The translations under genes were made by a program, and so were the position numbers. The notes beneath the pieces are model-generated. The model was not told the origin of the DNA and ran no database searches. It was given only the letters and a program-made list of their open reading frames with translations. Below, one piece after another: positions 1-64,000 of a stretch of 64,000 nucleotides of DNA. This DNA comes from Prosthecobacter sp. SYSU 5D2 (lineage in GTDB: Bacteria > Verrucomicrobiota > Verrucomicrobiia > Verrucomicrobiales > Verrucomicrobiaceae), in contig NZ_JBBYXL010000009.1 of NCBI RefSeq assembly GCF_039655865.1, positions 124,001-188,000 on the forward strand, given 5' to 3'. Every line of letters starts with the position of its first letter. Within the stretch, counting starts at the first letter, position 1.

Positions 1-223
1 GATTATTGAGGGTAGAGATAGTGCTCATGGCACTGACAGTTCGAAAGCCCGCGCTGCAATGAGCGTGTCAAATTGAGCAGAGGCGGTGAACTTTTTTCTG
101 AGGCCGTGTATGGCCGGGTGGTTTGCCAGGATCTGGGAAGCACGGCCCTGGCACGGCTGGCTCCTTGTTGAAGTCCGACCACCTAACAAAAGGCGTTTCA
201 AAAAAACCATGCCACCCGCAGCC
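1..223. other. Window edge with no gene recognised
   Basis: This stretch lies downstream of the minus-strand giant protein and reaches the window edge. A 76-codon minus-strand frame (25-255) overlaps the end of that protein, but I recognise nothing in it: no signal peptide, no domain, and an Arg/Ser-rich composition typical of a GC-rich shadow. I see no clear hairpin with a T-run that would end the giant gene. Confidence 0.4.
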
Positions 224-3200
224 TCACTCCACCTCAGCCGGGACGATCTCCACACGGCCGGACCACATCGGCGGGTTGCGGGGGATCTCGGCGCTGGGCA
301 GTTCGGGAAGCAGGAAGTAGCCGTAGCCGCGCTCCAGGCCGGGGATCAGGCTGCCCTGAAAGGTGACGGTGCGGCGCAGGGTGGCGCTGGGTTTCAGGGG
401 ATTCGGATCTTCCAGCTTGAACTTGCCGGTGAAAGTACCCGTGGCGGCCTTCACCTTCAGGGTGATGCCGTGCGGGTTCAGAGCGGACTCGCGCGGCACA
501 TCGGCCTGGTGCTTGCCGGTGAAGCTGAGCACCTGGGTGATGCCCGGCTCCGGCAGCCCTGCGCGGGTGAGGGTGAGCGTGGCCGGGGTGGGCACATCCA
601 CCTGGGAGGCAAACAGGGGCGTGTTGGCGGCAGGGCGCTGATACTGCCCGCCTTCCACGCTCAGAGTGTTCCGGATGAAGCCGTTTTTATGAACGCGGTC
701 CTTGGAGGACGGTCCCTGGTCGTCCTTGCCCCACCAGGCGCTGCCGCCGGCCTGGCCGGACGGGCTGTAGGTCATGAGCGTGCCAAAACCGCCGGTGCCG
801 CGATGCAGGCTGACGAAGACGGGCATATGCCCCTGCGGACCCATGAGGGTGGAGCCAGTCACGGCCTGGCCATCGGCCAGCCGGCCTTTGCAGGTGACGG
901 CGCCCTGCGGAGTCAGCTTCAGATTCAGGAAACCCACACCACGGGGCGCGCCAGTATCATTGGTTAGACCTTCTTCAAGCTCAGGCGGCAGCAGCGCAGT
1001 ATTGATCAAACCTGCGCCGGGGGCGGGATTCGCCTTGGTCCAGTCATTGCGGACGGCGTAGCCTGCGGTCAGGATCTGCGGCTCGCCCTCACCGCCTGTG
1101 AGCAGCACGGCCTCATGCAGTGCGGCACCGCCGACGATGTCCACCTCCAACCGCAGTGGACTGCCATCTAGGCCGTCAAAAGCCGCCTCCAACCGCCCCC
1201 AGGCACCATCCGCTGCTGCGGCCACGTTTTTGGAGACAAAACGACGGTTCTTCCCCCGGATCATGACCGTGCCGCTGGCGGCGCCTTTGGGGGTGATTTT
1301 AAAGGCGGTCTGCGCGCCATGACGGTAGGCCGGATCCGCGTCCCGATCCGTAAACACACCGCGATACGTGCCCGCCAGCGCAGCAGGAAAGCCCACCACA
1401 TTCAGCTGAAAGCTCACCGGCTCTGCCGCGCCCTGCGCATTGTTAGCCTGCACGGTAATGGTGTAGCTCTTGTTCCCCGTAAGGCTGCCCACGATGCGCT
1501 GGGTGTCCGCATCATACGACAGCCCCTTGGGCAGGTCACGCACCTGGATGAAGACCGGCGGATCACTGGCCCCGATGGCGATGTCCACCGCATTGCCGGA
1601 GACCACATCCACATCGGCGAGGGGCTGGATGGTCGGCCGCCGTAACAACCGCACCTCATACGGCCCCACGTCCAAGGTCCTGGTGATTAGATCCGTCTGA
1701 TACGTCACCCGGCATTGATAGGCGGACTCTGCCGCCGCAGTCGCCTCCGTGACCGTGAGCGTGGAGGCCAACTCACCACTGACCGTGCCGATGCCAGCCA
1801 GATCCTCCTCTTCAATACGCCTCCAGGAAAACGTAAGGTCTTCCTCCAGCGACGCCGGATGCACCCGCATGCCCAGGCTGAAACTTTCCCCCACCCGCGT
1901 GTAAAATGGCCCCTCCTCCGCCATCTCGACCACCCCCAGCATGACCGGTTGCGTCGTCAGAACCTCATCTCCATGACGGATTTCACAGGTGTAGCTGCCG
2001 CCGTGGGCAGGTTCCGCACTGGCCAGGCTACAGGTGGCCAAAGTGGCTCCGGGAACCATTTCGCCGTCCTGATACCATTGAAAGGTGGCCGTGGAGGGGG
2101 TAGCACGCACGCTAAGGCTGGCCGGTTCCCCCACTTTGACCAGCTTGGAAACGGGCGGGCTGGTGATCCTCAAATCATCCACAGAGGCGGAAGTAATTCG
2201 CACATTGTCCAGCGCCCAATGGCCTTGGCTAAGGTAACCGTGGTACGAATATTGACGCCAGCGAAAAAACCAGGTTTTGAAAGGATAAGGGCCAGAGTAC
2301 CCGTAGGCCAAAGGAATAGGCAGGCGAAAGTGAGCCCAGCTTGCCAGGGTGACACTGGTCATGTCGTAACTGCGGTAACTGTTCCAGTCGGTTCCATTGA
2401 ATGAATATTCGAGCCGGATTTCCTCTCCGTAATCAGCGTTCCGCCAGTATTCAAAGCCATCGCTGGTTTGATTGCCAGCCCGCAGGGAAAATTCGATGAA
2501 GCCGCCCGCGCTGGCATCCACAGAGCGTGTGGCAGCCATGCGGGTGCCTTCATGGCCAAACCACAGGGCCTTGCTGCCATTAAATCCTGTGCCACCATCC
2601 ACTGAGGTGGAGACGGAGGTGGTGGTCCATTGAGCCGCGTCCAGCTCAGGATCAAAGTCATCCTCCATGGTCACTTTCAGTTCCTGGGCATACACCGGTG
2701 GCGCATTGGCGGCGGAGCTGTCGCCTTGCGCATTATAGGCTATGACACGGTATCTATAGCCGTGGCCTGGAAAAGGGGTGGAGTCTGTATAAGCTGTGGC
2801 CCCCGCATCCAGCGTGGCCAGAAGTGTCCACGGAGTTTCGGATACATTCCGTCGCTCAATCCGGTAGCCAACTGCCGAATAGGTGGCCTCCCACTTCAGG
2901 CCGATCTGGGAAAGTGCGATGCCGGTAATTTCGAATCCTTCAGGCGTTGGCGGAGGGGACGGAGGCAGCGTTCGAATGGTGACCTCATTCGACACCCTGC
3001 TGGTCTTGGATTCGGGCAAGGCTTTTAACCGGTAAGTATAGGTGGTCGCTGGGACTGTCGTGGTGTCCGTATAACTATGCATGTACGTGCCTGACGGCAT
3101 GATGTCCAGCCAAGCCAACTTGCCGACATCGAAGCGCTGAAGCATGTAGGTGTAATTGTAATTCGAAATGGTCGCTAAAAAATTTATGTTCCCTTGATAC

Positions 3201-6200
3201 TCAGAAGGGGGATAAAGAAAGATGTTGGGTCCGGGCAGAATAGCGCTTTCGACGGGAGAGTAAGAGAAAAAGCTGTCTCGAATGGCTTGAAGCCTGTAAT
3301 AATAGGCCACATCCGTGCGGGCGCTGATGTCACCATAACTGGTTGCGGTGCCCGGAAGTGTGTCAATAACTGTCCACGGGCCATCCTGAAGGTCTGCACG
3401 CTCCACGATAATGGAAGTGGGATTAAGGGTCGTTCGAAAGTATAAAAAAAGTGTCGTCGAGTAACCCGAACTGTCGGTTATTGTCACGGTGGGAGGCGGG
3501 ATATCCAGGGTCCTGGCCACGACGGTATTGCTCCATACGGCAGTTAAAGAGGGACTGGTGGCCTGGAGGCGGATCTCGTATTCCGTGCCCGGCTGAAGCC
3601 CGGTCAGGGTGAACGAATCAAGGGCAATGTGCTGGCTGCGCGGAATCCAGTCGGCCGCACCTACGGCGCGGTATTCCAGAACAGTCGCCAATCCCATGGA
3701 ATCCTTTGTCCACTTCACCGGCAGGGTGGTGGTGGTGACACCGCTGCCGAGGCTAAGAACAGGTGACCGAAGCGTCAGCGGAAAATCCAGCGGGTAATAC
3801 CGCAACTGCGTGCCGTTTTGCACCATCAGCTTCTTCGTTGTATTGTTATACGCGCTGACTCGGGTGGAGACCGGCATGGTCAGGACCTGCTGGCGTGCAG
3901 AGGTGTCATAGATCTTCTTTTCGCCAAAGGCCAGCCGGCCATCGGCAGAGGTGCTGTAGATCTGGTCGGCGATGGACCACTGCTCCACAAGGTCCGCATT
4001 GAAGAGCGAGCCGTTCCAGAAGATGGACTGCCCGTCTTCCGTGCCCACTACCACACGCGAGCCATAGTAAGAATAACTGGAAACCCGAATGCTGGAGACA
4101 GAAGTCATGACATCCCCGGTCACATCCAGCTTGTGGATTTTAGCTCCAGAACTGTTGCTTTCCCCATGGTAATAGTACCGGCCCGATGGCTCAAAGGCAC
4201 CTCCTCCTTCGCTGAGGCGGATGCCTCCTTTTTTCGTCCCGTTAACCGTATCAAAAACATTGATGTCAATGTGTTGATCTTCTTCTTCCACCACCAGCCT
4301 GCCAGCCTTGCCTGCGGCCACCCGGTAAACGTCATTGTTCCCGGACCCGGTGCCTTGAAAGGGAGAGAATGGATACGTGCGCTCCAGCGCGAGGGTGGTT
4401 TTGTTAAAAGCCAGCAGGCTGCCGATCTTCCAGTTGGGGAGGTAAATGCGGTTATCAGCCTGATGGATGGCCAGGTCCGTCACGGAAGTGCCAGCAGGCA
4501 CCACCCGCAGGATGGATTCCGTGGCCGCGTCCACTTCCAGCAAATAGGCTTTGGCACCTGTCGTCGCCGTATCCTCACTGATGGCATAGGTGATGGAGCT
4601 GAGAGGATCAGACTTGAGGTGTGTAAGCTTGAGCGGCTCGACCCTGAGATGAACGGGGAGCGTGAACAGCGTACCCGTTGCACCGGTGACCGTGAGGAGC
4701 GCCGAGTGCATCCCGACATCCAGATTGCCTGCATCCAGGCAAATTTCCAGTTCTGCCGGAGTGGTTCCAGTGCTGCGGACAAAGGTCACCCAAGGCTGGT
4801 CGGCTGAGACACTCCAGGAAAGTCCGGGTGCAGCCGAGCTGAGCTGAACTTTAATACGATGATCCGCATGACTTTGAACCGTGGATGTTTCCACCTTGCT
4901 GGCACTGGCTATGATGGGGGAGACGGTGAATGAATGAACGCTGCCTGTGCTGGTGTGGCTGTTCAGGACCGTGTCCACCCGCCAATAATAAGTGGCTCCC
5001 GGCATGAGGGCATCCGGTGCCGGAAAGGTGGGAGCCAAGGTGGACCCCAGATACTCGGATGACGCCGTTGTCGCGGCATTCACTGCTGCGAAAGTGCTGC
5101 CAAAAAAGACTTCATAACGGTTGGCTCCGGGCTGGCCCGCCCATGACAATGAGGCAGGCTGAAGCACACTGCCGCCTGACGCCGGGTGAGGCACCCGTCC
5201 CATGGCCTCCGCCCCGATCAGGGCAAACAAGTCCATGGTTTCCAACTCGCTGGACACCGGATTAAAAATGACGAGCCGGGCATAGTCGGAAGTGATCCCA
5301 TGGATGGAGGTGGTAACCGGCAGGTCCAGCAACTTGCTGCCTGTGAAGTTTTTGTAGATGGCATTGTTGGTGACGGCAATTTCACCACCAGGACTGATGG
5401 AATAGACATCCGTGGCATAACTGCGGCTGATGGAAGAAATTGCTGTAGCGTCTACGACCACCTCTTTGACGAAGACTTTTTCTTCGTCGTTCGCCACCAA
5501 AACAGGTGTTTCCAGCGGATCGCGGTTCAATTGAAAAGCAGCGGATGAATTCTCCATTGCCGTCAAGGTTCCGGTTCCACTGACTGCATAACGCCACAGA
5601 TGGCTGCCAGCATTGCCCGCGCTCCACCCATACTGCACCCAGCCAAAAAGATGGGTCTTGCTGGCATTGAGGGCGAAGTCACCAAAACCATACCCGGACA
5701 CCGTTGCAGTCAGGGACTGAAGCACCTGCTGACTGCTGCGATTATAGACATGCAAAACTGGCCCCCAGGAGCCATCCGTGTAATAGAGAACATCTCCCGG
5801 CCCCACACCCACATTTGCAGTTGTCGTTGACTGGCCCCAATTGCCAAAAACCGGCAACGTGATCGTTGCTGAAACCGCCAGTGTTTGGAGATCAATGACT
5901 GAGATAGTCTTGTCCACGCAGTTGATGACAAAGAGCTCGGAGCCGTCATCGGAGATGGCCATGCCGGTGGGGCGTTTGCCGACGGTGATGCTGCTAACAG
6001 GGGTGGCGGTGAGGGGATCTATCACCAGCAGGCTGCCGGCCAGGATGCCATTGAGCTGGATGCCGTACATCCGGGAGCGGTGCGGGTCATCCAGGAGCTT
6101 GAAGACGTTCAGGGCGGTGGAGGCGGCGGAGAGGGTCACCGCGAAGATATCGGCACCGTGCGTGGCGGTGAGGGTGGCGCTGTGGCTGCCGGTGGCCAGC

Positions 6201-6463
6201 GCGGCGGTGGTGAACTTCAGGATGACCTTTTGGCCTGCGGCATCCACCTGCGGGGTGACCCAGGCGGCGTTTGATGAAACCTGCACCTGGCTGTAATCAA
6301 ATCCGCCTCCGGCTGGCTGGATGGGCAGTGTGAGATCCGCGTGATGATAACCGGGCACCAGCACGAGGTTGCGGGAGGCAGGCCCCAGATCAAACGGACT
6401 GGCTGCGGCGGACACCGCCAGCAGCATCGTCATGCAGAGCATAAAAAAGAATGGGAACCTCAT
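224..6463 (-). CDS. Giant secreted mosaic protein: beta-propellers, FnIII, reelin-like and Ig-like domains
   Basis: This 2079-residue protein has a clear signal peptide at 1-22 (MRFPFFFMLCMTMLLAVSAA). Reading along it, I see a BACON/Ig-like strand region at about 25-110. Next comes a first YncE-like surface propeller at about 115-430, with repeats such as VIDPLTATPVSSITVGKRPTG. A fibronectin-like stretch follows, then a second propeller at about 610-890. Several FnIII units occupy about 900-1265 (LQPGTEYEIRLQA). A reelin-subrepeat-like beta-sandwich lies at about 1270-1435 (ALWFGHEGTRMAATR, then EIRLEYSFNGTDWNS). Ig-like domains span about 1440-1620 and a putative-Ig (He_PIG-like) unit about 1620-1710. 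The last 370 residues begin LAGTYRGVF and look like a C-terminal module I associate with large verrucomicrobial surface proteins. It is probably an adhesin or matrix-binding protein. No catalytic motif was seen. No PEP-CTERM, LPXTG or T9SS-type sorting tail is visible. The start follows an AT-rich leader. Confidence 0.8.
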   Translation of the reverse strand: MRFPFFFMLCMTMLLAVSAAASPFDLGPASRNLVLVPGYHHADLTLPIQPAGGGFDYSQVQVSSNAAWVTPQVDAAGQKVILKFTTAALATGSHSATLTATHGADIFAVTLSAASTALNVFKLLDDPHRSRMYGIQLNGILAGSLLVIDPLTATPVSSITVGKRPTGMAISDDGSELFVINCVDKTISVIDLQTLAVSATITLPVFGNWGQSTTTANVGVGPGDVLYYTDGSWGPVLHVYNRSSQQVLQSLTATVSGYGFGDFALNASKTHLFGWVQYGWSAGNAGSHLWRYAVSGTGTLTAMENSSAAFQLNRDPLETPVLVANDEEKVFVKEVVVDATAISSISRSYATDVYSISPGGEIAVTNNAIYKNFTGSKLLDLPVTTSIHGITSDYARLVIFNPVSSELETMDLFALIGAEAMGRVPHPASGGSVLQPASLSWAGQPGANRYEVFFGSTFAAVNAATTASSEYLGSTLAPTFPAPDALMPGATYYWRVDTVLNSHTSTGSVHSFTVSPIIASASKVETSTVQSHADHRIKVQLSSAAPGLSWSVSADQPWVTFVRSTGTTPAELEICLDAGNLDVGMHSALLTVTGATGTLFTLPVHLRVEPLKLTHLKSDPLSSITYAISEDTATTGAKAYLLEVDAATESILRVVPAGTSVTDLAIHQADNRIYLPNWKIGSLLAFNKTTLALERTYPFSPFQGTGSGNNDVYRVAAGKAGRLVVEEEDQHIDINVFDTVNGTKKGGIRLSEGGGAFEPSGRYYYHGESNSSGAKIHKLDVTGDVMTSVSSIRVSSYSYYGSRVVVGTEDGQSIFWNGSLFNADLVEQWSIADQIYSTSADGRLAFGEKKIYDTSARQQVLTMPVSTRVSAYNNTTKKLMVQNGTQLRYYPLDFPLTLRSPVLSLGSGVTTTTLPVKWTKDSMGLATVLEYRAVGAADWIPRSQHIALDSFTLTGLQPGTEYEIRLQATSPSLTAVWSNTVVARTLDIPPPTVTITDSSGYSTTLFLYFRTTLNPTSIIVERADLQDGPWTVIDTLPGTATSYGDISARTDVAYYYRLQAIRDSFFSYSPVESAILPGPNIFLYPPSEYQGNINFLATISNYNYTYMLQRFDVGKLAWLDIMPSGTYMHSYTDTTTVPATTYTYRLKALPESKTSRVSNEVTIRTLPPSPPPTPEGFEITGIALSQIGLKWEATYSAVGYRIERRNVSETPWTLLATLDAGATAYTDSTPFPGHGYRYRVIAYNAQGDSSAANAPPVYAQELKVTMEDDFDPELDAAQWTTTSVSTSVDGGTGFNGSKALWFGHEGTRMAATRSVDASAGGFIEFSLRAGNQTSDGFEYWRNADYGEEIRLEYSFNGTDWNSYRSYDMTSVTLASWAHFRLPIPLAYGYSGPYPFKTWFFRWRQYSYHGYLSQGHWALDNVRITSASVDDLRITSPPVSKLVKVGEPASLSVRATPSTATFQWYQDGEMVPGATLATCSLASAEPAHGGSYTCEIRHGDEVLTTQPVMLGVVEMAEEGPFYTRVGESFSLGMRVHPASLEEDLTFSWRRIEEEDLAGIGTVSGELASTLTVTEATAAAESAYQCRVTYQTDLITRTLDVGPYEVRLLRRPTIQPLADVDVVSGNAVDIAIGASDPPVFIQVRDLPKGLSYDADTQRIVGSLTGNKSYTITVQANNAQGAAEPVSFQLNVVGFPAALAGTYRGVFTDRDADPAYRHGAQTAFKITPKGAASGTVMIRGKNRRFVSKNVAAAADGAWGRLEAAFDGLDGSPLRLEVDIVGGAALHEAVLLTGGEGEPQILTAGYAVRNDWTKANPAPGAGLINTALLPPELEEGLTNDTGAPRGVGFLNLKLTPQGAVTCKGRLADGQAVTGSTLMGPQGHMPVFVSLHRGTGGFGTLMTYSPSGQAGGSAWWGKDDQGPSSKDRVHKNGFIRNTLSVEGGQYQRPAANTPLFASQVDVPTPATLTLTRAGLPEPGITQVLSFTGKHQADVPRESALNPHGITLKVKAATGTFTGKFKLEDPNPLKPSATLRRTVTFQGSLIPGLERGYGYFLLPELPSAEIPRNPPMWSGRVEIVPAEVE

Positions 6464-6686
6464 GAGTGAATATCATAAGAATGAATTAAGAAAATCATTC
6501 CGACAATCCTTTTCCGATTCATCCAAAAAAAAGACGGATGCCCGCAAGAAACCTGCGTGAGGTGTGGAGTGGACCGGGCGGGCGGTGCCCAGGAAAAGGG
6601 TTGACGAAACCCGGTTTGACCGCACTGCCGCCCCCCCTGAAGAGTGAGGTACTCCCATCCGATGGCAGAGGCCGGTTGCGGAAGGG

Positions 6687-6760
6687 TGGCTACCCCGCAT
6701 GGATTCGAACCATGAACGAGAGATCCAAAATCTCCTGTGTTACCATTACACCACGGGGTA
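6687..6760 (-). tRNA. tRNA-Gln (anticodon UUG)
   Basis: On the minus strand the acceptor stem pairs TACCCCG with CGGGGTA. The anticodon stem GGAGA/TCTCT carries the loop TTTTGGA, giving anticodon TTG. The T-arm is present as GGTTCGAATCC. The discriminator G is followed by a genome-encoded CCA at 6687-6689. The total is 74 nt with CCA, normal for bacterial tRNA-Gln. It stands alone between two minus-strand protein genes. No integrase or att-like duplication of its 3' end was noticed nearby. Confidence 0.95.
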
Positions 6761-6858
6761 AAGAGGTGGGGATGGGGAGAATACTGCTGTATTCCCGGTG
6801 CGCAACCCCAGCGGAGAAAATTTTCTTTCCTGGCTTTTGCTCCCCTCGCAGAGGCGGC

Positions 6859-8133
6859 TCAAGTCGTCGCGGGCTTGACGTTGGTGAGGCGGGGTTTGGG
6901 CTGGTCGGGCTTTTTTTCGGAAGGGTTGGGGGATTCCACCTGGCCGTCAATGGTGGGGAGCACGCGTGCGCCGTCGGCGGGGAACGGGATGGGGGTGAGG
7001 CAGAGGACATCGCCTTCCTTCGGAGCCTTGGCGGAGCTGGCGGAGACGACGATGTGCTTTTCATTGCTGACCATGGGCTCCACAAACATGCGGCGCAGGG
7101 TGTTTCCAGGGCGGTCAATGAGGATGATCTCATTGCCCGCACGGACAGCATTGCGCGGAATGACGTACACATTCTGAAGGGGCTCGCCGACGATCTCAGC
7201 CTCCACAAAAGCACCGATGGTCAGCGGCGGTGCGCCATCGGGGCGGCGGGCATAGGGATCGGTGACCTGGGCGACGGCGGTGGACTGCCGCGTCTCTGCA
7301 TCCAGGGAGCCTTCGACCCGGACAATCTTGCCCTCCCAGGCGACGGGCTTGCCGGCGATGACGGATTTCAGATACACTTTGGTCCCGTCTTCGTTGGCGG
7401 AGCTCTGATCGCGAAAGGACTGGGGGAGCTTGAGAAACTGGCTTTCCCGCTCCGGCAGGGGCAGGCGGATTTCCACATAGTCCACGGCGAAGATCTGGCC
7501 CAGGGTGGTGCCCTGGCCGACAAACTGGCCGATGTCCACCGTCTGCTCCAGGACCTGGCAGGCATAGGGCGCACGGATGATGGTGCGCTGCAGGTCACGC
7601 TCGGCCTTGACGACCTGGGCTTTGGCGGAGGCGGCATCTGCCTCGGCCTTGGCCAGTTGCGGCGTGCGGCTCACGAGGGTGGACGGGGTGCCGGTGCGGC
7701 CCATGGCGCGCCAGTTTTCCACGGCCTGCTCGGCGCGGGCTTTTTCCTCTGCGAGCATCACCTCCGCCTGGGCCTGGGCGGCCTTGGCGATGACGATGGC
7801 GGTTTCATAATCCAGGGGGTCCAGGCGCATGAGGACATCCCCTTCCCCAAAAAAACCGCCAGGGCGGAAGGAGGGGCTGATTTCGATGATCTTGCCACTG
7901 ACCTCCGGCAGCAGGGTGCTGCGCGTGCGCGGCTGGACGGTGCCCTGGGAGGGCACGCGCAGGTCATACGTGGTCTTGTTCAGCACGGTGCCCTCCACCC
8001 GGACGAGGGTGGGCGGCATCTCCATTTTCCTTTGTTCAGGGGGATTGGAAAGGAGCCACCAGGCCGCATAGACGCAGCCCCCCAGGACAATGACGGGAAG
8101 AATGAAGCGTATAGCTCTGAGAAGAAAGCGCAT
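6859..8133 (-). CDS. HlyD/AcrA-type membrane fusion protein (efflux periplasmic adaptor)
   Basis: The protein has 424 residues counted from the ATG at 8133; a TTG two codons upstream is less likely. An N-terminal transmembrane anchor lies at about 8-27. After it come the split lipoyl/barrel-sandwich halves (VPSQGTVQPRTRSTLLPEVSG near 55-75 and TIIRAPYACQVLEQTVDIG near 185-205). Between them is an Ala/Glu-rich alpha-helical coiled-coil hairpin (about 95-180). A beta-barrel and membrane-proximal domain follow, and the tail is Lys/Pro-rich. Adaptors of this family link an inner-membrane RND, ABC or MFS pump to an outer-membrane channel. Neither a pump nor a TolC-like gene is adjacent: a tRNA lies downstream and a DUF1501 gene 92 bp upstream. 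It is therefore an orphan adaptor here, and the substrate cannot be inferred. Confidence 0.85.
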   Translation of the reverse strand: MRFLLRAIRFILPVIVLGGCVYAAWWLLSNPPEQRKMEMPPTLVRVEGTVLNKTTYDLRVPSQGTVQPRTRSTLLPEVSGKIIEISPSFRPGGFFGEGDVLMRLDPLDYETAIVIAKAAQAQAEVMLAEEKARAEQAVENWRAMGRTGTPSTLVSRTPQLAKAEADAASAKAQVVKAERDLQRTIIRAPYACQVLEQTVDIGQFVGQGTTLGQIFAVDYVEIRLPLPERESQFLKLPQSFRDQSSANEDGTKVYLKSVIAGKPVAWEGKIVRVEGSLDAETRQSTAVAQVTDPYARRPDGAPPLTIGAFVEAEIVGEPLQNVYVIPRNAVRAGNEIILIDRPGNTLRRMFVEPMVSNEKHIVVSASSAKAPKEGDVLCLTPIPFPADGARVLPTIDGQVESPNPSEKKPDQPKPRLTNVKPATT

Positions 8134-8225
8134 GGACAAAGATTTAAACGCTTGGGGATGCCTCAGGATTCAATCTTTGTCGAATGCGCATTTACTCCGA
8201 TGCGGTGTTCAGCCCCGCTGACCGG

Positions 8226-9494
8226 TCAGCCAAAAAGCGCGGCAATGGGCGTGCCGCCATCGGTGATGGGCACAGGCCGGGAGGCATCCATGAGCTCGTG
8301 CGCAGGATTGATGCCCAGTGCGGCGTGGATGGTGGCGTGGAAGTCCGGGGTGGAGACGGGGTTTTCGACGATCTTTTTGGACAGGTCATCGGTGACACCG
8401 TAGGCCCCGCAATGCTTCAAGCCGCCGCCGGCGAGGATCATGCTGAAGGTGCTGCACTGGTGGCCACGACCGCCGCCGCCATCAAACTCTGGCGGACGGC
8501 CAAACTCGGTGCCGATGGCGATAAGGGTCTTGTCCAAAATGCCGTGGGCCTTGAGGTCCACGATGAGTGTGGACAGGGCGTCATCCAGGTCCTTGATGAG
8601 CAGGTGCTGGTTGAGCTGGCCGTCGTTGTGGGTGTCCCAGCCGGTGCCGTTGACGAAGCCGAGGTTGTGCGAGACTTCGATAAACCGCACGCCGTCCTGG
8701 ATGAGGCGGCGGGCCAGGAGGCAGCGCTGGCCGAACTCGCTGCCGTAGTCGTTGCGGAGGTCTGCGGGTTCTTCGTCGAGCTTGAAATTGCGCATGAACT
8801 CCGGCCCGGCCAGGCGCAAGCCCTCACGCTGGGCGGCCTCATAATCGGCCAGTGCGGAGTCCTGGGCGGCGCGATCCTGGAGCGGCTTCAGCAATTTTTC
8901 CCGGGCGCTGACGCGCTGCTGGGTGACGTACTCTGGCCGGGTGAAGCCGGAGGGGCCGTTCTTGGTGTCCGAGAGGTAAATGTTGCCATATTTGGCCCCC
9001 AGGAAACCCGGGCCGCGGCTAGGACTGGGATAGCCGATGAGCATGTAGGCAGGCACCTTGGGATTGGCCGCACCGCGCTGGTGGGCGACGATGGAGCCGA
9101 TGGAGGGGTAGCTGGCATTGCCGCTGACGGGCCGGCCCGTGTGGACAAAGTTGGTGGCGATGGCGTGCTCGTTGATGACGTTGTGAAAGACGGTGCGCAC
9201 GGCGGTGATGTGCTCCATCTGCCGGGCGGTCTTGGGCAGGTGCTCGCACACGCGCACTCCGGGCACGGAGGTCTCGATGGAAGGATAGGCGGAGCCTGCC
9301 TTTTTCGGGCTGGCTTTGGGGTCGCCCAGGGCCTTGGGGTCAAAGGTGTCCGCCTGGCACATGCCACCGCCTAACCAGATGAAGATGCAATGCTCAGCCT
9401 TGCCCATGGGAAAGGGAGCCGTGGTGGAAGCGCGGACCCCCATGGTGGCAAAAGGGGCCAGGGCGGCAGTTTTGAGGAAATGGCGGCGTTTCAT
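8226..9494 (-). CDS. DUF1501 family secreted protein
   Basis: This 422-residue protein starts [19 protein letters not shown], a twin-arginine-type export signal (RRHFLK). The body matches the DUF1501 pattern, which resembles alkaline phosphatase/sulfatase-like folds. I see [17 protein letters not shown] near 37, the [16 protein letters not shown] block, [11 protein letters not shown] near 320, and the C-terminal [21 protein letters not shown]-like segment ending in [12 protein letters not shown]. In planctomycetes and verrucomicrobia these genes usually sit directly beside a DUF1549/DUF1553 cytochrome-like protein. That partner is present at 10188-13907, but a toxin-antitoxin pair lies between them. 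The biochemical role of the pair is not established. An extracytoplasmic redox or polymer-degrading role is only an inference. Confidence 0.88.
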
Positions 9495-9615
9495 GGTTGC
9501 TGAATTAAACGGCTTCCAGGGCGTCTTTCATATTTCTATTGCTATCACTTTCGTGGGGGGTCCGCTGGGGCTGGCTGGGTCGGAGTGAGACAATGGTGTT
9601 CGGTCTCATCAGCAG

Positions 9616-9927
9616 TCACTCGTGGTCGTCCTGGATGCGGGTCTTCCAGTAGTCCGGGTGGCGTTTGGTATGGGCCAGGGCGATAATGTAGATGCTGTTT
9701 TGGCGGGTCCTGTAATGGATTCGATAGGAAAAGCTCTTCAGTTTCAGACACCTGTAAGGGGCATCAATGAAATGGTGACCGTCGGGGTTCTGAAGGATTT
9801 TCTCGACATGAAGATCATACTCCGTGAGCAGCTTTCCAGCTGACCACAAGCTGTGCTCCTTGAGGTAGCTGATTGCTTCATCAAGCTCCTCTTGAGCCTC
9901 CGGGTGGGTGACGACCTCAAAGTCCAT
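9616..9927 (-). CDS. RelE/ParE-family toxin
   Basis: The protein has 103 residues from the ATG at 9927. A GTG at 9936 would add three residues. The start MDFEVVTHPEAQEELDEAI, the central FSYRIHYRTRQNSIYIIALAHTK and the ending KRHPDYWKTR are the standard ParE/RelE strand-helix layout, with the conserved YRI..R and A..H...PDYW positions. Members are either mRNA interferases (RelE) or gyrase poisons (ParE); the sequence alone does not say which. The gene overlaps the end of the upstream antitoxin by 11 nt, so the two are translationally coupled. The small module sits inside an otherwise typical DUF1549-DUF1501 gene pair. Confidence 0.88.
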   Translation of the reverse strand: MDFEVVTHPEAQEELDEAISYLKEHSLWSAGKLLTEYDLHVEKILQNPDGHHFIDAPYRCLKLKSFSYRIHYRTRQNSIYIIALAHTKRHPDYWKTRIQDDHE

Positions 9928-10153
9928 GTTTGGCACGCATGCTGGCCATGACTTCCGAATGAGGAATGCATCTCACACTGCCGCTTTCGATTTCTTCCCA
10001 GCGGCGGTCCAGGGTGGCTTTCATATCGTCGGTGAGGTCTTCATCGGCAGGCAGGCCGGAAAAACTGTCTTGAAGACGCTCGGCAATTTCCAGGCGGTCT
10101 TCTTCCGGCAGTGTCAGCAGAGTACTCAAGATGGATTCAGCAGCGGCGGTCAT
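9917..10153 (-). CDS. Addiction-module antitoxin (Unstab_antitox / TIGR02574-like)
   Basis: This is a 78-residue acidic protein starting MTAAAESILSTLLTLPEEDR, with the LPEEDRLEIAERLQDSF helix and the DRRWEEIESGSVRCIPHSEV segment that define the small putative addiction-module component family. It lies directly upstream of a RelE/ParE toxin and overlaps it. The antitoxin-first order lets it bind the toxin and repress the shared promoter. The leader between 10154 and the DUF1549 stop at 10188 is only 34 nt, so the promoter either lies inside the 3' end of the DUF1549 gene or is the upstream operon's own. Confidence 0.88.
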   Translation of the reverse strand: MTAAAESILSTLLTLPEEDRLEIAERLQDSFSGLPADEDLTDDMKATLDRRWEEIESGSVRCIPHSEVMASMRAKHGL

Positions 10154-10187
10154 GGCGGGACGAATCTACACGATTTGTCGGGACGGC

Positions 10188-13100
10188 TCAAGGCGCAAAG
10201 ACCCATTCGGGGGCGTTGAGGAGGGCCCAGAGGACGTCTTCGAGACGGTTGCGCCAGTCGCGGGTGAGGCGGGTGGTGGGCGGGTCGCCACGGCGGGCGG
10301 CGGCTTCTTCCTCGACGCGGAGGGCATTGGCCTCGGCATCCAGGTGATTGGTCCAGGAGACGTATTTCTGCGGGTAGCGGGGGCCGGGCTTTTCCACCTC
10401 TGCGGCCTGGACACGAGTTTCATAACCGTCCTTGAGATAGGCGATGTACTGCTCCCGCTCGGCGGCGGAAGGCTTGCGGGTGAGCAGGCGCAGATACAGG
10501 GTGTCCACCAGCCGGTCTAACGGCATGTCTTGCAAAGCCAGGGCGGTGATGCCGTGGTCGTCGCTGAGACGGGTGAGCCAGATGCCGACGGTGCCATTGC
10601 TGAGGATGGCGGGCTGGAGGGCATTGGGGGAGGTCTCCCGGCTGCTCACCGGATCCTGCCGGGAGCCACGCCAGCCGAAGGCTTCCATCACGTCACACAC
10701 GGCCTGGATGCGGGGCAGGCTCAGGCTGGGGCGGTCGCGCTCGTTGCTGGTGCTGGCCAGCATCCAGGCGCGGGTGGGGTGGCCCAGGGAGATGGAGTTT
10801 TTCATGTCGCGACGGCCGTCAATGTCCAAGCTCACCTCTTCCGTCTTGAAGGGCTTGCCGGTGGCGGAAAAGAGGGCGTCCACGATCTGCTCAGCCGCCA
10901 GACGGCGCGGAGCCGGAGAGGTGAAGAGGGGGCTGGTGGCGGTGAGCTTGGAGTCTGTGGCGCGCTGATAGGCGTGGGAATTCAGGATGATGCGGGAAAG
11001 GTTTTTCATGCTGTAGCCACCGCGCACAAACTCACGGCCTAACCATTGAACCAGTTCAGGATGGGTGGGCTTGCCCTTTTCCCAATCTTCCACCGGCTCG
11101 ACAATGCCGCGGCCCATGAACTGCTGCCAGAGGCGGTTGGCGATGACCTGGGCGAAGCGCTCGTTCTGCGGTGCGGTGATGAGGGAGGCGAGGCGGTCAC
11201 GGGAATCCTTGGGGTCCTGCGCGAGAGTGTCGGCGACGGATTCAGGAGCAAATTCGTCAAAGGGCCAGGCGGGCTCCACCTTGCTGCCGGGCTGCAAGGT
11301 GACCTGGATGAGGGGCTTGCGGCCGCCTTCATGCAGCTTGTCCATGGGCACGCTGCTGGTCTTGGGCACGTCCACGGATTTGCGCTCAAGCATGGCGGCC
11401 AGTTCAAAGAGGTCCTGCTGCAGGCTCTTGTGAGCGGGGGCATCGTGGCAGCGGGCGCATTTCATTTCCACGCCGAGGAAGGCGGTGCTGATGATGGTGC
11501 CCTTGGCGGCCATGGGCACGTCATTGCCGGAGGCCACGCCAAAGCCGGCCGGGCCGCCGAAACGCTCGCTGCCCTTCATGTGCAGCAGGTCGGTGACGAC
11601 GAGGTCCATGGGCCGGTCATCCATGAGCGCCTCATGCAGATACCAGCGGAAGGGGCCGGTGTTGTTCAGCGTGGGGTTCAGGATGTTGGGATTTTCCGCC
11701 AGGGCATCCTGCCAGTAGCCCATCCACTTGTCCGCCCAACGGCGGTCGGCCAGGAGGCGGTCAATGACCTTCGCGCGTTTGTCCTTGGACTTGTCGGCGG
11801 TGAAGGCGGCGATCTCCTCCAGCGTGGGCACCACACCGACGGTGTCCAGGGTGACACGGCGGAGAAAGGCCAGGTCATCGCTCAAAGCGGTGATCTCGAT
11901 ACGGTCCACGTTCATCTCCGGCCAGACGGCACCTTCGCTGATCCAGCGCTGGATGACCTCGATCTGCTCGGCCTTCAAAGGATGGCCCTTGGGCGGCATG
12001 ATGTAGTCTTCATCCGTGGTGCTGATGCGGGCGATGAGGGAGCTTTTTTCCGGCTGGCCGGGAACGATGGCAGGCCCGTCGGATTCGCCGCCCTTCAGGG
12101 CATCGGCCAGGGAGTCGAGCTTCAGGTCGCCCTTGGTCTTGCTGCCCTGGTGACAGCTAAAACAACTGGCCTCCAGGATGGGCATGACCTCTTTGTAAAA
12201 GTTCACGCCGTCTTTTTTCGCCGCAGAGTACTGGGAGGATACGGCGGCGATCTTGGCATTGAGGAAATGGTCAACCTCATTGTTAGACGGGTAACCCTTC
12301 ACCGGTGCGGGCACCTTTACCGGAGGCACGGAGGCCAGCCACTCCGCAGCGGCGGCGCGGCGTTTTTTCCAGTAGCCGTCCTGCTGCGCCAGCACCTTGG
12401 CGCGGCGGGCGGCGTTCATGTCAATCAGCAGGGCGGACTGCTGCTTTTCATAGGCGGTCCAGCCAGCGTCGTTATACGCCACCTTGGTTTTGCCAGGGGC
12501 CAGAAGCTCCCAGAATTCGCTGCCTTCATAGGAAACGGCCACCACGGTCTCACCCGTTTCAGGACGTTTCTTGGAGCTGCCAGTAATGCCGCCGATCATG
12601 CTCTCGACGACAAACAGGTGCTCGCCACCCTTGGTTTCAAATTCGGCCCAGGTTTCCTGCGTGCCGGGAGGGGCAAAGCGGAAATCCGGCCCCAGGTTCA
12701 AATACACATCCTGCTCGGAGACGCGGCCATGACCGCCGGTGTCCGATTTGGCAAAGGGCATGTCCAGGAACGGCTTGCCATCAATGTGCAGGCGGGTGGC
12801 GCTGCGGCCACGGAGGAGCAGGCGATGCTTGCCCGCAGGCAGGTTCACCACCGAGGCGGCCCGGAGAAGGTAAGGGATGGGCCGGTCCGCGCGGACGCCG
12901 GTTTCGATGTACTTCTGCGGCACTTCCGAAAGGCCGAAGACATCCAGCGTATAGGTTTCCGTGGCGGCAGGCGGCATCGCGGGCCATGAGTTTTTGGCAG
13001 GCACGCCTTCTTCACAAAGCTGGACGAGCACCTTGCCCTTGGGCAGCTTTTTCGCATCAATGGGCGGCGGTGGCGGCTGGAACTGGTAACGCTGGGCCAG

Positions 13101-13907
13101 CAACACCTCCGGCAAGATCTCCCGGTAGATGGCGATCTCATCCAGACTGCCTTTCAGCGTATTGCTTGCGCCGCCGCCGTAGCCGGTGCCGATCATCACA
13201 TCATCCGCATCACTGACGGGCGGCTCCGTAGTCTTGCCGGCGATGTCCCAGACTCCGCCGGGCACCTTCTTGCCATCCACATAGGCGGCCATGGTCTCGG
13301 GCTTGCCAAAGGTGTAGGTCATGGCCACATGATGCCAGCCGGAGCCGGGGAGAAAACCTTCCTTGGCCACCCAGCGATGGTAGTTTTCCGCGCCGGCCTT
13401 GTTGCGGCTGCGGAAGAGAAAACAGGGCCGGGCCTCGCCTCCTTCACCTTTGAGCCGGAGCGCCCAGTTCTGGTTCTCGGCGGTGAACGCCTTGGACTTG
13501 TTGCGTCCTTTGCCGATGAGATAGACATACTTGCCGTTGCCCAGCTCCTCCGCATTCACCCAGGCCTCGATGCTGAGGACATCGCCCTGCTGAAAGCGCA
13601 GATTGGTTTCAGGCAGGTCGGATTCCTTGACCTGGATGTAGCTGTCCTGGCCAGTGAAGTTGACGGCTTTGTTGCCCTTTTCAAAAGCCGGATAGGCAGG
13701 CTTCTGCGGACCGAAGGCATCAATCGCGGCCTTGCCCTTCAGCGTACCGGGTTCTTTCTTTTCAAAGGTCCACTTCACCAGCGGCGTGACCTTCGGAATG
13801 GGCGTGGAGTCATTCTGGGCGGCGTTCTTTGCATCGTCCGCAGGATCAGCCGCGAGGAGCAGGCCGGGGAGGATGAGAAATGGAAGGGCGCGGGTCATGG
13901 GTAGCAT
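10188..13907 (-). CDS. LamG + cytochrome c (PSCyt1) + DUF1549 + DUF1553 secreted protein
   Basis: This 1239-residue protein has a signal peptide (MLPMTRALPFLILPGLLLAA). A LamG/concanavalin-like domain covers about 45-275 (WHHVAMTYTFGKPETMAAYVDG). A PA14-like beta region follows at about 300-450. A planctomycete cytochrome c domain lies near 565-665, with heme motif C-F-S-C-H near 581 and a probable distal Met in YIMPPKG. Next come PSCyt2/DUF1549 (LRRVTLDTVGVVPTLEEI near 675), a second CxxCH (C-A-R-C-H near 818) and DUF1553 (ANRLWQQFMGRGIVEPVEDW near 925, then RIILNSHAYQR). These proteins are abundant in planctomycetes and verrucomicrobia and are thought to be extracytoplasmic heme proteins paired with DUF1501. 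Their reaction is unknown. An alternative ATG lies three codons downstream. Confidence 0.9.
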   Translation of the reverse strand: MLPMTRALPFLILPGLLLAADPADDAKNAAQNDSTPIPKVTPLVKWTFEKKEPGTLKGKAAIDAFGPQKPAYPAFEKGNKAVNFTGQDSYIQVKESDLPETNLRFQQGDVLSIEAWVNAEELGNGKYVYLIGKGRNKSKAFTAENQNWALRLKGEGGEARPCFLFRSRNKAGAENYHRWVAKEGFLPGSGWHHVAMTYTFGKPETMAAYVDGKKVPGGVWDIAGKTTEPPVSDADDVMIGTGYGGGASNTLKGSLDEIAIYREILPEVLLAQRYQFQPPPPPIDAKKLPKGKVLVQLCEEGVPAKNSWPAMPPAATETYTLDVFGLSEVPQKYIETGVRADRPIPYLLRAASVVNLPAGKHRLLLRGRSATRLHIDGKPFLDMPFAKSDTGGHGRVSEQDVYLNLGPDFRFAPPGTQETWAEFETKGGEHLFVVESMIGGITGSSKKRPETGETVVAVSYEGSEFWELLAPGKTKVAYNDAGWTAYEKQQSALLIDMNAARRAKVLAQQDGYWKKRRAAAAEWLASVPPVKVPAPVKGYPSNNEVDHFLNAKIAAVSSQYSAAKKDGVNFYKEVMPILEASCFSCHQGSKTKGDLKLDSLADALKGGESDGPAIVPGQPEKSSLIARISTTDEDYIMPPKGHPLKAEQIEVIQRWISEGAVWPEMNVDRIEITALSDDLAFLRRVTLDTVGVVPTLEEIAAFTADKSKDKRAKVIDRLLADRRWADKWMGYWQDALAENPNILNPTLNNTGPFRWYLHEALMDDRPMDLVVTDLLHMKGSERFGGPAGFGVASGNDVPMAAKGTIISTAFLGVEMKCARCHDAPAHKSLQQDLFELAAMLERKSVDVPKTSSVPMDKLHEGGRKPLIQVTLQPGSKVEPAWPFDEFAPESVADTLAQDPKDSRDRLASLITAPQNERFAQVIANRLWQQFMGRGIVEPVEDWEKGKPTHPELVQWLGREFVRGGYSMKNLSRIILNSHAYQRATDSKLTATSPLFTSPAPRRLAAEQIVDALFSATGKPFKTEEVSLDIDGRRDMKNSISLGHPTRAWMLASTSNERDRPSLSLPRIQAVCDVMEAFGWRGSRQDPVSSRETSPNALQPAILSNGTVGIWLTRLSDDHGITALALQDMPLDRLVDTLYLRLLTRKPSAAEREQYIAYLKDGYETRVQAAEVEKPGPRYPQKYVSWTNHLDAEANALRVEEEAAARRGDPPTTRLTRDWRNRLEDVLWALLNAPEWVFAP

Positions 13908-14063
13908 CAGTGTGAAGATTTAAACGCTCCCTGACGAGACATTTCATGAGACCGCACACCCCACTTTAGGGGGATGGAGAGGGCGGGTCCGTTGTGCAGG
14001 CTGCCAGCCAGGAGCCTGAAAATTGTTGCTTGCCCCGGCGGGCATCTCCTCTTCAGTCCTGGG

Positions 14064-14882
14064 ATGGGAGAGCCGGTCACGCCATCAGCCTCAGCCGGAG
14101 ACTGGCTGAAGGCGCTGCTGTTGCAACTGGTGGACCGCGCGGAGCTGGATGTGGCGGACCTGCGGGCCCATCCGCAGGAGGCGCTGCACCGCCTGCGCCT
14201 GCGCATGAAAAAGGCGGAGGCCCTGCTGCGGCTGAGCGCGGGCGGGCTGGGCAGGAAGCAGCGCAAAGACCTGCGCAAGCAGATGAAACAGGTGAAAAAC
14301 GCCGGGGGCGGCCAGCGGGACGCGGAGGTGGTGGCCACCCTGGCGGAAAAGCTGGGCGCCAAGGCCGGGCTGAAGCTGCTCCAGCCGCCGCAGCCACCCG
14401 CAGAGGCCAGGCCAAAAGCGGCCCCGCTGCGCGCCCTGCTGAAAAGCCTGCGGGCGGACCTGGAGCGGCAGCCTTTCTCCCGGCTGGACTGGGAGGAGGT
14501 GGCGGACAACTACGCAGCCTGCTACCGCGCGGGCCGCCGACTGATGCGGAAGGCGCAGGAGGCCATGGAGCCGGAGACCTTCCACCGCTGGCGCAAGCGG
14601 GTAAAGGCCCTGCTGTATCAAACCCAGGCCCTGCATGACTCCGTGGACGCTCCCCAAAAGCGGCTGGAGCGCAGCCGCAAGCTGGCCCGGCTGCTGGGAC
14701 GCGAGCAGGACCTGACGCTGCTGGAGGCGGCCAGCGGCACCCAGTTTCCTGACAATGCCTGGCAAGCGGTGATCCAGGCCGGGCGAGAAAAGGGCCGCCC
14801 CAAAATCTTCAAACAGGGCGGCAAGCTCTACCGGAAACCGGTACGGAAATTCGCCCATTTGCACGGCCTCCCCGGCCGCTGA
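14064..14882 (+). CDS. CHAD domain protein
   Basis: This is a helical, Arg/Lys/His-rich protein of 272 residues from the ATG at 14064. An in-frame ATG at 13974 would add 30 unconserved-looking residues. Conserved CHAD features are visible in both helical halves: HPQEALHRLRLRMKKAEALLRL near 33 and FHRWRKRVKALLYQTQAL near 180. REQDLTLLE lies near 217. CHAD (conserved histidine alpha-helical) domains bind polyphosphate and associate with polyP granules; this is family knowledge. The next genes downstream on this strand are allophanate hydrolase, a ROK protein and a Ppx/GppA-like protein. The latter may relate functionally through polyP. The gene is extremely GC-rich (around 70 percent by eye). 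Confidence 0.8.
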   Translation: MGEPVTPSASAGDWLKALLLQLVDRAELDVADLRAHPQEALHRLRLRMKKAEALLRLSAGGLGRKQRKDLRKQMKQVKNAGGGQRDAEVVATLAEKLGAKAGLKLLQPPQPPAEARPKAAPLRALLKSLRADLERQPFSRLDWEEVADNYAACYRAGRRLMRKAQEAMEPETFHRWRKRVKALLYQTQALHDSVDAPQKRLERSRKLARLLGREQDLTLLEAASGTQFPDNAWQAVIQAGREKGRPKIFKQGGKLYRKPVRKFAHLHGLPGR

Positions 14883-14923
14883 TCCCGCGCCACACGGCCC
14901 GATCCCGCTCCTCCCTGCTGCCT

Positions 14924-14940
14924 TTGGCACGGCGGCTGCA
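14924..14940 (+). promoter_or_regulatory. Sigma-54 (-24/-12) promoter of allophanate hydrolase
   Basis: The sequence TTGGCACGGCGGCTGCA matches the RpoN consensus YTGGCAC-G-N4-TTGCW except for one base (CTGC for TTGC). The invariant GG (14926-14927) and GC (14938-14939) are 12 bp apart. It predicts transcription from about 14951 and a roughly 40 nt leader before the ATG at 14990. A TTG inside the promoter (14924) opens an artefactual longer reading frame. The same element with the same spacing precedes the ammonium transporter at 50848. Confidence 0.72.
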
Positions 14941-14989
14941 TTCTGTGTGCGTGGACAGCGGCTCCGCACCCCCGCCGTCCGCCCTTTGC

Positions 14990-16792
14990 ATGACGCCAGA
15001 TCTCTCCATCGCCACCTTGTTACAGGCTTATCGCAGCGGCACCGCCAGCCCGCAGCAGGTCGTCCTTGCAGCCTGGGAAAGGGCCGCCCAGGATGACCCT
15101 GCCATCTGGATCAACCGTGCCACCTTGCAACAGTTGCAACACCATCTGGCCGCCCTGGACGGTGAATCCCCGGACACCCGGCCGCTCTATGGCATCCCGT
15201 TTGCCATCAAAGATAACATTGACTGCGCGGGCCTGCCCACCACCGCCGCGTGTCCAGACTGGAGCTATGATCCAGAGGAAAACGCCCATGTCGTGGAGTT
15301 GCTGATTCAGGCCGGGGCCATTCCGCTGGGGAAAACGAATCTGGACCAGTTTGCCACCGGGCTGGTGGGTGTGCGCTCCCCTTATGGCATCCCGGAAAAT
15401 GCCTTTGATCCCCGTTACCTGCCCGGCGGCAGCAGCAGCGGCTCCGCTGTAGCCGTGGCAAAAGGGTTGTGCAGCTTCGCCCTGGGCACGGACACAGCCG
15501 GATCCGGCCGGGTGCCGGCCGCCTTTAACAACCTCATCGGCCTGAAGCCGACACGCGGTATCCTCAGTTGCACGGGCGTTGTGCCCGCCTGCCGCACTCT
15601 GGACTGTGTGTCCATCTTTTCCCTGTCTGCTGCGGATGCGGCCCTGGTGCTGGACATAGCGGCTTCTTATGATCCTAAAGATGGTTATGCCAGGAGGCAG
15701 GCACCGTCCAGCCCGCCTGTCTGGCCGCCGCGCATCGCGGTGCCTGCGGCGGAGCAGCTTGATTTTTTTGGCAATGACAGCGCCCGTGAGCTTTTTGAAT
15801 CCGCCATCGCGACCGTCAAGAGCCTGGGCTGGACGGTGGTCGAGACGGACATCACTCCGCTGCTGGATGCGGCGCGGCTTTTGTATGAAGGCCCCTGGGT
15901 GGCGGAGCGTGCGGCAGTCATCAGCAGCCTGCTCACGCTGAACCCGCAGGCTCTCCTGCCGGTCACCCGCAGCATCATTGCCGGCGGGCTGAAAGGCAGC
16001 GCCATGGATGCCTTCAAGGCCCAGTACCGCCTGGCTGATCTGAAGCGCGCCAGCGAGGCCATCTGGGACCGCGCAGATGCCCTGCTGATGCCCACCACAG
16101 GCACGCTTTATACCCTGGCCGAGGTGGAGGCGGAGCCCGTCCAGCTCAACAGCAACCTGGGCCGCTACACCAACTTCATGAACCTGCTGGACCTGTGCGG
16201 ATGCGCCGTCCCGGCAGGGTTTCTGGGGGCCGGCCTGCCCTGGGGCATCACCTTTTATGCTCCCGCTTTTGGTGATGCCTTGGTGCTGGACTGTGCCGCG
16301 CACTTCCATGCGGCGCGCGATCTGCCGGTGGGAAAAACCGCGCTTACCAGCAGCGATCTGCCCCTGCCTGCCGCCGGGTTCGATGAGGAGGAGACGCCCA
16401 TGCTGGCGCTGGCCGTGTGCGGGGCGCACATGGAGGGGCTGGCGCTACATCACCAGCTCAGCAGCCGTGGGGCGCGTCTTTTACAGCGCACGGTCAGCAC
16501 GCCTGTTTACCGGCTCTATTTGCTGCCCGGACATGGCAGCGTTCCTGACCGGCCCGGCATGGTGCGCGTGAGCGAGGGCGGTGCCGCCATTGAGGTGGAG
16601 GTGTGGGAACTGCCGCAGGCCACCGTCGGCTCCTTCATCACCGGCATCGCCGCGCCGCTGGGCCTGGGCAAGGTACAACTGGCGGATGGCACCGCCGTCT
16701 GCGGCTTCATCTGCGAGGGCATCGTGGCGGAATACGCGCAGGACATTACCACCCTCGGGAGCTGGCGGGAATGGCTGCGGCTCACCCAATAA
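14990..16792 (+). CDS. atzF: Allophanate hydrolase (amidase-signature family)
   Basis: This 600-residue cytoplasmic enzyme predictably hydrolyses allophanate (urea-1-carboxylate) to ammonia and CO2. The amidase-signature domain (about 5-430) carries the Ser-cisSer-Lys triad: Lys74 in FAIKDNIDCAG, the GGSSSGS cluster at 146-152, and the nucleophile Ser172 in GTDTAGSGR. The C-terminal domain (about 450-600; LALAVCGAHMEGLALHHQL, then YRLYLLPGHGSVPDRPGMVR) is the allophanate-hydrolase-specific extension that separates it from GatA and other amidases. Total length fits AtzF/DUR1,2-type hydrolases. No urea carboxylase, cyanuric acid or biuret hydrolase gene is adjacent, so the source of allophanate is not shown here. 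The ATG at 14990 was chosen because the longer frame begins in the sigma-54 promoter, which indicates nitrogen control. Confidence 0.9.
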   Translation: MTPDLSIATLLQAYRSGTASPQQVVLAAWERAAQDDPAIWINRATLQQLQHHLAALDGESPDTRPLYGIPFAIKDNIDCAGLPTTAACPDWSYDPEENAHVVELLIQAGAIPLGKTNLDQFATGLVGVRSPYGIPENAFDPRYLPGGSSSGSAVAVAKGLCSFALGTDTAGSGRVPAAFNNLIGLKPTRGILSCTGVVPACRTLDCVSIFSLSAADAALVLDIAASYDPKDGYARRQAPSSPPVWPPRIAVPAAEQLDFFGNDSARELFESAIATVKSLGWTVVETDITPLLDAARLLYEGPWVAERAAVISSLLTLNPQALLPVTRSIIAGGLKGSAMDAFKAQYRLADLKRASEAIWDRADALLMPTTGTLYTLAEVEAEPVQLNSNLGRYTNFMNLLDLCGCAVPAGFLGAGLPWGITFYAPAFGDALVLDCAAHFHAARDLPVGKTALTSSDLPLPAAGFDEEETPMLALAVCGAHMEGLALHHQLSSRGARLLQRTVSTPVYRLYLLPGHGSVPDRPGMVRVSEGGAAIEVEVWELPQATVGSFITGIAAPLGLGKVQLADGTAVCGFICEGIVAEYAQDITTLGSWREWLRLTQ

Positions 16793-16897
16793 GAGGGAAG
16801 ATGGTGTACGTCCATTCCTTGACCAGGGAATGTTGTTGCTTGCCCCCGGCGGCAAATCCGTCGTCAATGCAGGCGAACCTTTTGACCTTCACCTGCC

Positions 16898-17950
16898 ATG
16901 CCCGCCAAACCTTCTGCCGCCCGGAAACCGGACAAAAAAAAGTCCCTCAAGAAAAAGGTGAAGTCTCCAGTGGAGCCCGCTTTGAAATCCGTGCCCTTCT
17001 GGATCGGCTTTGACCTGGGCGGGACGAAGATGCTGGCCTGCGTACTGGATGCGGAATACAACCTGCTGGGCAGCGCCCGCAAGTCCACCAACGGCTCCGA
17101 CGGCCAGATCAAAGGCCGCAAAAAGATCGTCACCGTCATCCATGAGGCCATCGCTGCCGCAGGGGTGGACCCGAAGGGATTGCAGGGCATCGGCATCGGC
17201 TGTCCCGGCCTGGTGAATCCTGACAAAGGCATCCTGCTCAGCGCACCGAACCTGGGCTGGAAAAACATGGGCCTGTCCGGCATCCTGAAGACCGCGTTTA
17301 AAAAACCCGTCGCCGTGCTCAATGACGTGGATGCAGGCACCTTTGGTGAATATAAGCTGGGCTCCGGCAAAGGCGCGCGCTCCCTGCTGGGCATCTTTCC
17401 TGGCACGGGTGTGGGATCCGGTTTTGTCTATGATGGCAAGCTCATCATGGGCCGCAATGTCTCCGCCATGGAACTGGGCATGATTTATATGCCCGGCACC
17501 CACCTGGGCAGCCCCATCCCAGGTGCCGTGCTGCTGGAGGACATGACTAGCCGCCTCGCCATCGCCTCCCAGGCCGGAGTGGCCTGCTACCGGGGCCAGC
17601 TCCCGGACCTGGACAAGAAAACCCGTGGAAATCTGCGCGACATCCGCAGCAAGGCCCTTTCCGCCGCCTACACCACGGGGGAGGAAGCGGCGGTCACCAT
17701 CTTCCGCAATAGTGTAGCCTACCTGGGCATGGGCATCGCTGCCGTGGTCAATTTGCTTGCCCCGGACCACATCACGCTCGGCGGTGGTCTGGTGGAAGAG
17801 ATGCCCCAGCTTTATCTCACCACCCTCAAGGAGGAGGTGAACCGCTACGCCCTGCCCGGCCTCACGCCCGGCATCAAATACTCCATCGCCAAACTGGGCG
17901 GCAGCGCTGTCGCCATCGGCAGCGTCGCCTGGCTGCGCGAGAAAAAGTGA
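16898..17950 (+). CDS. ROK family sugar kinase-like protein, zinc site missing
   Basis: This 350-residue protein has the N-terminal phosphate loop FDLGGTKMLACVLD (about 38-50), GIGCPGLVNP near 99, the catalytic Asp143 in LNDVDAGTFGEY, and the second phosphate motif FPGTGVGSG near 168. This is the ROK (repressor/ORF/kinase) glucokinase layout. Typical ROK proteins have a His after the GE.GH segment and a CxCGxxGCxE zinc motif. Here the corresponding stretch reads ELGMIYMPGTHLGSP and LLEDMTSRL, with no Cys and with Met at the His position. There is no N-terminal winged helix, so it is not a NagC/XylR-type repressor. Instead the first 30 residues are a Lys/Pro-rich tail. It is likely a glucokinase or related sugar kinase of a zinc-free subgroup. 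The substrate is unknown. Confidence 0.82.
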   Translation: MPAKPSAARKPDKKKSLKKKVKSPVEPALKSVPFWIGFDLGGTKMLACVLDAEYNLLGSARKSTNGSDGQIKGRKKIVTVIHEAIAAAGVDPKGLQGIGIGCPGLVNPDKGILLSAPNLGWKNMGLSGILKTAFKKPVAVLNDVDAGTFGEYKLGSGKGARSLLGIFPGTGVGSGFVYDGKLIMGRNVSAMELGMIYMPGTHLGSPIPGAVLLEDMTSRLAIASQAGVACYRGQLPDLDKKTRGNLRDIRSKALSAAYTTGEEAAVTIFRNSVAYLGMGIAAVVNLLAPDHITLGGGLVEEMPQLYLTTLKEEVNRYALPGLTPGIKYSIAKLGGSAVAIGSVAWLREKK

Positions 17951-17989
17951 CCGCCACCACCTAACCAACTTTTCATTTAACCGGATCCT

Positions 17990-18039
17990 CATTTGTCATT
18001 TCGTTCCCGCTTCGCGGGATCATTCGTCATTCGTCATTC
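17990..18039. repeat. Intergenic CATTYGTCATT repeat with TCCCGC-TTC-GCGGGA hairpin
   Basis: The stretch begins CATTTGTCATTTCGT. Then comes the hairpin TCCCGC-TTC-GCGGGA (18005-18019) and the tandem CATTCGTCATTCGTCATTC (18021-18039), ending 11 bp before the ATG of the Ppx/GppA-like gene. The core CATTCGTCA recurs at 56753-56761 and 61839-61847, also in short gaps before gene starts. This suggests a small dispersed repeat rather than a site specific to one gene. Confidence 0.5.
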
Positions 18040-18050
18040 TGCCTTTGTCC

Positions 18051-19595
18051 ATGTCCGACCTGCCGCCGCCACCGTCCACTGAGCACGCCATCATCTATGT
18101 GGGTGCCGCCTCGCTCTCCCTCATCATCGGCACCCGTACGGACTCCGGCAGCTTCAGCCTGCTGGAGCATCTGGACAAGCCTCTCCCCATCGCCCGCGAC
18201 ATCTTCCGCCAGGGCAGCATCACCCGCTCCACGGTAGAGCAGGCCGCTGGCATCCTGAAGGACTACCTGCTGACCGTCCGCGAATACGGCCTGCCGCTGG
18301 CCAACGTGCGACTGTACAACACGAACATCCTTTCCGAGGCGGCCAACCACGAGATCTTCCTGAATCGCCTCCAGGTGAGCACCGGCCTCATCGCGCGGCT
18401 GATTGACGATGGCGACATGACGCGTCTGGTTTACCAGATCGGCCTGCGCATGCTGAAAAAGAACCCTTCCCTGCGTGAGGGCCACACCTTTGTCTCCCAC
18501 ATCGGCCCCGGCAACACGCGTGCGCTTTATTTCAAAAACGGCCGCCTTTCCACTTATAGCAACTACCGGTTAGGCATCTACCGCGCTCGTGAAGCCGTGG
18601 CCGGTGCGGATGGTGAGGCTGCCCAGCATCTGAACCACCTGGAAGAGCATATCCGGGGCGTGGTGGACCACCTGGCCCAGGATTACTCCGGTTATCAAAT
18701 TGACAACCACGTGGCCATCGGTGCGGAGATCCAGAGCGTCGCCGCCGAGCTGGCCAGCGCCCGGCAGGGTGCCTTCCGCATCACCGAAACAGAGCTGGAA
18801 CGCTTCACCGAAAGCCTGGCCCAGCTGAATCCGGACGAGCTGGTCCGCAAGCTGCACGTCCACTACACCGGCGGTGAGGGCATCATCCCCGCACTGCAGA
18901 CGAACCTGGCCCTGGCACGCCGTTTTGGCGATGAAGCACTGTGGGTGCCGGAGGGCGACTTCCAGCGCGAACTCATGCTGGACCTGATGACCGCCAGCCC
19001 GCTGACCGCCAACTTCCAGGATGAAGTGGTCCAGGCGGCCTGCGAGATCGGCGTGCGCTACAAGACCGACCGCAAGCATGCCGACCATGTGGCCGCCTTT
19101 GCCCAGCAGCTTTTCCGCGAGCTGCAGCACCTGCACGCCCTGGACCCCAAATACGAGCTCGTCCTCCGCGTCGCCGCCGTGCTGCATGAGGTGGGCATGT
19201 TCATCAGTCCGCGCGAGCACCACAAGCACAGCCTGTACATCCTTTTGCAAACGGAGATCTTCGGACTTAGCACCGCCGACCGTGAAATGGTGGCCCTGCT
19301 GGCCCGCTACCACCGCCGTTACAACCCGGAGCCGAACCACCCGACCTTCTCCGACCTGACCCGTGAGGAGCGCATGATCGTCTTCAAACTGGCGGCCCTG
19401 CTGCGCATCGCCGATGCCCTGGACCGCACCCATGCTCAGCGCATCAAGACCATCCAGCTCCGCCCCGAAGGCAGCCGCCTGAACATCCTCACCCCCGGCG
19501 TGGATGATACCACCGTCGAGCAGATCGCCATCAACTCCAAGTGTGACCTCTTCCGTGAGATCTACGGCTTCGATGTGCTGCTGACGAAAGGCTGA
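18051..19595 (+). CDS. Ppx/GppA phosphatase-like protein with C-terminal HD-type domain
   Basis: This protein has 514 residues from the ATG at 18051; a TTG two codons upstream also fits. The N-terminal half (to about 300) has the ASKHA fold order of exopolyphosphatase/pppGpp phosphohydrolase: a strand IIYVGAASLSLIIGT, YNTNILSEAANHEIFLNRL near 85, and a second lobe ending in the HVHYTGGEGIIPA segment. The C-terminal half (about 320-500) is HD-domain-like (HADHVAAFAQQL, LRVAAVLHEVGMFIS, LLARYHRRY). It departs from the family in two places: the phosphate loop GSNS(V/I)R is GAASLSL, and the HD pair reads His-Glu. It may therefore bind rather than hydrolyse polyphosphate or (p)ppGpp. It ends 6 bp from the convergent Uma2 gene. 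A CHAD gene lies 3 kb upstream. Confidence 0.8.
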   Translation: MSDLPPPPSTEHAIIYVGAASLSLIIGTRTDSGSFSLLEHLDKPLPIARDIFRQGSITRSTVEQAAGILKDYLLTVREYGLPLANVRLYNTNILSEAANHEIFLNRLQVSTGLIARLIDDGDMTRLVYQIGLRMLKKNPSLREGHTFVSHIGPGNTRALYFKNGRLSTYSNYRLGIYRAREAVAGADGEAAQHLNHLEEHIRGVVDHLAQDYSGYQIDNHVAIGAEIQSVAAELASARQGAFRITETELERFTESLAQLNPDELVRKLHVHYTGGEGIIPALQTNLALARRFGDEALWVPEGDFQRELMLDLMTASPLTANFQDEVVQAACEIGVRYKTDRKHADHVAAFAQQLFRELQHLHALDPKYELVLRVAAVLHEVGMFISPREHHKHSLYILLQTEIFGLSTADREMVALLARYHRRYNPEPNHPTFSDLTREERMIVFKLAALLRIADALDRTHAQRIKTIQLRPEGSRLNILTPGVDDTTVEQIAINSKCDLFREIYGFDVLLTKG

Positions 19596-19601
19596 TGCGG
19601 C

Positions 19602-20282
19602 TCACTCCGCCCCTGCCAGCATGCCGCGCAGAGCCAGCAGGTTTTCGGCTTCGTCAAACACCGCCCGCACGGAGATATCGAATCCCGGGATGACATCGCT
19701 GCTTAGCAGGCCCTCCGTCTGTGCCGGAACGGGCGGATAGGCATCTCCCGACAGCCGGTACAGCTCCACCGTCTCCGCCGCCGGATCCACGATCCAGTAT
19801 TCTCCCACGCTATGCAGAGCATAGTCCTCGAACTTCACCCCCCGATCCCGCTTTTCCGTGGACGGTGACAGCACTTCCACGATCAGATCCGGTATCGGAA
19901 AGCGCAGTGTATCGGGGTCAATGACAGCGAGCTTGGCCTCACCGAAAAACATGACATCCGGCTCGTAATCGTTGCGAGGGAAAGAGGTCATCGCCTTTTC
20001 CGAATGCACCAGTCCAAGCTGCCTTACCCGCACATAAGTATCCATCAGCGCCATTAGGCGTTTGGTTGCCATCAGGTGCCGGTTCGCAGCCGGGGAGTGC
20101 ATGATGACTTCGCCCTGGATGAACTCCCATTTGTGCTCCGGGGTGATGTCCTGGTAAAACTTCTGCCTCAGCTTCTGCTCACGTGCCCACGCGCGCTGCG
20201 CCTCCTGAATAAGTTCAGGCAGCACGGGGGAATTCATCAGAGAATCGAATAGCGCGGTGCTCACAACTAAAGAAAATGCCAT
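19602..20282 (-). CDS. Uma2 family (DUF820) putative endonuclease
   Basis: This 226-residue protein has the restriction-endonuclease-like Uma2 pattern. It includes KWEFIQGEVIMHSPAANRHL near 60, NDYEPDVMFFGEAKL near 105 (the PDV Asp), IPDLIVEVLSPSTEKRDRGVKFEDYA near 128 (the Glu-x-x-SPST and Lys region), and GEYWIVDPAAETVELYRL near 165. Uma2 proteins are common in cyanobacteria and other bacteria, and their physiological role is unclear. An internal ATG at 20237 (MNSPVLPELI) is an equally good start. The gene follows the sulfatase operon by 51 bp and could be its last cotranscribed member, but no function links them. Confidence 0.85.
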   Translation of the reverse strand: MAFSLVVSTALFDSLMNSPVLPELIQEAQRAWAREQKLRQKFYQDITPEHKWEFIQGEVIMHSPAANRHLMATKRLMALMDTYVRVRQLGLVHSEKAMTSFPRNDYEPDVMFFGEAKLAVIDPDTLRFPIPDLIVEVLSPSTEKRDRGVKFEDYALHSVGEYWIVDPAAETVELYRLSGDAYPPVPAQTEGLLSSDVIPGFDISVRAVFDEAENLLALRGMLAGAE

Positions 20283-20333
20283 ACCTGGCCGCTGCTGTAA
20301 AGTCCGCAGGCAGGCCCGCCAGCCAGCCTCTGG

Positions 20334-21779
20334 TCACTTGGCTTTTTTGTTCTTCTTGCCTTTCGGACGCGGCGGCTCGGACGCGATTTTGGCGCCATTG
20401 TCCTCCGGCATGGAGCGGTGCCAGGCGACGGCGGCGGTGGTCAGGCGTTTCACCAGTTCGGGCTCTTTGGCGGCCAGATCGGTTGTTTCAGCCCGGTCGC
20501 GCGCCAGGTCGTAGAGTTGGGGTTGGCTGCCGTCGTAGTCACAAAGCAGCTTCCATTTGCCCTCGCGCATGGCCAGGTCCGGCTGGGCGGCGGGAACCAT
20601 GGGTGCCCAGAATTTCCGGTCGGGTGGACGCCGCCAGAAAAGCGGGGCCTGCCGTCCGCCTTCACTGCGGCCTGTCAGGGCGGCCGAGACATCCTCGCCA
20701 TCAAAGGCCACGTCCGCAGGGGCGCTCGCGCCTGCCAGCTTCAGCAGCGAAGGCACCAGGTCAAAGGCTGCAAACACCGTGGTCTCATCATGCGTGCCCC
20801 CTTTTCCATCTGCGATGACACCCGGCCCCCAGACGACCAGGGGTGAGCGGATGCCGCCTTCATAAATCTGTGTCTTGTGCCCACGGAACGGACCGGCGCT
20901 GCCCGCACCTGGCTCCGGTCCGTTGTCAGAGCAGACCAGGACCAGTGTATTGTCCCGCAGCTCCGGCGTACTGCGGATGTGATCAAACAGGCGGCCAAAC
21001 TGCCGGTCCATCTCCTCCAGAACGGAGAGATACAGGCCACGCTTGTCATCCGCCCATTTGCCCACCGGCGGCCAGTAAGGGCTGTGCACATCATCCGGCC
21101 ACAGGTTGACATAAAACGGCTTCTTGGCCGCCACCGCCTTTTTCATAAAGGGCAGCGCCGCATCAATGAAACCGCTGGTGATCTCCGACCGCTGCATCCA
21201 TGTCACCGGTTTTCCCAGGCGCTCGGCATCGCCCCAGATCTTCCCCGGTGCGATATCGCCGGGCTTCAGGGTCAGCGGCAGGAGCTTTGGCCCCATACCC
21301 TCAAAGTTTGTTAGACTTTCATCAAAGCCATAGGCCGTGATGGGGGGGGCATCATCCACATCGCGCTGGCCGCCAAGATGCCATTTGCCGAAATGGCCGG
21401 TGGCATAACCGTCCGCCTGCAGATACCGCGCCAGCGTGGGCGCCTGCGGATCCAGCCACTGGGCCACCCCGCGCCTATCATTCTCCGCGCGGTTGTTGAG
21501 GAACGAGGTGATCCGCCAGCGCTGCGGGTACTGCCCGGTCGTCAGCGCACAGCGGGAGGGCGAGCAGATGGGCGAGTTCACATAGAACTGTGAAAACCGA
21601 ATTCCCTCGGCCGCCAGACGGTCCACATTTGGCGTCTTCGCATCGGCATTGCCAAAGCAGGAAAAATCCCCCCAGCCCATGTCATCAATGAAGACCATGA
21701 CGATGTTGGGTCGCTGCTCCGCCGCAAATGCGGAGCCAAACATAACAAACAACGTAACAATGGATAAAAGCCGTTTCAT
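20334..21779 (-). CDS. Secreted sulfatase (S1 family, Cys-type)
   Basis: This 481-residue protein has a signal peptide (MKRLLSIVTLFVMFGSAFAA). The metal-binding DD pair is in VFIDDMGWGDFSCFGN near 31, and the formylglycine site is Cys72 in SPICSPSRCALTTG. GKWHLGG at 131 and CSDNGPEPGAG near 293 complete the S1 alkaline-phosphatase-superfamily active site. It should release sulfate from a carbohydrate sulfate ester after Cys72 is converted to formylglycine. The C-terminus is a Lys-rich tail (PKGKKNKKAK). This is the last sulfatase of the minus-strand operon, starting 6 bp after the stop of the previous gene, so the two are tightly coupled. The substrate cannot be read from the sequence. Confidence 0.93.
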   Translation of the reverse strand: MKRLLSIVTLFVMFGSAFAAEQRPNIVMVFIDDMGWGDFSCFGNADAKTPNVDRLAAEGIRFSQFYVNSPICSPSRCALTTGQYPQRWRITSFLNNRAENDRRGVAQWLDPQAPTLARYLQADGYATGHFGKWHLGGQRDVDDAPPITAYGFDESLTNFEGMGPKLLPLTLKPGDIAPGKIWGDAERLGKPVTWMQRSEITSGFIDAALPFMKKAVAAKKPFYVNLWPDDVHSPYWPPVGKWADDKRGLYLSVLEEMDRQFGRLFDHIRSTPELRDNTLVLVCSDNGPEPGAGSAGPFRGHKTQIYEGGIRSPLVVWGPGVIADGKGGTHDETTVFAAFDLVPSLLKLAGASAPADVAFDGEDVSAALTGRSEGGRQAPLFWRRPPDRKFWAPMVPAAQPDLAMREGKWKLLCDYDGSQPQLYDLARDRAETTDLAAKEPELVKRLTTAAVAWHRSMPEDNGAKIASEPPRPKGKKNKKAK

Positions 21780-21785
21780 AAAGTC

Positions 21786-23159
21786 TTATTGGATGTTCCA
21801 GTCCTTCGGTGCCACAAAACCCTCGCGTCCCTCTGTATAAGGGGCAACGCCGGGGCGCTGCCAGGTGCCAAATTCACGCAGGCGCTGATGCAGCTCCGCC
21901 ACCTTTTCGGGATGTTTTGCCGCCACGTCCTGCGACTCCTTCACATCCTCGGCCAGGTCATAGAGCTCCAGTGCCGGTTTGTCTGAAGGAGACTCGGCAA
22001 AAAAATCGCCTTTAGCGACCAGCTTCCAGCTCCCCAGATGCACCGAAGCCAGCGCCTCCTCATTCTGATGCATGTAGCTGAACCAGGGCCGCTCTGGTAA
22101 GGTGCCTGCACCGCGCAGCGCAGGCAGGAAGTCCACGCCGTCGAGGTTTTCCGGCAGCTTCGCCCCTGCCGCCGCCAGGACCGTGGGCAGCACATCAATG
22201 TAACCCACCCGCCCCTCATAGCGGCCGCCGCCTTTCACGCCGCCAGCGGGCCAGCGTATCGCCGCGCAGACTCGCGTGCCGCCTTCATACACGGTCAGCT
22301 TGGCACCACGATACGGCGCATTGCTGCTGCCGGATTTCGGCACGCCGCCATTGTCGCTGAAGAACAGGACCAGCGTGTTGTCGGCATCCGCCCGGCCTTC
22401 GACTTCGGCCAGGATCTTGCCAATCGCCTGGTCCATGCAATCCACCATGGCCGCATAGGCGCGCCGGTCCTTCATTTTAAGCTGCGGATATTTTCTCATA
22501 TCCGCCTCCTTCGCCTGGAAAGGCGAATGCGGCGCATTGAACGGCACATAGAGCAGCCACGGTTTGCCTTCCGGAGATCCCCGAATAAAACGCACGGCCT
22601 CCGCACCGATGAGGTCCGTGGAGTAACCTTGCTCCTTCACACTCGCCCGGTCATGATGCCAGTCGGTCTCGCCGTCCCGCTCATGAGTGAAGTAGTCAAT
22701 CGCCCCATTGTAGCAGCCGACAAAACGGGTGAAGCCCTGCGCCAGCGGATGATGATCCGGCGTGGCATGGCCCAGGTGCCACTTGCCCGCCGCCCCGCGA
22801 CGCTCATAACCTGCCTGCGCCAGCAGCTCCGGCAGGGTGTTTTCCTCCTGCGGCAGGCCGTAGGTGGACCATGGGGGCACCACCGCCCGCATCATGCCGA
22901 AGCGCGCCGGCCAACGCCCGGTCATCAGCCCGGCACGCGTAGGCGAGCACATGGGGCAGGCACGGAAGTCGCCCAGCGTGACACCCGTCGCCGCCAGCCG
23001 GTCCAGGTTCGGCGTGGCGAAGACCTCGCCACCATTAAAACCCACGTCCGCATGCCCCAGGTCATCCGCAAGGATGATGAGGACATTTGGCGGCGCTGAA
23101 AACAGAGACGGACTAACAAACGATGCAACTAACGCCATCAGGATCAAAAACTGTTTCAT
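21786..23159 (-). CDS. Secreted sulfatase (S1 family, Cys-type)
   Basis: This protein has 457 residues from the ATG at 23159; another in-frame ATG lies four codons upstream at 23171. The signal peptide is followed by PPNVLIILADDLGHADVGFNG. The maturation motif CSPTR lies in CPMCSPTRAGLMTGRWPARFG (Cys71 from this start). KWHLGHATPDHHPLAQGF and FFSDNGGVPKSGSSNAPYRG provide further active-site residues. The pattern around the CSPTR helix resembles the N-acetylgalactosamine/arylsulfatase A-like part of S1. That assignment to a substrate is only a guess. It is preceded 20 bp upstream by the lectin-like gene and followed 6 bp later by another sulfatase, all on one transcript. Confidence 0.93.
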   Translation of the reverse strand: MKQFLILMALVASFVSPSLFSAPPNVLIILADDLGHADVGFNGGEVFATPNLDRLAATGVTLGDFRACPMCSPTRAGLMTGRWPARFGMMRAVVPPWSTYGLPQEENTLPELLAQAGYERRGAAGKWHLGHATPDHHPLAQGFTRFVGCYNGAIDYFTHERDGETDWHHDRASVKEQGYSTDLIGAEAVRFIRGSPEGKPWLLYVPFNAPHSPFQAKEADMRKYPQLKMKDRRAYAAMVDCMDQAIGKILAEVEGRADADNTLVLFFSDNGGVPKSGSSNAPYRGAKLTVYEGGTRVCAAIRWPAGGVKGGGRYEGRVGYIDVLPTVLAAAGAKLPENLDGVDFLPALRGAGTLPERPWFSYMHQNEEALASVHLGSWKLVAKGDFFAESPSDKPALELYDLAEDVKESQDVAAKHPEKVAELHQRLREFGTWQRPGVAPYTEGREGFVAPKDWNIQ

Positions 23160-23179
23160 ATAAGTCTCCATGTTATTGT

Positions 23180-23869
23180 TCAGCGTCGCTCCACCCGGAT
23201 GTCATCCAGTTCGATGCCTTCGGCACCGCCGTTTTGCATCCACAGCAGCTTGCGTTTGGCCGCGTTAAAATTGGCCCTCTTCAGCGCCTTCTTCCACAGC
23301 CCGTCATCCAGCGTGATATCCACCGTATCCTGGCGGAAGGCCAGTTTCAGCGTGTGCCATTCATTCTTGCCCAGGTCCGCCTTTTCCAGGGGGAGATGTT
23401 CGTTCAGCCTGTAGGCCCCGCTTACTTTGTCAGCAGGTCTGCCGGCTTTTTGCCGCATGGGATGGTCCGGGTCCAGAGTATGCGCATCCACCTGGAGCTG
23501 GACGCCGTTTCTCAGCAGCTTCACTCGGAGCATGTGGTCCACACTGCCAAAGCCGTCATCGCCATCCACAAAGAACCATATCCAGCCGCCTCCGCCCAGG
23601 TGCCGGTAGCGGAAGGAGATGTCCATGTCCGTTCCTTCCACCGGCAGGTACACCATGGGCGGATATTTTCCACCACTACTCCCGTGCGTCCACAGCATGC
23701 CGTCACGCAGCTCCGTGTTTTTGTTTGGAACGGGCGTGGTGAAGCGCTTCGCATCCTGCTCTTTTTCAAAGTCCAGGTGCAGGGTTTCCGGCTCAGCCGC
23801 AGCAACCGTCCAGGCGGCGGCCAAAAGCCCGCCGCACCCCATTAAAATCCGCCTCATGGTCATTCGCAT
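23180..23869 (-). CDS. Secreted concanavalin/lectin-like protein (DUF1080-like)
   Basis: This 229-residue protein has an N-terminal signal (MRRILMGCGGLLAAAWTVAAA after two alternative ATGs). A single beta-rich domain follows: LHLDFEKEQDAKRFTTPVP, LRDGMLWTHGSSGGKYPPM, DMDISFRYRHLGGGGWIWFF, and KNEWHTLKLAFRQDTVDITLDD near 160. It ends EGIELDDIRVERR. This is the concanavalin-like/DUF1080 style of sandwich found in 3-keto-disaccharide hydrolases and carbohydrate-binding proteins. I see no decisive catalytic motif. It lies between two sulfatase genes of the operon with gaps of 6 and 20 bp, so a role in binding or cleaving the same sulfated glycan is inferred. Confidence 0.75.
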   Translation of the reverse strand: MRMTMRRILMGCGGLLAAAWTVAAAEPETLHLDFEKEQDAKRFTTPVPNKNTELRDGMLWTHGSSGGKYPPMVYLPVEGTDMDISFRYRHLGGGGWIWFFVDGDDGFGSVDHMLRVKLLRNGVQLQVDAHTLDPDHPMRQKAGRPADKVSGAYRLNEHLPLEKADLGKNEWHTLKLAFRQDTVDITLDDGLWKKALKRANFNAAKRKLLWMQNGGAEGIELDDIRVERR

Positions 23870-23875
23870 CGTTTG

Positions 23876-25672
23876 TTAGAATTCCCAAGATTGCATCTTG
23901 CCGTCTTTCCCGCGCATTTGCAGGGAGAGTATCTCCACATTCCCCACCGCGCCCGGCATGATCCGCACATGGATCATCCGTCCGACCACCGGCAGATCCA
24001 CCGTCACCTCCTGGAAGCTGTCTCCGCCTGCATGGTCAAAGCTGACCGTGTTTTCCTTCAGGAAATCCTTTTGCTCATGCGTCCTCCAGGAGAAGGAACC
24101 CTGCCCGCCTTTCTGGCTGCGAATCTTCAGCGTCACGCTCACCGGGCCGGCCAGGTTGCGGATGTCGGCATTCGCCAGGAAAGGGCGCGCGCCTTTGCCG
24201 GCCTTGGCATCCACTGTCAGCAGCAGCGCCTTGTCCTTCACGCTCAGGCTGCCATTGCGTGCCAGCCAGCCCTGGATGCCCACGGCGGCCTTGGACGCTC
24301 CAGCCGGATTCAGAGGAACGGTTTTGCCCTCCAGGTAATGATCAAAATAATCATGCCAGACCTGCGCCATCGGCCCCAGAGCAAGGCCGGGCGGGTTCAG
24401 TTCATCGCACCAGGTTTTTAATTGGGTGCGCAGCCGCGCAGCCACTTCAGGATGCTGGTCCGCCACGTTGTTTTTTTCCTCCAGGTCCGTGCCCAAGTTA
24501 TAGAGATACTCCCGGTCACCGCCGCGCAGCAGCTTCCAGTTGCCCTCGCGGATCGCGCTCTGAGCCATCCACCGCCACATCAGCGCCGCATGCGGAGGCT
24601 CCTTCACGTCTCCTTTTAAAAAGGGCAGCAGATTGACTCCGTCCAGATCCCCCGGCTTCGTTTCGATGCCCGCCTGCGCCGCCGCCGTGGCTGCGACATC
24701 CAGCGCGCTGATGGGATGGTCAAACTCCTGCCCGCCTGGAACGGTGCCCGGCCAGGCGATGACAAAGGGCACATGCATGCCGCCTTCGGACAGCATGCCT
24801 TTCTCGCCATTCAGCGGTGTGTTCAGGCTGCCGTCCCAGCCGCCTGGATCGCCCTTGAGGGGTGAGTCCACCTTGTGGATTTTCAGCGGTGCGCCGTTGT
24901 CACCGATGAAAAAGATCAGCGTCTTTTCCGTCAGGCCGTGCTTCTTCAGCGTCTCCGTGATCAATCCCACGCCGTCATCCACAGCGGAGATCATCGCCAG
25001 CGCCTGCCGCCGCCGTTCCGGCATTTCACCCGGAAAGCGGTCCGTGTATTTCTTCGGCGCGTCCAGCGGCGTGTGGGGTGCACGATAGGCCACATACAGG
25101 AAAAACGGCTCCGCTTTGTACCTCTCGATCACGCCCGCCGCCGCCTGGCTGCAGGCATCCAGGTGATACATCTCCGCCGGAAAATTTCCCAGGGGCACAT
25201 CCGTCCCTTCCGCCGTGATGTTGGCGCTGAAGGGTCTTTGCGCATGCTGGGAAAACACGTGCTTGAAGCCATGCTTGGAGATTTCCTCCTGTGGTCCCAG
25301 ATGCCATTTGCCAAACTGCGCGGTCACATAACCTGCTTTTTGCAGCCGCGTCGCGATGGTCGTCTCCTTGTTAAATCCATCCAGCTCGGACTGATTGGAA
25401 TCCAGGTTGAAGCGACCCTGGAACTTCCCTGTCATCAGTCCGCCGCGCGAGGGCACACACTGCGGAGCGGTGCTGTAACCATGCCTGGCCAGCACGCCGC
25501 TGCGCGCCAGCGCATCCAGGTGCGGGGTGCGGATGTCCTTCAGCACGCCCTGGATGCCCAGGTCCGCATAACCATGGTCATCCGTATAAAACAAAATGAT
25601 GTTAGGCCGGTCAGCCGCCCGCAGGCCGCTCACTGCACAAACCACCGCCGCAAACAGCATTAAAATCTTCAT
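23876..25672 (-). CDS. Secreted sulfatase with C-terminal beta-sandwich
   Basis: This 598-residue protein has a signal peptide (MKILMLFAAVVCAVSGLRAA) and the metal motif LFYTDDHGYADLG. The formylglycine site is Cys72 in APQCVPSRGGLMTG (C-V-P-S-R). GKWHLGPQEE lies near 122 and FFIGDNGAPLK near 255. The catalytic module ends near residue 420. The last ~130 residues form a beta-sandwich (LAGPVSVTLKIRSQKGGQGS, then QEVTVDLPVVGRMIHVRIMP). It aligns with the tails of the sulfatases at 30126 and 32168. That tail may bind carbohydrate or anchor the enzyme. The gap to the next gene downstream is 6 bp. Confidence 0.93.
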   Translation of the reverse strand: MKILMLFAAVVCAVSGLRAADRPNIILFYTDDHGYADLGIQGVLKDIRTPHLDALARSGVLARHGYSTAPQCVPSRGGLMTGKFQGRFNLDSNQSELDGFNKETTIATRLQKAGYVTAQFGKWHLGPQEEISKHGFKHVFSQHAQRPFSANITAEGTDVPLGNFPAEMYHLDACSQAAAGVIERYKAEPFFLYVAYRAPHTPLDAPKKYTDRFPGEMPERRRQALAMISAVDDGVGLITETLKKHGLTEKTLIFFIGDNGAPLKIHKVDSPLKGDPGGWDGSLNTPLNGEKGMLSEGGMHVPFVIAWPGTVPGGQEFDHPISALDVAATAAAQAGIETKPGDLDGVNLLPFLKGDVKEPPHAALMWRWMAQSAIREGNWKLLRGGDREYLYNLGTDLEEKNNVADQHPEVAARLRTQLKTWCDELNPPGLALGPMAQVWHDYFDHYLEGKTVPLNPAGASKAAVGIQGWLARNGSLSVKDKALLLTVDAKAGKGARPFLANADIRNLAGPVSVTLKIRSQKGGQGSFSWRTHEQKDFLKENTVSFDHAGGDSFQEVTVDLPVVGRMIHVRIMPGAVGNVEILSLQMRGKDGKMQSWEF

Positions 25673-25698
25673 CGTTCAGTCCTCTCAATAAAAGTTGA

Positions 25699-26349
25699 TC
25701 AGCCTTTGGGTTTGGCATGCCACAGGTTCACGTTTTTAAACTGCGCGCCCTGCCCTTTCACGATCAGCGCCACGATGCCCTTGGCATCCTTGAAGCGCTC
25801 ATGGGTCCCCTCCACCACATGGCCGTCCACCTGTGCGCGGTAGCGGTCGCCAATGATCTCCACGGTCAGATCATGCCAGGCCTCCGGGTCCACCGGGGTC
25901 TTGATCTCCTTCAGCTTCACCGCCTTCGTCGTCTTGGCGATGCCGGACATCCTCTGGATCCAGATGCCGTCCTTGCTGATGAAGGTGCGCCCGAGGTGAT
26001 GGTTGGGCGCGATCGTGTCCCGGCAGCCAAAGGCCACATGCTCAGCCTTCCCCAGGCGGAACTGCGCGGTGAGGATCATGTCCATGGCCTCCAGCCGCCA
26101 GGTGCAGGAGGAAGCGTGGTGATCCGCCTCCAGCTCATCCCCGTGCATCACGCCGTCCTTCACCGTCCATTCACCGATGGCCGCCTGCCATCCATTGATC
26201 ACGCCCTTGCGCGTCGGTGGCGCCGGCTGGTCGAAAGGGGTCGCGACGATGAGCTTTGTCGCCTCTCCGATGACCGTGCCCTTGGGTGGTGACTGGGAAA
26301 AGGCGGCTGCAGCGGCCAAACAAATGATACTGGTGATTAATGATTTCAT
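25699..26349 (-). CDS. Secreted DUF1080-like protein (3-keto-disaccharide hydrolase-like fold)
   Basis: This protein has 216 residues from the ATG at 26349. Reading in from 26382 would overlap the upstream stop and add no signal. The signal peptide is MKSLITSIICLAAAAAFSQ. The body has the DUF1080 rhythm: WQAAIGEWTVKDGVMHGDEL near 55, ILTAQFRLGKAEHVAFGCRD near 90, WHDLTVEIIGDRYRAQVDGHVVEGTHE near 155, and FKNVNLWHAKP at the end. DUF1080 proteins include 3-keto-glucoside hydrolases, and many members have unknown activity. It sits in the sulfatase operon, 11 bp after one sulfatase and 26 bp before the next. Confidence 0.75.
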   Translation of the reverse strand: MKSLITSIICLAAAAAFSQSPPKGTVIGEATKLIVATPFDQPAPPTRKGVINGWQAAIGEWTVKDGVMHGDELEADHHASSCTWRLEAMDMILTAQFRLGKAEHVAFGCRDTIAPNHHLGRTFISKDGIWIQRMSGIAKTTKAVKLKEIKTPVDPEAWHDLTVEIIGDRYRAQVDGHVVEGTHERFKDAKGIVALIVKGQGAQFKNVNLWHAKPKG

Positions 26350-26360
26350 GATATTTTGTT

Positions 26361-27890
26361 TTATTCGGCCAGTGACTTCCATTCAGCCAGGTCTTCATTG
26401 CTTCCGCTGACCTGCCCAGGCTTGGGCGGCAGCGGTCCTGGCAGGCGCAGCACCGGATGGATGTGCGGCTGGAAAGACTGGTCAAATTCCTGCGCCTTCT
26501 TCAGCAGCCGGGCCACGATCTCAGGATGCTTCGCGGCCACATCCACCTGCTCCCCAGGGTCCGCCGTCAGGTTATACAAGGCGGCTTCCGGCCAGAGGCG
26601 GTGCTGGCGCTCGAACAAGCCCGGCTGATGCTCAAACCACAGGCTGGCCACGCGCATCTCAGGCAGTTTTGAAACGGGCAGGATCAGCTTCCACTCCCCT
26701 TCCCTCACGGCCTGGAGCTGCACACCGAAGTAATGTGGGATGAGCCGGTCCTGCGCTTTTCCTTTGGCTTCACCTTTGAGCAGCGCGCTGATGTCCATGC
26801 CGTCCAGCTTCACTGCCGGGTCAGGCTTCACGCCGGCCAGGGCCGCGAGGGTGGGGAAAAAATCCAGGGTCGAGCATGGGGCCGTTTCCACTCTGCCTGC
26901 AGGAATTGTCTTGGGCCACCAGGCGATGAAGGGCACGCGCACGCCGCCTTCCCAAGTGGTGCCTTTGCCCATTTTCAGCGGCTCATTGCTGCCGCCGTTG
27001 CTGCGTCCGGGGAAGCGCTCGGCCTTGGCTTTTGCCTTGCCCTTGGCGACACCTTTTTTGCCCATGGAGGCTCCGTTGTCGGAAGTGAAAAGGACCAACG
27101 TCTTTTCTGCAATCCCCAGTTCCGCCAGGAGGTCCACGATGCGGCCCGTGCTCGCATCCAGCTCCTGGATGCAGTCGCCATACACGCCGTCTTTTGAAGT
27201 GCCCTCAAAGACGGGGGAGGCATACTGCGGGATGTGCGGCATCGTGTGCGGCAGATAGAGGAAGAAGGGCTTCTCCCGCTGCCTGCGGATGAAGTCCAGC
27301 GCCCGCTGCGTGTACTTTTCCGTCAGCAGGGCCTGGTCCACCGGTGCTTCCACGATGCGGTCGCCGTCCCGCAGGGTCAGCGGCTCGAAGTCACTCAACT
27401 GGAAGAAGGCTTTCCCGGCTGTCCACTCCTCGGAGTCATTGGAATGGCGGAGGCCGAAGACCTCGTCAAAGCCCTGCTGCTGGGGCCGAAGTTCACGCCG
27501 CCAGCCGAGGTGCCATTTGCCAATGAGTGCTGTTGCGTAACCTGCCGGTTTCAGCATCTCCGCCAGCGTCACCTCCTCCGGCGGCAGACCGGTGTGCTCG
27601 GTGGGGAAAAGCACATACGGCACGCCGCAGCGGGCAGGCAGCCGCCCGGTCAGCAGCGCTGCGCGAGATGGGCTGCAAAAGGGCGATGCCACATAAAAAT
27701 CCGTGAAGCGCACGCCCTCCTGCGCCAGGCGGTCCAGCCGGGGCGTGGAGATGACCTTGGACCCGTAACAGCTCAGATCGCCATAGCCCAGGTCATCCGC
27801 GTTGATCAATATGATGTTAGGCCGCTCCACCGCCGCCTGGAGAGGCAGCAGCGCACAGGCCGCGAAGCAAAGGGTGGAGAGTGCTTTCAT
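26361..27890 (-). CDS. Secreted sulfatase (S1 family, Cys-type)
   Basis: This protein has 509 residues from the ATG at 27890; a GTG at 27914 overlapping the previous stop is possible. The signal peptide is [37 protein letters not shown] holds the metal Asp pair. The formylglycine site is Cys72 in ASPFCSPSRAALLTG. GKWHLGWRRELRPQQQGF and LFTSDNGASMGKKG follow. An insertion rich in Lys/Ala (GKAKAKAERFPGRSNGG) sits after the SDNGAS motif. The general pattern is arylsulfatase A/GALNS-like, with no substrate evidence. The gene is in mid-operon with short gaps on both sides. Confidence 0.93.
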   Translation of the reverse strand: MKALSTLCFAACALLPLQAAVERPNIILINADDLGYGDLSCYGSKVISTPRLDRLAQEGVRFTDFYVASPFCSPSRAALLTGRLPARCGVPYVLFPTEHTGLPPEEVTLAEMLKPAGYATALIGKWHLGWRRELRPQQQGFDEVFGLRHSNDSEEWTAGKAFFQLSDFEPLTLRDGDRIVEAPVDQALLTEKYTQRALDFIRRQREKPFFLYLPHTMPHIPQYASPVFEGTSKDGVYGDCIQELDASTGRIVDLLAELGIAEKTLVLFTSDNGASMGKKGVAKGKAKAKAERFPGRSNGGSNEPLKMGKGTTWEGGVRVPFIAWWPKTIPAGRVETAPCSTLDFFPTLAALAGVKPDPAVKLDGMDISALLKGEAKGKAQDRLIPHYFGVQLQAVREGEWKLILPVSKLPEMRVASLWFEHQPGLFERQHRLWPEAALYNLTADPGEQVDVAAKHPEIVARLLKKAQEFDQSFQPHIHPVLRLPGPLPPKPGQVSGSNEDLAEWKSLAE

Positions 27891-27910
27891 CACAGGGGGG
27901 GCGCTTACGG

Positions 27911-30097
27911 TCACTTGTCGCCATATCGCGGAGCCGTCCAGCCTTTGGGCAGCTTGCCCTGCGGCTTCACGCCATAGGCATCCGCCGGGATGGAGTGGTC
28001 CTTGGCCGTCTGCAGGGGCAGGTCATCCGGCAGGTGCTTGATCTTGAAATCCTTGTATTGAATCTTCATGGCCGGGCCGACATGCACCTGCACGGCCAGC
28101 ACGCCTTCCAGCGAGCGGCCTTTTTCATCCAGGTCAATCAGATCGGCGGTTTGATGGCCGTCAATCCAGTGCTGGTAATGGTTGCCGCGCACCAGCACGC
28201 GGTACTCATGCCATTCATCGGGAGCGAATTCCTTCACCGGCATCTTGCCCACCACCCAAGGTTCGCCAGAGGTGTCCACGATCACTTTTTCACCGGTATG
28301 CGAGAGGATGCGGCGGCCTTTTTCCTCATACAGCATGCCGTTGTAGTCCGGGTTGTTCGCCACAATGTCGCACTGGTAACCGGTCACCACATCCAGGCCC
28401 AGGTCCGGGCGCGAGGTGCCGCGATATTGCAGACCGCTGTTGCCCCCGGCGGTGACTTTAACCTGCACCCGCAGGTCAAAGTTGCGCACGGTGGAGCCGG
28501 TCCAGGTGATGAAACGGTTCATCTTCAGCGAGCCGTCCGTGACGCCGGTCAGGGCGCCGTCTTCAAAGGACCAGTACTGATCGTCACCGCTCCAGCCGCG
28601 CAGGTTTTTGCCGTTGAGCAGATTCACAAAACCGTCCGGGCCGGGCTTCTCCGTCACGGCTGCGGAAGCCACCGGATGCGGCGGGGTGGATGCGGTGAAC
28701 GGGCCTTTCCTTGGCCCCAGCGGACCGCCGAGTTTGGCCACCACCTGCTTGGTGCGCTCACGCATTTCCTTCAGCGTCGTGGCGTGCTGCGGATCTTCCG
28801 CCAGGTTCACCAGCTCATCCGGGTCCTTCTTCAGATCATAGAGGAACTCATAGTTATCGTGGTCAAAGTAGCAGGCATATTTGTATTGCTCAGTGCGCAG
28901 GCCCTCATAGGGCGGGATGCGGTTGCGCACGGCAAAGTGCTCATGAAAGGTCTCCGTGCGCCAGTCCGCCGGTTTTTCACCGGCCACCAGCGGCTTCAGG
29001 CTGCGTCCCTGGTAGCGCTCCGGCACCGGCACGCCGGCCCAGTCCAGAAAGGTGGCGGGCAGGTCCAGGTTCAGCGCCATGGCCTCGCTCACCTTGCCCT
29101 GCTTCTCTTTGGGTGCGCGCAGGTCGGCCACGATGAGCGGCACGCGCAAGGATTCTTCAAAGTGCGACCACTTGCCTGCCAGGCCGCGATTGGCCATGTG
29201 ATAACCATTGTCAGCGGAGTAAACGACGATCGTGTTTTCCGCCAGGCCGGCCTCTTCCAGCGCCTTCATGAACCGGCCGATCTCGTTGTCAATGCCGCTC
29301 ACCATGCGCAGATACGCACGCATGTTGGTCTGGTACTTTTCCTCCGTGTTCCAGCGCCAGAAGTAACGCTCACGGGTGATGGAGGTTTTGAAAAAGTCCG
29401 GCAGCTTTTCAAAGATGGCCGGGTCGTTTAAACGCGGCGCATACATCTCCATGTCCTCATACATGCCGTTGGCGCTGGAGGGCCAGGCGAAGTGGCCGAT
29501 GCCGGGGCGGCGGTCGCTGTCCTCAGCATGGCAGGCATTGAACCACAGGTTCAGCGCAAAGGGCTTGTCCTTGGGCTGGTTCTTCACAAACTCGATGCCG
29601 CGATCAATGATGAGCTCGGTCTCATGGCGCATGCTGCCGTCCGGCTGCTTTTTATAAAAGGGATTGCGCCCGATGTCTTCAAACTCGTCGAAGTGCCGCG
29701 CCGGTTTGTCGCCCTTGGCCAGCTTCGTATGCCACTTGCCATAGTGGCCGGTGCGGTAGCCGTTCTCGCGCAGGATGTCGGTGTAGAGGGACTTGGAGAC
29801 TTCGGGGCGGGGCTGCTCCGGGTCTTCCGGCGTGCCGTAGCTGCGGCCGGTCAGGCCCGTGAGGATGGTGCTGCGGCTGACCCAGCAGATGGACTGGCTG
29901 ACGAACGCATTTTGAAACCGCACGCCGCGATCCGCCAGGGAATCAATGTTCGGCGTCTTGGCAATGGGATGGCCATAGCAGCCCAGGGAGCTGGAGGTCT
30001 GGTCATCAGTGAAAAAGAAGACGATGTTAGGCTGCGCCGCCTGCACCAGGTGGGTGAAGGCGCATGCCAGCGCGGCAAGGAGAAGAACGGGTTTCAT
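27911..30097 (-). CDS. Sulfatase fused to DUF1080 (3-keto-disaccharide hydrolase-like) domain, variant CxVxR site
   Basis: This protein has 728 residues from the ATG at 30097; the longer frame to 30160 lacks a signal. The signal peptide is MKPVLLLAALACAFTHLVQA. The N-terminal S1 sulfatase module (about 24-470) has FFFTDDQTSSSLGCYG, GKWHTKLAKG and VVYSADNGYHMANRG. The maturation segment reads SICWVSRSTILTG (Cys71), with Val in place of the usual Pro of CxPxR. The C-terminal module (about 490-700) is DUF1080-like: FVNLLNGKNLRGWSGDDQYW, NSGLQYRGTSRPDLG, and EWHEYRVLVRGNHYQHWIDG. The fusion places a sulfate-ester hydrolase and a putative 3-keto-glycoside hydrolase in one exported chain. It is central in the operon. 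Confidence 0.9.
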   Translation of the reverse strand: MKPVLLLAALACAFTHLVQAAQPNIVFFFTDDQTSSSLGCYGHPIAKTPNIDSLADRGVRFQNAFVSQSICWVSRSTILTGLTGRSYGTPEDPEQPRPEVSKSLYTDILRENGYRTGHYGKWHTKLAKGDKPARHFDEFEDIGRNPFYKKQPDGSMRHETELIIDRGIEFVKNQPKDKPFALNLWFNACHAEDSDRRPGIGHFAWPSSANGMYEDMEMYAPRLNDPAIFEKLPDFFKTSITRERYFWRWNTEEKYQTNMRAYLRMVSGIDNEIGRFMKALEEAGLAENTIVVYSADNGYHMANRGLAGKWSHFEESLRVPLIVADLRAPKEKQGKVSEAMALNLDLPATFLDWAGVPVPERYQGRSLKPLVAGEKPADWRTETFHEHFAVRNRIPPYEGLRTEQYKYACYFDHDNYEFLYDLKKDPDELVNLAEDPQHATTLKEMRERTKQVVAKLGGPLGPRKGPFTASTPPHPVASAAVTEKPGPDGFVNLLNGKNLRGWSGDDQYWSFEDGALTGVTDGSLKMNRFITWTGSTVRNFDLRVQVKVTAGGNSGLQYRGTSRPDLGLDVVTGYQCDIVANNPDYNGMLYEEKGRRILSHTGEKVIVDTSGEPWVVGKMPVKEFAPDEWHEYRVLVRGNHYQHWIDGHQTADLIDLDEKGRSLEGVLAVQVHVGPAMKIQYKDFKIKHLPDDLPLQTAKDHSIPADAYGVKPQGKLPKGWTAPRYGDK

Positions 30098-30125
30098 AAA
30101 GGGGTTGGGAAAAGGAAAAAATAAA

Positions 30126-32150
30126 TCAGGGCCAGTTTTGCAGAACAAGGCCCTGCGCATCCAGAAGTTTCAGCTCTTTAATGCGGACGCTGCCGGGACC
30201 GGCGCAGGCATCCAGGCGGAAGGAATGCAGGGTGTCCGATGTCTCCAGCTTCACGGTGTGGCTGTGCCACTGCCCGTCATGCTGCACATCAAAGGTCAGG
30301 TGTTTGCCCTTGGGCAGGATCGTCTGCGCATCCGTGGTGTAATACACTTCCCCACCGCCGCTGGCCTGGCTCTGCACGCTGAAGACGAGGCTGTAAGGCC
30401 CGGTCACCGACACGCCCGGCACGCCGTTAAAGGCCAGCCCAGGGTCCTCGCCAGTGCACTCCAGCACCAGCTCGGCACCTTCCACCGTCAGCTTGGTGCC
30501 CACACGTGCACGCGGCATCTTGGTTCCGGCAGCCGCCGCTTTGGCCATGCCTTTACCCTTGCCCTTGCGCGCTTTTTCTTTGCCCGCCTCATGGCGCATG
30601 CTGCTGGCTTTGGCATCTCCATAGACGGTCCATTCACGATGCCGCTGCTCCGTAGCCTCCGCTGCCACCGGCTTGCGCTCACCTTCCGGTGCTTTCAGGA
30701 CGTTCTCCGTCATGTCATGCCATTGCTTGGACATCTTCTCCACGATCTCCGGGTGCTTGCCGGCCAGATCATTCAGCTCGGTGCGGTCTTCGGCGATGTT
30801 ATAAAGCTCCCACGGCTGGCTTTGAAAACTGACGAGCTTCCAGTCCCCGTCGCGCAGGCCCCGGTCACTGGCGAACAGCAGATGAATGGGCGGGCGTGAG
30901 GCCACCTTTTCCCCATTAAACACGGGCTTCAGCGAAACACCGGCCAATGGCGAAGGATCACGCCCCGGCCAAGTCTCCGGCACCTGTGCTCCGGCAATGT
31001 CGGCCAGGGTCGGCAGCACATCCACCAGGTGCGCGGGAGAGTGCACCAATGCACCCGGTGCGGTCTTCAGCCCGGCGGGCCAGTGGACGATGGCGGGGGT
31101 GGAAATGCCGCCTTCAAACTGGTTCTGCTTGTAGTAGCGGAAGGGCGAATTGCGCGCCCAGGCCCAGCCGGTGCTGTCGCTCCACCGCACGCCGGGTTCA
31201 TACGGCTCGCGATCACGGTCTGTGCTTCGGCGGTCATAGGGGCAGGCGCCGTTGTCGGAGAGAAAAAGGATCAGCGTATTGTCCAGCTCGCCCTTGGTCT
31301 CCAGGTCCCGCACCAGCCGGCCGATCTCCTGGTCTACGCGGTCGATCATGGCCGCATAAGCCGTCATGCGGCGGGCCTCCCAGCTCTGCTCCTCCGGCGT
31401 GAGGCTGTCCCAGGCCGCGACATGATCCGGGCGTGGGGAGGCTTGGAGCTCGCGGCCAAAAAGGCCTAACTCTTTTTGCTTCAACAGGCGTTTTTCACGG
31501 ATGGCATCCCAGCCTGCATCATACTTGCCGAGGTACTTTTGATAGTCCGCCTTCAGCGGCTGCAAGGGTGCATGGGGTGCGTTAAAGGCCAGGTAGAGAA
31601 ACCAGGGTTTCTTTTCCCCGCGCGCCTCTTCCATGAAACCGAGCGCATGGTCCACCTTCGCCACCGTAGTATAAAATTCCTTCTTCGGCACCTGCCAGGG
31701 CTGGCCGTTCAGGCGGAAGGACTTGTCGCCTTTATAGTAGTCCGTGGCTCCGGACAGATGCCCAAAGTAACGCTGAAAACCAAAGTCGGTCGGCTCCTTG
31801 GACAGATGCCACTTGCCGCTCATGGCGGTGAAATACCCTGCCGGGGCGAGCACCTCGGGAATGATGACCGCCTTTTTCAGGCTCTCATCCCCGGCCTGCC
31901 TGCACCAGCGTCCGCTCAGCAGGCTGACGCGCGTGGAGTGGCACTTGGCGGTGTTGTAAAACTGGGTGAAGCGCAGCCCGTCCGCCGCCAGCCGGTCCAG
32001 GTTCGGGGTGGCGATCTCGCTGCCGTAACAGCCGAGGTCGGAATAACCCAGGTCATCGGTGAGGATGAGCAGCACATTCGGTTTATCCGCCAGGGCGGCA
32101 CCGGCCAGCAGACTGCCGATGAGGACCAGTTTGCACAAATAATGTTTCAT
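30126..32150 (-). CDS. Secreted sulfatase with C-terminal beta-sandwich, variant CxSxR site
   Basis: This 674-residue protein has a signal peptide (MKHYLCKLVLIGSLLAGAALA). LILTDDLGYSDLGCYGSE holds the metal Asp pair. The maturation segment is YNTAKCHSTRVSLLSG (Cys70), with Ser where CxPxR has Pro. GKWHLSKEPTDFGF and LFLSDNGACPYDRRS follow. The catalytic part ends near 510. It is followed by a Lys/Ala/Gly-rich linker (KARKGKGKGMAKAAAAG) and a beta-sandwich of about 115 residues (YSLVFSVQSQASGGGEVYY, DVQHDGQWHSHTVKLETSD). That sandwich closely matches the tail of the next upstream sulfatase. The gaps to its neighbours are 17 and 28 bp. Confidence 0.92.
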   Translation of the reverse strand: MKHYLCKLVLIGSLLAGAALADKPNVLLILTDDLGYSDLGCYGSEIATPNLDRLAADGLRFTQFYNTAKCHSTRVSLLSGRWCRQAGDESLKKAVIIPEVLAPAGYFTAMSGKWHLSKEPTDFGFQRYFGHLSGATDYYKGDKSFRLNGQPWQVPKKEFYTTVAKVDHALGFMEEARGEKKPWFLYLAFNAPHAPLQPLKADYQKYLGKYDAGWDAIREKRLLKQKELGLFGRELQASPRPDHVAAWDSLTPEEQSWEARRMTAYAAMIDRVDQEIGRLVRDLETKGELDNTLILFLSDNGACPYDRRSTDRDREPYEPGVRWSDSTGWAWARNSPFRYYKQNQFEGGISTPAIVHWPAGLKTAPGALVHSPAHLVDVLPTLADIAGAQVPETWPGRDPSPLAGVSLKPVFNGEKVASRPPIHLLFASDRGLRDGDWKLVSFQSQPWELYNIAEDRTELNDLAGKHPEIVEKMSKQWHDMTENVLKAPEGERKPVAAEATEQRHREWTVYGDAKASSMRHEAGKEKARKGKGKGMAKAAAAGTKMPRARVGTKLTVEGAELVLECTGEDPGLAFNGVPGVSVTGPYSLVFSVQSQASGGGEVYYTTDAQTILPKGKHLTFDVQHDGQWHSHTVKLETSDTLHSFRLDACAGPGSVRIKELKLLDAQGLVLQNWP

Positions 32151-32167
32151 ATCAGGAAGAAGAGATA

Positions 32168-34081
32168 TCAGGGAACCAGGTTCACGCTGCTTCCGGCGGC
32201 GTCGGTCAGCTCCACTTGGGTCAGGACGATCTCCCCTGCCCCCGCAGCGGGATCAATTCGGAAGGCCTGGATCGTCTTTGCAGGCAGCTTCACTTCATAG
32301 TCATGAAACTGGCCGTCATGCTTCACCGCCACCGGCACGGAGCGGTCCTTGTGAAAGGGTTCCTTGGCGGTGCGGTTAAAATAGATGAGGCCGGGGCCTT
32401 TGGCGCTGCTTTTCAGGCGCAGCTTCACGGTGAAGGGCCCCTGCGCTTTGGCGGGCAGCTTTTGCGTGGCGATCCATGGATCCCCGCCGGTGGACTTCAC
32501 CTTGAGCGCGCCCTTTTCCACGGTGATCTGCGCTTGTTTGCTGGACTGCCAGCCGCCGACCACCGCCCTGGGCGGTGCCTTGGCCGCGCCCTTGGGCTTT
32601 TGTTTGCCCTCCAGCTCCGGCCGGTATTTGGCAGGATCAAAGGCAGGATTTGCCACGGGCAGGACGGCCTTCGTCTCCGCCAAGAAGCCGTCAATCAGCG
32701 CGCCCAGTTCGGTCACCAGTTCCGTCTTCTGCGCGGCCAGATTGTTCTGCTCTCCCAGGTCCGCGTTCAGGTCATAGAGCAGGTGCCGGTGCGCGCCTTT
32801 TTCACCACCATGGAAGATGCGGATCAGCTTCCAGTCCCCGCGATGCACAGACACTGCCGGTGGCAGCCAGTCTGGCACGCCGGGATCATGCGGGAAGTAT
32901 TGGAAGACTGCCTTGCCGGGCAGGTCGCCACCCTTCAAGGCTGGCAGGATGCTGGCTCCATCAAAGATCTGATTCGCTTCGGGAGACAGCGACAGGCCTT
33001 CCAGCAGGGTGGGATAAAAATCCTCGCTCTGCACCAGGGCGTCGCTGCGGCTGGCGGGCTCCGTCACGCCCGGCCAGGCGACGATGAGAGGCACGCGCAC
33101 GCCGCCCTCAAACATCGTTGCTTTGCCACCGCGCAGGGGCGTGTTGCTGGTGGGGGTGGTGCCGTCCACTTCGTTGTACATGTTGCCGCCGTTGTCGGAG
33201 GTGAAGATGACGATGGTGCGGTCGGCTATTTTGAGCCGGTCCAGCGTGTCCAGCAGCGTACCCACGGCATCGTCCATGCTCTCCACCATCGCCGCGTAGG
33301 TCGGGCTGCGCTGCGGATCCGCCGGGTCTATCCGTTGGCGGTGTTTTTCAATCAGCGCCTTCTTGGCATCAAAGGGCGCATGCACACTGAACTGCCAGTA
33401 GTTCACATAAAACGGCGCGTCCTTGTGCTGCTCCATCCAGGCGGAGGCCTCGGCGGCCATGCGGTCCTCGATGTGCTCGCCGGGGCTGTTTTCTTTGAAA
33501 TCGGCATACTTCCAGGGTGCCACAAAACTGCCAGCCGGGCCGGGGCCGGACCAGTGCGGAATGTCCACATCAAAGCCCTGCTCCAGCGGGGAATACGGCT
33601 CCGGCCCCAAGTGCCATTTGCCAAAATGGGCGGTGGCATAACCGGCGGCCTTCAGCGTCTTGGCCAATGTTGGATAGGTGGTGTTCAACCGCGTCACCGG
33701 ATCTGGAGCGATGGACTTTTTGTCAGCGGGAGCGGCCTTGCCCTGGGTGGCCTGGAGCACCACTTTGGGCAGGTGGCAGTTGGGCGTAGTGATGCCCGTC
33801 CGCGCGGGGCTCAGGCCGGTGAGAATGGCGGAGCGTGTGGGGGAGCAAAGCGGGCTGGCGGAATACCCGCGCGTGAAGGTCATGCCTCGCTTGGCCAGTC
33901 GGTCAATATTCGGCGTCTGGTAGTATTTCGTCGTCCCGTGCAGCGTGGTATCGCTCCAGCCCAGGTCATCGGCGAGAATGAGGACCACATTGGGGCGGTC
34001 TGGCGTCTGGGCAGCGACGGTTCCGCACACCAGGCAGAACAGGCTTGCCAAAAGAGCACGGATTGAGGGATAAAAAGGCAT
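32168..34081 (-). CDS. Secreted sulfatase with C-terminal beta-sandwich; first gene of the operon
   Basis: This protein has 637 residues from the ATG at 34081. The reading frame stays open to 34246, but that extension is Arg/Trp-rich, overlaps the divergent sulfatase and precedes the true signal peptide [36 protein letters not shown], Cys79 in [33 protein letters not shown] and [14 protein letters not shown] make a complete S1 active site. The C-terminal sandwich (about 510-637; [38 protein letters not shown]) aligns with that of the sulfatase at 30126, including HDGQ-W/F-H. It heads a nine-gene minus-strand operon and is divergent, 76 bp away, from another sulfatase. Confidence 0.93.
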
Positions 34082-34157
34082 ACAGCGCAGACGAAGCAAA
34101 AAGGCCGAACTTTCTTCGCAATGCCACCACCCCCTATCCCGTTTCCACATTTCCACC
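34082..34157. promoter_or_regulatory. Divergent intergenic region between two sulfatase transcription units
   Basis: Only 76 bp separate the ATG of the operon-leading sulfatase (minus) from the ATG of the divergent sulfatase (plus). Both promoters must lie here or within the flanking coding sequence, so shared regulation is likely. I see no convincing -35/-10 pair, sigma-54 element or strong palindrome. Confidence 0.4.
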
Positions 34158-35684
34158 ATGCTCCCGTTCCGACCTCTCCTGACCGCCGCCTGCCTCTGCT
34201 TGACCGCCGCATTTGCCGCAGACAAGCCCAACATCATTGTCATCATGGCGGATGACCTGGGGTATGGCGATGTGGGCTGCTACGGGGCCACGGCGGTGCA
34301 GACGCCGAACATTGACCGCCTGGCCAAAGAGGGCCTGCGTTTTACCAGCGGCTACTGCTCCGCCTCCACCTGCACGCCGACGCGTTTTTCGCTGCTCACG
34401 GGCACCTATGCCTTCCGGCAGGCGGGCACCGGCATCGCCCCGCCAGCGGCCCCGGCCATCATCATGCCCGGCACGGTGACGCTGCCCTCGCTTTTGAAAC
34501 AAGGCGGGTATAAAACCGCCGTCATCGGCAAGTGGCACCTGGGCCTGGGCGATCCTGAACCGGACTGGAATGGCGATCTGAAACCAGGTCCGCTGGAGAT
34601 CGGCTTTGACCACTGCCTGCTGCTGCCGACCACCAATGACCGTGTACCGCAGGTCTATGTGGAGGACCATCGTGTGCTGAACCTGGACCCGAAAGACCCG
34701 CTGTGGGTGGGCAATAAGGCCCCCTCCGAAGACCATCCCACCGGCATCACTCACCGCGACACTTTGAAGATGGACTGGAGCCACGGGCATAACCAGACCA
34801 TCCACAACGGCATCAGCCGCATCGGTTTTTACACCGGCGCCGAGGCCGCGCGCTTCCGCGATGAAGACCTGGCCGACCGCTGGGTGAAACACTCCGATGC
34901 GTGGATCGAGGCCAACCGCGAGTCGCCCTTTTTCCTCTACTTTGCCAGCCATGACATCCACGTCCCGCGCATCCCGCATGAGCGCTTCCAGGGCAAGACC
35001 ACGCTGGGCTTGCGCGGCGACAGCATTGTCCAGCTCGACTGGTGCGTGGGCGAGCTGATGAAGACGCTGGACCGCCTGAAGCTGACGGACAACACCCTCA
35101 TCATCTTCTGCTCCGACAACGGCCCCGTGCTGGATGACGGGTACAAAGACGGAGCCGTGGAAAAGATCGGCAGCCACCAGCCCGCCGGACCGTATAGCGG
35201 CGGCAAATACAGCGTCCTGGAAGGCGGCACCCGCACCCCCTTCATCGCCCGCTGGCCGGGCCGCATCCAGCCCGGTGTCTCGGATGAAGTCGTCTGCACC
35301 GTGGACCTGGCCGCCAGCCTCGCCGCACTCAACAACATTCCCCTGCCGGACACCGCCTGCCTGGACAGCATCAACATCCTCCCCGCTCTGCTCGGCGAAG
35401 CCGGAGCCCAAGGCCGCGACCACCTCCTGCAGCAGGACAACGGCGTCAGCGGCAACTTCGGCCTGCGCATGGGCGACTGGAAGCTCGTGCGGATGAAAAA
35501 GAAAGGCAAAACGCAGGCCGTCGTGACCGTCAAGTCCCGCCCTGAGAATCCCCCGCTCCATGCCCTCTACCACCTGCCGGACGATCCTTCTGAATCTAAG
35601 AACGTGAGCGAGAAGAATCCGGAAAAGACGAAGGAGCTGATTGAGAAACTGGACGCTCTGCTCGCGGCTCCGCAAAGCCGGTGA
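34158..35684 (+). CDS. Secreted sulfatase (S1 family, Cys-type), divergent from the operon
   Basis: This 508-residue protein has a signal peptide ([20 protein letters not shown]). [16 protein letters not shown] carries the metal Asp pair. The formylglycine site is Cys72 in [15 protein letters not shown] (C-T-P-T-R). [18 protein letters not shown] and [15 protein letters not shown] follow, and an N-terminal-type arylsulfatase core ends in [18 protein letters not shown]. It lacks the C-terminal sandwich found in its operon relatives. Its promoter region is shared with the minus-strand sulfatase operon. It is convergent with a serine hydrolase gene. Confidence 0.93.
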
Positions 35685-35698
35685 TGGGGCGAATCAAA

Positions 35699-35716
35699 GC
35701 GGATTCACCTATCCGC
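35699..35716. other. Small hairpin in convergent gap
   Basis: The sequence GCGGAT-TCACCT-ATCCGC forms a perfect 6 bp stem between the convergent sulfatase (plus) and serine hydrolase (minus) genes. There is no T-run, so a terminator role is uncertain. Confidence 0.3.
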
Positions 35717-35737
35717 AATGCCTGCCTTTAACTTCCC

Positions 35738-36766
35738 TCACCCAAGCAGGGTCCGCAGGAATGCACCATCGGAAAAGCGGGCATTCAGGCCCTGGCGGAC
35801 GATGACCAAGTCCAAAGAAGGGATGGCGTAGAGGCGCTGGTAGCCGCTGCCGATGCAGGCGATGAGATCTTCCGGCACGTCTTTGGCGATGCAGACGTTG
35901 GACCAGTTTTGGCGGTGCCAGTCCACCTCAAGGAGGTCTTCGATGTCCACTTCCCTCGCCCCGGATTTCGCGGCGGCGCGGTTGTTCCAGAAACCGAAGC
36001 TGTAGGCGGGATTGGCGGCGGAGCCTTCCAGCAGAGCGTCCCTGGAGGCGGACTTGAGCACGGGTTTGCCTTTGGCCAGAAGCAGGTCGCCCATGCGTGC
36101 CCATTGGGCGGGCGTCATCAGGAAGCCTGCGGCCAGCAGCGGATTGCCATTGGCATCCGGCAGATACCGCTGAGGGCCGAGGCCCATCGGCTTCAGCACC
36201 CGGCGCTCCAGGTAGTGAGTGGGTGTCTCGCTCAGGAAGCGGCCCTTGAGCTTCTTTTTCAACACTTCATGAAACACCTGCAACTGGCTGGGGCCGTAAA
36301 TAAAACTCTTTCCAGGAGTGCCCACCAGAGGCTGCTCCAGGGCCATTTGATTGCGGTTGGTCAGGCCGTCCTGGTGCAGCCGCAGGCAGCGCTCCAGGCC
36401 GCCGGTGAAGTCCAGCAGCTGCTCGATGGTGATGTCCTTTTTCTTCCCCTCATTCCAGGAAGGCAGTGTTTCAGATACTTTTTCATCCAGCGCCAGGCGG
36501 CCGTCCTCCACCGCCGCCATGGCGGCCAGGCCCCAGAAGCCCTTCGTGCCGCTGTAGATGCGGCGGGCCTCCCCGGCCTTGGCTCCGTTGAAATAACTTT
36601 CGTGGATGACCTTGCCATGCTGCTTGATGAACAGCGCCTGCCCTTTGCGGGATGAAACATACTTCGCCGCCGCCGTGACATTCAGCTTCGTTCCTTCCGC
36701 AGCCATCATCGGCAGTGCGGCAAGGCCGGGCAGCATCTGGATCAAACGACGGCGGGTGGGGTTCAT
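35738..36766 (-). CDS. Exported serine hydrolase (beta-lactamase/class C-like family)
   Basis: This 342-residue protein starts MNPTRRRLIQMLPGLAALPM, a twin-arginine-type signal. The catalytic SxxK is Ser72-Gly-Thr-Lys75 in RRIYSGTKGFWGLAAMAA, and IEQLLDFTGGLE is a typical family block. The segment FIYGPSQLQVFHEVL aligns with the YxN motif but has Tyr-Gly-Pro-Ser. The C-terminus (KDVPEDLIACIGSGYQRLYAI) fits the HxG-type strand loosely. Such proteins act as esterases, D-amino acid peptidases or carboxypeptidases, and the substrate is unknown. The RmlD-like gene lies 4 bp upstream, so the two are probably cotranscribed. Confidence 0.82.
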   Translation of the reverse strand: MNPTRRRLIQMLPGLAALPMMAAEGTKLNVTAAAKYVSSRKGQALFIKQHGKVIHESYFNGAKAGEARRIYSGTKGFWGLAAMAAVEDGRLALDEKVSETLPSWNEGKKKDITIEQLLDFTGGLERCLRLHQDGLTNRNQMALEQPLVGTPGKSFIYGPSQLQVFHEVLKKKLKGRFLSETPTHYLERRVLKPMGLGPQRYLPDANGNPLLAAGFLMTPAQWARMGDLLLAKGKPVLKSASRDALLEGSAANPAYSFGFWNNRAAAKSGAREVDIEDLLEVDWHRQNWSNVCIAKDVPEDLIACIGSGYQRLYAIPSLDLVIVRQGLNARFSDGAFLRTLLG

Positions 36767-36770
36767 GACA

Positions 36771-37661
36771 TCAGGCGGTTGGAGCGTTCAGGGATACGAT
36801 GTGGTCCTCCAGGGCGGACTGCCAGCTTCGCGGAGTTTCCCCCAAAATGAAAGCCAGGCGGGCATTGTTCATCACCGTGAACGGCGGACGCTTGGCTTTA
36901 AAATTCGGAAAGTCCCGCAGGCGCAATCCATGAGTGGCAAAGGGCCGGTCCAGCAGCCTATGCTGATGCGCCAGGTCTAACGAAACCTGCGCATAGTCAC
37001 GCCAGGTGGCCACGCCGGTATTGCACAGGTGCAGAATGCCGGAGACCTGGGCCTGCTCCACCAGCAGCCGGTCCAGCCAGCGGGCAATGTCCTGGGTGCT
37101 GCTCGGCACGCTCCATTTATCCTCAATGAATCCCAGCGGCTGCCCTTCGCGAGCCCGCTGGAGAGCTGTCTCCGGCACACCGCCGCCCTGCGGACCAAAG
37201 AGCCAGGACACCCGTGCCACCAGCGCATCCGCATTGGCCGCCAGCACCGCTTTCTCCCCTTCCCGCTTGGAATGGCCATACGCATTCACCGGGAGCGCCG
37301 GGGCGGATTCATCCAGAAAAGCACAGCCGTTGCCGGCAAAGACATAGTCCGTGCTGATGTGGATGAAGCGCAGCCAGCGGTTGCCACAAACCCGGGCGAC
37401 GATGGCGGCGGATTCCGCATTCACCCGCAGCGCCAGGGCAGGGTCATCTTCGCAAACATCCGGACTGGTCACCGCAGCGGCATTGATGGCCAGGTCAAAA
37501 TCCAGGTCCATCATGCCCGCCTCCACCGTCTCCGGCCGGTTCAAATCCAGCTGCCCACGCCCTGGCGAAACGATCTCATAGCGCCCGGCGAAGTAAGCGG
37601 CCAGCGTGCCGCCCAAGCGGCCGGTGGCACCGAGAATGAGCAATCGAGGTCTTTCTGGCAT
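36771..37661 (-). CDS. dTDP-4-dehydrorhamnose reductase-like (RmlD) SDR protein
   Basis: This 296-residue protein has the NAD(P)-binding motif GATGRLG at about 10-16. DLAINAAAVTSPDVCEDDP lies near 55, FIHISTDYVFAGNG near 95, and the catalytic Tyr-x-x-x-Lys in NAYGHSKREGEKAVL near 128. It ends with the family-typical FKAKRPPFTVMNN segment, in which an RP pair precedes a short C-terminus. RmlD reduces dTDP-4-keto-rhamnose to dTDP-rhamnose. No RmlA, B or C gene is nearby, so another 4-keto-sugar or a related substrate is possible. A serine hydrolase follows after 4 bp. A divergent FAD enzyme lies 74 bp away. Confidence 0.82.
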   Translation of the reverse strand: MPERPRLLILGATGRLGGTLAAYFAGRYEIVSPGRGQLDLNRPETVEAGMMDLDFDLAINAAAVTSPDVCEDDPALALRVNAESAAIVARVCGNRWLRFIHISTDYVFAGNGCAFLDESAPALPVNAYGHSKREGEKAVLAANADALVARVSWLFGPQGGGVPETALQRAREGQPLGFIEDKWSVPSSTQDIARWLDRLLVEQAQVSGILHLCNTGVATWRDYAQVSLDLAHQHRLLDRPFATHGLRLRDFPNFKAKRPPFTVMNNARLAFILGETPRSWQSALEDHIVSLNAPTA

Positions 37662-37735
37662 AACAAGAACATCACTGATGCTGCCGCTGCCTCTTGCAAA
37701 TAGAATTCAGCCCTTCATGTTGCAGCGGATTCACA

Positions 37736-38989
37736 ATGAGCACCGTACAGCCCAGCATCGCCATCATCGGCGCCGGACTTTCCGGGCTGGCCTGTGCTCG
37801 GACCCTGACACGGGCAGGGCTCAAATTCACCCTCTATGAAGCTGCCGATGCCGTGGGCGGACGAGTCAGGTCAGACATCGTGGACGGTTTCACCCTGGAC
37901 CGTGGATTTCAAGTTTTGCTCCCTTCCTATCCGGAAGCCCGCCGCGTGCTGGATTATGACAACCTGAAGCTGCGGCCCTTTTACCGGGGAGCGGACATGT
38001 TTTACAAGGGCCGCTTCCACCGCATTGTAGATCCCTTCACTCATCCCACAGAAGGCCTGAAACATGGGCTGGACCCCTTCGTCTCCTGGATGGACAAGTG
38101 GCGCACCCTGGTCCTGCGCAAGGAGGTGCTCACCACGCGCAAGATCGAGCGCCGCATCCCGGAGATGGAGACGGAGGACTACCTGCGCGACTTCGGCTTC
38201 AGCGAGGAGTTCATTGACCGGTTTTTCCGCACCTTTTTCGGCGGCGTCTTTCTGGAAAAAGACCTGCGCACCTCCGCGCGAATGTTTCTTTTCCTTTATT
38301 CCATGTTCAGCACCGGCGGTGCCGCCGTCCCTGCCCACGGCATGCAGGCCATCCCGGATCAGCTGGCCATCTCCCTGCCTCCTGGCAGTTTGCAGTTAAA
38401 CACCGCCATCACCTCCTTGCGCGCCGGAGAGATCACCCTGGCCAGTGGCGAGACCATCCGCCCGGACCACATCATCATGGCGGTGAGTGAGGAAGTGGCT
38501 GCACAATTGCTGCCGGACCTGTTTGAGGAAAAACTGCTGCCAGCGCGCAGCGCCACCTGCCTCTATTTCACCACCAGCCAGCCCGTGCCGGATACTCCCA
38601 TCATCCACTTGGACGGGGATGGTCGCGGCCCGGTCAACAGCGCCTGCGTGCTCTCCAAGATCGCTCCGCACTACGCTCCCGCAGGCCAGCACCTCATCTC
38701 CGCCAGCATCATCGGCGCGCCCTCCAGCGAGGAGCTCGAAGACGTCGTCCGGGACCAGATGGCCGCCTGGTTTGGCCAGAGCGCCTACCAGTGGAACCTG
38801 CTGCGCAGCTACAAAATCCGCCACGCCCTGCCGGAAAGCCGCCAGCTCCGCCTCGGTGAAGGCCCCCTTTCCACCGTCCTGGCCCCCGGCCTCTACCGCT
38901 GCGGTGACTGGTGTGAAGATGCCTCCATCAACGGCGCCCTCATCAGCGGCCGCCGCGCAGCGGAAGCGGTCATCGGGGCGGTGGGGTGA
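37736..38989 (+). CDS. FAD-dependent amine oxidase/phytoene dehydrogenase-like oxidoreductase
   Basis: This protein has 417 residues from the ATG at 37736; an upstream TTG start at 37694 is less likely. The dinucleotide-binding motif SIAIIGAGLSGLACARTL is at about 6-23. The second FAD motif EAADAVGGRVRSD follows near 37. GFTLDRGFQVLLPSYPEARRVL is the conserved block after it. The C-terminal FAD site (LYRCGDWCEDASINGALISG) lies near 385. The family includes protoporphyrinogen oxidase-like, carotenoid and polyamine oxidases. Which reaction applies here is not visible, and no carotenoid genes are adjacent. The gene is divergent from rmlD-like. Confidence 0.82.
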   Translation: MSTVQPSIAIIGAGLSGLACARTLTRAGLKFTLYEAADAVGGRVRSDIVDGFTLDRGFQVLLPSYPEARRVLDYDNLKLRPFYRGADMFYKGRFHRIVDPFTHPTEGLKHGLDPFVSWMDKWRTLVLRKEVLTTRKIERRIPEMETEDYLRDFGFSEEFIDRFFRTFFGGVFLEKDLRTSARMFLFLYSMFSTGGAAVPAHGMQAIPDQLAISLPPGSLQLNTAITSLRAGEITLASGETIRPDHIIMAVSEEVAAQLLPDLFEEKLLPARSATCLYFTTSQPVPDTPIIHLDGDGRGPVNSACVLSKIAPHYAPAGQHLISASIIGAPSSEELEDVVRDQMAAWFGQSAYQWNLLRSYKIRHALPESRQLRLGEGPLSTVLAPGLYRCGDWCEDASINGALISGRRAAEAVIGAVG

Positions 38990-39069
38990 GATTCGCAAAT
39001 CACAGTCAAATCTCCACAAAATACCGACAACGGAACCCCGCCCCGGCACGCAGCCTGCTAAGGGCGTAT

Positions 39070-39097
39070 TTGACAACCATTCTCAGCGGTCTAGTCT
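39070..39097 (+). promoter_or_regulatory. Sigma-70-type promoter of the ferredoxin reductase-like gene
   Basis: A perfect -35 TTGACA (39070-39075), a 16 bp spacer and a -10 TAGTCT (39092-39097) lie about 38 bp before the ATG at 39136. This suggests a short leader and constitutive expression. Confidence 0.5.
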
Positions 39098-39135
39098 CCG
39101 CGCCCATTTTTCACCCCCAAAACCCCTGACCCTCA

Positions 39136-40299
39136 ATGAGCACCCCCGCGCCTGGAAAACCCGTCTATAACGTCAAGAACCCCTTCATCGCCAAGGTGAA
39201 GAAGGCCTATGACCTTTCTGGCCCGGGCGCACCGAAGAACACCCGCCATTATGAGCTGGACCTGGCAGGCAGCGGCCTGGAATACACGCCTGGGGATTCC
39301 CTGGCCGTGCAGCCACAGAATGATCCTGCCCTGGTCAATGACATGCTGGAAGTGCTCGGTTTCACCGGTGAGGAGATCGTCACCCACCCGAAAAAGGCCG
39401 ACGCCCAGGTGCCCATCCGTCAGGCCCTCATCGAAGGCAGCCTCATCACCGAGGTGGATAACAAGCTGATCAAGGCCATCATCGAGAAAACCAACGGCCA
39501 GACCCTGCTGGCAGACATGGCCACGCCCGAGACCAAGCAGGCGCTCAAAGACTACCTGTGGGGCCGGTTCGTCATTGACCTCCTCATTGAAAATCCGGAC
39601 GCCAAGTTTGAACCGGCCGAGTTCATGGCCACGCTGAAGAAGCTGAACATCCGCCTCTATTCCATCAGCAGCAGCCAGAAGGCCCATCCGGAAGAAGTGC
39701 ATCTCACCATCGCCACGGTGAAGTATAACAGCCACGGCCGCGAGCGCGGCGGTGTCGCCTCCACCTTCCTGGCCGAGCGCATCACGGAAGAGACCCCGAT
39801 TCCCGTTTTCGTGAACCACGGCAAAGGTTTCCGCCTGCCGGAGCCTGAAGAAGAGACGCCCATCATCATGGTCGGCCCCGGCACCGGCATCGCCCCCTTC
39901 CGTGCCTTTGTGGAAGAGCGCAAAGCCACGGGTGCCAAAGGCAAGGCCTGGCTGTTCTTTGGCGAGGTGAACTGCAGCACCTGCTATTTCTACAAGGACG
40001 AATTCGAAGGCTATCTCGCCGACGGCACCCTGACCAAACTCACCACCGCCTGGAGCCGCGATCAGGCCGAGAAGATCTACGTGCAGCACAAGCTGCTGGA
40101 AAACAGCGCCGAGATCTATGAGTGGCTGGAACAGGGAGCCATCTTTTATGTCTGCGGTGATGCCGCCCGCATGGCCGTGGATGTGGACAAAGCCCTCCAC
40201 ACCATCATCGAAAAAGAAGGCGGCAAAACCCCCGAAGAAGCCGTCGAATACATGACCGCCTTCAAGGACGCCAAGCGCTACCGCCGCGACGTGTATTGA
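39136..40299 (+). CDS. CysJ/POR-like FAD-NADP reductase lacking a flavodoxin domain
   Basis: This 387-residue soluble protein has the FAD-binding motif RLYSISSSQKAHPEEV near 172, GVASTFLAERI near 207, and the NADP site MVGPGTGIAPFRAFVEE near 243. FFGEVNCSTCYFYKDEF lies near 273, FYVCGDAARMAVDVDKAL near 335, and the aromatic C-terminus is YRRDVY. This is the diflavin reductase (sulfite reductase alpha/cytochrome P450 reductase) FNR module including its connecting domain. The N-terminal FMN flavodoxin domain is absent: the sequence begins directly with the FAD part (KNPFIAKVKKAYDLS). It may pass electrons between NADPH and a separate ferredoxin, flavodoxin or sulfite reductase beta subunit. No such gene is nearby. 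A strong terminator follows. Confidence 0.85.
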   Translation: MSTPAPGKPVYNVKNPFIAKVKKAYDLSGPGAPKNTRHYELDLAGSGLEYTPGDSLAVQPQNDPALVNDMLEVLGFTGEEIVTHPKKADAQVPIRQALIEGSLITEVDNKLIKAIIEKTNGQTLLADMATPETKQALKDYLWGRFVIDLLIENPDAKFEPAEFMATLKKLNIRLYSISSSQKAHPEEVHLTIATVKYNSHGRERGGVASTFLAERITEETPIPVFVNHGKGFRLPEPEEETPIIMVGPGTGIAPFRAFVEERKATGAKGKAWLFFGEVNCSTCYFYKDEFEGYLADGTLTKLTTAWSRDQAEKIYVQHKLLENSAEIYEWLEQGAIFYVCGDAARMAVDVDKALHTIIEKEGGKTPEEAVEYMTAFKDAKRYRRDVY

Positions 40300-40333
40300 T
40301 TCCGCGTCTTCGCGAATCCATCACTTCGCATCC

Positions 40334-40365
40334 AAACGGAGCCGTCCCCACGGCTCCGTTTTTTT
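40334..40365 (+). terminator. Rho-independent terminator
   Basis: The stem ACGGAGCCGT-CCCC-ACGGCTCCGT is followed by a run of T. It lies 35 bp after the stop of the ferredoxin reductase-like gene and isolates it from the PEP-CTERM gene. Confidence 0.92.
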
Positions 40366-40486
40366 ATGCTTATGCGGGAGGGGCAATGCGCCAGTGGCGG
40401 GAAATGATACTTCCATGCTCAAAACGGGCTGAGGGCGGGCGCATGGACTGAGTCATGCTTTGCGAAAGGCTCCCCCTCCGCTCTTT

Positions 40487-43400
40487 ATGTTCTGCCTGAC
40501 CTCCCCCCGGTTAGTTCTCATGGCTGCGGCCATGCTGACTCTTCCCACCCTTGTGGCCCAAACCCCTGTTTACATCTGGGACGGCAATCCAGCTACCGCA
40601 GGAGTCATCGACAACACCGCCGGTAACTGGACCGCGCCCAACTGGTATGACGGCACCGGTTATCAGACCTGGAATCCAGCCGCCATCGCCCAGTTCGGTG
40701 CCGCCACGTCCAGTGCAGGAGCCGCCATTACGGTCAATGAAGCCATCACCCTCGCGGGCATGAACTTCAGGCCCTTCACCTCCCTGCCCAGTGCCAATCG
40801 TGCCTACTCTTTCACCGGCACCGGCTCGCTGAATTTCACCGCAGGCTCCATCATTGACGTCGCCAGCGGCACCACCAACGGCAGTTCAGGCTTCATCACC
40901 TTCGCTGTACCGTTGGTCGGGAATGATCTGACCTTCAGCAAAGCGGATGGCACCGCCCTGGGGTACATGACTTTCTCTGCTGCCAGCCCTGATCTCACCG
41001 GCACCCTTTTTCTGAAAACCACCGGCACTGCCACAGCGGGCATTTATGCCAGCATCGTGGCCGCCCGTTTCACAGGTCTGGATGCCATTGATATCGAGGC
41101 CGGCTCCATGATCGCCACCTCAGGTGCCGGGAATTTTGACATCCCGCTCATCATCGCAGGCAACGGCGGCAGCCAGTGGGGCGCCATCCGGGTGGGTTCA
41201 TCCAGCACGAACTTCACCGAGGGCATCACCCTCAGTGGAGATGCCCGTTTTCATACCCATATCAATGTTAACAGCACCACCGTCTCCTCCGTCATCAGCG
41301 AGACCGCAGGCGGCAGCAAGGCATTCAACCGAACCGCCTTTTCCCCGGTCAATACCCTGTTACCTCTGGCCGCCACCTTCACCGCAGCCAATACCTTCAC
41401 AGGCAACACCATCCTTGGCCGCACCTTTAACCTGGGCAGCACCAGCGAGACCTCAGCCACCGAAGGCGGTCTAACCATCCTGGACTTCTCCGCCACCGGG
41501 GCACCTGCCAATGACATCTTTTACAACGGCACCGCCAAAGGCGGCCTCATCATGAACGGCGGCCTGGCCACCACCACGAAGCTGCACATGACCGGCAAAT
41601 CCGGCACCGACAACTCCCAGACCTTTTCCAGCCTGCACATCCAGCAGGGAGCCAATGCCATTGAAGCCTTTTCCGCGACGGGCGGCAGCATCACCGTGGC
41701 CCTGGGAGACATCACCCGCACCGAAGTCAGCTCCCTGGCCATTCGCGGCCCGGCCAGCGGCAGCATCACCGGCACCCTCGGTGGCTCCGGCAACGGCTTC
41801 ATCGGCCCCTGGGCCACTTATACAACGGCGGATGGCAGCAGCGCCACCTGGGCCAGCTTGAAAGACGGAGCCGTCAGCGCCTTCACCGGAGAGACCGAGT
41901 ATGAAACAGGCACACTGCTAAGCAGCGATGCCAGCAGCCACCTCCGCATCTCCTCCCTTTCCACCGGAGATGTCTCCCTGGCAACGGGCACCACCACCGT
42001 GGGCACCTTTTCCATGACAGATGCGGCAGCCAGGCAAATAGGCGCAGTCACAGACCAGACGCTCCGCCTGGGCGTGGACGGTGGCATTCAAATGATCAAC
42101 GGAGCTGCCAGCCTGACCGTTGGCATAGCAGGACAAAGCAGCACCCTGACCGCAGGCGGAGCCGATGATACCGCCGGCCAGGTCATCCTGACCAACCTCT
42201 CTTCGAATGGCACTCTGATGGTGAATTCCTCCATCACCAATAACGGCAGCGGAGCCGTCTCCCTGATGATCAACGGCACCGGCCGCACCATCCTCACCGC
42301 AGCCAGCAGCTTCACCGGCATGGTGGGCATCTACAGCGGTGTGCTGGAAATCCGCGACAGCCTGGCACTAGGAACCACCACTGGCACAGTCACCAAAGTC
42401 ATCACCGGAGCCTCCCTAAACCTCGCCGGTGACCTCACCCTCGCCGAAAGCCTCCAGATCAACGGTCACGGCATCGCCTCAGACGGAGCCATCCGAAATC
42501 TCAGCGGCACCAACACCATCACCTCCCTCGTGCGCGTGCAGAGCAGCTCCCGCATCTCCTCAGACAGCGGCACCCTGATCCTCAGCGGTGGCATCTCCGC
42601 CACCAACAGCGGCACCTCCGTCACTTTCTCCGGCGCAGGGGACATTGAGATGAACAGCAACATCACCACCACCTCAGGCCTCCTCATCAAGGATGGCCCA
42701 GGCTCCCTCACCCTGCGCGGCACCAGTACCGCCACCGGTAACTCCCTTTTGAACATGGGCCGCCTGCACCTGGACTTTTCCGGCACCACCGCACCGGCCA
42801 GCAACATCCTTTACAGCACCGCACCCGCCGGAGCCATTCTTAGCATGGGCAACGGCTCCATGCTGGAGCTCACAGGCAAAAGCGGCGCCACTAACAGCCA
42901 GACCTTCACCAACCTCACCCTCACCACCGCAGGCAGCTACCGCATCTCCGCCAACCAGAACGATGCCGCCAGCCTCAGCCTCAATTTTAACACCCTCACC
43001 CGCCCTGCCGCCGCTCTCGTGCGCTTTGATCTCCCCACCACCGGCTCCTTCACCACCACCTCCGGCGTGGACAATGCCATCCTTGCCACCACCACCGGAA
43101 TCCCTTATGCCACCGTCGGCCTGAATGACTGGGCAGCCACGACAGCCGCCGTCTCCTCCCGGCGCAACATCGTTGGTCTCAGCAGTCTCGATCTCTATAC
43201 CCCCAGCACATTCGACACCCTTTCCGGTCATGCCGATGCCATCGTGCCACTGACCACCCTGACAGCGGACGCCAGCATTTCCACCCTGCGGTTCAACCTT
43301 CCCCAGGCCACCACCATCACCCAGGATGCCCCTGGCCGCACCCTCACCACCGGCGGCATTTTGGTCACGCCGGAAGTCGGTGCTCATGATACCACCATCT

Positions 43401-45055
43401 CCACCAGCGTGCTCCGCCCCGGCACTGGCAATGAACTGGTCATCATACAAAACAACACCCAAGGCGTGCTGAATCTGGTGGGCAAGATCAACAACAATAC
43501 CGCCGGAGGCACCACCGCTCTCGTCAAAGATGGCCCCGGCACCGTCGTCATCGTTGCTCCAGGCCCCTACCTCACCGGCGAAAACTACTCCGGTGATACC
43601 CGCATCCAGAACGGCACGCTCCAGCTCACCTCTGGCACCGGCGCCGCCATCACCTACCCGGTCTATCATTCCGCTTCCTTTGTCCTAGGCTCTGGCAGCA
43701 ATAGTGGCAAGCTCGTCCTGGGCAGTGGCACTGTGCCCATCACTCAATACGGCGGCTTGTTCACCCAAGGCACCGGCACGGCCAATGCCGTCGTCGGCGG
43801 CAGCACCGCCTACTCCACCTTCCTCACCTACCGCTCCGGCACCTTTGACTTCCGCACCGGCTTCCTCGGCGGCCCGGGTGAAAATGAAAACAATCTTAAC
43901 CTGACCATCAGTGTCGGCACCACCCAGCTAGGTCCCGTCAATACCTACAAAGGCAAGACCAGCATCGCCCGCAACACCGTCGAAGTCACCTCCCTGGCCG
44001 ATACCGGCATGCCCAGCTCCCTGGGCACCGGTGACTTCAATGCGGCGGCGGCGATCATTGACTTTGCCACCGCCACCACCAGTGCAGTGAATGTGGATCT
44101 CGTCGCCACACTCCGTTACATTGGCGATGGCGACTCAGTGACCAACCGGCCTCTCAACATGACCAATTCAGACGTCATCCGGGACACCCGCACCGTCACC
44201 ATGAACCTGGAAAACACCGGCCATGGAACGGTGAAATTCACCTCCCCCTTCACCACGGGTGGCAACAATCTGGCCCCCCGCACCCTGCGCCTGGGCGGCA
44301 GCAATACGGGCGCCAATGAAATCGTCAGCATCAGCAATGCCACCAACGTCAACGTCCCTGGCTTGATACTGGAAAAATTCGGCACCGGCACCTGGGTGAT
44401 GACCGGCAGCAGCACCCACACAGGCGGCACACTCATTACCGAGGGCACCCTGCTGACCCGCAATGACAGTCTCCCCGGCTCCGCCACGGGTCTGGGTGCC
44501 GTGGCCGTTTCTGCCGGTGCCACCCTTGGCGGCACGGGCCGCATTGCCCCGGCGGCGGACCTGTCCATCACCCTCACGGGCGGCACTCTCAGCATTGGCG
44601 ACAGCACACTGGAGACACTGATTGCCGGAAAACTGGAAATCCTCACTTCCGGCACAGGCGGCCTTTTGTTTGAAGCCGGCTCCATCCTCGCATTGGACCT
44701 CTTTTCAGGAGCAGGCAGCGGCATGGACCAGTCCGCCAATCCTGCGGCCGCTGACCTCCTCACCGTCTCTGGCACCGTGGATCTCGGCACCGGCACCCTC
44801 CTGCAAGTTGGCAATCCGAATGGAATGAGCAGCTACACCTATGGAGACCAATGGCAGCTCTTCGACTGGAGCGGACTCGCAGGCCCCGTTCAGGGCACCT
44901 TTGCCGACACCCTTCTGCCCACCCTCAATCCCGGCCATTCCTGGGATCTCAGCCCGCTCTACACCGGCGGTTTCATCACCGTCGTCCCGGAGCCTTCCCG
45001 CGCACTGCTTTTGCTCTGTGCCATGGTGGGTCTTTGCATTCTCCGCCGTCGTTAA
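40487..45055 (+). CDS. Autotransporter-repeat surface protein with PEP-CTERM sorting signal
   Basis: This protein has 1522 residues from the ATG at 40487; a TTG at 40460 is an alternative. The signal region is SPRLVLMAAAMLTLPTLVAQ. The long body is rich in Gly, Thr, Ser and Asn with autotransporter-associated beta-strand repeats (GTGTWVMTGSSTHTGGTLI, GPGTVVIVAPGPYLTG), predicting a right-handed beta-helix passenger. It ends FITVVPEPSRALLLLCAMVG followed by LCILRRR: the PEP motif, a hydrophobic helix and basic residues, which together are the exosortase/PEP-CTERM tail. No beta-barrel translocator domain is present. Two internal blocks, near 332-390 and 760-815 of this reading, are near-duplicates (APAxxIxY ... 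TGKSGxxNSQTF). No exosortase gene lies in the window. Function: surface structure or adhesin, inferred. Confidence 0.88.
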   Translation: MFCLTSPRLVLMAAAMLTLPTLVAQTPVYIWDGNPATAGVIDNTAGNWTAPNWYDGTGYQTWNPAAIAQFGAATSSAGAAITVNEAITLAGMNFRPFTSLPSANRAYSFTGTGSLNFTAGSIIDVASGTTNGSSGFITFAVPLVGNDLTFSKADGTALGYMTFSAASPDLTGTLFLKTTGTATAGIYASIVAARFTGLDAIDIEAGSMIATSGAGNFDIPLIIAGNGGSQWGAIRVGSSSTNFTEGITLSGDARFHTHINVNSTTVSSVISETAGGSKAFNRTAFSPVNTLLPLAATFTAANTFTGNTILGRTFNLGSTSETSATEGGLTILDFSATGAPANDIFYNGTAKGGLIMNGGLATTTKLHMTGKSGTDNSQTFSSLHIQQGANAIEAFSATGGSITVALGDITRTEVSSLAIRGPASGSITGTLGGSGNGFIGPWATYTTADGSSATWASLKDGAVSAFTGETEYETGTLLSSDASSHLRISSLSTGDVSLATGTTTVGTFSMTDAAARQIGAVTDQTLRLGVDGGIQMINGAASLTVGIAGQSSTLTAGGADDTAGQVILTNLSSNGTLMVNSSITNNGSGAVSLMINGTGRTILTAASSFTGMVGIYSGVLEIRDSLALGTTTGTVTKVITGASLNLAGDLTLAESLQINGHGIASDGAIRNLSGTNTITSLVRVQSSSRISSDSGTLILSGGISATNSGTSVTFSGAGDIEMNSNITTTSGLLIKDGPGSLTLRGTSTATGNSLLNMGRLHLDFSGTTAPASNILYSTAPAGAILSMGNGSMLELTGKSGATNSQTFTNLTLTTAGSYRISANQNDAASLSLNFNTLTRPAAALVRFDLPTTGSFTTTSGVDNAILATTTGIPYATVGLNDWAATTAAVSSRRNIVGLSSLDLYTPSTFDTLSGHADAIVPLTTLTADASISTLRFNLPQATTITQDAPGRTLTTGGILVTPEVGAHDTTISTSVLRPGTGNELVIIQNNTQGVLNLVGKINNNTAGGTTALVKDGPGTVVIVAPGPYLTGENYSGDTRIQNGTLQLTSGTGAAITYPVYHSASFVLGSGSNSGKLVLGSGTVPITQYGGLFTQGTGTANAVVGGSTAYSTFLTYRSGTFDFRTGFLGGPGENENNLNLTISVGTTQLGPVNTYKGKTSIARNTVEVTSLADTGMPSSLGTGDFNAAAAIIDFATATTSAVNVDLVATLRYIGDGDSVTNRPLNMTNSDVIRDTRTVTMNLENTGHGTVKFTSPFTTGGNNLAPRTLRLGGSNTGANEIVSISNATNVNVPGLILEKFGTGTWVMTGSSTHTGGTLITEGTLLTRNDSLPGSATGLGAVAVSAGATLGGTGRIAPAADLSITLTGGTLSIGDSTLETLIAGKLEILTSGTGGLLFEAGSILALDLFSGAGSGMDQSANPAAADLLTVSGTVDLGTGTLLQVGNPNGMSSYTYGDQWQLFDWSGLAGPVQGTFADTLLPTLNPGHSWDLSPLYTGGFITVVPEPSRALLLLCAMVGLCILRRR

Positions 45056-45073
45056 AACGATGCCCCTTCATGA

Positions 45074-45103
45074 AAAAAGGCAGACCTCGCGGCCTGCCTT
45101 TTT
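45074..45103. terminator. Bidirectional Rho-independent terminator
   Basis: AAAAAGGCAG pairs with CTGCCTTTTT across a 10 nt loop. A- and T-runs on both sides let it serve the PEP-CTERM gene (plus) and the convergent sugar isomerase-like gene (minus). Confidence 0.88.
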
Positions 45104-45132
45104 ATGAATCATGAATCCAAGGCAACGTCGGC

Positions 45133-45996
45133 TCAGGCCACGATCGGGTGCAGGTTCTCCTTGCACCACTCACCGTTCTGGATGGTCACGCCATCAGGAT
45201 CGTCCACGGCCACGTGGGCTTCATCTTCACAGATGATCCAGCCTTCATAATCACGGGCCACCAGCCATTCGGTGATCTTGTGGAAGTCCAGCTTGCCGGT
45301 GCCCATCTGCGCCCAAGGCTCAGGACCGTTGCCGGAGTAGTCCTTGTAATGGATGTGGTTCACCAGGTGCTGAAACTTGTTCAGCGTGGCGATGACATCC
45401 ATGCCGCCACGGATGATGTGGCCCACGTCCGGGGTCCAGCCCGTCACCTTCGGGTCCAGGCTGCTCAGCACCACATCGTAGTCCTCCTGTGTGCGGACGA
45501 TGGAGGCTGGCGGGCTGTTGGGATGGTAGGAGGCCTTGATGCCCAGGTCGGCGGCGCGCTTGGACACATTGTTGACATTGCGCGCCACATTCAGGCGGCG
45601 GCGCTGCAGGTCGTTCTTGCGGCCGCTTGGCAGCGTCACCGTGCCCAACATGGCACCGGGGAAATGTTGGAGCAGTTCCAGGGTGAAATCCGCCGCTTCC
45701 TTCTCTGCAGGAGTCTCCTCTTCAGCATCCCAGGCGCAGACGAGAGCCAGGCCCGCGAGCTTGATGTTGTGCTTTTGCAGCGCGTCCTTCAGGCGGACGG
45801 GATCGCAGAAATCCCCCAGCCAGTAGCGGCCGCAGCCCAGGGCGCTTTCAGAAATCTCGAGCACCATCGGCTCGATGCCTGTAAAGCCCGCCTTCGCGGC
45901 CACTTCGATCATATGATCCAGTTTGTTATCATAGCCCTTGCCGGTGCCCTGCATGAACCAGGTATAGACCTGGGAGCCGAATTCGATTTTTGCCAT
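45133..45996 (-). CDS. Sugar phosphate isomerase/epimerase-like TIM barrel (AP endonuclease 2 fold)
   Basis: This 287-residue cytoplasmic protein starts MAKIEFGSQVYTWFMQGTGK. Family strands carry the metal ligands: GFTGIEPMVLEI (Glu near 42), IKASYHPNSP (His), GWTPDVGHIIRGGMD (Asp-x-x-His), VNHIHYKDYSG (His-x-Lys) and GWIICEDEAHVAVDDP (Glu). The layout is that of IolE/inosose dehydratase, xylose isomerase-like and related sugar isomerases. Relatives act in keto-sugar metabolism and are often found with DUF1080 proteins. A link to the sulfatase/DUF1080 locus 10 kb away is only suggestive. It is divergent from the HAD-folB-sigma operon. Confidence 0.85.
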   Translation of the reverse strand: MAKIEFGSQVYTWFMQGTGKGYDNKLDHMIEVAAKAGFTGIEPMVLEISESALGCGRYWLGDFCDPVRLKDALQKHNIKLAGLALVCAWDAEEETPAEKEAADFTLELLQHFPGAMLGTVTLPSGRKNDLQRRRLNVARNVNNVSKRAADLGIKASYHPNSPPASIVRTQEDYDVVLSSLDPKVTGWTPDVGHIIRGGMDVIATLNKFQHLVNHIHYKDYSGNGPEPWAQMGTGKLDFHKITEWLVARDYEGWIICEDEAHVAVDDPDGVTIQNGEWCKENLHPIVA

Positions 45997-46146
45997 AGGA
46001 TGGATGCGGTCGGTTATAAGTTTGGAAGTCAGAAAAACGCGCCGGTCGGCCAGCGCGCCGCTATTGGAAACGACGCGTCACGCGATGTCCAGCAGCGAAT
46101 TTTCATCCCGCGTTGCACAAACCGGCTTTCCCGGCATATAAGCGCC

Positions 46147-46785
46147 ATGATCCGCAATCTCATCCTCGACTGGTCCGGCACGCTGGCAGACGACCTCGGT
46201 GCTGTCATCACAGCCACCAACAAGGTCCTGGCCCATTACGAAAAGCCGGCTTTTACGCGGGAGCAGTTTCGCGAAGTTTTCCAGCTGCCCTACACCGAAT
46301 TTTACCGTCACATCCTGCCAGATGTGCCCCTGGCTACATTGCAGGCGCTTTATCTGGAGCATTTTCCCGGCGAGGACCAGCACGAGGTGCCAATGATTGA
46401 GCACGCCCTGGATTTCCTCCAGTTCGCCGCTGATACGGGCCGCCGCATGTTCGTGTGCAGCAGCGCCCCGCTGGAGCATGTGAGCGCCCAGGCGGCCAGC
46501 AATGGCGTCTCCCACTTCTTTGAGCACCTGCACTGCGGCATCATTGACAAGTGCACCCATGTTCATGAACTGCTCCGCCAGCATCACCTCCTGCCGCAGG
46601 AGACCGCCTTCATCGGGGACATGCGGCACGACATCCTGGCCGGACGTGCGGCAGGGCTGACCTCCATCGCCACCGCCACGGGTTATGAATCCGTGAGCAC
46701 CCTGCTGACGGCCGAGCCGGACATCCTGGTGAGAAATCTGTCGGCTTTGACACGTCTGATGCAATGTCCCACAGTAACGGCATGA
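46147..46785 (+). CDS. HAD-superfamily hydrolase (phosphoglycolate phosphatase/phosphonatase-like)
   Basis: This protein has 212 residues from the ATG at 46147; the frame is open far upstream, but that part is antisense to the isomerase gene. Motif I reads ILDWSGTLADD: Asp8 is the nucleophile, but the second Asp of the usual DxD is Ser10, so the pattern resembles the phosphonatase-type DWxGT. A helical cap follows. Motif II is in MFVCSSAPLEHVS and motif IV in FIGDMRHDILAGRAAG (GDMxxD). Without the second Asp, ordinary phosphatase activity is uncertain. The gene's ATGA overlap with folB shows translational coupling in a four-gene operon ending with an ECF sigma factor and a membrane protein. 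Confidence 0.83.
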   Translation: MIRNLILDWSGTLADDLGAVITATNKVLAHYEKPAFTREQFREVFQLPYTEFYRHILPDVPLATLQALYLEHFPGEDQHEVPMIEHALDFLQFAADTGRRMFVCSSAPLEHVSAQAASNGVSHFFEHLHCGIIDKCTHVHELLRQHHLLPQETAFIGDMRHDILAGRAAGLTSIATATGYESVSTLLTAEPDILVRNLSALTRLMQCPTVTA

Positions 46786-47147
46786 CCTCTCCCGCCTCTT
46801 TTGCAGATGAAATCCACCTTCAAGGGCTGGATCTGCCTGTGCAAATTGGTGTGCCGGAAGAGGAGCGGGCCGCCTGGCAGACCCTCCAGGCAGATGTCAC
46901 CCTGTGGCTCCCGAACCGGTTTGAGACGATGGCGGACGACCTCACACAGACTGTGGACTATGCCGCCGTGGCCATTCGCCTCCGCGCTCTCGCCGCAGAG
47001 CGGCCCCGCAGGCTCATTGAGACTTTAGCTGCCGAAATGGCGCAGTGCCTCATCACTGAGTTTCAACTTCATACGGCCAAAGTGACCCTCCGCAAACGTA
47101 TTCTACCTGGCTGTGATCATGTGGCTGTGAGCCTCACCCGGCCATGA
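46782..47147 (+). CDS. folB: Dihydroneopterin aldolase (FolB)
   Basis: This protein has 121 residues from the ATG at 46782, which overlaps the previous stop as ATGA; an ATG at 46764 would add six residues. The sequence IHLQGLDLPVQIGVPEEERAAWQTLQADV has the G-V/I-x-x-x-E pattern of DHNA (Glu of IGVPEEER). TVDYAAVAIRLRALAAERPRRLIETLAAEMA is the D-Y-x-x-V ... LIE-x-LA core, and KVTLRKR...L the last strand with the catalytic Lys region. It converts dihydroneopterin to hydroxymethyl-dihydropterin in folate synthesis. The pairing of a folate gene with an ECF sigma gene, again by ATGA overlap, is unusual. Confidence 0.88.
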   Translation: MTSPASFADEIHLQGLDLPVQIGVPEEERAAWQTLQADVTLWLPNRFETMADDLTQTVDYAAVAIRLRALAAERPRRLIETLAAEMAQCLITEFQLHTAKVTLRKRILPGCDHVAVSLTRP

Positions 47148-47854
47148 ATCAACCCCCAGCCCCCAAGAAAAGCTTGTCTCACTCCCCGATGAATGGTTTG
47201 CTTGAAAAACCGCGCGAAACGGATCGCGAGGACAGCGGACTCATGGAGACGACCACGGATCAGCCCCCAGCAAGCAACAGCGCCGCGGAAGACCGTGCGC
47301 TTGTCGAGCGCGCCCAGGCCGGGGACACCCGGGCGTTTGATGAACTGATCCGCAAATACACGCCCAAGCTTTATGGTCTGGTTTACAACATGACCTCCAA
47401 CCGGGAGGACACGGCGGATCTTTTGCAGGATATTTTTGCCAAAGCCTACCGCTCATTAAAGCGGTTCATGGGAAAATCCTCCTTTTACACCTGGATTTAC
47501 TCCATCTCGGTGAACATGACGCTGAATTTCCTCAAAAAGAGGGGCCGTCACGCCAAAGTCAGCCTGGATGACGTGGACAGCGGCATTCACAACGACCCGG
47601 ACTTCATCAGCATCACCACAGCGAACCGCGACACCATACGCGAGGTGAACATCCATGAGCTGCAAAAAAGATTGAACGACGCCATGATGAAGCTGTCAGA
47701 AGACCACCGCACGGTAGTCACGCTCTACGACGTCCAGGGCCTTCAGCACAACGAGATCAGCAAGATTCTCGGGGTGTCAGAGGGCACTGTGAGGTCCAGG
47801 CTTTTCTACGCGCACCGGCTCCTCCAGACTTATTTGGAAGATTTTGTAAAGTGA
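47144..47854 (+). CDS. ECF (RpoE-like) RNA polymerase sigma factor
   Basis: This protein has 236 residues from the ATG overlapping the folB stop. In-frame ATGs at 47189 and 47243 would shorten a Pro/Ser-rich N-terminal extension of about 45 residues. Region 2 is FDELIRKYTPKLYGLVYNMT with DLLQDIFAKAYRSLKRFMGK, then SSFYTWIYSISVNMTLNFLKKR. Region 4 is LSEDHRTVVTLYDVQGLQHNEISKIL followed by GVSEGTVRSRLFYAHRLL, a clear helix-turn-helix. It directs RNA polymerase to an unknown regulon. The next gene encodes a small single-pass membrane protein in the usual anti-sigma position. Confidence 0.92.
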   Translation: MNQPPAPKKSLSHSPMNGLLEKPRETDREDSGLMETTTDQPPASNSAAEDRALVERAQAGDTRAFDELIRKYTPKLYGLVYNMTSNREDTADLLQDIFAKAYRSLKRFMGKSSFYTWIYSISVNMTLNFLKKRGRHAKVSLDDVDSGIHNDPDFISITTANRDTIREVNIHELQKRLNDAMMKLSEDHRTVVTLYDVQGLQHNEISKILGVSEGTVRSRLFYAHRLLQTYLEDFVK

Positions 47855-47905
47855 CACGATTCTTGCTAACTGATCAAGTTCCCGCCAAACTCCGACGCAC
47901 TACCT

Positions 47906-48421
47906 ATGAACGAATTCGAGAACATCCAAAGGCTGCTTCGACTGAAACAGTATGAGACTCCTGGTGATGACTTTGTGGAAGACTTCGTAACCCAGTTCCG
48001 TGAGCGGCAGCGCTCCGAGATTTTGCGGATTTCCTCACGTGATCTTCTTTGGGAGCGTGTGAACACCTTCTTCAGTGACCTCGTTTCCCCAAAGTGGGCC
48101 ACCGCTGCGGCCACCGCAGCTTTCGCCATCGCCGCCGCATGGGGCACACTGAATGTCATCGGCGGCAGCCAGCAGGGCGGCAACGACTTTACCATCGCTT
48201 CCGCTGACGCTGTGCCTGCCATCTTACAAAAACAGCCCGCTTTTGCCGTGGACAGCGAGCTGATTCAGAAAGCTCTGCCTCAGGATGAAGTCCTGGAATT
48301 TAGCGGCATCCTTCTGAGCCAGCATTTTGAAGGTGAGCAGTTCGCCTCTTCGGCCTTGCCAGAAAACCTGGCCACGCCGGTCTCCGCCGGGCTTTTGCCG
48401 ATCAGCGACTTCGGCCGCTGA
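47906..48421 (+). CDS. Single-pass membrane protein in anti-sigma position
   Basis: This 171-residue protein has an N-terminal cytoplasmic part of about 65 residues, rich in charged helix (FENIQRLLRLKQYETPGDDFV, FVTQFRERQRSEILRISSRD). One transmembrane segment follows (WATAAATAAFAIAAAWGTLN, about 68-87). The periplasmic tail is about 80 residues (ILLSQHFEGEQFASSALPEN). No HxxxCxxC zinc anti-sigma motif is present. Position directly after the ECF sigma gene (51 bp gap) and the topology suggest a regulator or anti-sigma partner. This is inference, and I do not recognise a named family. A strong terminator follows. Confidence 0.7.
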   Translation: MNEFENIQRLLRLKQYETPGDDFVEDFVTQFRERQRSEILRISSRDLLWERVNTFFSDLVSPKWATAAATAAFAIAAAWGTLNVIGGSQQGGNDFTIASADAVPAILQKQPAFAVDSELIQKALPQDEVLEFSGILLSQHFEGEQFASSALPENLATPVSAGLLPISDFGR

Positions 48422-48441
48422 TTCCATCCGCATCCATTCTT

Positions 48442-48475
48442 AAAGGGCAGAGGCTGATCCCTCTGCCCTTTTTTT
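48442..48475 (+). terminator. Rho-independent terminator
   Basis: The stem AAAGGGCAGAGG pairs with CCTCTGCCCTTT around a 6 nt loop and is followed by further T residues. It ends the HAD-folB-sigma-membrane protein operon 20 bp after its last stop. Confidence 0.9.
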
Positions 48476-48496
48476 GTGTAACGTCCAGAAACAAGC

Positions 48497-49390
48497 TCAG
48501 TGCCCGGCGTTTTCTGCCGTCTCATCAGGATCTGTGTCCTCGATCTTGGCCTCTGCCTTGAGCTGGGCGATGAGTTCGTTAAACTTCGCGTCCTTGTGCG
48601 CTTCCAGCAGACGCTGGCGCACCGCCTCCTTGACAGCATCAAAAGGGATCGCCTCGGGTGCCTTGCGGCCCAGCACGGTGCAGAGGTGGAACCCTAGCTG
48701 AGTGGTAAAGACGGGGCTGATCTCCCCCTCCCCCATGGAAAAGGCGATGACCTCAAACTCCTCCATGAACTCTCCCCTCTTGAACCAGCCCAGGTCAATC
48801 TGCTGCTGGTCATCTGCCCGGTTTTCCTCCGCCAGTTTCATGAAATCCGCACCGGCCAGAAGCTGGCTGCGCAGTTCACGCATGCTTTTGAAGACCTCAT
48901 TGCGGCTCTGGGCGCCCTGGAGGTTTTTGGTAATGTGGGCCACATGGATCATCTCCTCCGTCATGTAGAGCGCCAGATCCCGCTCATAGGCGGCTTTGAG
49001 TTCCACTTCTGTGAAGTCAGGATCGGGGCCGTAAATTTCCCCCAGCATCTTGTCCAGCCGCACGCCGCCCTGCACATTTTCCCGCACGATTGCCTCATCC
49101 TTGAAGGGCATGCCGATGTTCAGATAAAACTGGTCCTCACCGCCAGCGGCCTCGATCAGCTTCTCCAGCCGCTGCGTCACATCCTCTTCCGAGATGGTGG
49201 GAAAGCGGCGCATGGACTCCTGGTTGAGCAGCACGCGGGAGGCGATGTTATCCTTCGCATAACCGCGGAACTCCTGGTCCCGCTCGCAGCAGGCCACCTG
49301 CAGCATGCGCTCATAGTGCCCCTTCACATTGCGGAATTCTCCCTCAATGACTTCGTCGTCAATTTCTTCGCCGTTGATGATCAGTGCCAT
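48497..49390 (-). CDS. Parvulin-type peptidyl-prolyl isomerase (NifM/SurA-like), no signal peptide
   Basis: This protein has 297 residues from the ATG at 49390; the frame is open upstream but the extra residues look random. An N-terminal helical chaperone part (MALIINGEEIDDEVIEGEFR, ... GYAKDNIASRVLLNQESMRR) precedes the PpiC rotamase domain at about 145-250. That domain shows MIHVAHITKNLQGAQSRNEV, GADFMKLAEENRADDQQQID, LGWFKRGEFMEEFEVIAFSM and SPVFTTQLGFHLCTVLGR. No export signal is visible, unlike SurA and PrsA, which fits the cytoplasmic NifM-like subgroup. No nitrogenase gene is present. The acidic C-terminus (DTDPDETAENAGH) is of unknown use. Confidence 0.83.
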   Translation of the reverse strand: MALIINGEEIDDEVIEGEFRNVKGHYERMLQVACCERDQEFRGYAKDNIASRVLLNQESMRRFPTISEEDVTQRLEKLIEAAGGEDQFYLNIGMPFKDEAIVRENVQGGVRLDKMLGEIYGPDPDFTEVELKAAYERDLALYMTEEMIHVAHITKNLQGAQSRNEVFKSMRELRSQLLAGADFMKLAEENRADDQQQIDLGWFKRGEFMEEFEVIAFSMGEGEISPVFTTQLGFHLCTVLGRKAPEAIPFDAVKEAVRQRLLEAHKDAKFNELIAQLKAEAKIEDTDPDETAENAGH

Positions 49391-49470
49391 GACGCATTCG
49401 GAGCGCGGACGAAGGTGACAAGCAAGATGAAAAATGCCCTTCCTCCGCCGCCATCCGTGGGCACTCAGGG

Positions 49471-49500
49471 TTGACACCCGGCTGCGTGGAGTCCTACATA
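49471..49500 (+). promoter_or_regulatory. Sigma-70-type promoter of the D,D-carboxypeptidase gene
   Basis: TTGACA (49471-49476), an 18 bp spacer and TACATA (49495-49500) lie about 38 bp before the chosen start at 49538. Confidence 0.45.
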
Positions 49501-49537
49501 ACCAACATTATTCATAAAGGCATTAAACTTGCGCCCC

Positions 49538-50569
49538 ATGATGAACGTTACCCTTTTCCCCCCCAGTATGTTCACTTCCTTTTCACGCTTTTTCACCCTC
49601 GCCTCCGCAGGTGTGCTGCTGAGCCTGCTGCCCTCCTGCTCAGCCCCTCAAAAGACTGTCCGCTCAGCGGGTGACTTCAGTGGCAACGGCTCCGCCGGAT
49701 ATGTGCAGACCGGTTATTCCAGCGCCTATCCATCGGCCACGCTCACCCCGGCCACCTACAGCCCAGGCTGGGATGTGGAAGCCGCCCCCCGTTATGCCGC
49801 CGCCTCCAATACTCCCTCCATCCGCGCGGCCTCATACCTTCTCATTGATGCACAGACCGGCAGACATCTCGCATCCAAGAATGCCGAAACCGCCCGTGCT
49901 GTGGCCAGCACGCAAAAGCTTGTCACCGCGCTTGTGATCCTGGATGCCGGGAATTTGGACAAAACCGTCACCGTGACCGCTTCGGATATTAAAGTGGAGC
50001 CCACCTGCCTGGGCCTGCGCCCTGGTGAACGCTACACCCGCAGGCACCTCTTGTACGCCTTTTTGATCAAGAGCTGCAATGACGTGGCCAATGTCCTCGC
50101 CCGTGACAATGCCGGCAGCATCGCCGCCTTTTCCGCCAAGATGAACGCCAAGGCACGCTCTCTGGGCTGCACCAATTCCAACTTCAAAAATCCCCATGGC
50201 CTCACCGCCAGCGGCCAGTATTCCACCGCCCGTGACATGGCCCGCGTGGCCATGGCCGCCTACCGCAATCCGGTCATCCGCGATGCCGTGCGCCGCTCCT
50301 CTTACACCTTCAGGAAAAACAGCGGCTCCACCGTCACCCTCAAAAGCACCAACCACCTGCTGGGCTCCATGCCGGAGTGCAATGGTATGAAGACGGGTTA
50401 TACCATCGCCAGCGGACGCTGCCTCATCTCCACCGCCAGCTACCGCGGGCGGGATGTCATCCTGGTGCAGCTGGGCACCCAGACCAAATACATCTGGGAT
50501 GATGGCCGCCTGCTGATGAGCTGGGGCCTGCAGCGCGCCAAAAGCGGCGGCCTGACGGCTTCCCGCTGA
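49538..50569 (+). CDS. D-alanyl-D-alanine carboxypeptidase (peptidase S11, PBP5-like), probable lipoprotein
   Basis: This protein has 343 residues from the ATG at 49538 (ATG at 49541 and TTG at 49529 are alternatives). The signal region VLLSLLPSCSAPQ has a lipobox-like LPSC with Cys34. The three penicillin-binding motifs are clear: SxxK as Ser124-Thr-Gln-Lys127 in ARAVASTQKLVTALVIL, SxN as Ser179-Cys-Asn181 in FLIKSCNDVANVLA, and KTG at 285-287 in CNGMKTGYTIASG. It trims D-Ala from peptidoglycan side chains. A Gly/Ser/Tyr/Pro-rich linker at 40-95 separates the lipid anchor from the enzyme. The C-terminal PBP5 beta domain is absent, so it is a short member. Confidence 0.9.
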   Translation: MMNVTLFPPSMFTSFSRFFTLASAGVLLSLLPSCSAPQKTVRSAGDFSGNGSAGYVQTGYSSAYPSATLTPATYSPGWDVEAAPRYAAASNTPSIRAASYLLIDAQTGRHLASKNAETARAVASTQKLVTALVILDAGNLDKTVTVTASDIKVEPTCLGLRPGERYTRRHLLYAFLIKSCNDVANVLARDNAGSIAAFSAKMNAKARSLGCTNSNFKNPHGLTASGQYSTARDMARVAMAAYRNPVIRDAVRRSSYTFRKNSGSTVTLKSTNHLLGSMPECNGMKTGYTIASGRCLISTASYRGRDVILVQLGTQTKYIWDDGRLLMSWGLQRAKSGGLTASR

Positions 50570-50696
50570 GAAAAGCCCCAGCTCCCAGCGCGCGGCTGCG
50601 CCTGGACAAGAACGCCTCACCGGCGTTTCCCAAAGGCACGAATTCAATGGAAAAGGCCTCCGCCTGCCCAAGACCGTGCCCGGGCCCCTTCACGCC

Positions 50697-50754
50697 CTGA
50701 CCGTGGTCAGCACCGCATAACAAATGATTAAACCGGCAGAGACCGGCCTGGTCT
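50697..50754 (+). promoter_or_regulatory. Candidate enhancer-binding dyads upstream of the sigma-54 promoter
   Basis: CTGACC-GT-GGTCAG (50697-50710) and AGACC-GGCCT-GGTCT (50740-50754) share GACC/GGTC half-sites. Their centres lie 43-44 bp apart, about four helical turns. They lie roughly 95-150 bp upstream of the -24 element, where NtrC-type activators normally bind. The activator itself is not in the window, so this is inference from position and symmetry. Confidence 0.4.
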
Positions 50755-50834
50755 GACCGCACTTTTTGTTATCCAGGCCCCCGCCGGCATCCTGCAAGCA
50801 CCCAAAATCAGAGGCTTTCATTTTTTTGAAATCA

Positions 50835-50858
50835 CGCCGTGCCAATTTTGGCACGGCG
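50835..50858. repeat. 24 bp palindrome overlapping the -24 element
   Basis: CGCCGTGCCAA, two central T, then TTGGCACGGCG is a perfect 11 bp inverted repeat. Its right arm is the -24 region of the sigma-54 promoter. The mirror arm on the minus strand lacks a correctly spaced -12 GC, so only the plus orientation is a promoter. Confidence 0.75.
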
Positions 50859-50864
50859 CTTGCT
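50848..50864 (+). promoter_or_regulatory. Sigma-54 (-24/-12) promoter of amt
   Basis: TTGGCACGGCGCTTGCT is a complete match to the RpoN consensus YTGGCACG-R-N3-TTGCW. GG at 50850-50851 and GC at 50862-50863 are 12 bp apart. The following gene is an ammonium transporter, a classic nitrogen-limitation target. A near-identical element precedes allophanate hydrolase at 14924. Confidence 0.88.
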
Positions 50865-50923
50865 TAACCCTCACAGGAACGGTTCCCGTAGCCGCCACAA
50901 CACCAACTCAAAACGATACAACT

Positions 50924-52375
50924 ATGCTAACCAGCAAACACAGATGGACTGCTTGCCTGCTCGCTGCCGGAATCGCGGCCGCGACCCTTGGGCTGACGCT
51001 CGAACCCCTGTCCCACGGACAGGAAGTTGCCCCGCCTCCCGCCGAAGCCCCCGCAGCGGCTCCTGAGCCAGCTCCGGCACCCGCTCCGGCTGCAGAAGCC
51101 CCCGCCCCCGAAGCACCCGCAGCGGAGGAGGATGCAGGCCCTTCTGTGGAGCTGTTCACCACCAACAACCTGTGGATGATGCTCTGCACAGGCCTGGTGT
51201 TCATCATGCACCTTGGCTTCGCCACGGTGGAAACGGGCCTCACCCAGTCCAAGAACACGGTGAACATCCTGTTCAAGAACACCCTGATTCCTTGCATCGG
51301 TCTTCTGACTTACATGCTCTGCGGTTTCAATCTGATGTATCCTGGCTTCGAAGATGGTGACTCCCAGTTCTGGTTCAAGTTTGCCGGCATGGGCATCTCC
51401 ACGGATGAAGCAGGCGTCACTTCCGCCTACAATGTTGGTTATACCTACTGGACCGACTTCCTCTTTCAGGCCATGTTCGCCGCCACCTGCGCGACCATCG
51501 TTTCCGGTTCCGTGGCTGAGCGTATCAAGCTCAGCACCTTCATGGTGTTCTCTCTCATCTATGTGGCCATCGTCTATCCTGTCGCTGGCAGCTGGAAGTG
51601 GGGCAATGGCTGGTTGAACCGCCTTGAGACTCCCTTCTATGACTTCGCCGGTTCCTCCCTGGTTCACTCTGTGGGCGGTTGGGGTGCTCTTGCTGGCGTC
51701 CTTCTTCTTGGGCCTCGCCTTGGCAAATATGCTGCCGATGGCAAAATCAAGCCGATCCTCGGCCACTCCATGCCTCTCGCCACCATCGGTGTCTTCCTCC
51801 TCTGGCTCGGCTGGTTCGGTTTCAACGGCGGCTCCGTCCTGTCCGCTGATCCGGCCCTGGTTTCCCTCACCCTGGTGACCACCTGCCTGGCCGCCGCAGC
51901 CGGTGGTGTCGGTGCCGCTCTTGTCTCCACGATCATCCTCAAAAAGCCTGACCTGTCCATGGCCCTCAACGGCATCCTGGCCGGTCTGGTGGGTATCACT
52001 GCAGGTGCAGACCAGATGTCTCCGGTTGATTCCATTGTCATCGGTGCCATCGCCGGTGCCATCGTGGTAATCTCCGTCATCTTCCTCGACAAGATCAAGA
52101 TTGACGATCCAGTCGGCGCCATCTCCGTCCACCTTGTCTGCGGTATCTTCGGAACCCTGGCAGTTGGTATCTGGGGTGCCAAGGCTGGCAGTGCCCAGCT
52201 TATGAGCCAGCTCACAGGTGTCGCAGCTTATGCCCTCACCTTCGTCGCCGCCTTCGTCATCTTCTTTGTCCTGAAACTGATCATGGGCCTGCGCGTCAGC
52301 CCTGAGGAAGAATCCGAAGGCCTGGACATCGGCGAACACGGTGCAGCGGCTTACAACATCACGCCGAACCACTGA
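50924..52375 (+). CDS. amt: Ammonium transporter (Amt/MEP/Rh family)
   Basis: This 483-residue protein begins with a cleavable-looking signal peptide (WTACLLAAGIAAATLGLTLE). An unusual periplasmic linker of about 40 residues follows, made nearly only of Ala, Pro and Glu (33-74). Eleven membrane helices come after it, starting NNLWMMLCTGLVFIMHLGFA. The twin pore histidines are His248 (FAGSSLVHSVGGWGALAGV) and His403 (GAISVHLVCGIFGTLAVG). GFATVETGLTQSKNTVNIL and WFGFNGGSVLSADP are further Amt signatures. It conducts ammonium uptake in the cytoplasmic membrane. Expression should need RpoN and an activator. No glnK/P-II gene follows, unlike most amtB loci: a strong terminator comes 41 bp after the stop. 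Confidence 0.95.
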   Translation: MLTSKHRWTACLLAAGIAAATLGLTLEPLSHGQEVAPPPAEAPAAAPEPAPAPAPAAEAPAPEAPAAEEDAGPSVELFTTNNLWMMLCTGLVFIMHLGFATVETGLTQSKNTVNILFKNTLIPCIGLLTYMLCGFNLMYPGFEDGDSQFWFKFAGMGISTDEAGVTSAYNVGYTYWTDFLFQAMFAATCATIVSGSVAERIKLSTFMVFSLIYVAIVYPVAGSWKWGNGWLNRLETPFYDFAGSSLVHSVGGWGALAGVLLLGPRLGKYAADGKIKPILGHSMPLATIGVFLLWLGWFGFNGGSVLSADPALVSLTLVTTCLAAAAGGVGAALVSTIILKKPDLSMALNGILAGLVGITAGADQMSPVDSIVIGAIAGAIVVISVIFLDKIKIDDPVGAISVHLVCGIFGTLAVGIWGAKAGSAQLMSQLTGVAAYALTFVAAFVIFFVLKLIMGLRVSPEEESEGLDIGEHGAAAYNITPNH

Positions 52376-52415
52376 TAGCTACGAGAGGTTCCGTTCATTC
52401 AAATCCCGAACCATA

Positions 52416-52450
52416 ACTCCCTGGCCGCGCAAGCAGCCAGGGAGTTTTTT
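52416..52450 (+). terminator. Rho-independent terminator of amt
   Basis: ACTCCCTGGC pairs with GCCAGGGAGT around an 11 nt loop, followed by six T. It isolates amt as a single-gene unit. Confidence 0.93.
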
Positions 52451-52460
52451 GTACAGTACT

Positions 52461-52592
52461 CATCACTCTCCGAGTGATGCGATCCACCCAAGGTCTGCTC
52501 ACCCCAACCTTCGCCTCCTCACCCAGGAAATGGTTTCAGCTAAAGCCCTGCACTCCCTTCCCGCGACTGCGGCGATCCGAGTGATGCAATCC
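52461..52592. repeat. CCGAGTGATGC direct repeats, first copy in a hairpin
   Basis: CATCACTC-TCC-GAGTGATG (52461-52479) is a perfect 8 bp stem. Its right arm extends to CCGAGTGATGC-GATCC at 52470-52485. The sequence recurs as CCGAGTGATGC-AATCC at 52577-52592, 107 bp later. It is a possible dispersed intergenic repeat, and its function is unknown. Confidence 0.45.
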
Positions 52593-52740
52593 CCCCTAAA
52601 CCTCTTCATCCCAGCCTTGTGTAATACAAGGATCAAGATTGCCCCCCTTACCCATAAAAAACCCTGCCTCCCGCCCCGCCCAGATCCACCCGGATCCAGA
52701 CAAAGACAAAAGACAGGGCTTAGCTAACTTTGGGCTTAAA

Positions 52741-54591
52741 TCACTTCGCCAGCAGCCGCTCCATGATCTTCTCCGTCCGCGCCACAATGCGCTGAGGATC
52801 ATCCAGCAGTCCGGCGGAAAGGAGCGCATTGTCCAGCACCTGCTCAGCCACCAGTTGGGCGCTCTCCGCATCGCTCTGGCTCAGGGCGGCCAGCTTTTTC
52901 ACGATCTCATGCCGTGGATTGATCTCCAGGATCACCTTCGGTGCCTCCACCTCGTCCGGCTTCATCACGCGCATCATCTGGCGCATCTGCGGGGTCATTT
53001 CACCATCAGGAGTGATGGCCAGCGCCGGGCTGTTCACCAGGCGCTTGCCGCTGCGCACTTCCTCCACACCGCTGGCCAGGCTGGTTTTCAGCCAGTCACA
53101 CAGCGTGGTGGTTTCGGCTTCACTAAGAGCCTCCCCTTCACTGGCCAGGTCACCCAGATCCACTTCATTGGAGTTCACCGCCTGGAGCTGCTTGCCGTCA
53201 AATTCACGCAGGCTGTTGACCACGTATTCGTCAATGGACTCATACAGATACAGCACCTCATATCCCTTGGATTTGAAAGCCTCCACATACGGGCCGGTCT
53301 CGATGGTATTCCGTGAAGGGGCCACCTGGTAATAGATCGCCTTCTGGTCCTCCTTCATGCGGGAAACATAATCCGTCAGGCCAATGACCTCACCCTTCTC
53401 TGTCAGGCTGGATTCAAAACGCAGCAGCTTGGCGATGGCATCCCGGTTCAGGAAATCCGTGGCCACGCCTTCCTTGAAAAAGCGGCTGAACTTCGCATAA
53501 AACTCCTGGTACTTCTTCGCGTCATCCTGCGCTTCCTTGTCCAGAAACTTCAGCAGGCGCTTCGTCACCACCTCTCCCAGCTTGCGCACCAGCGCGCTGT
53601 CCTGCATGGACTCGCGGGAGATGTTCAGCGGCAGGTCCTCGCTGTCAATCACGCCACGCACGAAGCGCATCCACTCCGGCAGCAGCTTCTTCGGGTGCGG
53701 GTCAATGAGCACCTTCTTGCAGTACAAGCCCACCGCCGGCTCCATCTGGCCCATGCCAAAGGCTTCCATGTTCTGGTCCGGCAGGAACAGCAGCGCATTG
53801 ATCACCAGCGGCGCATCCGCCTGGAAGTGCAGGCGGTAGCTCGGCTCATCAAAGGCATGCGCCGTGAACTGGTAAAACGCCTTGTACTGCTCCTCCGTCA
53901 CCTCATCTTTGCTCTTCAGCCAGATGGCCTCCACCGTGTTCACACGCTCGCCATTGAGCTGGATCGGGAAGCCGACAAAGTTGGAATACTTGCCCAACAC
54001 ACTCTTCACCCGGTCCGGGCGGCAGAACTCCAGCGCATCCTCTTTCAGCTTGATGACGATGCGGCTGCCGCGCACCTGGTCGGGTGATTCCTCAATGCTA
54101 TACGTGCCTGCACCCGTGCTGCTCCACACCAGGTGCTCGCCCTCATTGCGCCAGGAGTGAGTGTAAACGCTGACTTCCTCCGCGACCATGAAAGCACTGT
54201 AAAAACCGACACCAAACTGGCCGATCAAAGACGCCTCATTGGACTTGCCCGCATTCTTCAGGGCCGCCGCAAAAGCCTTCGAGCCTGAATGCGCAATGGT
54301 GCCCAGGTTTTCCACCAGCTCATTGCGCGTCATGCCGATGCCGTGATCCGCGATGGTCAGCGTACCGGCGGTCTCATCCGTGGTGATGTTGATTTCCAGC
54401 GGCAGCTCGGCACCGAAGACTTCCTTCTCGGTGAGCTGCGTGAGCCTCATTTTCTCCAGGGCGTCCGCCGCATTGGACACCAGCTCACGGATGAAGATTT
54501 CGCGGTCGGTGTAGAGGCTGTGGATGACGATGTCCAGGACCTGTTTGACCTCTGCCTGGAACTCATGCGTACTGCCGGTTGTATTGCTCAT
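52741..54591 (-). CDS. htpG: Molecular chaperone HtpG (Hsp90)
   Basis: This 616-residue protein has the bacterial Hsp90 layout. The N-terminal GHKL ATPase carries IFIRELVSNAADALEKMRL at 32-50 (catalytic Glu36 and Asn40), DHGIGMTRNELVENLGTIAHS near 84, and IGQFGVGFYSAFMVAEE near 122. The middle domain shows RGVIDSEDLPLNISRE near 325 and the C-terminal dimerisation part ends at RTEKIMERLLAK. It starts HEFQAEVKQVLDIVIHSLY, the family's conserved first helix. It is an ATP-dependent cytosolic folding chaperone. No heat-shock operator such as CIRCE was seen in the short leader (54592-54650). Confidence 0.96.
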   Translation of the reverse strand: MSNTTGSTHEFQAEVKQVLDIVIHSLYTDREIFIRELVSNAADALEKMRLTQLTEKEVFGAELPLEINITTDETAGTLTIADHGIGMTRNELVENLGTIAHSGSKAFAAALKNAGKSNEASLIGQFGVGFYSAFMVAEEVSVYTHSWRNEGEHLVWSSTGAGTYSIEESPDQVRGSRIVIKLKEDALEFCRPDRVKSVLGKYSNFVGFPIQLNGERVNTVEAIWLKSKDEVTEEQYKAFYQFTAHAFDEPSYRLHFQADAPLVINALLFLPDQNMEAFGMGQMEPAVGLYCKKVLIDPHPKKLLPEWMRFVRGVIDSEDLPLNISRESMQDSALVRKLGEVVTKRLLKFLDKEAQDDAKKYQEFYAKFSRFFKEGVATDFLNRDAIAKLLRFESSLTEKGEVIGLTDYVSRMKEDQKAIYYQVAPSRNTIETGPYVEAFKSKGYEVLYLYESIDEYVVNSLREFDGKQLQAVNSNEVDLGDLASEGEALSEAETTTLCDWLKTSLASGVEEVRSGKRLVNSPALAITPDGEMTPQMRQMMRVMKPDEVEAPKVILEINPRHEIVKKLAALSQSDAESAQLVAEQVLDNALLSAGLLDDPQRIVARTEKIMERLLAK

Positions 54592-54698
54592 AGGGAGTTA
54601 ATAGAAGAGATTTGGGGTTAAAAACGGGCGCAGAGAATAGGCGGTCTCCGCCGCCTGTCAAAGGCCGCCTCCATATCACCTCCCCATCGTCTTCCCAC

Positions 54699-55670
54699 TC
54701 AGCACACCACCACCCCGTCCGCCCGCATCTGCCGGTACCATTCCACATAAGCCGGCACGCCTTCGGAGATGGTCGTCTGCGGGCTGAAATTCAGCCACTT
54801 CCGTGCCTTGGTCACGTCAGCAGATGTCAGCGGCACATCCCCAGGCTGCTCGGGAAGCTGGTTGATAACCGCTTTTTTTCCCACCGCCTTCTCGATGGTG
54901 GTGATGAGGTCATTCAGCGTCACCGTCTGCGAACCGCCCAGGTTAAAAATGTCACAAATCGGTCCGTTGCGATAATTCACTGCTCCGATGATGCCATCCA
55001 CGATGTCGTGGACAAAGGTGTAGTCACGCGCCGTGTGCCCTTCCCCAAATTTGTCTATCGGCTTCCCCTCATCAATCAGCCGTGTGAATTTGGAGATGGC
55101 CAGGTCCGGCCGCTGCCGCGGGCCATACACAGTGAAAAACCGCAGGCACACCGTCTTGATGCCGTACAAGTGGCTGTAGTTGGAGCACATCTGCTCCCCC
55201 GCCATCTTTGTCATCGCATACGGGCTGATGGTCTGTAAAATCGGGTCCTCCTCGCTGAAGGGCACCTTTTTGTTCACCCCATAGACGGAGGAGCTGCTGG
55301 CGAAGACGAAGTGCTTGCAGCCCGTGAGCCGCGCCCCCTCCAGCAGGTTGAACGTCCCTTTGATGTTCGTATCAATATAAAGTTCCGGCTGCTCAATCGA
55401 AGGCCGCACCCCGGCCCGCGCCGCCAGATGGATCACCGCATCGAATCGCCCTTCTTCAAACAACCGCCGGATCAGCGGCGCATCCGTCAGCTCTCCTTCA
55501 ACCAGGCGCACACGTTCATCAAAAGCGCGCAGATTGGCCCGCTTGATGGCCGGATTATAGTAGTCGTTGATGCTGTCAAAAACCGTCACCTCATGGGCTC
55601 CATCCTGCAGCAGACGTTCGACAGTGTGGGAGCCGATGAATCCGGCACCGCCGGTAACAAGAATCTTCAT
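54699..55670 (-). CDS. NAD-dependent nucleotide-sugar epimerase (UDP-glucuronate 4-epimerase-like)
   Basis: This protein has 323 residues from the ATG at 55670; the frame upstream to 55796 gives unrelated residues. The start MKILVTGGAGFIGSHTVERL carries the GGAGFIGSH NAD motif. VIHLAARAGVRPSIEQPELY near 72 is typical of UDP-glucuronate/UDP-galacturonate epimerases. HFVFASSSSVYGVNKKVPF near 111, the catalytic Tyr-x-x-x-Lys in ISPYAMTKMAGEQMC near 138, and LRFFTVYGPRQRPDLAI near 165 follow. Such enzymes supply UDP-galacturonate for surface polysaccharide. The TraB/GumN gene upstream (82 bp away) is on the same strand. Confidence 0.9.
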   Translation of the reverse strand: MKILVTGGAGFIGSHTVERLLQDGAHEVTVFDSINDYYNPAIKRANLRAFDERVRLVEGELTDAPLIRRLFEEGRFDAVIHLAARAGVRPSIEQPELYIDTNIKGTFNLLEGARLTGCKHFVFASSSSVYGVNKKVPFSEEDPILQTISPYAMTKMAGEQMCSNYSHLYGIKTVCLRFFTVYGPRQRPDLAISKFTRLIDEGKPIDKFGEGHTARDYTFVHDIVDGIIGAVNYRNGPICDIFNLGGSQTVTLNDLITTIEKAVGKKAVINQLPEQPGDVPLTSADVTKARKWLNFSPQTTISEGVPAYVEWYRQMRADGVVVC

Positions 55671-55752
55671 GATGAGTTGGAGTATGGGGAACCTCCGGCA
55701 AACCGGAAGCTTTTGCAACCGCGACCGGCATGCCCCCCGCGAAGCAAATCCG

Positions 55753-56670
55753 TTACAGGCCCTCGACCTCCCGGTAGTGCCGCACCGTAAAACCACGCTT
55801 TTTCAGCAGCGGGATCAGCCCCTTGTCTGCGGCAAAGTGGCCGGTGCCCACAAGCACCATCACTTTTTCCCCCTTCTCCAGCATCTCCACCAGGCGGTCC
55901 ATCCAGGCCTCATTGCGGTTATAGAGAAACAGATCCATCAAGTCCGGGAACTTGGCCTGCTCGCGAAAAAGCATCTCCGTCAGCTCATCCAGCTTCCCAT
56001 GTTTCCAGGAGTCAATCATCTTGTCGAATTCCTTGGGCAGGGTGCTCACCTCCCCCAACGTCTGCACCAGCATCTCATTCTGCTGGGCAGGGGTCAGCTT
56101 CGCAAAAAGCTGCAGCTGAAACTCCACGCTCTCCAGGCCGGAAGCCGGCTTCTCATCACGTTTGGCACGTTCTTCAAAATGATGGTCCACCCCCTTTTCA
56201 GGCCGCGCCCCCAATGCCGCATACTCGGTGGCGGTGATCAGCAAGGACACAAACCAGGGACGATACTGGTTCAGGGTGGCCGCATTCATCCCCCGGGTGG
56301 CCGCCCACGCCTTCACACCGGCCCAGGTCTCCGCACTCACCTCAGCCTCCAAGGACTCTCCCGGACCATACGTACCCAGCTCCCGCATCCGCGAGGTCAT
56401 CGAAGGACCGTCTCCCGCGCCCGGCGGCAGCTCAAACACCACCCGGTCAGAGTTCGCATACGCCCCCTCATACGCTGGTGACAGAGGGTAATCAGCATCC
56501 CGCAGGATGTGGATCGTCCCGCACAGATACAGCCGCCCACCGGTCTCCGGCGCGTCCACCACCCACACACTCCCTGCCACCTCCGGGTCCGATACAGGTG
56601 TATCCGGCGTGCGCTGCGCCGCCACGTCAGGGCTGCAGGACGTCAGAAAAAACAGGCAGCCAGCCGCCAT
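55753..56670 (-). CDS. TraB/GumN family protein, probable lipoprotein
   Basis: This protein has 305 residues from the ATG at 56670; an ATG at 56706 adds twelve. The N-terminus MAAGCLFFLTSCSPDVAAQ carries a lipobox LTSC. The TraB/GumN (TIKI-like) motifs are the N-terminal LYLCGTIHILRD and the C-terminal VMVLVGTGHFAADKGLIPLL, the two GxxH elements proposed to bind metal. A conserved Glu lies in DRVVFELPPGAG. Eukaryotic TIKI members are metalloproteases. Bacterial members are mostly uncharacterised, so peptidase activity is inferred. Confidence 0.85.
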   Translation of the reverse strand: MAAGCLFFLTSCSPDVAAQRTPDTPVSDPEVAGSVWVVDAPETGGRLYLCGTIHILRDADYPLSPAYEGAYANSDRVVFELPPGAGDGPSMTSRMRELGTYGPGESLEAEVSAETWAGVKAWAATRGMNAATLNQYRPWFVSLLITATEYAALGARPEKGVDHHFEERAKRDEKPASGLESVEFQLQLFAKLTPAQQNEMLVQTLGEVSTLPKEFDKMIDSWKHGKLDELTEMLFREQAKFPDLMDLFLYNRNEAWMDRLVEMLEKGEKVMVLVGTGHFAADKGLIPLLKKRGFTVRHYREVEGL

Positions 56671-56752
56671 GAGATGACAATAATAAAACACCCCCGATTC
56701 AAACACGGCCAGCGCCCGCCTTGCAACCGGGATATTAACCGCTCCCGCCCCT

Positions 56753-56809
56753 CATTCGTCACTCGCATTTCACCACTTCGCGGTTGCTCCCCTGCCCAGG
56801 AACTCCTAC
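56753..56809. repeat. Short intergenic repeats CATTCGTCA and AGGAACTCCTAC
   Basis: CATTCGTCA at 56753-56761 is shared with the tandem at 18021 and the copy at 61839. AGGAACTCCTAC at 56798-56809 recurs exactly at 62773-62784. Both lie in the leader of rpe. Confidence 0.4.
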
Positions 56810-56829
56810 CGAATCCCCATACCTCTGCC

Positions 56830-57504
56830 ATGACTCACGAAACACCCCTCATCCTGCCCTCCCTCCTTGCTGCCGACTGGTCCAAAGTCGCCGCTGAAGT
56901 GAACCGCGCTGAAGAAGCCGGCGTCCAGTGGCTGCACCTGGACGTCATGGACGGGGCCTTTGTGGACAATATCTCCTTCGGCCCCCAGATGGTCCAGACC
57001 GTGCGCAAATGCACCGGCATGTACCTGGACGTCCATCTCATGATCCACCGCCCGGACCATTACCTGGAGCGCTTTCTCCACGCCGGGGCAGACAACATCA
57101 CCATCCATGTTGAGGCCCGCTATGACACCTCCGTGCTGGAGACCCTGCGCCGCATCCGCGCGGCCGGAAAGCACGCCGGCATCGCCCTGCACCCGGACAC
57201 CCCGTTTGAAGCCGCCCTTCCCTATGTGAACGACATAGACCTCCTTCTCGTCATGACCGTCGTCCCCGGCTTCGGCGGCCAGCCCTTCATGGAAAAGGAG
57301 ACCATGCCCAAGCTCGCCGCCGCCCGCGATTACCGCGATGCCCATGGCTTGAAATATCATTTGGAGGTGGATGGCGGCATCTACCCGACTACCGCCCCCA
57401 TCGCCAAGGCAAATGGAGCCAATCTCTTCGTCTGCGGCACCTCCTTCTTCGGCCCCGCCAATACCCATGAGGCCATGGCCGGGCTGATGACCAGCATTGG
57501 ATGA
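56830..57504 (+). CDS. rpe: Ribulose-phosphate 3-epimerase
   Basis: This 224-residue TIM barrel starts at the ATG at 56830. The open frame upstream to 56509 is antisense to the TraB gene. Catalytic and metal ligands are recognisable: His36 and Asp38 in WLHLDVMDGAFVDNISFGP, His69 in MYLDVHLMIHRPDHYL, VMTVVPGFGGQPFMEKET near 140, and Asp in YHLEVDGGIYPTTAP near 180. The phosphate-binding end is ANLFVCGTSFFG. It interconverts ribulose-5-phosphate and xylulose-5-phosphate in the pentose phosphate pathway. Confidence 0.95.
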   Translation: MTHETPLILPSLLAADWSKVAAEVNRAEEAGVQWLHLDVMDGAFVDNISFGPQMVQTVRKCTGMYLDVHLMIHRPDHYLERFLHAGADNITIHVEARYDTSVLETLRRIRAAGKHAGIALHPDTPFEAALPYVNDIDLLLVMTVVPGFGGQPFMEKETMPKLAAARDYRDAHGLKYHLEVDGGIYPTTAPIAKANGANLFVCGTSFFGPANTHEAMAGLMTSIG

Positions 57505-57621
57505 AAGCTCTCTAAATATATGCAGTATTTCTCACAAGCTCTGCTGCAAAGATGAACTTGACGAAACCGTCACTTGTAAAGGATTCTAACCCTGCAGTCA
57601 GACCCTCATCCAACACACTCC

Positions 57622-58317
57622 ATGAAGACAAAAATCGCATTCATTGCAGCCTCACTCGCCGTCCTGGCCTCTCCCCTGAGGGCGGACATTGTCGAAGCCA
57701 ATGTCACCATCGCGTTGAAATTCTACGCCAACACCACAGATTCGGTCGAAAAAGGTAATTCTGAAATTCTGAATTATCAGACCGGCACCATCAAAAACTC
57801 AGACATCATTGAGGCGGTTAATTTTGCCCTCTTTGAAGATGAAGCAGATGACTATTCGCCCAAATCCAAAATCATCCGCCAGGATGAATTTAATGATAAC
57901 GGCAGCCTTCTGGCCACGAGGTATCTTATCCGCGACAAAGCCAAGGAGGCGGACCTGGATGTCACGAATCTCATTGATATTGATTCCCTCGAGGAAGTCG
58001 TGAAATACAAGTTTTCCACCGTCACAGGCGCTGGCACGGTCAACCTTATCAGCAACAGCAGATACCAGTTTCTTTTTGATCCGGAATCCCCGGAAACCAG
58101 CGAGGAACTCGACCTGTTTGGCATTGACCGTTCCACGATCAAAGTGGTGATGGTCAAGAGCACCGAAAACTTTGTGGATCTTCTCAGCTTCAGTTCAAAA
58201 GTCAGCGGCTATGGCTACTTCTTCCCCCTTAAGTTTGATGACTTTTATGAAGGGATCGCCGAAGGCACCATCAAAGTCTCGGGAGCCAAAGTCTTCCCGA
58301 CACCGCCAGACACGTGA
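57622..58317 (+). CDS. Secreted protein of unknown function, paralogue A
   Basis: This 231-residue protein has a signal peptide (MKTKIAFIAASLAVLASPLRA). The mature part is beta-rich and acidic, with no Cys and no recognised motif. It clearly resembles the protein at 59206: a shared MKTK start, KGN.E near 40, a central DNGS...YLIRDKAKEADLDV block near 90, G-x-G-T-V-N, and the ending EGTIKVSGAKVFP against ASGSVKFSGAKII. The pair is separated by a HEAT-like gene. A strong terminator follows 10 bp after the stop, so this gene is transcribed separately from the next. Function unknown. Confidence 0.75.
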   Translation: MKTKIAFIAASLAVLASPLRADIVEANVTIALKFYANTTDSVEKGNSEILNYQTGTIKNSDIIEAVNFALFEDEADDYSPKSKIIRQDEFNDNGSLLATRYLIRDKAKEADLDVTNLIDIDSLEEVVKYKFSTVTGAGTVNLISNSRYQFLFDPESPETSEELDLFGIDRSTIKVVMVKSTENFVDLLSFSSKVSGYGYFFPLKFDDFYEGIAEGTIKVSGAKVFPTPPDT

Positions 58318-58327
58318 TTGTTTCTGC

Positions 58328-58366
58328 AAGCGGTGCCTGTCTTTCTTGGACAGGCACCGCTTTTTT
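58328..58366 (+). terminator. Rho-independent terminator
   Basis: AAGCGGTGCCTGTC pairs with GACAGGCACCGCTT around a 7 nt loop and runs into TTTTTT. Because it lies inside the longest possible frame of the next gene (open from 58314), it rules out that early start. Confidence 0.95.
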
Positions 58367-58382
58367 ATGCTTACATCCCGCC

Positions 58383-58988
58383 ATGCAAATGAAAAAGACC
58401 CTGTGGCTGCTGGTGGCCATCCCCCTCGTTTCCCTGGTCCTCTGGGCGGCCTACAAAGCAGGAGGAGACAGTGCGCGCACAGCGGTTTCTGCGCCAATCA
58501 ACCCGGCCGAAGATCCGGCCCCACCTGCTCCACGCAAAAAGCCCCTTCTTGGACAACCTGCCCAGGTGACATCAGTGACGCCTCTGAATCCAGCCGAACA
58601 ACAAGCCGCATTGGATGAAGGCGAACTCATTTCAGACCTCTTTGATGCTGCCACCGAAGGCACGCCTGAAAAAACAGAAGCTGTCTATGCCGCACTGAGC
58701 CATCCGAACGATGCCGTGCGGGAAGGAGCCCTGGATGCCATCATCCAGCACATGGGGCGGGAGTCCATTCCCAGGCTGCGTGCGGCCTTAGCGGCCGCCA
58801 GAACGCCGGAGGAAAAGACCCGCCTCACCGAAGCCATCGAATTCATCGAACTGCCCACATTAAGCGAAATCCGAGGAGCTTCGGATGCCCCGCGCCCCCG
58901 GCGCGAACAGGTCACCGGCCAGAAACCCGCCCGGCCCGACTCCCCTCCCTTGGTCCGCAAAAAAAACCCGCCTTTGCAGCAGGAGTAA
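58383..58988 (+). CDS. Membrane-anchored HEAT-like repeat protein, unknown function
   Basis: This protein has 201 residues from the ATG at 58383; an ATG at 58389 is equally good. An N-terminal transmembrane anchor (MKKTLWLLVAIPLVSLVLWA) is followed by a Pro/Ala-rich linker. A helical-repeat region covers about 85-165 (EAVYAALSHPNDAVREGALD, AIIQHMGRESIPRLRAAL, EKTRLTEAIEFIELPTL), which reads as HEAT/armadillo-like pairs. The tail is Arg/Pro-rich. It sits between two paralogous secreted proteins, each with its own leader. It may be a scaffold or assembly factor for them, but there is no direct evidence. Confidence 0.65.
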   Translation: MQMKKTLWLLVAIPLVSLVLWAAYKAGGDSARTAVSAPINPAEDPAPPAPRKKPLLGQPAQVTSVTPLNPAEQQAALDEGELISDLFDAATEGTPEKTEAVYAALSHPNDAVREGALDAIIQHMGRESIPRLRAALAAARTPEEKTRLTEAIEFIELPTLSEIRGASDAPRPRREQVTGQKPARPDSPPLVRKKNPPLQQE

Positions 58989-59114
58989 CAAGGCCCGCGA
59001 TCCCCCCTCGAATCCGACATTTGTCTGGACGCCGACAGAAAAATCCTGTCCCGACCATGCATAATGCCCAGCTGATTCATATAGAACAATAACCCCGTCT
59101 TTTAGAAAAGAGCA

Positions 59115-59141
59115 GTAACCCCGCCCGGTTTTTGGGGCTAC
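59115..59141 (+). other. Leader hairpin before secreted paralogue B
   Basis: GTAACCCC and GGGGCTAC pair (one mismatch) across an 11 nt loop, 64 nt before the ATG at 59206. The AACCCCG sequence also occurs 26 nt earlier. It is a possible RNA structure or regulator site. No match to a known riboswitch was recognised. Confidence 0.3.
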
Positions 59142-59205
59142 TTAAATCAAGGCCCTGCTCTGCCTGCGAATTTCTCCAGGCCGCAGCGAATGGCTCCCCC
59201 CACCC

Positions 59206-59850
59206 ATGAAAACCAAATCCCTACTCGCCGCCCTTCTTTTTGCCAGCACCGCTGCAGCCTCAGCAGATGAAACTGTGGAGATTAACATGCTCTTTACCCT
59301 GAAAGTCCATGAGCAGAATGCCACTGTCACAAAAGGGAACATTGAGACTGATAGCTTTCGGGTTTTCAGCGTGAAGACCTTCGATATCATTCAGATGATT
59401 GGCCTGAAGGAAGGACGTCTTTTCAGCAAAAAAGCCCGGCTCCTGGCTCAACTTACTTTTGATAACAATGGCCAGACCGGCTCCTCCTTCCTGATCCGTG
59501 ACCCAGGCCAGAGTGATCTGGTTGTCTCGTCATACTTTCCCAGCAACACCCCCTATGCCGTCACTAAATCCAAACTTAATTTGGACAAAAAAACTGGAAC
59601 AGGCAATGTCGTCGGCCAGGCTACGATAGACGTCCAACTGAATGGCGAGGATGAGGGGTTTTATCTCATCGGTCCTCTCAAAGCCAACGTCCGCGATGTA
59701 CAGGCTCCCGCAGCGGCAGATGTCATCGTGCAGCTAACCAATCTGACCATCAATGCCAGCGGGGGCAGCAAAATCGGTGCGGCCCCGAATACAAAGAACG
59801 GGTATGCCTCCGGCAGCGTTAAATTCTCCGGGGCCAAGATCATCAAATAA
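59206..59850 (+). CDS. Secreted protein of unknown function, paralogue B
   Basis: This 214-residue protein has a signal peptide (MKTKSLLAALLFASTAAASA). It shares its plan with the protein at 57622: VEINMLFTLKVHEQNATVTK then GNIE, FSVKTFDIIQMIGLKEGRLF, TFDNNGQTGSSFLIRDPGQS, and the ending YASGSVKFSGAKIIK. The mature domain is beta-rich with no catalytic signature. Overall identity by eye is low apart from the shared blocks, so the two have diverged since duplication. The EamA transporter gene follows after 33 bp and could be cotranscribed. Confidence 0.75.
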   Translation: MKTKSLLAALLFASTAAASADETVEINMLFTLKVHEQNATVTKGNIETDSFRVFSVKTFDIIQMIGLKEGRLFSKKARLLAQLTFDNNGQTGSSFLIRDPGQSDLVVSSYFPSNTPYAVTKSKLNLDKKTGTGNVVGQATIDVQLNGEDEGFYLIGPLKANVRDVQAPAAADVIVQLTNLTINASGGSKIGAAPNTKNGYASGSVKFSGAKIIK

Positions 59851-59883
59851 TTCCGCATTCAGATACTGGCAGAGCTGCCCGGG

Positions 59884-60801
59884 ATGTGGCAGAGGCAGCG
59901 CGTGCGTGATTACCTGCTGCTGCATCTCGTCATCCTGGCCTGGGGCTTCACCGCCATCCTGGGCAAGCTCATCACGCTTCCTCCAGTCGAGGTCGTCCTG
60001 TGGCGCACCGCCATGGCTGCCGCCGGTTTCGCCATCCTGGCACGCTGCCGGGGCCGCCGCCTTAATGTCCCGCGCAGTGAGCTGTGGAAAATGCTCGGCG
60101 TCGGTTCCCTCCTTGGGCTGCACTGGGTACTTTTCTTCGCCTCCGCCAGGCTGGCCACCGCAAGCGTCAGTCTCGCCGCCCTGCCCACGGCCATGCTCTG
60201 GTGCAGCCTCATCGAGCCCTATGTGGACGGCACCCGCCGCTGGCGGCCCTGGGAACTTGCTGTGGGAGCAGTCATCATGGGGGCCGTGTGGATGATCTAT
60301 GAGGTGGAGTTGCAATATTGGTTAGGCTTCACAGTCGGCATCGCCGCCGCCTTCCTGGCCGCACTCTTTGCCGTCATTAACAAGCAGCTCGTGGCCCAGT
60401 GGCATTACAGCGTCATGGGTTATTACCAGATGCTCGGCGCGCTCCTCATCACCGTCCTCGCCTGGCTCGTCACCCCGCCTTTTCACCTCGCCATTCCTGG
60501 CGCGGGGGATGCTTTCTGGCTCTTCATCCTGGCCAGTATTTGCACCGTCGGTGCTTATGCTGGTTACATGGTCGTGCTGCGCCGCATGTCTGTCTTCACG
60601 GTGAATGTCGTTTACAATCTGGAGCCCGTTTATGGCATCATCCTCGCGGTCCTCATCTTCGGCTCGCAGGAGCACATGAGCGGCGGCTTTTACCTCGGGG
60701 CCGGCATCATCATCGGCAGCGTCCTGCTGGTACCATGGCTTAACCGATGGATCACCGGAGTACGCACACCCGCCGCTAAAGTGCCGCCTTTCGTGCCGTA
60801 A
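59884..60801 (+). CDS. EamA/DMT-superfamily transporter
   Basis: This 305-residue inner-membrane protein has ten predicted helices in two EamA repeats. The first repeat starts YLLLHLVILAWGFTAILGKL with the family W-G, and the second near LGFTVGIAAAFLAALFAVIN. Conserved LEPVYGIILAVLIFGSQEHM lies near 255, the usual E-P at the start of helix nine, followed by a GAGIIIGSVLLV helix. Members export amino acids or metabolites, and the substrate is unknown. The amidohydrolase gene starts 8 bp after its stop, suggesting cotranscription. Confidence 0.88.
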   Translation: MWQRQRVRDYLLLHLVILAWGFTAILGKLITLPPVEVVLWRTAMAAAGFAILARCRGRRLNVPRSELWKMLGVGSLLGLHWVLFFASARLATASVSLAALPTAMLWCSLIEPYVDGTRRWRPWELAVGAVIMGAVWMIYEVELQYWLGFTVGIAAAFLAALFAVINKQLVAQWHYSVMGYYQMLGALLITVLAWLVTPPFHLAIPGAGDAFWLFILASICTVGAYAGYMVVLRRMSVFTVNVVYNLEPVYGIILAVLIFGSQEHMSGGFYLGAGIIIGSVLLVPWLNRWITGVRTPAAKVPPFVP

Positions 60802-60808
60802 TCACCCC

Positions 60809-61750
60809 ATGTCCTCTCAGACCACCTCCCGCCGTGCCTTCCTGACCAGCAGCCTTGGCACCCTCGCCGCCACCGCCCTTGGCCAGGAAAAGACCGCCGC
60901 TGAGCCCATCATTGATATCCACCAGCACACGAACTACCGCTTCCGCGAGGACGCCCACCTCCTGGCCCACCAGCGCGCCATGGGCATCACCACCACCATC
61001 CTGCTGCCTGCAGGCACCCCCACCACCCGCCCCTCCACGCACGACGGCAAATCCAACGGCCTCGCCGCCGATGCCTTCGGCAACGAAAGCTGCATGAAAG
61101 TGGCCCAGGCCCACCCCGGAGCCTACCTCTGGGGGGCCAACGAAGTCACCGACCTCGATACCGCCCCCGCCGAGATCGAGAAATGGCTCAAGCTCGGTGC
61201 CTGCATCATCGCCGAGCAAAAATTCGACGTGGAGTGCGATTCCGCCCACAGCCAGAAGCTCTATACCCTCGCCGCCGCCTACAACGTCCCCATCCTCCTC
61301 CATTTCCAAAATCAGCGCTACAACCGCGGCTACGAGCGCTTCCACACCATGCTGGCCAAGTATCCGAAGACCGTCTTCATCGGCCACGCCCAGACCTTTT
61401 GGGGCAACATTGATAAAAACCACCAGCCCACCGATCTCTACCCCAAAGGCAAAATCACCCCCGGCGGCCTCACCGACCGCTTCCTGGCCGACTACCCCAA
61501 CTTCTTCGCCGACATGTCCGCCGGCTCCGGCCTCAATGCCCTCACCCGCGATGAAGAGCACACCACCGGCTTCTTTGACCGCCACCAGGATAAAATCCTC
61601 TACGGAAGCGACTGCAACGACCACCTCGGCCGCGGCCCCGGCTGCCAGGGCGCCCAGACCATCGCCATGATCCGCAAGCTCTCTCCCACGAAGGCCGTCG
61701 AGCGCAAAATTCTCTTCGACAACTCCCAGAAGCTCTTCCGCCTGGGCTGA
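60809..61750 (+). CDS. Exported amidohydrolase family protein (Amidohydro_2-like)
   Basis: This 313-residue protein has a twin-arginine signal (TSRRAFLTSSLGTLAATALG). The metal site HxH appears as PIIDIHQHTNYRF near 33. VPILLHFQNQRYNRGY near 165 gives a further His, FIGHAQTFWGNID near 193 another, and the catalytic-type Asp is in ILYGSDCNDHLG near 268. This is the TIM-barrel metal hydrolase/decarboxylase pattern. The substrate is unknown. The gene follows an EamA transporter by 8 bp. Downstream are repeat sequences, then hisF. Confidence 0.85.
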   Translation: MSSQTTSRRAFLTSSLGTLAATALGQEKTAAEPIIDIHQHTNYRFREDAHLLAHQRAMGITTTILLPAGTPTTRPSTHDGKSNGLAADAFGNESCMKVAQAHPGAYLWGANEVTDLDTAPAEIEKWLKLGACIIAEQKFDVECDSAHSQKLYTLAAAYNVPILLHFQNQRYNRGYERFHTMLAKYPKTVFIGHAQTFWGNIDKNHQPTDLYPKGKITPGGLTDRFLADYPNFFADMSAGSGLNALTRDEEHTTGFFDRHQDKILYGSDCNDHLGRGPGCQGAQTIAMIRKLSPTKAVERKILFDNSQKLFRLG

Positions 61751-61773
61751 AGTCGCCACATCTCCCTTCATCA

Positions 61774-61848
61774 AATCCTGTTAATCCTTTCCGTCGTGGC
61801 GGGCCTGTTAATCCTGTAAAAAAAGCCCGCTTCTGCCCCATTCGTCAT
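61774..61848. repeat. Intergenic repeats: two CCTGTTAATCCT and one CATTCGTCAT
   Basis: CCTGTTAATCCT occurs at 61777-61788 and 61804-61815. The second copy lies in the loop of GCGGGC ... GCCCGC (61799-61830), which has a T-run on the minus strand. CATTCGTCAT follows at 61839-61848. The region is non-coding and lies before hisF. Confidence 0.5.
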
Positions 61849-61903
61849 CCGCCCGCCAGCCAGTTGACCGCCGCCCCTCCCGCCTTTACGTTGCGCGTCC
61901 CCC

Positions 61904-62665
61904 ATGCTCACCAAGCGCATCATTCCCTGTCTCGACGTCAAAGAAGGCCGTGTGGTCAAAGGCACCCAGTTCCTGCAGCTCCGCGATGCCGGGGACCCCG
62001 TGGAATGCGCCAAAATCTACAACGCCCAGGGCGCTGACGAGCTCGTCTTTCTGGACATCACCGCCAGCCATGAGGAGCGCAAGACCATGGTGGACGTCGT
62101 CGCCCGCACGGCGGAGTCCTGCTTCATGCCCCTCACCGTCGGTGGCGGCATCCGCACCGTCGCCGATATGCGGGAAATGCTCCTCGCCGGCGCGGATAAA
62201 GTCGGCATCAACACCGCCGCCGTCAAAACCCCCGACGTCATAGATGCCGCTGCCGAGGCCTTCGGCTGCCAGTGCCTCGTCGTCGCCATTGATGCCAAGC
62301 GCAACGAGCACGGCTCCTGGACCGTCTATACCCACGGCGGCCGTTACCCCACCGAGCTAGATGCCGTGGAATGGGCAGCTGAAGTCTGCCGCCGGGGCGC
62401 GGGGGAGATCCTGCTCACCAGCATGGATTCCGACGGCACCAAAGCCGGCTACGACATCGCCCTCACCCGCGCCGTCAGCGAGGCCGTCACCATCCCCGTC
62501 ATCGCCAGCGGCGGCGCCGGCAACATCCAGCACATGGCCGATGTCCTCAGCGCTGGCAAAGCCGATGCCGTCCTCGCCGCCAGCATCTTTCACTTCGGTG
62601 AATACACCGTCCGCGACGTCAAGACCTTCCTCGACAGCCAGGGCGTCCCCGTACGTCTGGTGTAG
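61904..62665 (+). CDS. hisF: Imidazole glycerol phosphate synthase cyclase subunit HisF
   Basis: This 253-residue (beta/alpha)8 barrel starts [20 protein letters not shown] with catalytic Asp11. The second catalytic Asp130 is in [33 protein letters not shown] near 78 and [17 protein letters not shown] near 205 are the two phosphate-binding loops. HisF closes the imidazole ring of histidine, using ammonia supplied by HisH. HisH, HisA and other his genes are not in the window, so the pathway genes are scattered. Confidence 0.96.
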
Positions 62666-62687
62666 AACCGTTGCGCCGCCATGGAGC

Positions 62688-62729
62688 GCACGCGTCCCCG
62701 CGTGCTGTTTCCTGCGTCCCGCGGGAAAC
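62688..62729. repeat. Two tandem hairpins with a GCGTCCC(C)GCG core
   Basis: Hairpin one is GCACGCG-TCCC-CGCGTGC (62688-62705). Hairpin two is GTTTCCTGCG-TCC-CGCGGGAAAC (62707-62729, one T-G pair). They lie 1 bp apart in the convergent gap between hisF and the S10 peptidase. Neither has a T-run, so they look like a REP-type element rather than a classic terminator. Confidence 0.6.
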
Positions 62730-62824
62730 CGTTCTGCGACGTGCTATTGAGCATCCCCTGCGCCCCAGCCCAAGGAACTCCTACAAGCTGAGGCCAGGAT
62801 GGCCTCACACCTTGGACTCCCCCC

Positions 62825-64000
62825 TCACTGCCCCGAGGCCATCCGCACAAACTTCGCCAGGTCCTCCTTCTGCTTCTTCAGGTCCGGCAGGTTCAGGTAC
62901 ATCATGTGCCCGGCCGTGTAGTCATCCTCCGTGATGTTTTTCATCAGCTCCGGGTGGATGTTCAGATGCGAAAAGGTATAACGGGAAGCGTAGTACGGAG
63001 TCGCCATGTCATAATAGCCGTTGGAAACATGCACCTTCAGATAAGGGTTGGCCGTCATGCTCTCCGCCAAAATTTCGGACACATTGGCAAACTCGTTCTC
63101 CGCATTCCAGTTCCACTTCCCCACGCTCGTCAGGATGTTATAAGGCCGGTCCTCCTCAAATTTCAGATCGTTGCGCACATAGTGGTTAAAGGTGGAGGTA
63201 AACGCGCTGAAGACCGCGTCCGCGCTCGGATCCCGCTCCGCGTGGTTGTTCAGCGCATCGCGCATGTAGCTCGTATAGCGGCTGTCGAACCGGCCCACTA
63301 CCAGCCGTTTTTCACGCAGCAGCTCCGCATTGAACCGGCTCAAGGACACCCGCAGATCGGACGCCTCCACAAAGCTCTCGCTCAGGCCCGTCAGCCGCGC
63401 CATCTGCTTCACCACCTTCGCCCGCTGCTCCGGGTCCAGCGCCGCGCCCATCAGCAGCGCCTGGTTATACTCCCCGCTGGTAAAGGCCTCCGCCTCCTTC
63501 AGCACCTCCGCCAGTGGCCTGCCCTGCAGCGCCTTCCCCAGCTTTTGGTGATACCACGCCGTCGCTGTGAAGCTGGGCAGGTATAAAACATACGGCAGGT
63601 CATTCCCCTCCGCTCCCCAGATGGTCTGGAAGTTCAGCACCGTGGACACCAGCATGATGCCGTTCAGGTTCATCTTATGCGTCCGCAGCAGCTCCCCGCT
63701 CAGGGCCGCCGCGCGAGTCGTCCCATAGCTTTCGCCAATCAAAAATTTCGGCGACAGCCACCGTGATTCCTTGGTGATGTAGAGGCGGATAAATTCGCCA
63801 ATGCTCGCCGCATCCTCCTTCACGCCGAAGAAATTCTTCGCGTCCTCCGGCTTGGCCGCCCGGCTGTAGCCCGTGCTCACCGGGTCAATGAAAACCAGGT
63901 CCGTCTCATCCAGCAGCGAGTATTCATTTTCCACCAGTTCATACGGTGGCGGCACCGCAAAGCCATCGTCCCGCAGCTTCACCCGCTTCGGCCCCAGCAG
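62825..64000 (-). CDS. Serine carboxypeptidase (peptidase S10), N-terminus cut by the window edge
   Basis: At least 391 C-terminal residues are present. The frame is open to the last base (LLGPKRVKLRDDG), so the start and signal lie beyond 64000. Family features are DLVFIDPVSTGYSRAAKPED, the nucleophile Ser in FLIGESYGTTRAAALSG, Asp in VHVSNGYYDMATPYYAS, and His in DDYTAGHMMYLNLPDLKK. These give the Ser-Asp-His triad of S10 carboxypeptidases, here in the bacterial subgroup. It is likely an exported exopeptidase releasing C-terminal residues. The missing N-terminus should hold the GGPG oxyanion motif just before the visible part. Confidence 0.9.
   Translation of the reverse strand: MLGPKRVKLRDDGFAVPPPYELVENEYSLLDETDLVFIDPVSTGYSRAAKPEDAKNFFGVKEDAASIGEFIRLYITKESRWLSPKFLIGESYGTTRAAALSGELLRTHKMNLNGIMLVSTVLNFQTIWGAEGNDLPYVLYLPSFTATAWYHQKLGKALQGRPLAEVLKEAEAFTSGEYNQALLMGAALDPEQRAKVVKQMARLTGLSESFVEASDLRVSLSRFNAELLREKRLVVGRFDSRYTSYMRDALNNHAERDPSADAVFSAFTSTFNHYVRNDLKFEEDRPYNILTSVGKWNWNAENEFANVSEILAESMTANPYLKVHVSNGYYDMATPYYASRYTFSHLNIHPELMKNITEDDYTAGHMMYLNLPDLKKQKEDLAKFVRMASGQ

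Follow-up and report, generated by a model that had tools for sequence, protein, structure and literature searches.

Two exact −24/−12 motifs before nitrogen genes

Two −24/−12 motifs in the 64,000-nucleotide stretch of Prosthecobacter sp. SYSU 5D2 DNA analysed here (the window) are quite likely to be the promoters of one small σ54 nitrogen regulon, with the site before the allophanate hydrolase gene atzF inherited from the coding end of a carboxylase gene that this species has lost. The motifs, TTGGCACGGCGCTTGCT before the ammonium transporter gene amt and TTGGCACGGCGGCTGCA before atzF, lie on the + strand where the first-pass annotation had placed them (Table 1). Both fit the layout TGGCAC-N5-TTGC, and the distance from GG to GC is 10 nt in each, identical as had been claimed. 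Counted from their first base, the motifs stand 76 bp (amt) and 66 bp (atzF) from the ATG, and 59 and 49 bp separate their last base from it, so that the proposed distance of 50–75 bp was about right. The 36-kb spacing between the two sites is likewise real. We found no meaning in the linkage itself: no conserved amt-atzF synteny was detected, a relative's contig aligning only over both genes and one 110-bp stretch.

Table 1. Positions of the features discussed, counted from the first base of the window
Feature	Position	Strand	Basis
CHAD-domain gene, directly upstream of atzF, where the carboxylase operon was	13974..14882	+	PF05235, 62 bits
Probable eroded remnant of the urea/guanidine carboxylase 3′ end (biotinyl domain)	14902..14989	+	frame and alignment
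σ54-like (−24/−12) site of atzF, TTGGCACGG-CGG-CTGCA	14924..14940	+	exact motif; position of GTVAA in relatives
atzF, allophanate hydrolase, 600 aa	14990..16792	+	PF01425 and PF21986; TIGR02713; orthologue start
Perfect inverted repeat GCCGTGCCAA-TT-TTGGCACGGC, overlapping the amt −24 element	50836..50857		sequence
Predicted σ54 (−24/−12) promoter of amt, TTGGCACGG-CGC-TTGCT	50848..50864	+	exact motif; 16/16 orthologues
amt, ammonium transporter, 483 aa	50924..52375	+	PF00909, 372 bits; TIGR00836, 385 bits, above cut-off

Both motifs are genuine and exact, and they depart from random expectation. The pattern TTGGCACGG-N4-TGCW has two matches in the window compared to 0.0 in shuffles, and in the whole 5.87-Mb genome the zero-mismatch form TTGGCACG-N5-TGCW occurs three times, before atzF, amt and a second amt gene (amt3, on contig C12). 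A genome-wide scan with this exact pattern, where the first-pass annotation had called for a position matrix, thus returned matches before nitrogen genes only (3/3). We judge it extremely improbable that the two motifs match by chance alone, as a GC-rich genome might allow. TGGCAC-N5-TTGC with two mismatches is indeed no more frequent in the window than expected by chance (94 observed, 102 expected), and one-mismatch totals across the genome show no excess over a reversed control (52 versus 47), but the zero-mismatch sites precede nitrogen genes only, and for amt the explanation is already contradicted by the conservation of the site in all 16 orthologues. Since loose counts are at chance in GC-rich DNA, we left them out of the argument.

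These 16 amt orthologues of the order comprise the window's own gene and 15 others with 57–91% protein identity. By scoring upstream regions for an invariant GG-N10-GC with 11 or more of the 14 consensus bases matched, we identified an equivalent site in every one of them, compared to a mean of 0.23 and a maximum of 2 in shuffled upstream sequences. The clade of the amt2 paralogue has sites at a score of at least 11 in none of its 14 members. Among named genomes, in groups assigned from record titles, a score of at least 10 is reached at 9 of 12 Verrucomicrobiota loci versus 7 of 68 other loci (Fisher p 8e-6). The amt site is thereby a secure predicted σ54 promoter, as firm as sequence allows. 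The perfect inverted repeat over its −24 element was not seen in the compared amt orthologues and is therefore not needed for the promoter. We considered this palindrome as an operator or a divergent promoter and rejected it, given its absence from the orthologues and the lack of a −12 element on the opposite strand. Searching upstream of amt for a shared activator-binding site, using k-mers and palindromes, returned only terminator-like hairpins and T-runs.

Probable further members and the σ54 machinery

Two of the three amt paralogues in the genome carry exact sites, that of amt3 lying 67 bp from its start. The single P-II gene (on C10) appears to be under the same promoter type as amt, with a one-mismatch site, TTGGCACGGATTTGGCT, 96 bp before its ATG. 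Other one-mismatch sites before gene starts include those of rpoN1, an Hsp20 gene and a transglutaminase/DUF2126 gene. As an internal positive control, TTGGCACGGTCCTGGCA precedes a Ro60/Rsr gene divergent from the gene for the RtcR activator, a known σ54 arrangement in other bacteria. Comparison of these sites supports a nitrogen σ54 regulon that is larger than was first claimed, amt3 and P-II being added to the shared RpoN regulon proposed at first pass. The atzF motif taken alone is weaker evidence for it than had been assumed, because the site coincides with the 3′ coding end of a carboxylase gene in relatives (see below).

The genome, which is 99.98% complete, was checked for rpoN, the absence of which had been named as fatal to the proposal, and carries two such genes, both with DNA-binding, core-binding and activator-interacting domains. 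Seven strong matches to σ54 activators were found among 16 family matches in total, several of which are other AAA+ proteins, and the six of the seven that were read out have GAFTGA or GSFTGA loops. The activators anticipated by the first-pass annotation are therefore present as a class, but the scanned ones score 320–444 against the cut-off of 558.6 of the NtrC equivalog model (TIGR01818), and none passes. Since there is no NtrC equivalog among the scanned activators and no shared upstream activator site was found, we do not file the genes as an NtrC regulon.

In one other genome with atzF (G005), a CHASE-kinase/activator pair adjoins the gene; its activator shares 81% identity with an activator encoded on C1 of the present genome. 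We considered this pair as a possible dedicated regulator of atzF, but the C1 counterpart adjoins a TPP-enzyme gene. The same TPP-enzyme family neighbours atzF in a further genome (G034), and so the G005 atzF may simply have been inserted beside the pair.

The atzF leader and the lost carboxylase operon

The atzF product scores 751 bits against TIGR02713 (cut-off 511) and has both the amidase and the AH_C domain. The ORF program had placed its start at a TTG (14924) that overlaps the motif, while orthologues align from residue 1 at the ATG at 14990. The correction of the start codon made at first pass was right, although it is homology, and not the promoter, that shows it. By comparison with the G068 orthologue the gene is under purifying selection (dN 0.18, dS 1.2, dN/dS about 0.15), and its branch length is like that of its relatives.

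In five relatives (G018, G068, G058, G059 and G071; 69–75% protein identity in atzF) a urea/guanidine carboxylase gene lies directly upstream and atzF overlaps its stop codon; the carboxylase has about 1200 residues (TIGR02712). The G018 operon consists of an ABC transporter, a DUF1989 pair, the carboxylase and atzF, and G068 and G071 have the same ORF layout; in G018 and G068 a σ54-like site stands 57–58 bp before the first gene of the operon. At the completeness given above, the genome of the window species was found to contain no carboxylase (CT_A_B/CT_C_D), no urease alpha subunit (present in 8 of 8 relatives searched) and no UrtA urea transporter (present in 7 of 8). The species has lost the carboxylase gene, urease and urea transporter, yet it keeps atzF. 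The urea use that had been attached to this gene is consequently not applicable to a genome lacking urease, the urea transporter and urea carboxylase, and with carboxylase and urease both missing the allophanate must come from another source.

In the five relatives the bases aligned to the window motif are CTGGCAC(G/A)GTGGCTGC(G/A), at −76, and there they encode the GTVAA of the carboxylase biotinyl domain. The window frame reads IP......GTAAAFCVR-GQ...TP where G018 has IPVSSTCAGTVAALHVREGQSVTP. Over the whole region the atzF leader resembles the carboxylase tail with a p of about 0.001–0.004, and 2 of 5000 shuffles reach the score of its alignment with the G018 tail; beyond the motif p is about 0.01, and the upstream flank shows no significant likeness. 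The homology spans about 70 bp. With a carboxylase-tail profile the leader is the best match in the window, at a non-significant E value of 0.26, and third among a wider set of stretches from its own genome, and because this score is weak we argue the homology from position and alignment instead. As the likeness is modest once the motif is held fixed, it is probable, not proven, that the atzF leader is a remnant of the carboxylase 3′ end.

The most likely state of the regulon would be as follows. It would include at least amt, amt3, P-II and atzF. RNA polymerase containing RpoN would bind the −24/−12 elements and wait there for an AAA+ activator, which nitrogen shortage would fire. The atzF site would most likely descend from a σ54 site within the 3′-terminal codons of the carboxylase gene upstream and may already have been active there. 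Upon deletion of the carboxylase operon in this lineage the site would have been retained, with a change of one base towards the consensus, leaving the remaining allophanate hydrolase under σ54 control.

Several comparisons suggest that the atzF site is probably alive as a σ54 promoter, among them its place among the three exact genome-wide matches and the σ54-like site that already headed the ancestral operon, as seen in G018 and G068. In the carboxylase genes, synonymous conservation of the GTVAA codons is 0.80 compared to 0.45 for the whole gene (amino-acid-matched resampling, p 0.0016; versus the gene's tail, p 0.0145), in a test comprising four sequences, all from relatives. The window motif keeps 13–15 of 17 bases, versus 20–23 of 61 in its flanks (p 0.0002–0.006), and a σ54-like motif stands just upstream of atzF in all five carboxylase-less atzF genomes of the set (G000, G005, G019, G034 and G069). 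The synonymous conservation and the decay of the flanks favour a σ54 site that was already inside the coding end and was kept after gene loss. More tentatively, the last codons of the carboxylase in this clade may double as protein code and promoter, and have survived the deletion of the operon as a free-standing promoter. The likeness of the carboxylase DNA to the σ54 consensus may also be a coincidence, because the biotinyl motif dictates most of the bases.

It is distinctly unlikely, in our estimate, that only amt, together with amt3 and P-II, is under σ54 and that the atzF motif is a dead leftover of the carboxylase which resembles a promoter by chance, atzF being read from the CHAD-domain gene or from an unseen promoter. 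Such a leftover would fit with the aligned bases being protein-coding in five relatives, under the constraint of a conserved biotinyl domain, and with the CHAD-domain gene lying on the same strand and ending 107 bp upstream of atzF. However, the motif was retained where its flanks decayed. Synonymous divergence between these species is close to saturation, so that a remnant free of constraint would be expected to have lost more bases than the motif has, unless the loss was recent. The restriction of exact matches to nitrogen genes and the σ54-like sites before the other carboxylase-less atzF genes also argue against it. Somewhat unlikely, too, is a real atzF σ54 promoter of independent origin, its likeness to the carboxylase tail being convergence on the consensus. 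Here the weak similarity outside the motif and the non-significant upstream flank are as expected, and the sites of G005, G019, G034 and G069 stand in DNA without a carboxylase gene. Convergence sits less well with the similar place of the site relative to atzF (−66 in the window, −76 in the relatives), the shared spacer bases, the downstream GTGCGTG and the shared GCATGA junction. We thus prefer descent from the carboxylase coding end for the atzF site, within one σ54 regulon.

Relation to known systems

In Proteobacteria the glnK-amtB and urea-use promoters are controlled by NtrC and RpoN. The present system is like these in having −24/−12 GG-N10-GC elements before an ammonium transporter and P-II, along with rpoN and AAA+ activators. 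It differs in that the P-II and amt genes are unlinked, in having three amt paralogues and two rpoN genes, and in that no scanned activator passes the NtrC equivalog model. RtcR controls the rsr (Ro60) operon, and here likewise a site precedes the Ro60 gene divergent from rtcR. Maps of σ54 are available for E. coli (PMC4591121, PMC8743547); in the literature searched, we found no experiments on such promoters in Verrucomicrobiota.

The kind of system is therefore already known, and what is new is the phylum and the possible origin in a coding end. On comparative evidence, σ54 nitrogen control, well studied in Proteobacteria, would extend to Verrucomicrobiota with a named and testable regulon: amt, amt3, P-II, atzF and perhaps rpoN itself. 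If the proposed history of atzF is true, it lets one read how a promoter was taken over from protein-coding sequence once the gene itself was lost, and if the carboxylase codons did serve both uses, regulation has outlived the gene that carried it. The case also cautions that an upstream gene may leave behind a relic that reads as a perfect consensus match beside a start codon.

Intragenic σ54 promoters in E. coli, a precedent for a site of this kind, drive the next gene, from nagB to nagE, yqeC to yqeB and rlmD to relA (PMC4591121). The atzF site resembles them as a conserved site in the sense direction inside a gene, with the next gene downstream; their 5′ leaders are 360–760 nt (PMC4591121), whereas in the relatives about 76 bp separate the site from the start of the next gene, and the window species has lost the host gene. 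Guanidine/urea carboxylase operons contain an ABC transporter, carboxyguanidine deiminase, carboxylase and allophanate hydrolase (PMC12186494), and the operon of the relatives resembles them in gene content. Unlike those operons, its head has a σ54-like site and no guanidine riboswitch was found at gathering thresholds, and the window species keeps atzF alone.

Urea-use genes around atzF

Urease alpha, UrtA and urea carboxylase are all absent from the whole Prosthecobacter sp. SYSU 5D2 genome (G000), and urease is present in all eight relatives searched (G005, G018, G019, G034, G058, G068, G069 and G071). The intact allophanate hydrolase gene, atzF, is an orphan left in this species after loss of the urea-use genes. 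In one relative, G005, a CHASE-domain hybrid kinase/σ54 activator pair flanks atzF and a divergent urt operon; its activator shares 81% identity with that of G000. Matches to the Rfam family 5_ureB_sRNA fall on relatives' urease genes and are probably due to likeness between the coding sequences, not to conservation of a small RNA.

Two rpoN genes and σ54-like sites

G000 carries two different rpoN genes. The longer is convergent with a histidine-kinase/activator pair; the other has a σ54-like site, TTGGCCCGCTTATTGCT, 44 bp upstream of its own start.

At both amt and the Ro60 gene, the −24 element is one arm of an inverted repeat (CCGTGCCAA..TTGGCACGG), with its mirror image a few bases further upstream. 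No such repeat was seen at the P-II, amt3 or atzF sites. Directly upstream σ54-like sites also make the Hsp20 and transglutaminase/DUF2126 genes possible further regulon members.

Locations of the features (L, locus; C, contig)
Feature	Location	Strand	Length
rpoN, first	L238 (G000:C4:308087-308560)	−	
rpoN, second	L188:6235-7836 (G000:C9)	−	533 aa
CHASE kinase/activator pair	L198:4109-8031		
CHASE kinase/activator pair	L194:6970-10874		
5_ureB_sRNA match	L280:1601-1890		
5_ureB_sRNA match	L184:18148-18440		
amt inverted repeat	window 50836-50857		
Ro60 inverted repeat	L006, around 1488-1509		
Hsp20, σ54-like site	L222 (G000:C1:30578)		
Transglutaminase/DUF2126, σ54-like site	L221 (G000:C1:7797)

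Follow-up and report, generated by a model that had tools for sequence, protein, structure and literature searches.

An exported sulfatase–DUF1080 fusion conserved across Verrucomicrobia and Planctomycetes, with a possible role in 3-keto processing of sulfated glycans

Results

A sulfatase–DUF1080 fusion within a run of sulfatase genes

In the window, the 64,000-nucleotide stretch of Prosthecobacter sp. SYSU 5D2 DNA analysed here, nine minus-strand genes run from 34246 down to 20334 with a spacing of -35 to +26 bases. They encode seven sulfatases plus a pair of small PF06439-like proteins; an additional, divergent sulfatase lies beside the operon at 34158-35684. The third gene of the run, counted among the seven, encodes a sulfatase joined to a domain of family PF06439 (3keto-disac_hyd, formerly DUF1080). 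Residue numbers for the fusion protein follow the 749-aa open frame throughout.

32168..34246 (-): first operon sulfatase (CSPTR; Pfam), true start probably downstream of 34246
30126..32150 (-): operon sulfatase (CHSTR; ORF list, Pfam)
27911..30097 (-): sulfatase–DUF1080 fusion gene, 728 aa from Met22 (profile and conservation evidence)
30035..30097 (-): predicted signal peptide of the fusion, MKPVLLLAALACAFTHLVQAA (sequence inspection)
28742..30031 (-): S1 sulfatase domain, residues 44-473 (Pfam, PDB match)
29885..29887 (-): Cys92 of SICWVSR (C-x-V-x-R), predicted to become formylglycine, invariant in the alignment
28652..28711 (-): inter-domain linker, residues 484-503 (low-confidence stretch of the full-length model)
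28037..28633 (-): PF06439/DUF1080 domain, residues 510-708 (Pfam, structural model, Foldseek)
28433..28441 (-): N574-S-G576, family-wide groove motif (alignments)
28367..28378 (-): Y595-Q-C-D598, with acid and amide in exchanged places compared with E-x-Q members (alignments)
28322..28330 (-): Y611-E-E613, subgroup motif Y[DE]E..R (alignments)
28082..28090 (-): Q691-V-H693, its histidine matching that of QDH in BT2157 (alignments)
26361..27914 (-): operon sulfatase (CSPSR; Pfam)
25699..26382 (-): small exported PF06439-like/CBM66-like protein without N-S-G and Q-x-H (Pfam, alignment)
23876..25672 (-): operon sulfatase (CVPSR; Pfam)
23180..23869 (-): small exported lectin-like protein, sub-threshold for PF06439, without the groove residues
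21786..23171 (-): operon sulfatase (CSPTR; Pfam)
20334..21779 (-): operon sulfatase (CSPSR; Pfam), last of the run

The longest open frame of the fusion gene spans 27911-30160 and encodes 749 aa. We prefer the start at 30097 (Met22, MKPVLLLAALACAFTHLVQA) over the one at 30160 because the signal peptide begins at Met22. Pfam places Sulfatase (residues 44-377, 7e-50), SGSH_C (330-473, 2.1e-31) and 3keto-disac_hyd (510-708, 2.9e-35; 122.5 bits against a cut-off of 26.8) in that order, all within the single open frame. Chance read-through between two genes is excluded, since full-length identity of 62-78% is kept in many genomes. The frame, the domains, the predicted signal peptide and this conservation confirm the first-pass annotation in its description of one exported protein that joins an S1 sulfatase to DUF1080. 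NCBIfam holds no specific name for the combination. The full-length AlphaFold model is poor (pTM 0.52) and was used solely to mark the linker.

The two small operon proteins had been called DUF1080-like (25699) and lectin-like (23180). The former passes the PF06439 profile with 35 bits (cut-off 26.8); for the latter, which falls just under the cut-off with 22 bits, lectin-like is a fair description. N-S-G and Q-x-H are absent from both in the alignment, and one of the two gives a weak CBM66 match (E 0.03). On these sequence features both look like binding modules rather than 3-keto enzymes, and because the two motifs are missing they add no 3-keto chemistry to the operon.

The sulfatase half resembles the sulfatase domain of an ulvan-locus fusion

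The best PDB match of the sulfatase half is 6hr5, at 290 bits and 37% identity over 446 aa, which leads the next match (206 bits) by 84 bits. From its PDB name (alpha-L-rhamnosidase/sulfatase, GH78), we take 6hr5 to be the sulfatase domain of P36 from the Formosa agariphila ulvan locus. Judged by this best PDB match, the half appears nearest to S1_25. P36_S1_25 takes the sulfate off terminal Rha3S; its fusion partner is a GH78 rhamnosidase, and the two domains act in consecutive steps (PMC8511951). P36, the closest structural relative of the sulfatase half, is like the present fusion in joining a sulfatase to a module that cleaves glycosidic bonds; the cleaving module is GH78 in P36 but DUF1080 here.

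The active-site residues D52, D53, C92, R96, K142, H144, H211, D317, N318 and K330 are invariant or nearly so, and the half is a type I sulfatase domain with a formylglycine motif and its metal and sulfate ligands kept. The motif departs from C-x-P/A-x-R: most fused copies have C-x-V-x-R, two have C-x-A-x-R, and 6hr5 has CAASR. The operon sulfatase at 30126-32150 (-) also has a variant motif, C-x-S-x-R (AKCHSTRVSLLSG) instead of C-x-P/A-x-R.

The DUF1080 half retains the groove residues of its family

The model of the DUF1080 half reaches a pLDDT of 89.5. Its best Foldseek matches are DUF1080 entries (E 4e-14 to 3e-8), followed by CBM66, and the 13 best-scoring distinct PDB entries are all DUF1080 proteins. 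The matches include 8rr2 and 9fbe, titled '3-keto-glycoside eliminase/hydratase', and 8tda and 8v31, titled '3-keto-2-hydroxy-glucal-hydratase'. TM-scores are modest (query TM 0.49-0.59), and the likeness to CBM66 reaches a target TM of 0.74. Judged by these four titles, elimination and hydration describe the reaction of characterised members better than hydrolysis does.

Across 19 fused and stand-alone relatives, N574, S575, G576, Q578, R580, Y595, Q596, D598, Y611, E612, E613, R616, W650, N660, H661, Q691 and H693 are invariant or nearly so. Several of them alternate along strands, the pattern expected of residues lining one face. Which of them are catalytic we infer from the titles of PDB entries, from the alignments and from a single later paper. 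N-S-G and Q-x-H are common to most other PF06439 members of the genome and align with PDB members too. The N-S-G and the aligned Q-x-H histidine are shared with the BT2157-type eliminase/hydratases (3osd, 8rr2, 9fbe, 8tda) and Alistipes AL2 (8v31), which have the same PF06439 fold at ~15-18% identity in structural alignment and, unlike the fused half, are not joined to a sulfatase. In BT2157 (3osd), H693 is matched by the histidine of QDH, chain position 250. An H275N substitution renders a B. thetaiotaomicron 3-keto-O-glycoside lyase hydration-deficient (PMC13273386), and H275 is most likely the histidine aligned with H693, since the offset of 25 would correspond to a removed signal peptide. 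The alignments, in which the groove residues including the Q-x-H histidine are kept, support a full, conserved family member in the fused DUF1080 half.

One difference from the BT2157 type, which counts against the 3-keto reading, lies on the central strand. At the E position of the BT2157 E-x-Q the fusion has Q596, with D598 two residues on (Y-Q-x-D), and this swap is subgroup-wide. In DUF1080 members where the alignment shows Y-Q-x-[DE] in place of E-x-Q, a Y-[DE]-E..R motif is present too, which in the fused half reads Y-E-E..R-R. The correlated swap could mark a different substrate or anomer. The only solved subgroup member that we found is the first domain of BT3469 (4jqt), which shares the Y-Q-x-[DE] and Y-D-E-x-R-R motifs; BT3469 is, unlike the fusion, a tandem DUF1080 protein without a sulfatase. 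We know of no reported activity for BT3469, nor of any member of the Y-Q-x-[DE] subgroup that has been assayed on a 3-keto substrate.

The fusion is conserved across two phyla and appears to have a single origin

The same two-domain protein occurs in ~24 genomes of Verrucomicrobia and Planctomycetes at 62-78% identity. A scan of named genomes places it on 17 contigs, some few of which are partial, with identities of 63-77%. These come from MAGs of Verrucomicrobia (Verrucomicrobiales, Akkermansiaceae) and of Planctomycetes, mostly Pirellulaceae; six further fusions were found in 58 other genomes of the same family. One of the 17 contigs, from a Rubripirellula MAG (L042:2747-4981), carries an in-frame stop that breaks the fusion near the junction of the halves.

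In separate trees of the two halves, a single branch sets all fused copies apart, with SH-aLRT support of 99 for the sulfatase half and 97 for the DUF1080 half; the apparently solo members inside the fused DUF1080 group are truncated or split fusion contigs. Because Verrucomicrobia and Planctomycetes are intermixed within the fused groups of both trees, we favour one fusion event followed by transfer, as this mixing suggests. Averaged over pairs, the fused sulfatase halves are 70.8% identical and the DUF1080 halves 69.5%, and from this equal conservation it follows that the DUF1080 half is not drifting. These comparisons indicate an old pairing of two known families, conserved widely in Verrucomicrobia and Planctomycetes. 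We found no description of a sulfatase–DUF1080 fusion in the open-access papers that our search covered.

The closest relatives of the two halves come from the same bacterial family. They are stand-alone PVC DUF1080 proteins, mostly of 264-318 aa and 66-73% identical, and CWVSR sulfatases that likewise stand alone (52-58% identical). Unlike the halves of the fusion, they are encoded by separate and mostly unlinked genes. Genomes without the fusion often have one or the other. Their co-occurrence is weak and carries no weight in our reading: both are present in 10 of 52 non-fusion genomes, one only in 21 and neither in 21. The close stand-alone DUF1080 occurs in no fusion genome, many of which are incomplete MAGs in which absence is not proof; the close stand-alone sulfatase accompanies the fusion in two genomes (G060, G075). 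Gene neighbourhoods of the fusion vary strongly between genomes.

Candidate 3-oxidases are encoded in the genome but not beside the fusion

The 5.87 Mb genome has 116 sulfatase-profile matches, 37 PF06439 matches and nine FGE-domain matches. It also encodes candidate oxidases: 41 Gfo/Idh/MocA matches; seven genes that match the BT_2158 glycoside 3-dehydrogenase model over nearly its full length (261-319 bits, all under the 750-bit equivalog cut-off); and one LacA-type subunit. The operon contains neither a Gfo/Idh nor a LacA match, nor does any lie within ~45 kb of the fusion; the nearest Gfo/Idh is >40 kb away. The locus differs in this respect from the BT2157-2160 type of 3-keto-glycan locus, in which a 3-dehydrogenase lies beside the DUF1080 gene. 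The first-pass annotation had suggested that the fusion and the two small genes together point to a 3-keto route for sulfated sugars. Neither of the two observations that it named as refuting was made: the fused half has its groove residues, and the genome encodes candidate 3-oxidases. The groove residues of the fused half and the Gfo/Idh and LacA genes of the genome speak for this proposal; the small DUF1080-like genes, devoid of N-S-G and Q-x-H, and the absence of a 3-oxidase from the operon and its surroundings speak against it.

Elsewhere, LacA and a GMC oxidoreductase lie 1.7 kb upstream of one fusion gene (L041), and an esterase, a hydroxypyruvate-isomerase-like TIM barrel and a PVC heme dehydrogenase-like protein follow another (L032). 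In two genomes of one genus (L086, L087), a Gfo/Idh gene is directly downstream of a stand-alone DUF1080 orthologue. A weak BLAST screen found Gfo/Idh near other fusion loci at 4 independent loci against ~2 expected, an enrichment that by this rough count is not significant and not clearly above chance. Of 25 genomes searched, one of them a sulfatase-only Aureibaculum, only 12 have a LacA match that passes the cut-off. These neighbour cases are few and suggestive, and the oxidase is the weak link of the 3-keto proposal.

Two further arrangements occur in the genome under study. In C10 (L093:10890-13889, -), a Gfo/Idh gene directly adjoins a tandem-DUF1080 gene, the only such adjacency among the PF06439 and PF01408 matches of the genome. 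In C4 (L094:5943-9536, -), a protein of 1197 aa combines DUF1080 with a module of PVC-type heme (Piru_Ver_Nterm) and CxxCH cytochrome. This paralogous DUF1080 is 43% identical to the fused half and likewise part of a multidomain protein, which carries a dehydrogenase-like/heme module where the fusion carries a sulfatase. Long open frames (1100-1300 aa) with a DUF1080 match occur commonly in the family; they may be oxidase–eliminase fusions.

Discussion

We propose that the fusion is an exported two-enzyme protein serving desulfation, external C3 oxidation and DUF1080-dependent elimination and hydration of a terminal sugar, a reading to which we give about even odds (roughly 0.5). The N-terminal S1_25-like half would act on a sulfated oligosaccharide and strip its terminal sugar of sulfate. 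A separate periplasmic oxidoreductase, possibly of the Gfo/Idh, LacA/GMC or heme dehydrogenase type, would then oxidise C3 of the bared sugar. Finally, the DUF1080 half would free the sugar by elimination of the aglycone and subsequent hydration of the 2-hydroxy-3-keto-glycal.

The pairing of the halves would make sense if the sulfate removed sits on C3, because 3-oxidation requires a free C3 hydroxyl. The 3-O position is that of P36_S1_25, to which the fusion clade is only 37% identical. Taken further, desulfation would license the route: on a terminal deoxy-sugar that carries sulfate, the sulfatase would specifically bare the C3 hydroxyl, an external 3-oxidase would act on it, and the fused DUF1080 would remove the sugar by elimination and hydration, so that PVC bacteria would have exchanged the rhamnosidase of the ulvan-type S1_25-GH78 fusion for 3-keto chemistry. 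We hold this narrower version to be tentative and rather doubtful.

The foremost rival, which we judge unlikely but well worth keeping in view, is that the DUF1080 half has no catalytic role and, as a CBM66-like module, anchors the sulfatase to its glycan. The two families share a fold, as the CBM66 target TM indicates, their annotations overlap (PMC5673643), and the two other PF06439-like proteins of the operon, which have no groove residues, resemble binding modules. The fused half, however, retains the N-S-G, the Q-x-H and other polar groove residues that both these neighbours have lost, is as conserved as the sulfatase half, and has close stand-alone orthologues, as expected of an enzyme.

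It is improbable, in our estimate, that the fusion serves co-secretion only, each half having a bond or substrate of its own and the DUF1080 half using 3-keto sugars made elsewhere. The highly variable neighbourhoods of the fusion, without a fixed oxidase partner, would fit such an arrangement, but a single fusion clade spanning two phyla with both halves conserved, and the consecutively acting halves of the parallel S1_25-GH78 fusion (PMC8511951), argue against it.

Also improbable, yet with the binding module one of the main rivals, is an ordinary glycoside hydrolase or endo-glycanase, with desulfation and hydrolysis but no oxidation. Such a role would follow the planctomycete DUF1080 endo-xanthanase THTE_1561, for which activity on native xanthan, on lichenan and on further glucans is reported (PMC10881899). 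Against it, the best-supported activity of the family, backed by ligand structures, is on 3-keto sugars and Caulobacter genetics tie DUF1080 to 3'-ketolactose (PMC9007349).

Under the proposed two-enzyme reading, the fusion bears on how PVC bacteria, which have very many sulfatases and DUF1080 proteins, degrade sulfated glycans, substrates that are hard to break down. The conserved fusion would link desulfation with the recently described oxidise–eliminate–hydrate pathway, and offers one protein on which to test that link.

Additional features of the window

The operon sulfatases at 23876-25672, 30126-32150 and 32168-34246 (all -) have similar-looking beta-rich C-terminal extensions of ~100 aa that carry no Pfam name and are possibly binding domains. 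Further along, at 40460-45055 (+), a 1531-aa open frame contains passenger-associated (PATR) autotransporter repeats.

Follow-up and report, generated by a model that had tools for sequence, protein, structure and literature searches.

In the genome of Prosthecobacter sp. SYSU 5D2, two genes for small, presumably secreted proteins, A and C, flank a gene for a membrane-anchored protein, B, and the question is whether the three belong to any recognisable system. They lie in a window of 64,000 nucleotides, the whole stretch of DNA that was analysed. The initial annotation could assign A and C to no family and considered the locus a possible small envelope system. Two families were defined in this analysis: H, the family of B, and S, the secreted proteins found beside H genes. 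Judged from sequence, A-B-C is best read as a copy, by now strongly diverged, of an envelope module that consists of two genes and occurs in the Verrucomicrobiales.

The features of the locus are as follows.

57505..59883, no strand: stretch between rpe and an EamA gene, containing A-B-C; in four relatives the two flanking genes adjoin each other
57622..58317 (incl. stop codon), plus strand: A, predicted secreted S-family protein of 231 aa; paralogue of C, match to the S profile
57622..57684, plus strand: putative signal peptide of A, residues 1-21, with LRA preceding the cleavage site; assigned by eye
57892..57963, plus strand: NDNG...LIRD...DLDV block of A; invariant columns of the A/C alignment, within the stretch matched to S
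58264..58290, plus strand: C-terminal strand motif of A, GTIKVSGAK; from the A/C alignment, compared with S endings
58328..58362, plus strand: intrinsic-terminator-like hairpin, then a T run, between A and B; position common to 16 of 29 S-H pairs
58383..58988 (incl. stop codon), plus strand: B, H-family protein of 201 aa; similarity to H relatives
58398..58454, plus strand: hydrophobic anchor of B, about residues 6-24; by eye, with an aligned anchor in other H
58659..58838, plus strand: HEAT_2-like stretch of B, residues 93-152; E 4.3e-4, below cut-off
59206..59850 (incl. stop codon), plus strand: C, predicted secreted protein of 214 aa and paralogue of A; alone not significant against S
59206..59265, plus strand: putative signal peptide of C, residues 1-20, with ASA preceding the cleavage site; assigned by eye
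59461..59526, plus strand: DNNG...LIRD...DLVV block of C; A/C alignment
59812..59838, plus strand: C-terminal strand motif of C, GSVKFSGAK; A/C alignment

Genes A, B and C and their surroundings

The MKTK starts, the (D/N)NG...LIRD...DLxV block and the GxxKxSGAK ending described in the initial annotation are all present in the reading frames and in the A/C alignment. A and C align end to end with 58/225 identical residues (26%, blastp E 5e-13), and in a search of the whole 5.87 Mb genome each matches only itself and the other (E ~3e-10). This relationship is far beyond chance, and the two are true paralogues, as had been proposed; their dN/dS is 0.40, at a saturated distance. Read by eye, both have a putative N-terminal signal peptide without a lipobox, as do S members on the same kind of reading.

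Neither A nor C is matched directly in any of the 67 other genomes of the family, so both looked like orphans. No match was found for A in viral contigs or plasmids, for C in phages, or for the A+C alignment in genome contigs. The scan of the class returned one borderline partial match, a 714-aa frame in G414 (E 5.7e-4), which is taken as chance since A alone scores that frame at E 0.39. AlphaFold models on two-row alignments are poor (mean pLDDT 40.8 for A, 53.8 for C), and Foldseek with the model of pLDDT 53.8 returned meaningless matches only (best E 0.025, rmsd about 20 A).

The longest reading frame of B opens with a GTG at 58314; the ATG at 58383 is the more likely start. Behind its N-terminal hydrophobic anchor, B possesses a Pro/Ala-rich linker and a stretch that matches HEAT_2 (Pfam PF13646) at E 4.3e-4 with 20.9 bits. 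The Pfam gathering cut-off is 27.7, and B is therefore called HEAT-like here, not a member of HEAT_2. Anchor and match together bear out the earlier description of a membrane-anchored helical-repeat protein.

A is located upstream of B on the same strand at a distance of 65 nt, and 217 nt separate B from C. Directly 3' of A, a perfect inverted repeat of 14 nt makes up the hairpin, with a T run behind it; the element ends 20 nt before B. With this terminator-like element after A and the gap between B and C, the three genes do not form a simple single transcription unit, which fits the earlier remark that each gene has its own leader. Sigma-70-like promoter sites occur in 57300-60100 at chance level (2 found, 1.7 expected).

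Here, the 2,379 nt with A-B-C separate rpe from the EamA gene, the aligned ends of which are 12-97 nt apart in the four relatives with both genes in the stretch read (G013, G018, G017 and G014; G019, G016 and G049, which have no rpe there, were left out). The triplet is an insertion between these two genes, and a repeat search of 57300-60100 found no repeat pair bounding it. A and C have the lowest G+C among 40 reading frames of the window compared. Low G+C was rejected as evidence of a foreign origin, since S genes are generally below the median G+C of their neighbours (10 of 10 modules compared; H genes in 6 of 10). Divergent from rpe, on the minus strand at 55753-56706, lies a gene matching the TraB/PrgY/GumN family (E 1.5e-68), and the two genes are adjacent in relatives, too.

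The H family and the position of A and C in the S family

B finds relatives, by phmmer down to 9e-13 and in one whole genome at E 1.8e-11, and an alignment of the anchor and the HEAT stretch shows that the conserved H columns are kept in B. Three relatives are present in its own genome, and matches occur in 11 other genomes of the family; the one in G009, inside a 3222-aa frame, is probably due to chance. Of 16 H proteins, 13 match HEAT_2 with an E of at most 0.01. Among the H proteins seen, the anchor is preceded by a short N-terminus only, and none has a cytoplasmic signalling domain. Nine loci hold the better relatives of B (L058-L066), and in eight of them a secreted protein of ~280-350 aa lies beside H, the ninth (L064) being at a contig end. 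B is the way into the S family; its relatives nearly always adjoin a secreted protein. At L063:5759-6610 (G016:C4) the S gene is split into two frames and the H gene intact, owing either to gene decay or to an error in sequencing. Two contigs of metagenome-assembled genomes titled Akkermansia muciniphila (L109 and L110), names that may be wrong, also carry H genes, one of them with a divergent S.

The S proteins were compared with A and C after their signal peptides had been cut away. The A+C alignment matches 22 S sequences in hhalign at P 4.3e-5 with a score of 37.9 (at most 21.8 among 300 column-shuffled decoys, and 11.5 when reversed), and 38 S sequences at P 7e-6 with a score of 41.8 (best of 200 column-shuffled decoys 22.7). 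A second group consists of five short S-like proteins, at L182, L184, L188, L190 and L202, which are of S type by position, size and weak similarity only. With these five, A+C reaches 31.4, where the best decoy has 23.3; with S and the five combined it reaches 44.2 over 197 columns, a score computed without decoys. The score thus climbed as more distant S members joined, from 37.9 over 41.8 to 44.2.

A alone reaches 40.9 in the profile comparison, where 200 shuffles give no more than 23.7, and 22.0 bits in hmmsearch, where 4000 shuffled versions of A and C stay at or below 14.9. C on its own sequence is not significant against S in either method and was rejected as a member on that basis; it enters the family via its paralogue A. 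Genome scans with the S profile reported neither protein at E 0.001 or better. The S protein scoring best against the A+C profile is a solo S of the window's own genome (G000:C1:78742), at 13.0 bits barely over the best shuffle (12.3). Its ending, GSIKISGAK, resembles those of A and C, while other S members end in EGSxSxxAG. Furthermore, A has an H gene adjoining it on the same strand, namely B.

When 60 H proteins are placed in a tree, B clusters with those from the five loci with short S-like proteins (support 99/92). This grouping is suggestive only, since the branch of B measures 2.66 changes per column. Downstream of the divergent H genes at three of these loci (L184:3351-5501, L188:128-2359 and L190:1-2175) lies a gene for the same large protein (HVFGK...GTKALLDLNQ...FDCPSCAWPDPDR), which we take to resemble a molybdopterin oxidoreductase of the YdeP/FdhF kind.

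A, and through A also C, is related to S. The two are therefore not private to the locus, as it had seemed, and are best described as short, diverged members of a larger family. That A-B-C belongs to the S-H module is close to certain.

Linkage, terminators and selection

In the order (386 genomes), S is present in 29 genomes at 46 places and H, at E 1e-10 or better, in 37 genomes at 58 places. All but one of the 29 S genomes contain H, the exception being G004 with a weak S and no H hit. The overlap has p 1e-33 if genomes are taken as independent, which they are not, kinship being uncorrected. An H gene adjoins S at 35 of the 46 S places; ten places lack it (for one of the S surroundings, at G040:C13, ~1.5 kb were seen on each side) and one is at a contig end. 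Scattered homologues without a HEAT-like neighbour, the outcome that would have spoken against a common system, are hence not what is observed. The count of 35 is biased towards linkage, as many S sequences of the profile had first been found via H. Outside the genus, among the 23 S places not first found via H, 17 adjoin H and six do not; in one of the 17 (G536), S and H are 800 nt apart.

Seen from H, 52 of the 58 places have an S-type neighbour, i.e. 47 S (A counted for B) and the five short S-like proteins. Three H genes are at contig ends (G036:C389, G444 and G642:C104). The remaining three (G642:C10, G611:C56 and G054:C181) have no S or S-like neighbour, and tblastn found no S fragment there. 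The scan of the phylum (387 genomes) detected S in seven genomes, four of them already seen; the additions, G141 (S-S-H), G283 (S-H plus a solo S) and G102 (H-S-H), are all of one class with the order.

S precedes H on one strand in nearly all pairs, G285 being a divergent exception. Arrays occur as S-H-S-H in the window's own genome (L058), as S-H-S-H-S in G013 (L060) and as S-H-S in G017 (L061). The order S-H-S of A-B-C recurs only in G017 and within the longer array of G013, so the triplet, whose conservation the initial annotation had proposed to check, is not the conserved unit, which is the S-H pair. The idea of a small envelope system is upheld by the linkage as regards the HEAT-like partner, and needs correction as to its composition, which is a pair.

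Solo S genes are present in genomes with H elsewhere, in G000, G040, G041, G044, G630, G611 and G283. At G044:C263 (L081) a solo S is followed by a gene (AEVFEARG.RE.DLPGGKEADGIRGDFVLRSDKVEA) that also follows the S-H pair of G020:C29 (L062), as if H had been lost at a site matching the latter.

Of 29 S-H pairs, 16 have a strong terminator-like hairpin no more than 130 nt behind S, compared with 4 of 86 further co-directional pairs in these loci (Fisher p 1.3e-8; hairpin score and threshold are our own, related pairs are not independent, and the 4/86 is 5/87 minus one hairpin pair that proved to be an S gene). The hairpin is absent from 13 pairs, including each of the nine whose genes are separated by at most 34 nt or overlap by the starts of their longest reading frames; among the 20 pairs with a wider gap, 16 possess it. 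Since hairpins are confined to the wider gaps, two layouts can be distinguished, a tight pair and S-terminator-H, and A-B has the latter. The hairpins after several S genes of different loci and genomes, in L058, L059 and L060 (first S-H gap), have in common an arm CATCTGC or CACCTGC with GCAGGTGG, as though they had been copied along with the module or belonged to a more widespread family of hairpins.

Close pairs of S relatives have dN/dS values of 0.18-0.26 (one solo S pair 0.20) and H relatives of 0.12-0.23, with mdh at 0.12; these ranges refer to relatives, A, B and C being without close ones. By these values the S and H genes of the relatives are real and constrained, and purifying selection acts on both.

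Possible roles of the pair and comparison with known systems

Tentatively, at a little less than even likelihood, we favour H as a docking or assembly partner for S, with S in excess and one H for several S. S proteins (here A and C), rich in predicted beta strands, would be exported by the Sec pathway. H (here B) would be anchored in the inner membrane by its N-terminal helix and, by way of the Pro/Ala-rich linker, carry its short HEAT domain on the periplasmic side; the positive-inside rule is the basis for this probable placement. H would bind S during or after export. The terminator after S would let only some transcripts reach H, leaving S in excess, and one H would serve several S proteins in trans. 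Action in trans is suggested by solo S genes occurring almost only in genomes with H elsewhere. Combined with the terminator, this points to much S and little H, as for an exported product with a limiting membrane partner, although an excess of S would be no general rule, since 13 of 29 pairs are without a strong terminator. Topology, physical binding, expression ratio and docking role are what we infer here. The S places without an adjacent H (10 of 46, the weak S of G004 included) count against docking, as do the poor models of A and C, the failure of C alone to match S, the S-profile scans that miss both proteins and the HEAT_2 score of B under the Pfam cut-off. Rather doubtful is the farther-reaching version, a hitherto undescribed system of the Verrucomicrobiota envelope, where a membrane-tethered periplasmic HEAT protein would be the dedicated, shared export or assembly factor for diversifying, abundant secreted beta proteins, their ratio set by the terminator.

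The same linkage and compartments would be expected of a receptor-type module, in which S binds ligands or senses surfaces and H relays or regulates the state of S at the inner membrane, with no role in export or assembly. The diversity of S, whose members are 18-28% identical to the first row of the S alignment, would suit binders of different things. We nevertheless regard such a module as unlikely, as the H proteins seen have no cytoplasmic domain through which to signal and no constant regulator gene was noticed as a third partner in an unsystematic look. Less probable still is a toxin-immunity pair, S being a secreted antibacterial toxin and H its membrane-anchored immunity protein, even though the S-then-H order on one strand in nearly all pairs, the sporadic distribution, the tandem arrays and the diverse S would all agree with it. 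An immunity gene should adjoin every toxin gene, but ten of the 46 S places have no adjacent H; such solo S persist, one pair of them under purifying selection (0.20). Moreover, one would not expect a terminator ahead of an immunity gene, H is a broad family shared among S proteins and not matched to each of them, PADLOC has no match for the five proteins tried, and Pfam recognises no toxin domain.

It is very improbable, finally, that A and C are unrelated to S and stand beside B by accident as a recent, private secreted pair. That no other genome of the family was matched, that C alone is not significant and that the S scans miss both would be explained in this way. Against it, the A+C score is about twice that of the best decoy and rises with distant S members, A occupies the same place upstream of an H gene, on the same strand and with the same terminator, and B itself is an H protein. 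Docking or assembly remains our preferred reading of the pair.

Genes that appeared to be orphans thus become members of a conserved two-gene module without a name in the libraries searched. Pfam has no convincing family for S (searched with A, C and 11 members, then 10 proteins), nor does NCBIfam for S members; sequence searches of solved structures with the S and H profiles gave no hit, and no library searched names S (PHROGs queried with A, B and C, PADLOC with five proteins). No description of the S-H pair was found in the part of the open-licence literature seen, which is no proof of absence. The case illustrates how a fast-diverging secreted protein can be recognised via its slower partner. 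For the cell envelope of Verrucomicrobiota, about which little is known, S-H offers a pair that is small and amenable to testing. Should H indeed dock S, this would be a periplasmic use of HEAT repeats, for which we can name no precedent and which would be worth a structure.

Among known systems, HEAT_2 (PF13646) is shared by most H proteins and approached by B, which remains under the gathering score; H differs in that it has one short HEAT stretch behind anchor and linker and is paired with S. Secreted toxins with a membrane immunity protein form a general kind that S-H resembles in gene order and sporadic distribution, and from which it is set apart by persisting solo S, the terminator before H and the lack of a toxin domain or PADLOC match. 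Exported proteins encoded beside a membrane-anchored periplasmic partner or chaperone are another general kind. Gene order, predicted compartments and a putatively ratio-setting terminator are alike in S-H, whereas S and H have no sequence relation to a known exported protein or chaperone in Pfam, NCBIfam or among solved structures. We call S-H an unnamed family pair of this latter kind, an exported protein and its membrane-anchored partner.
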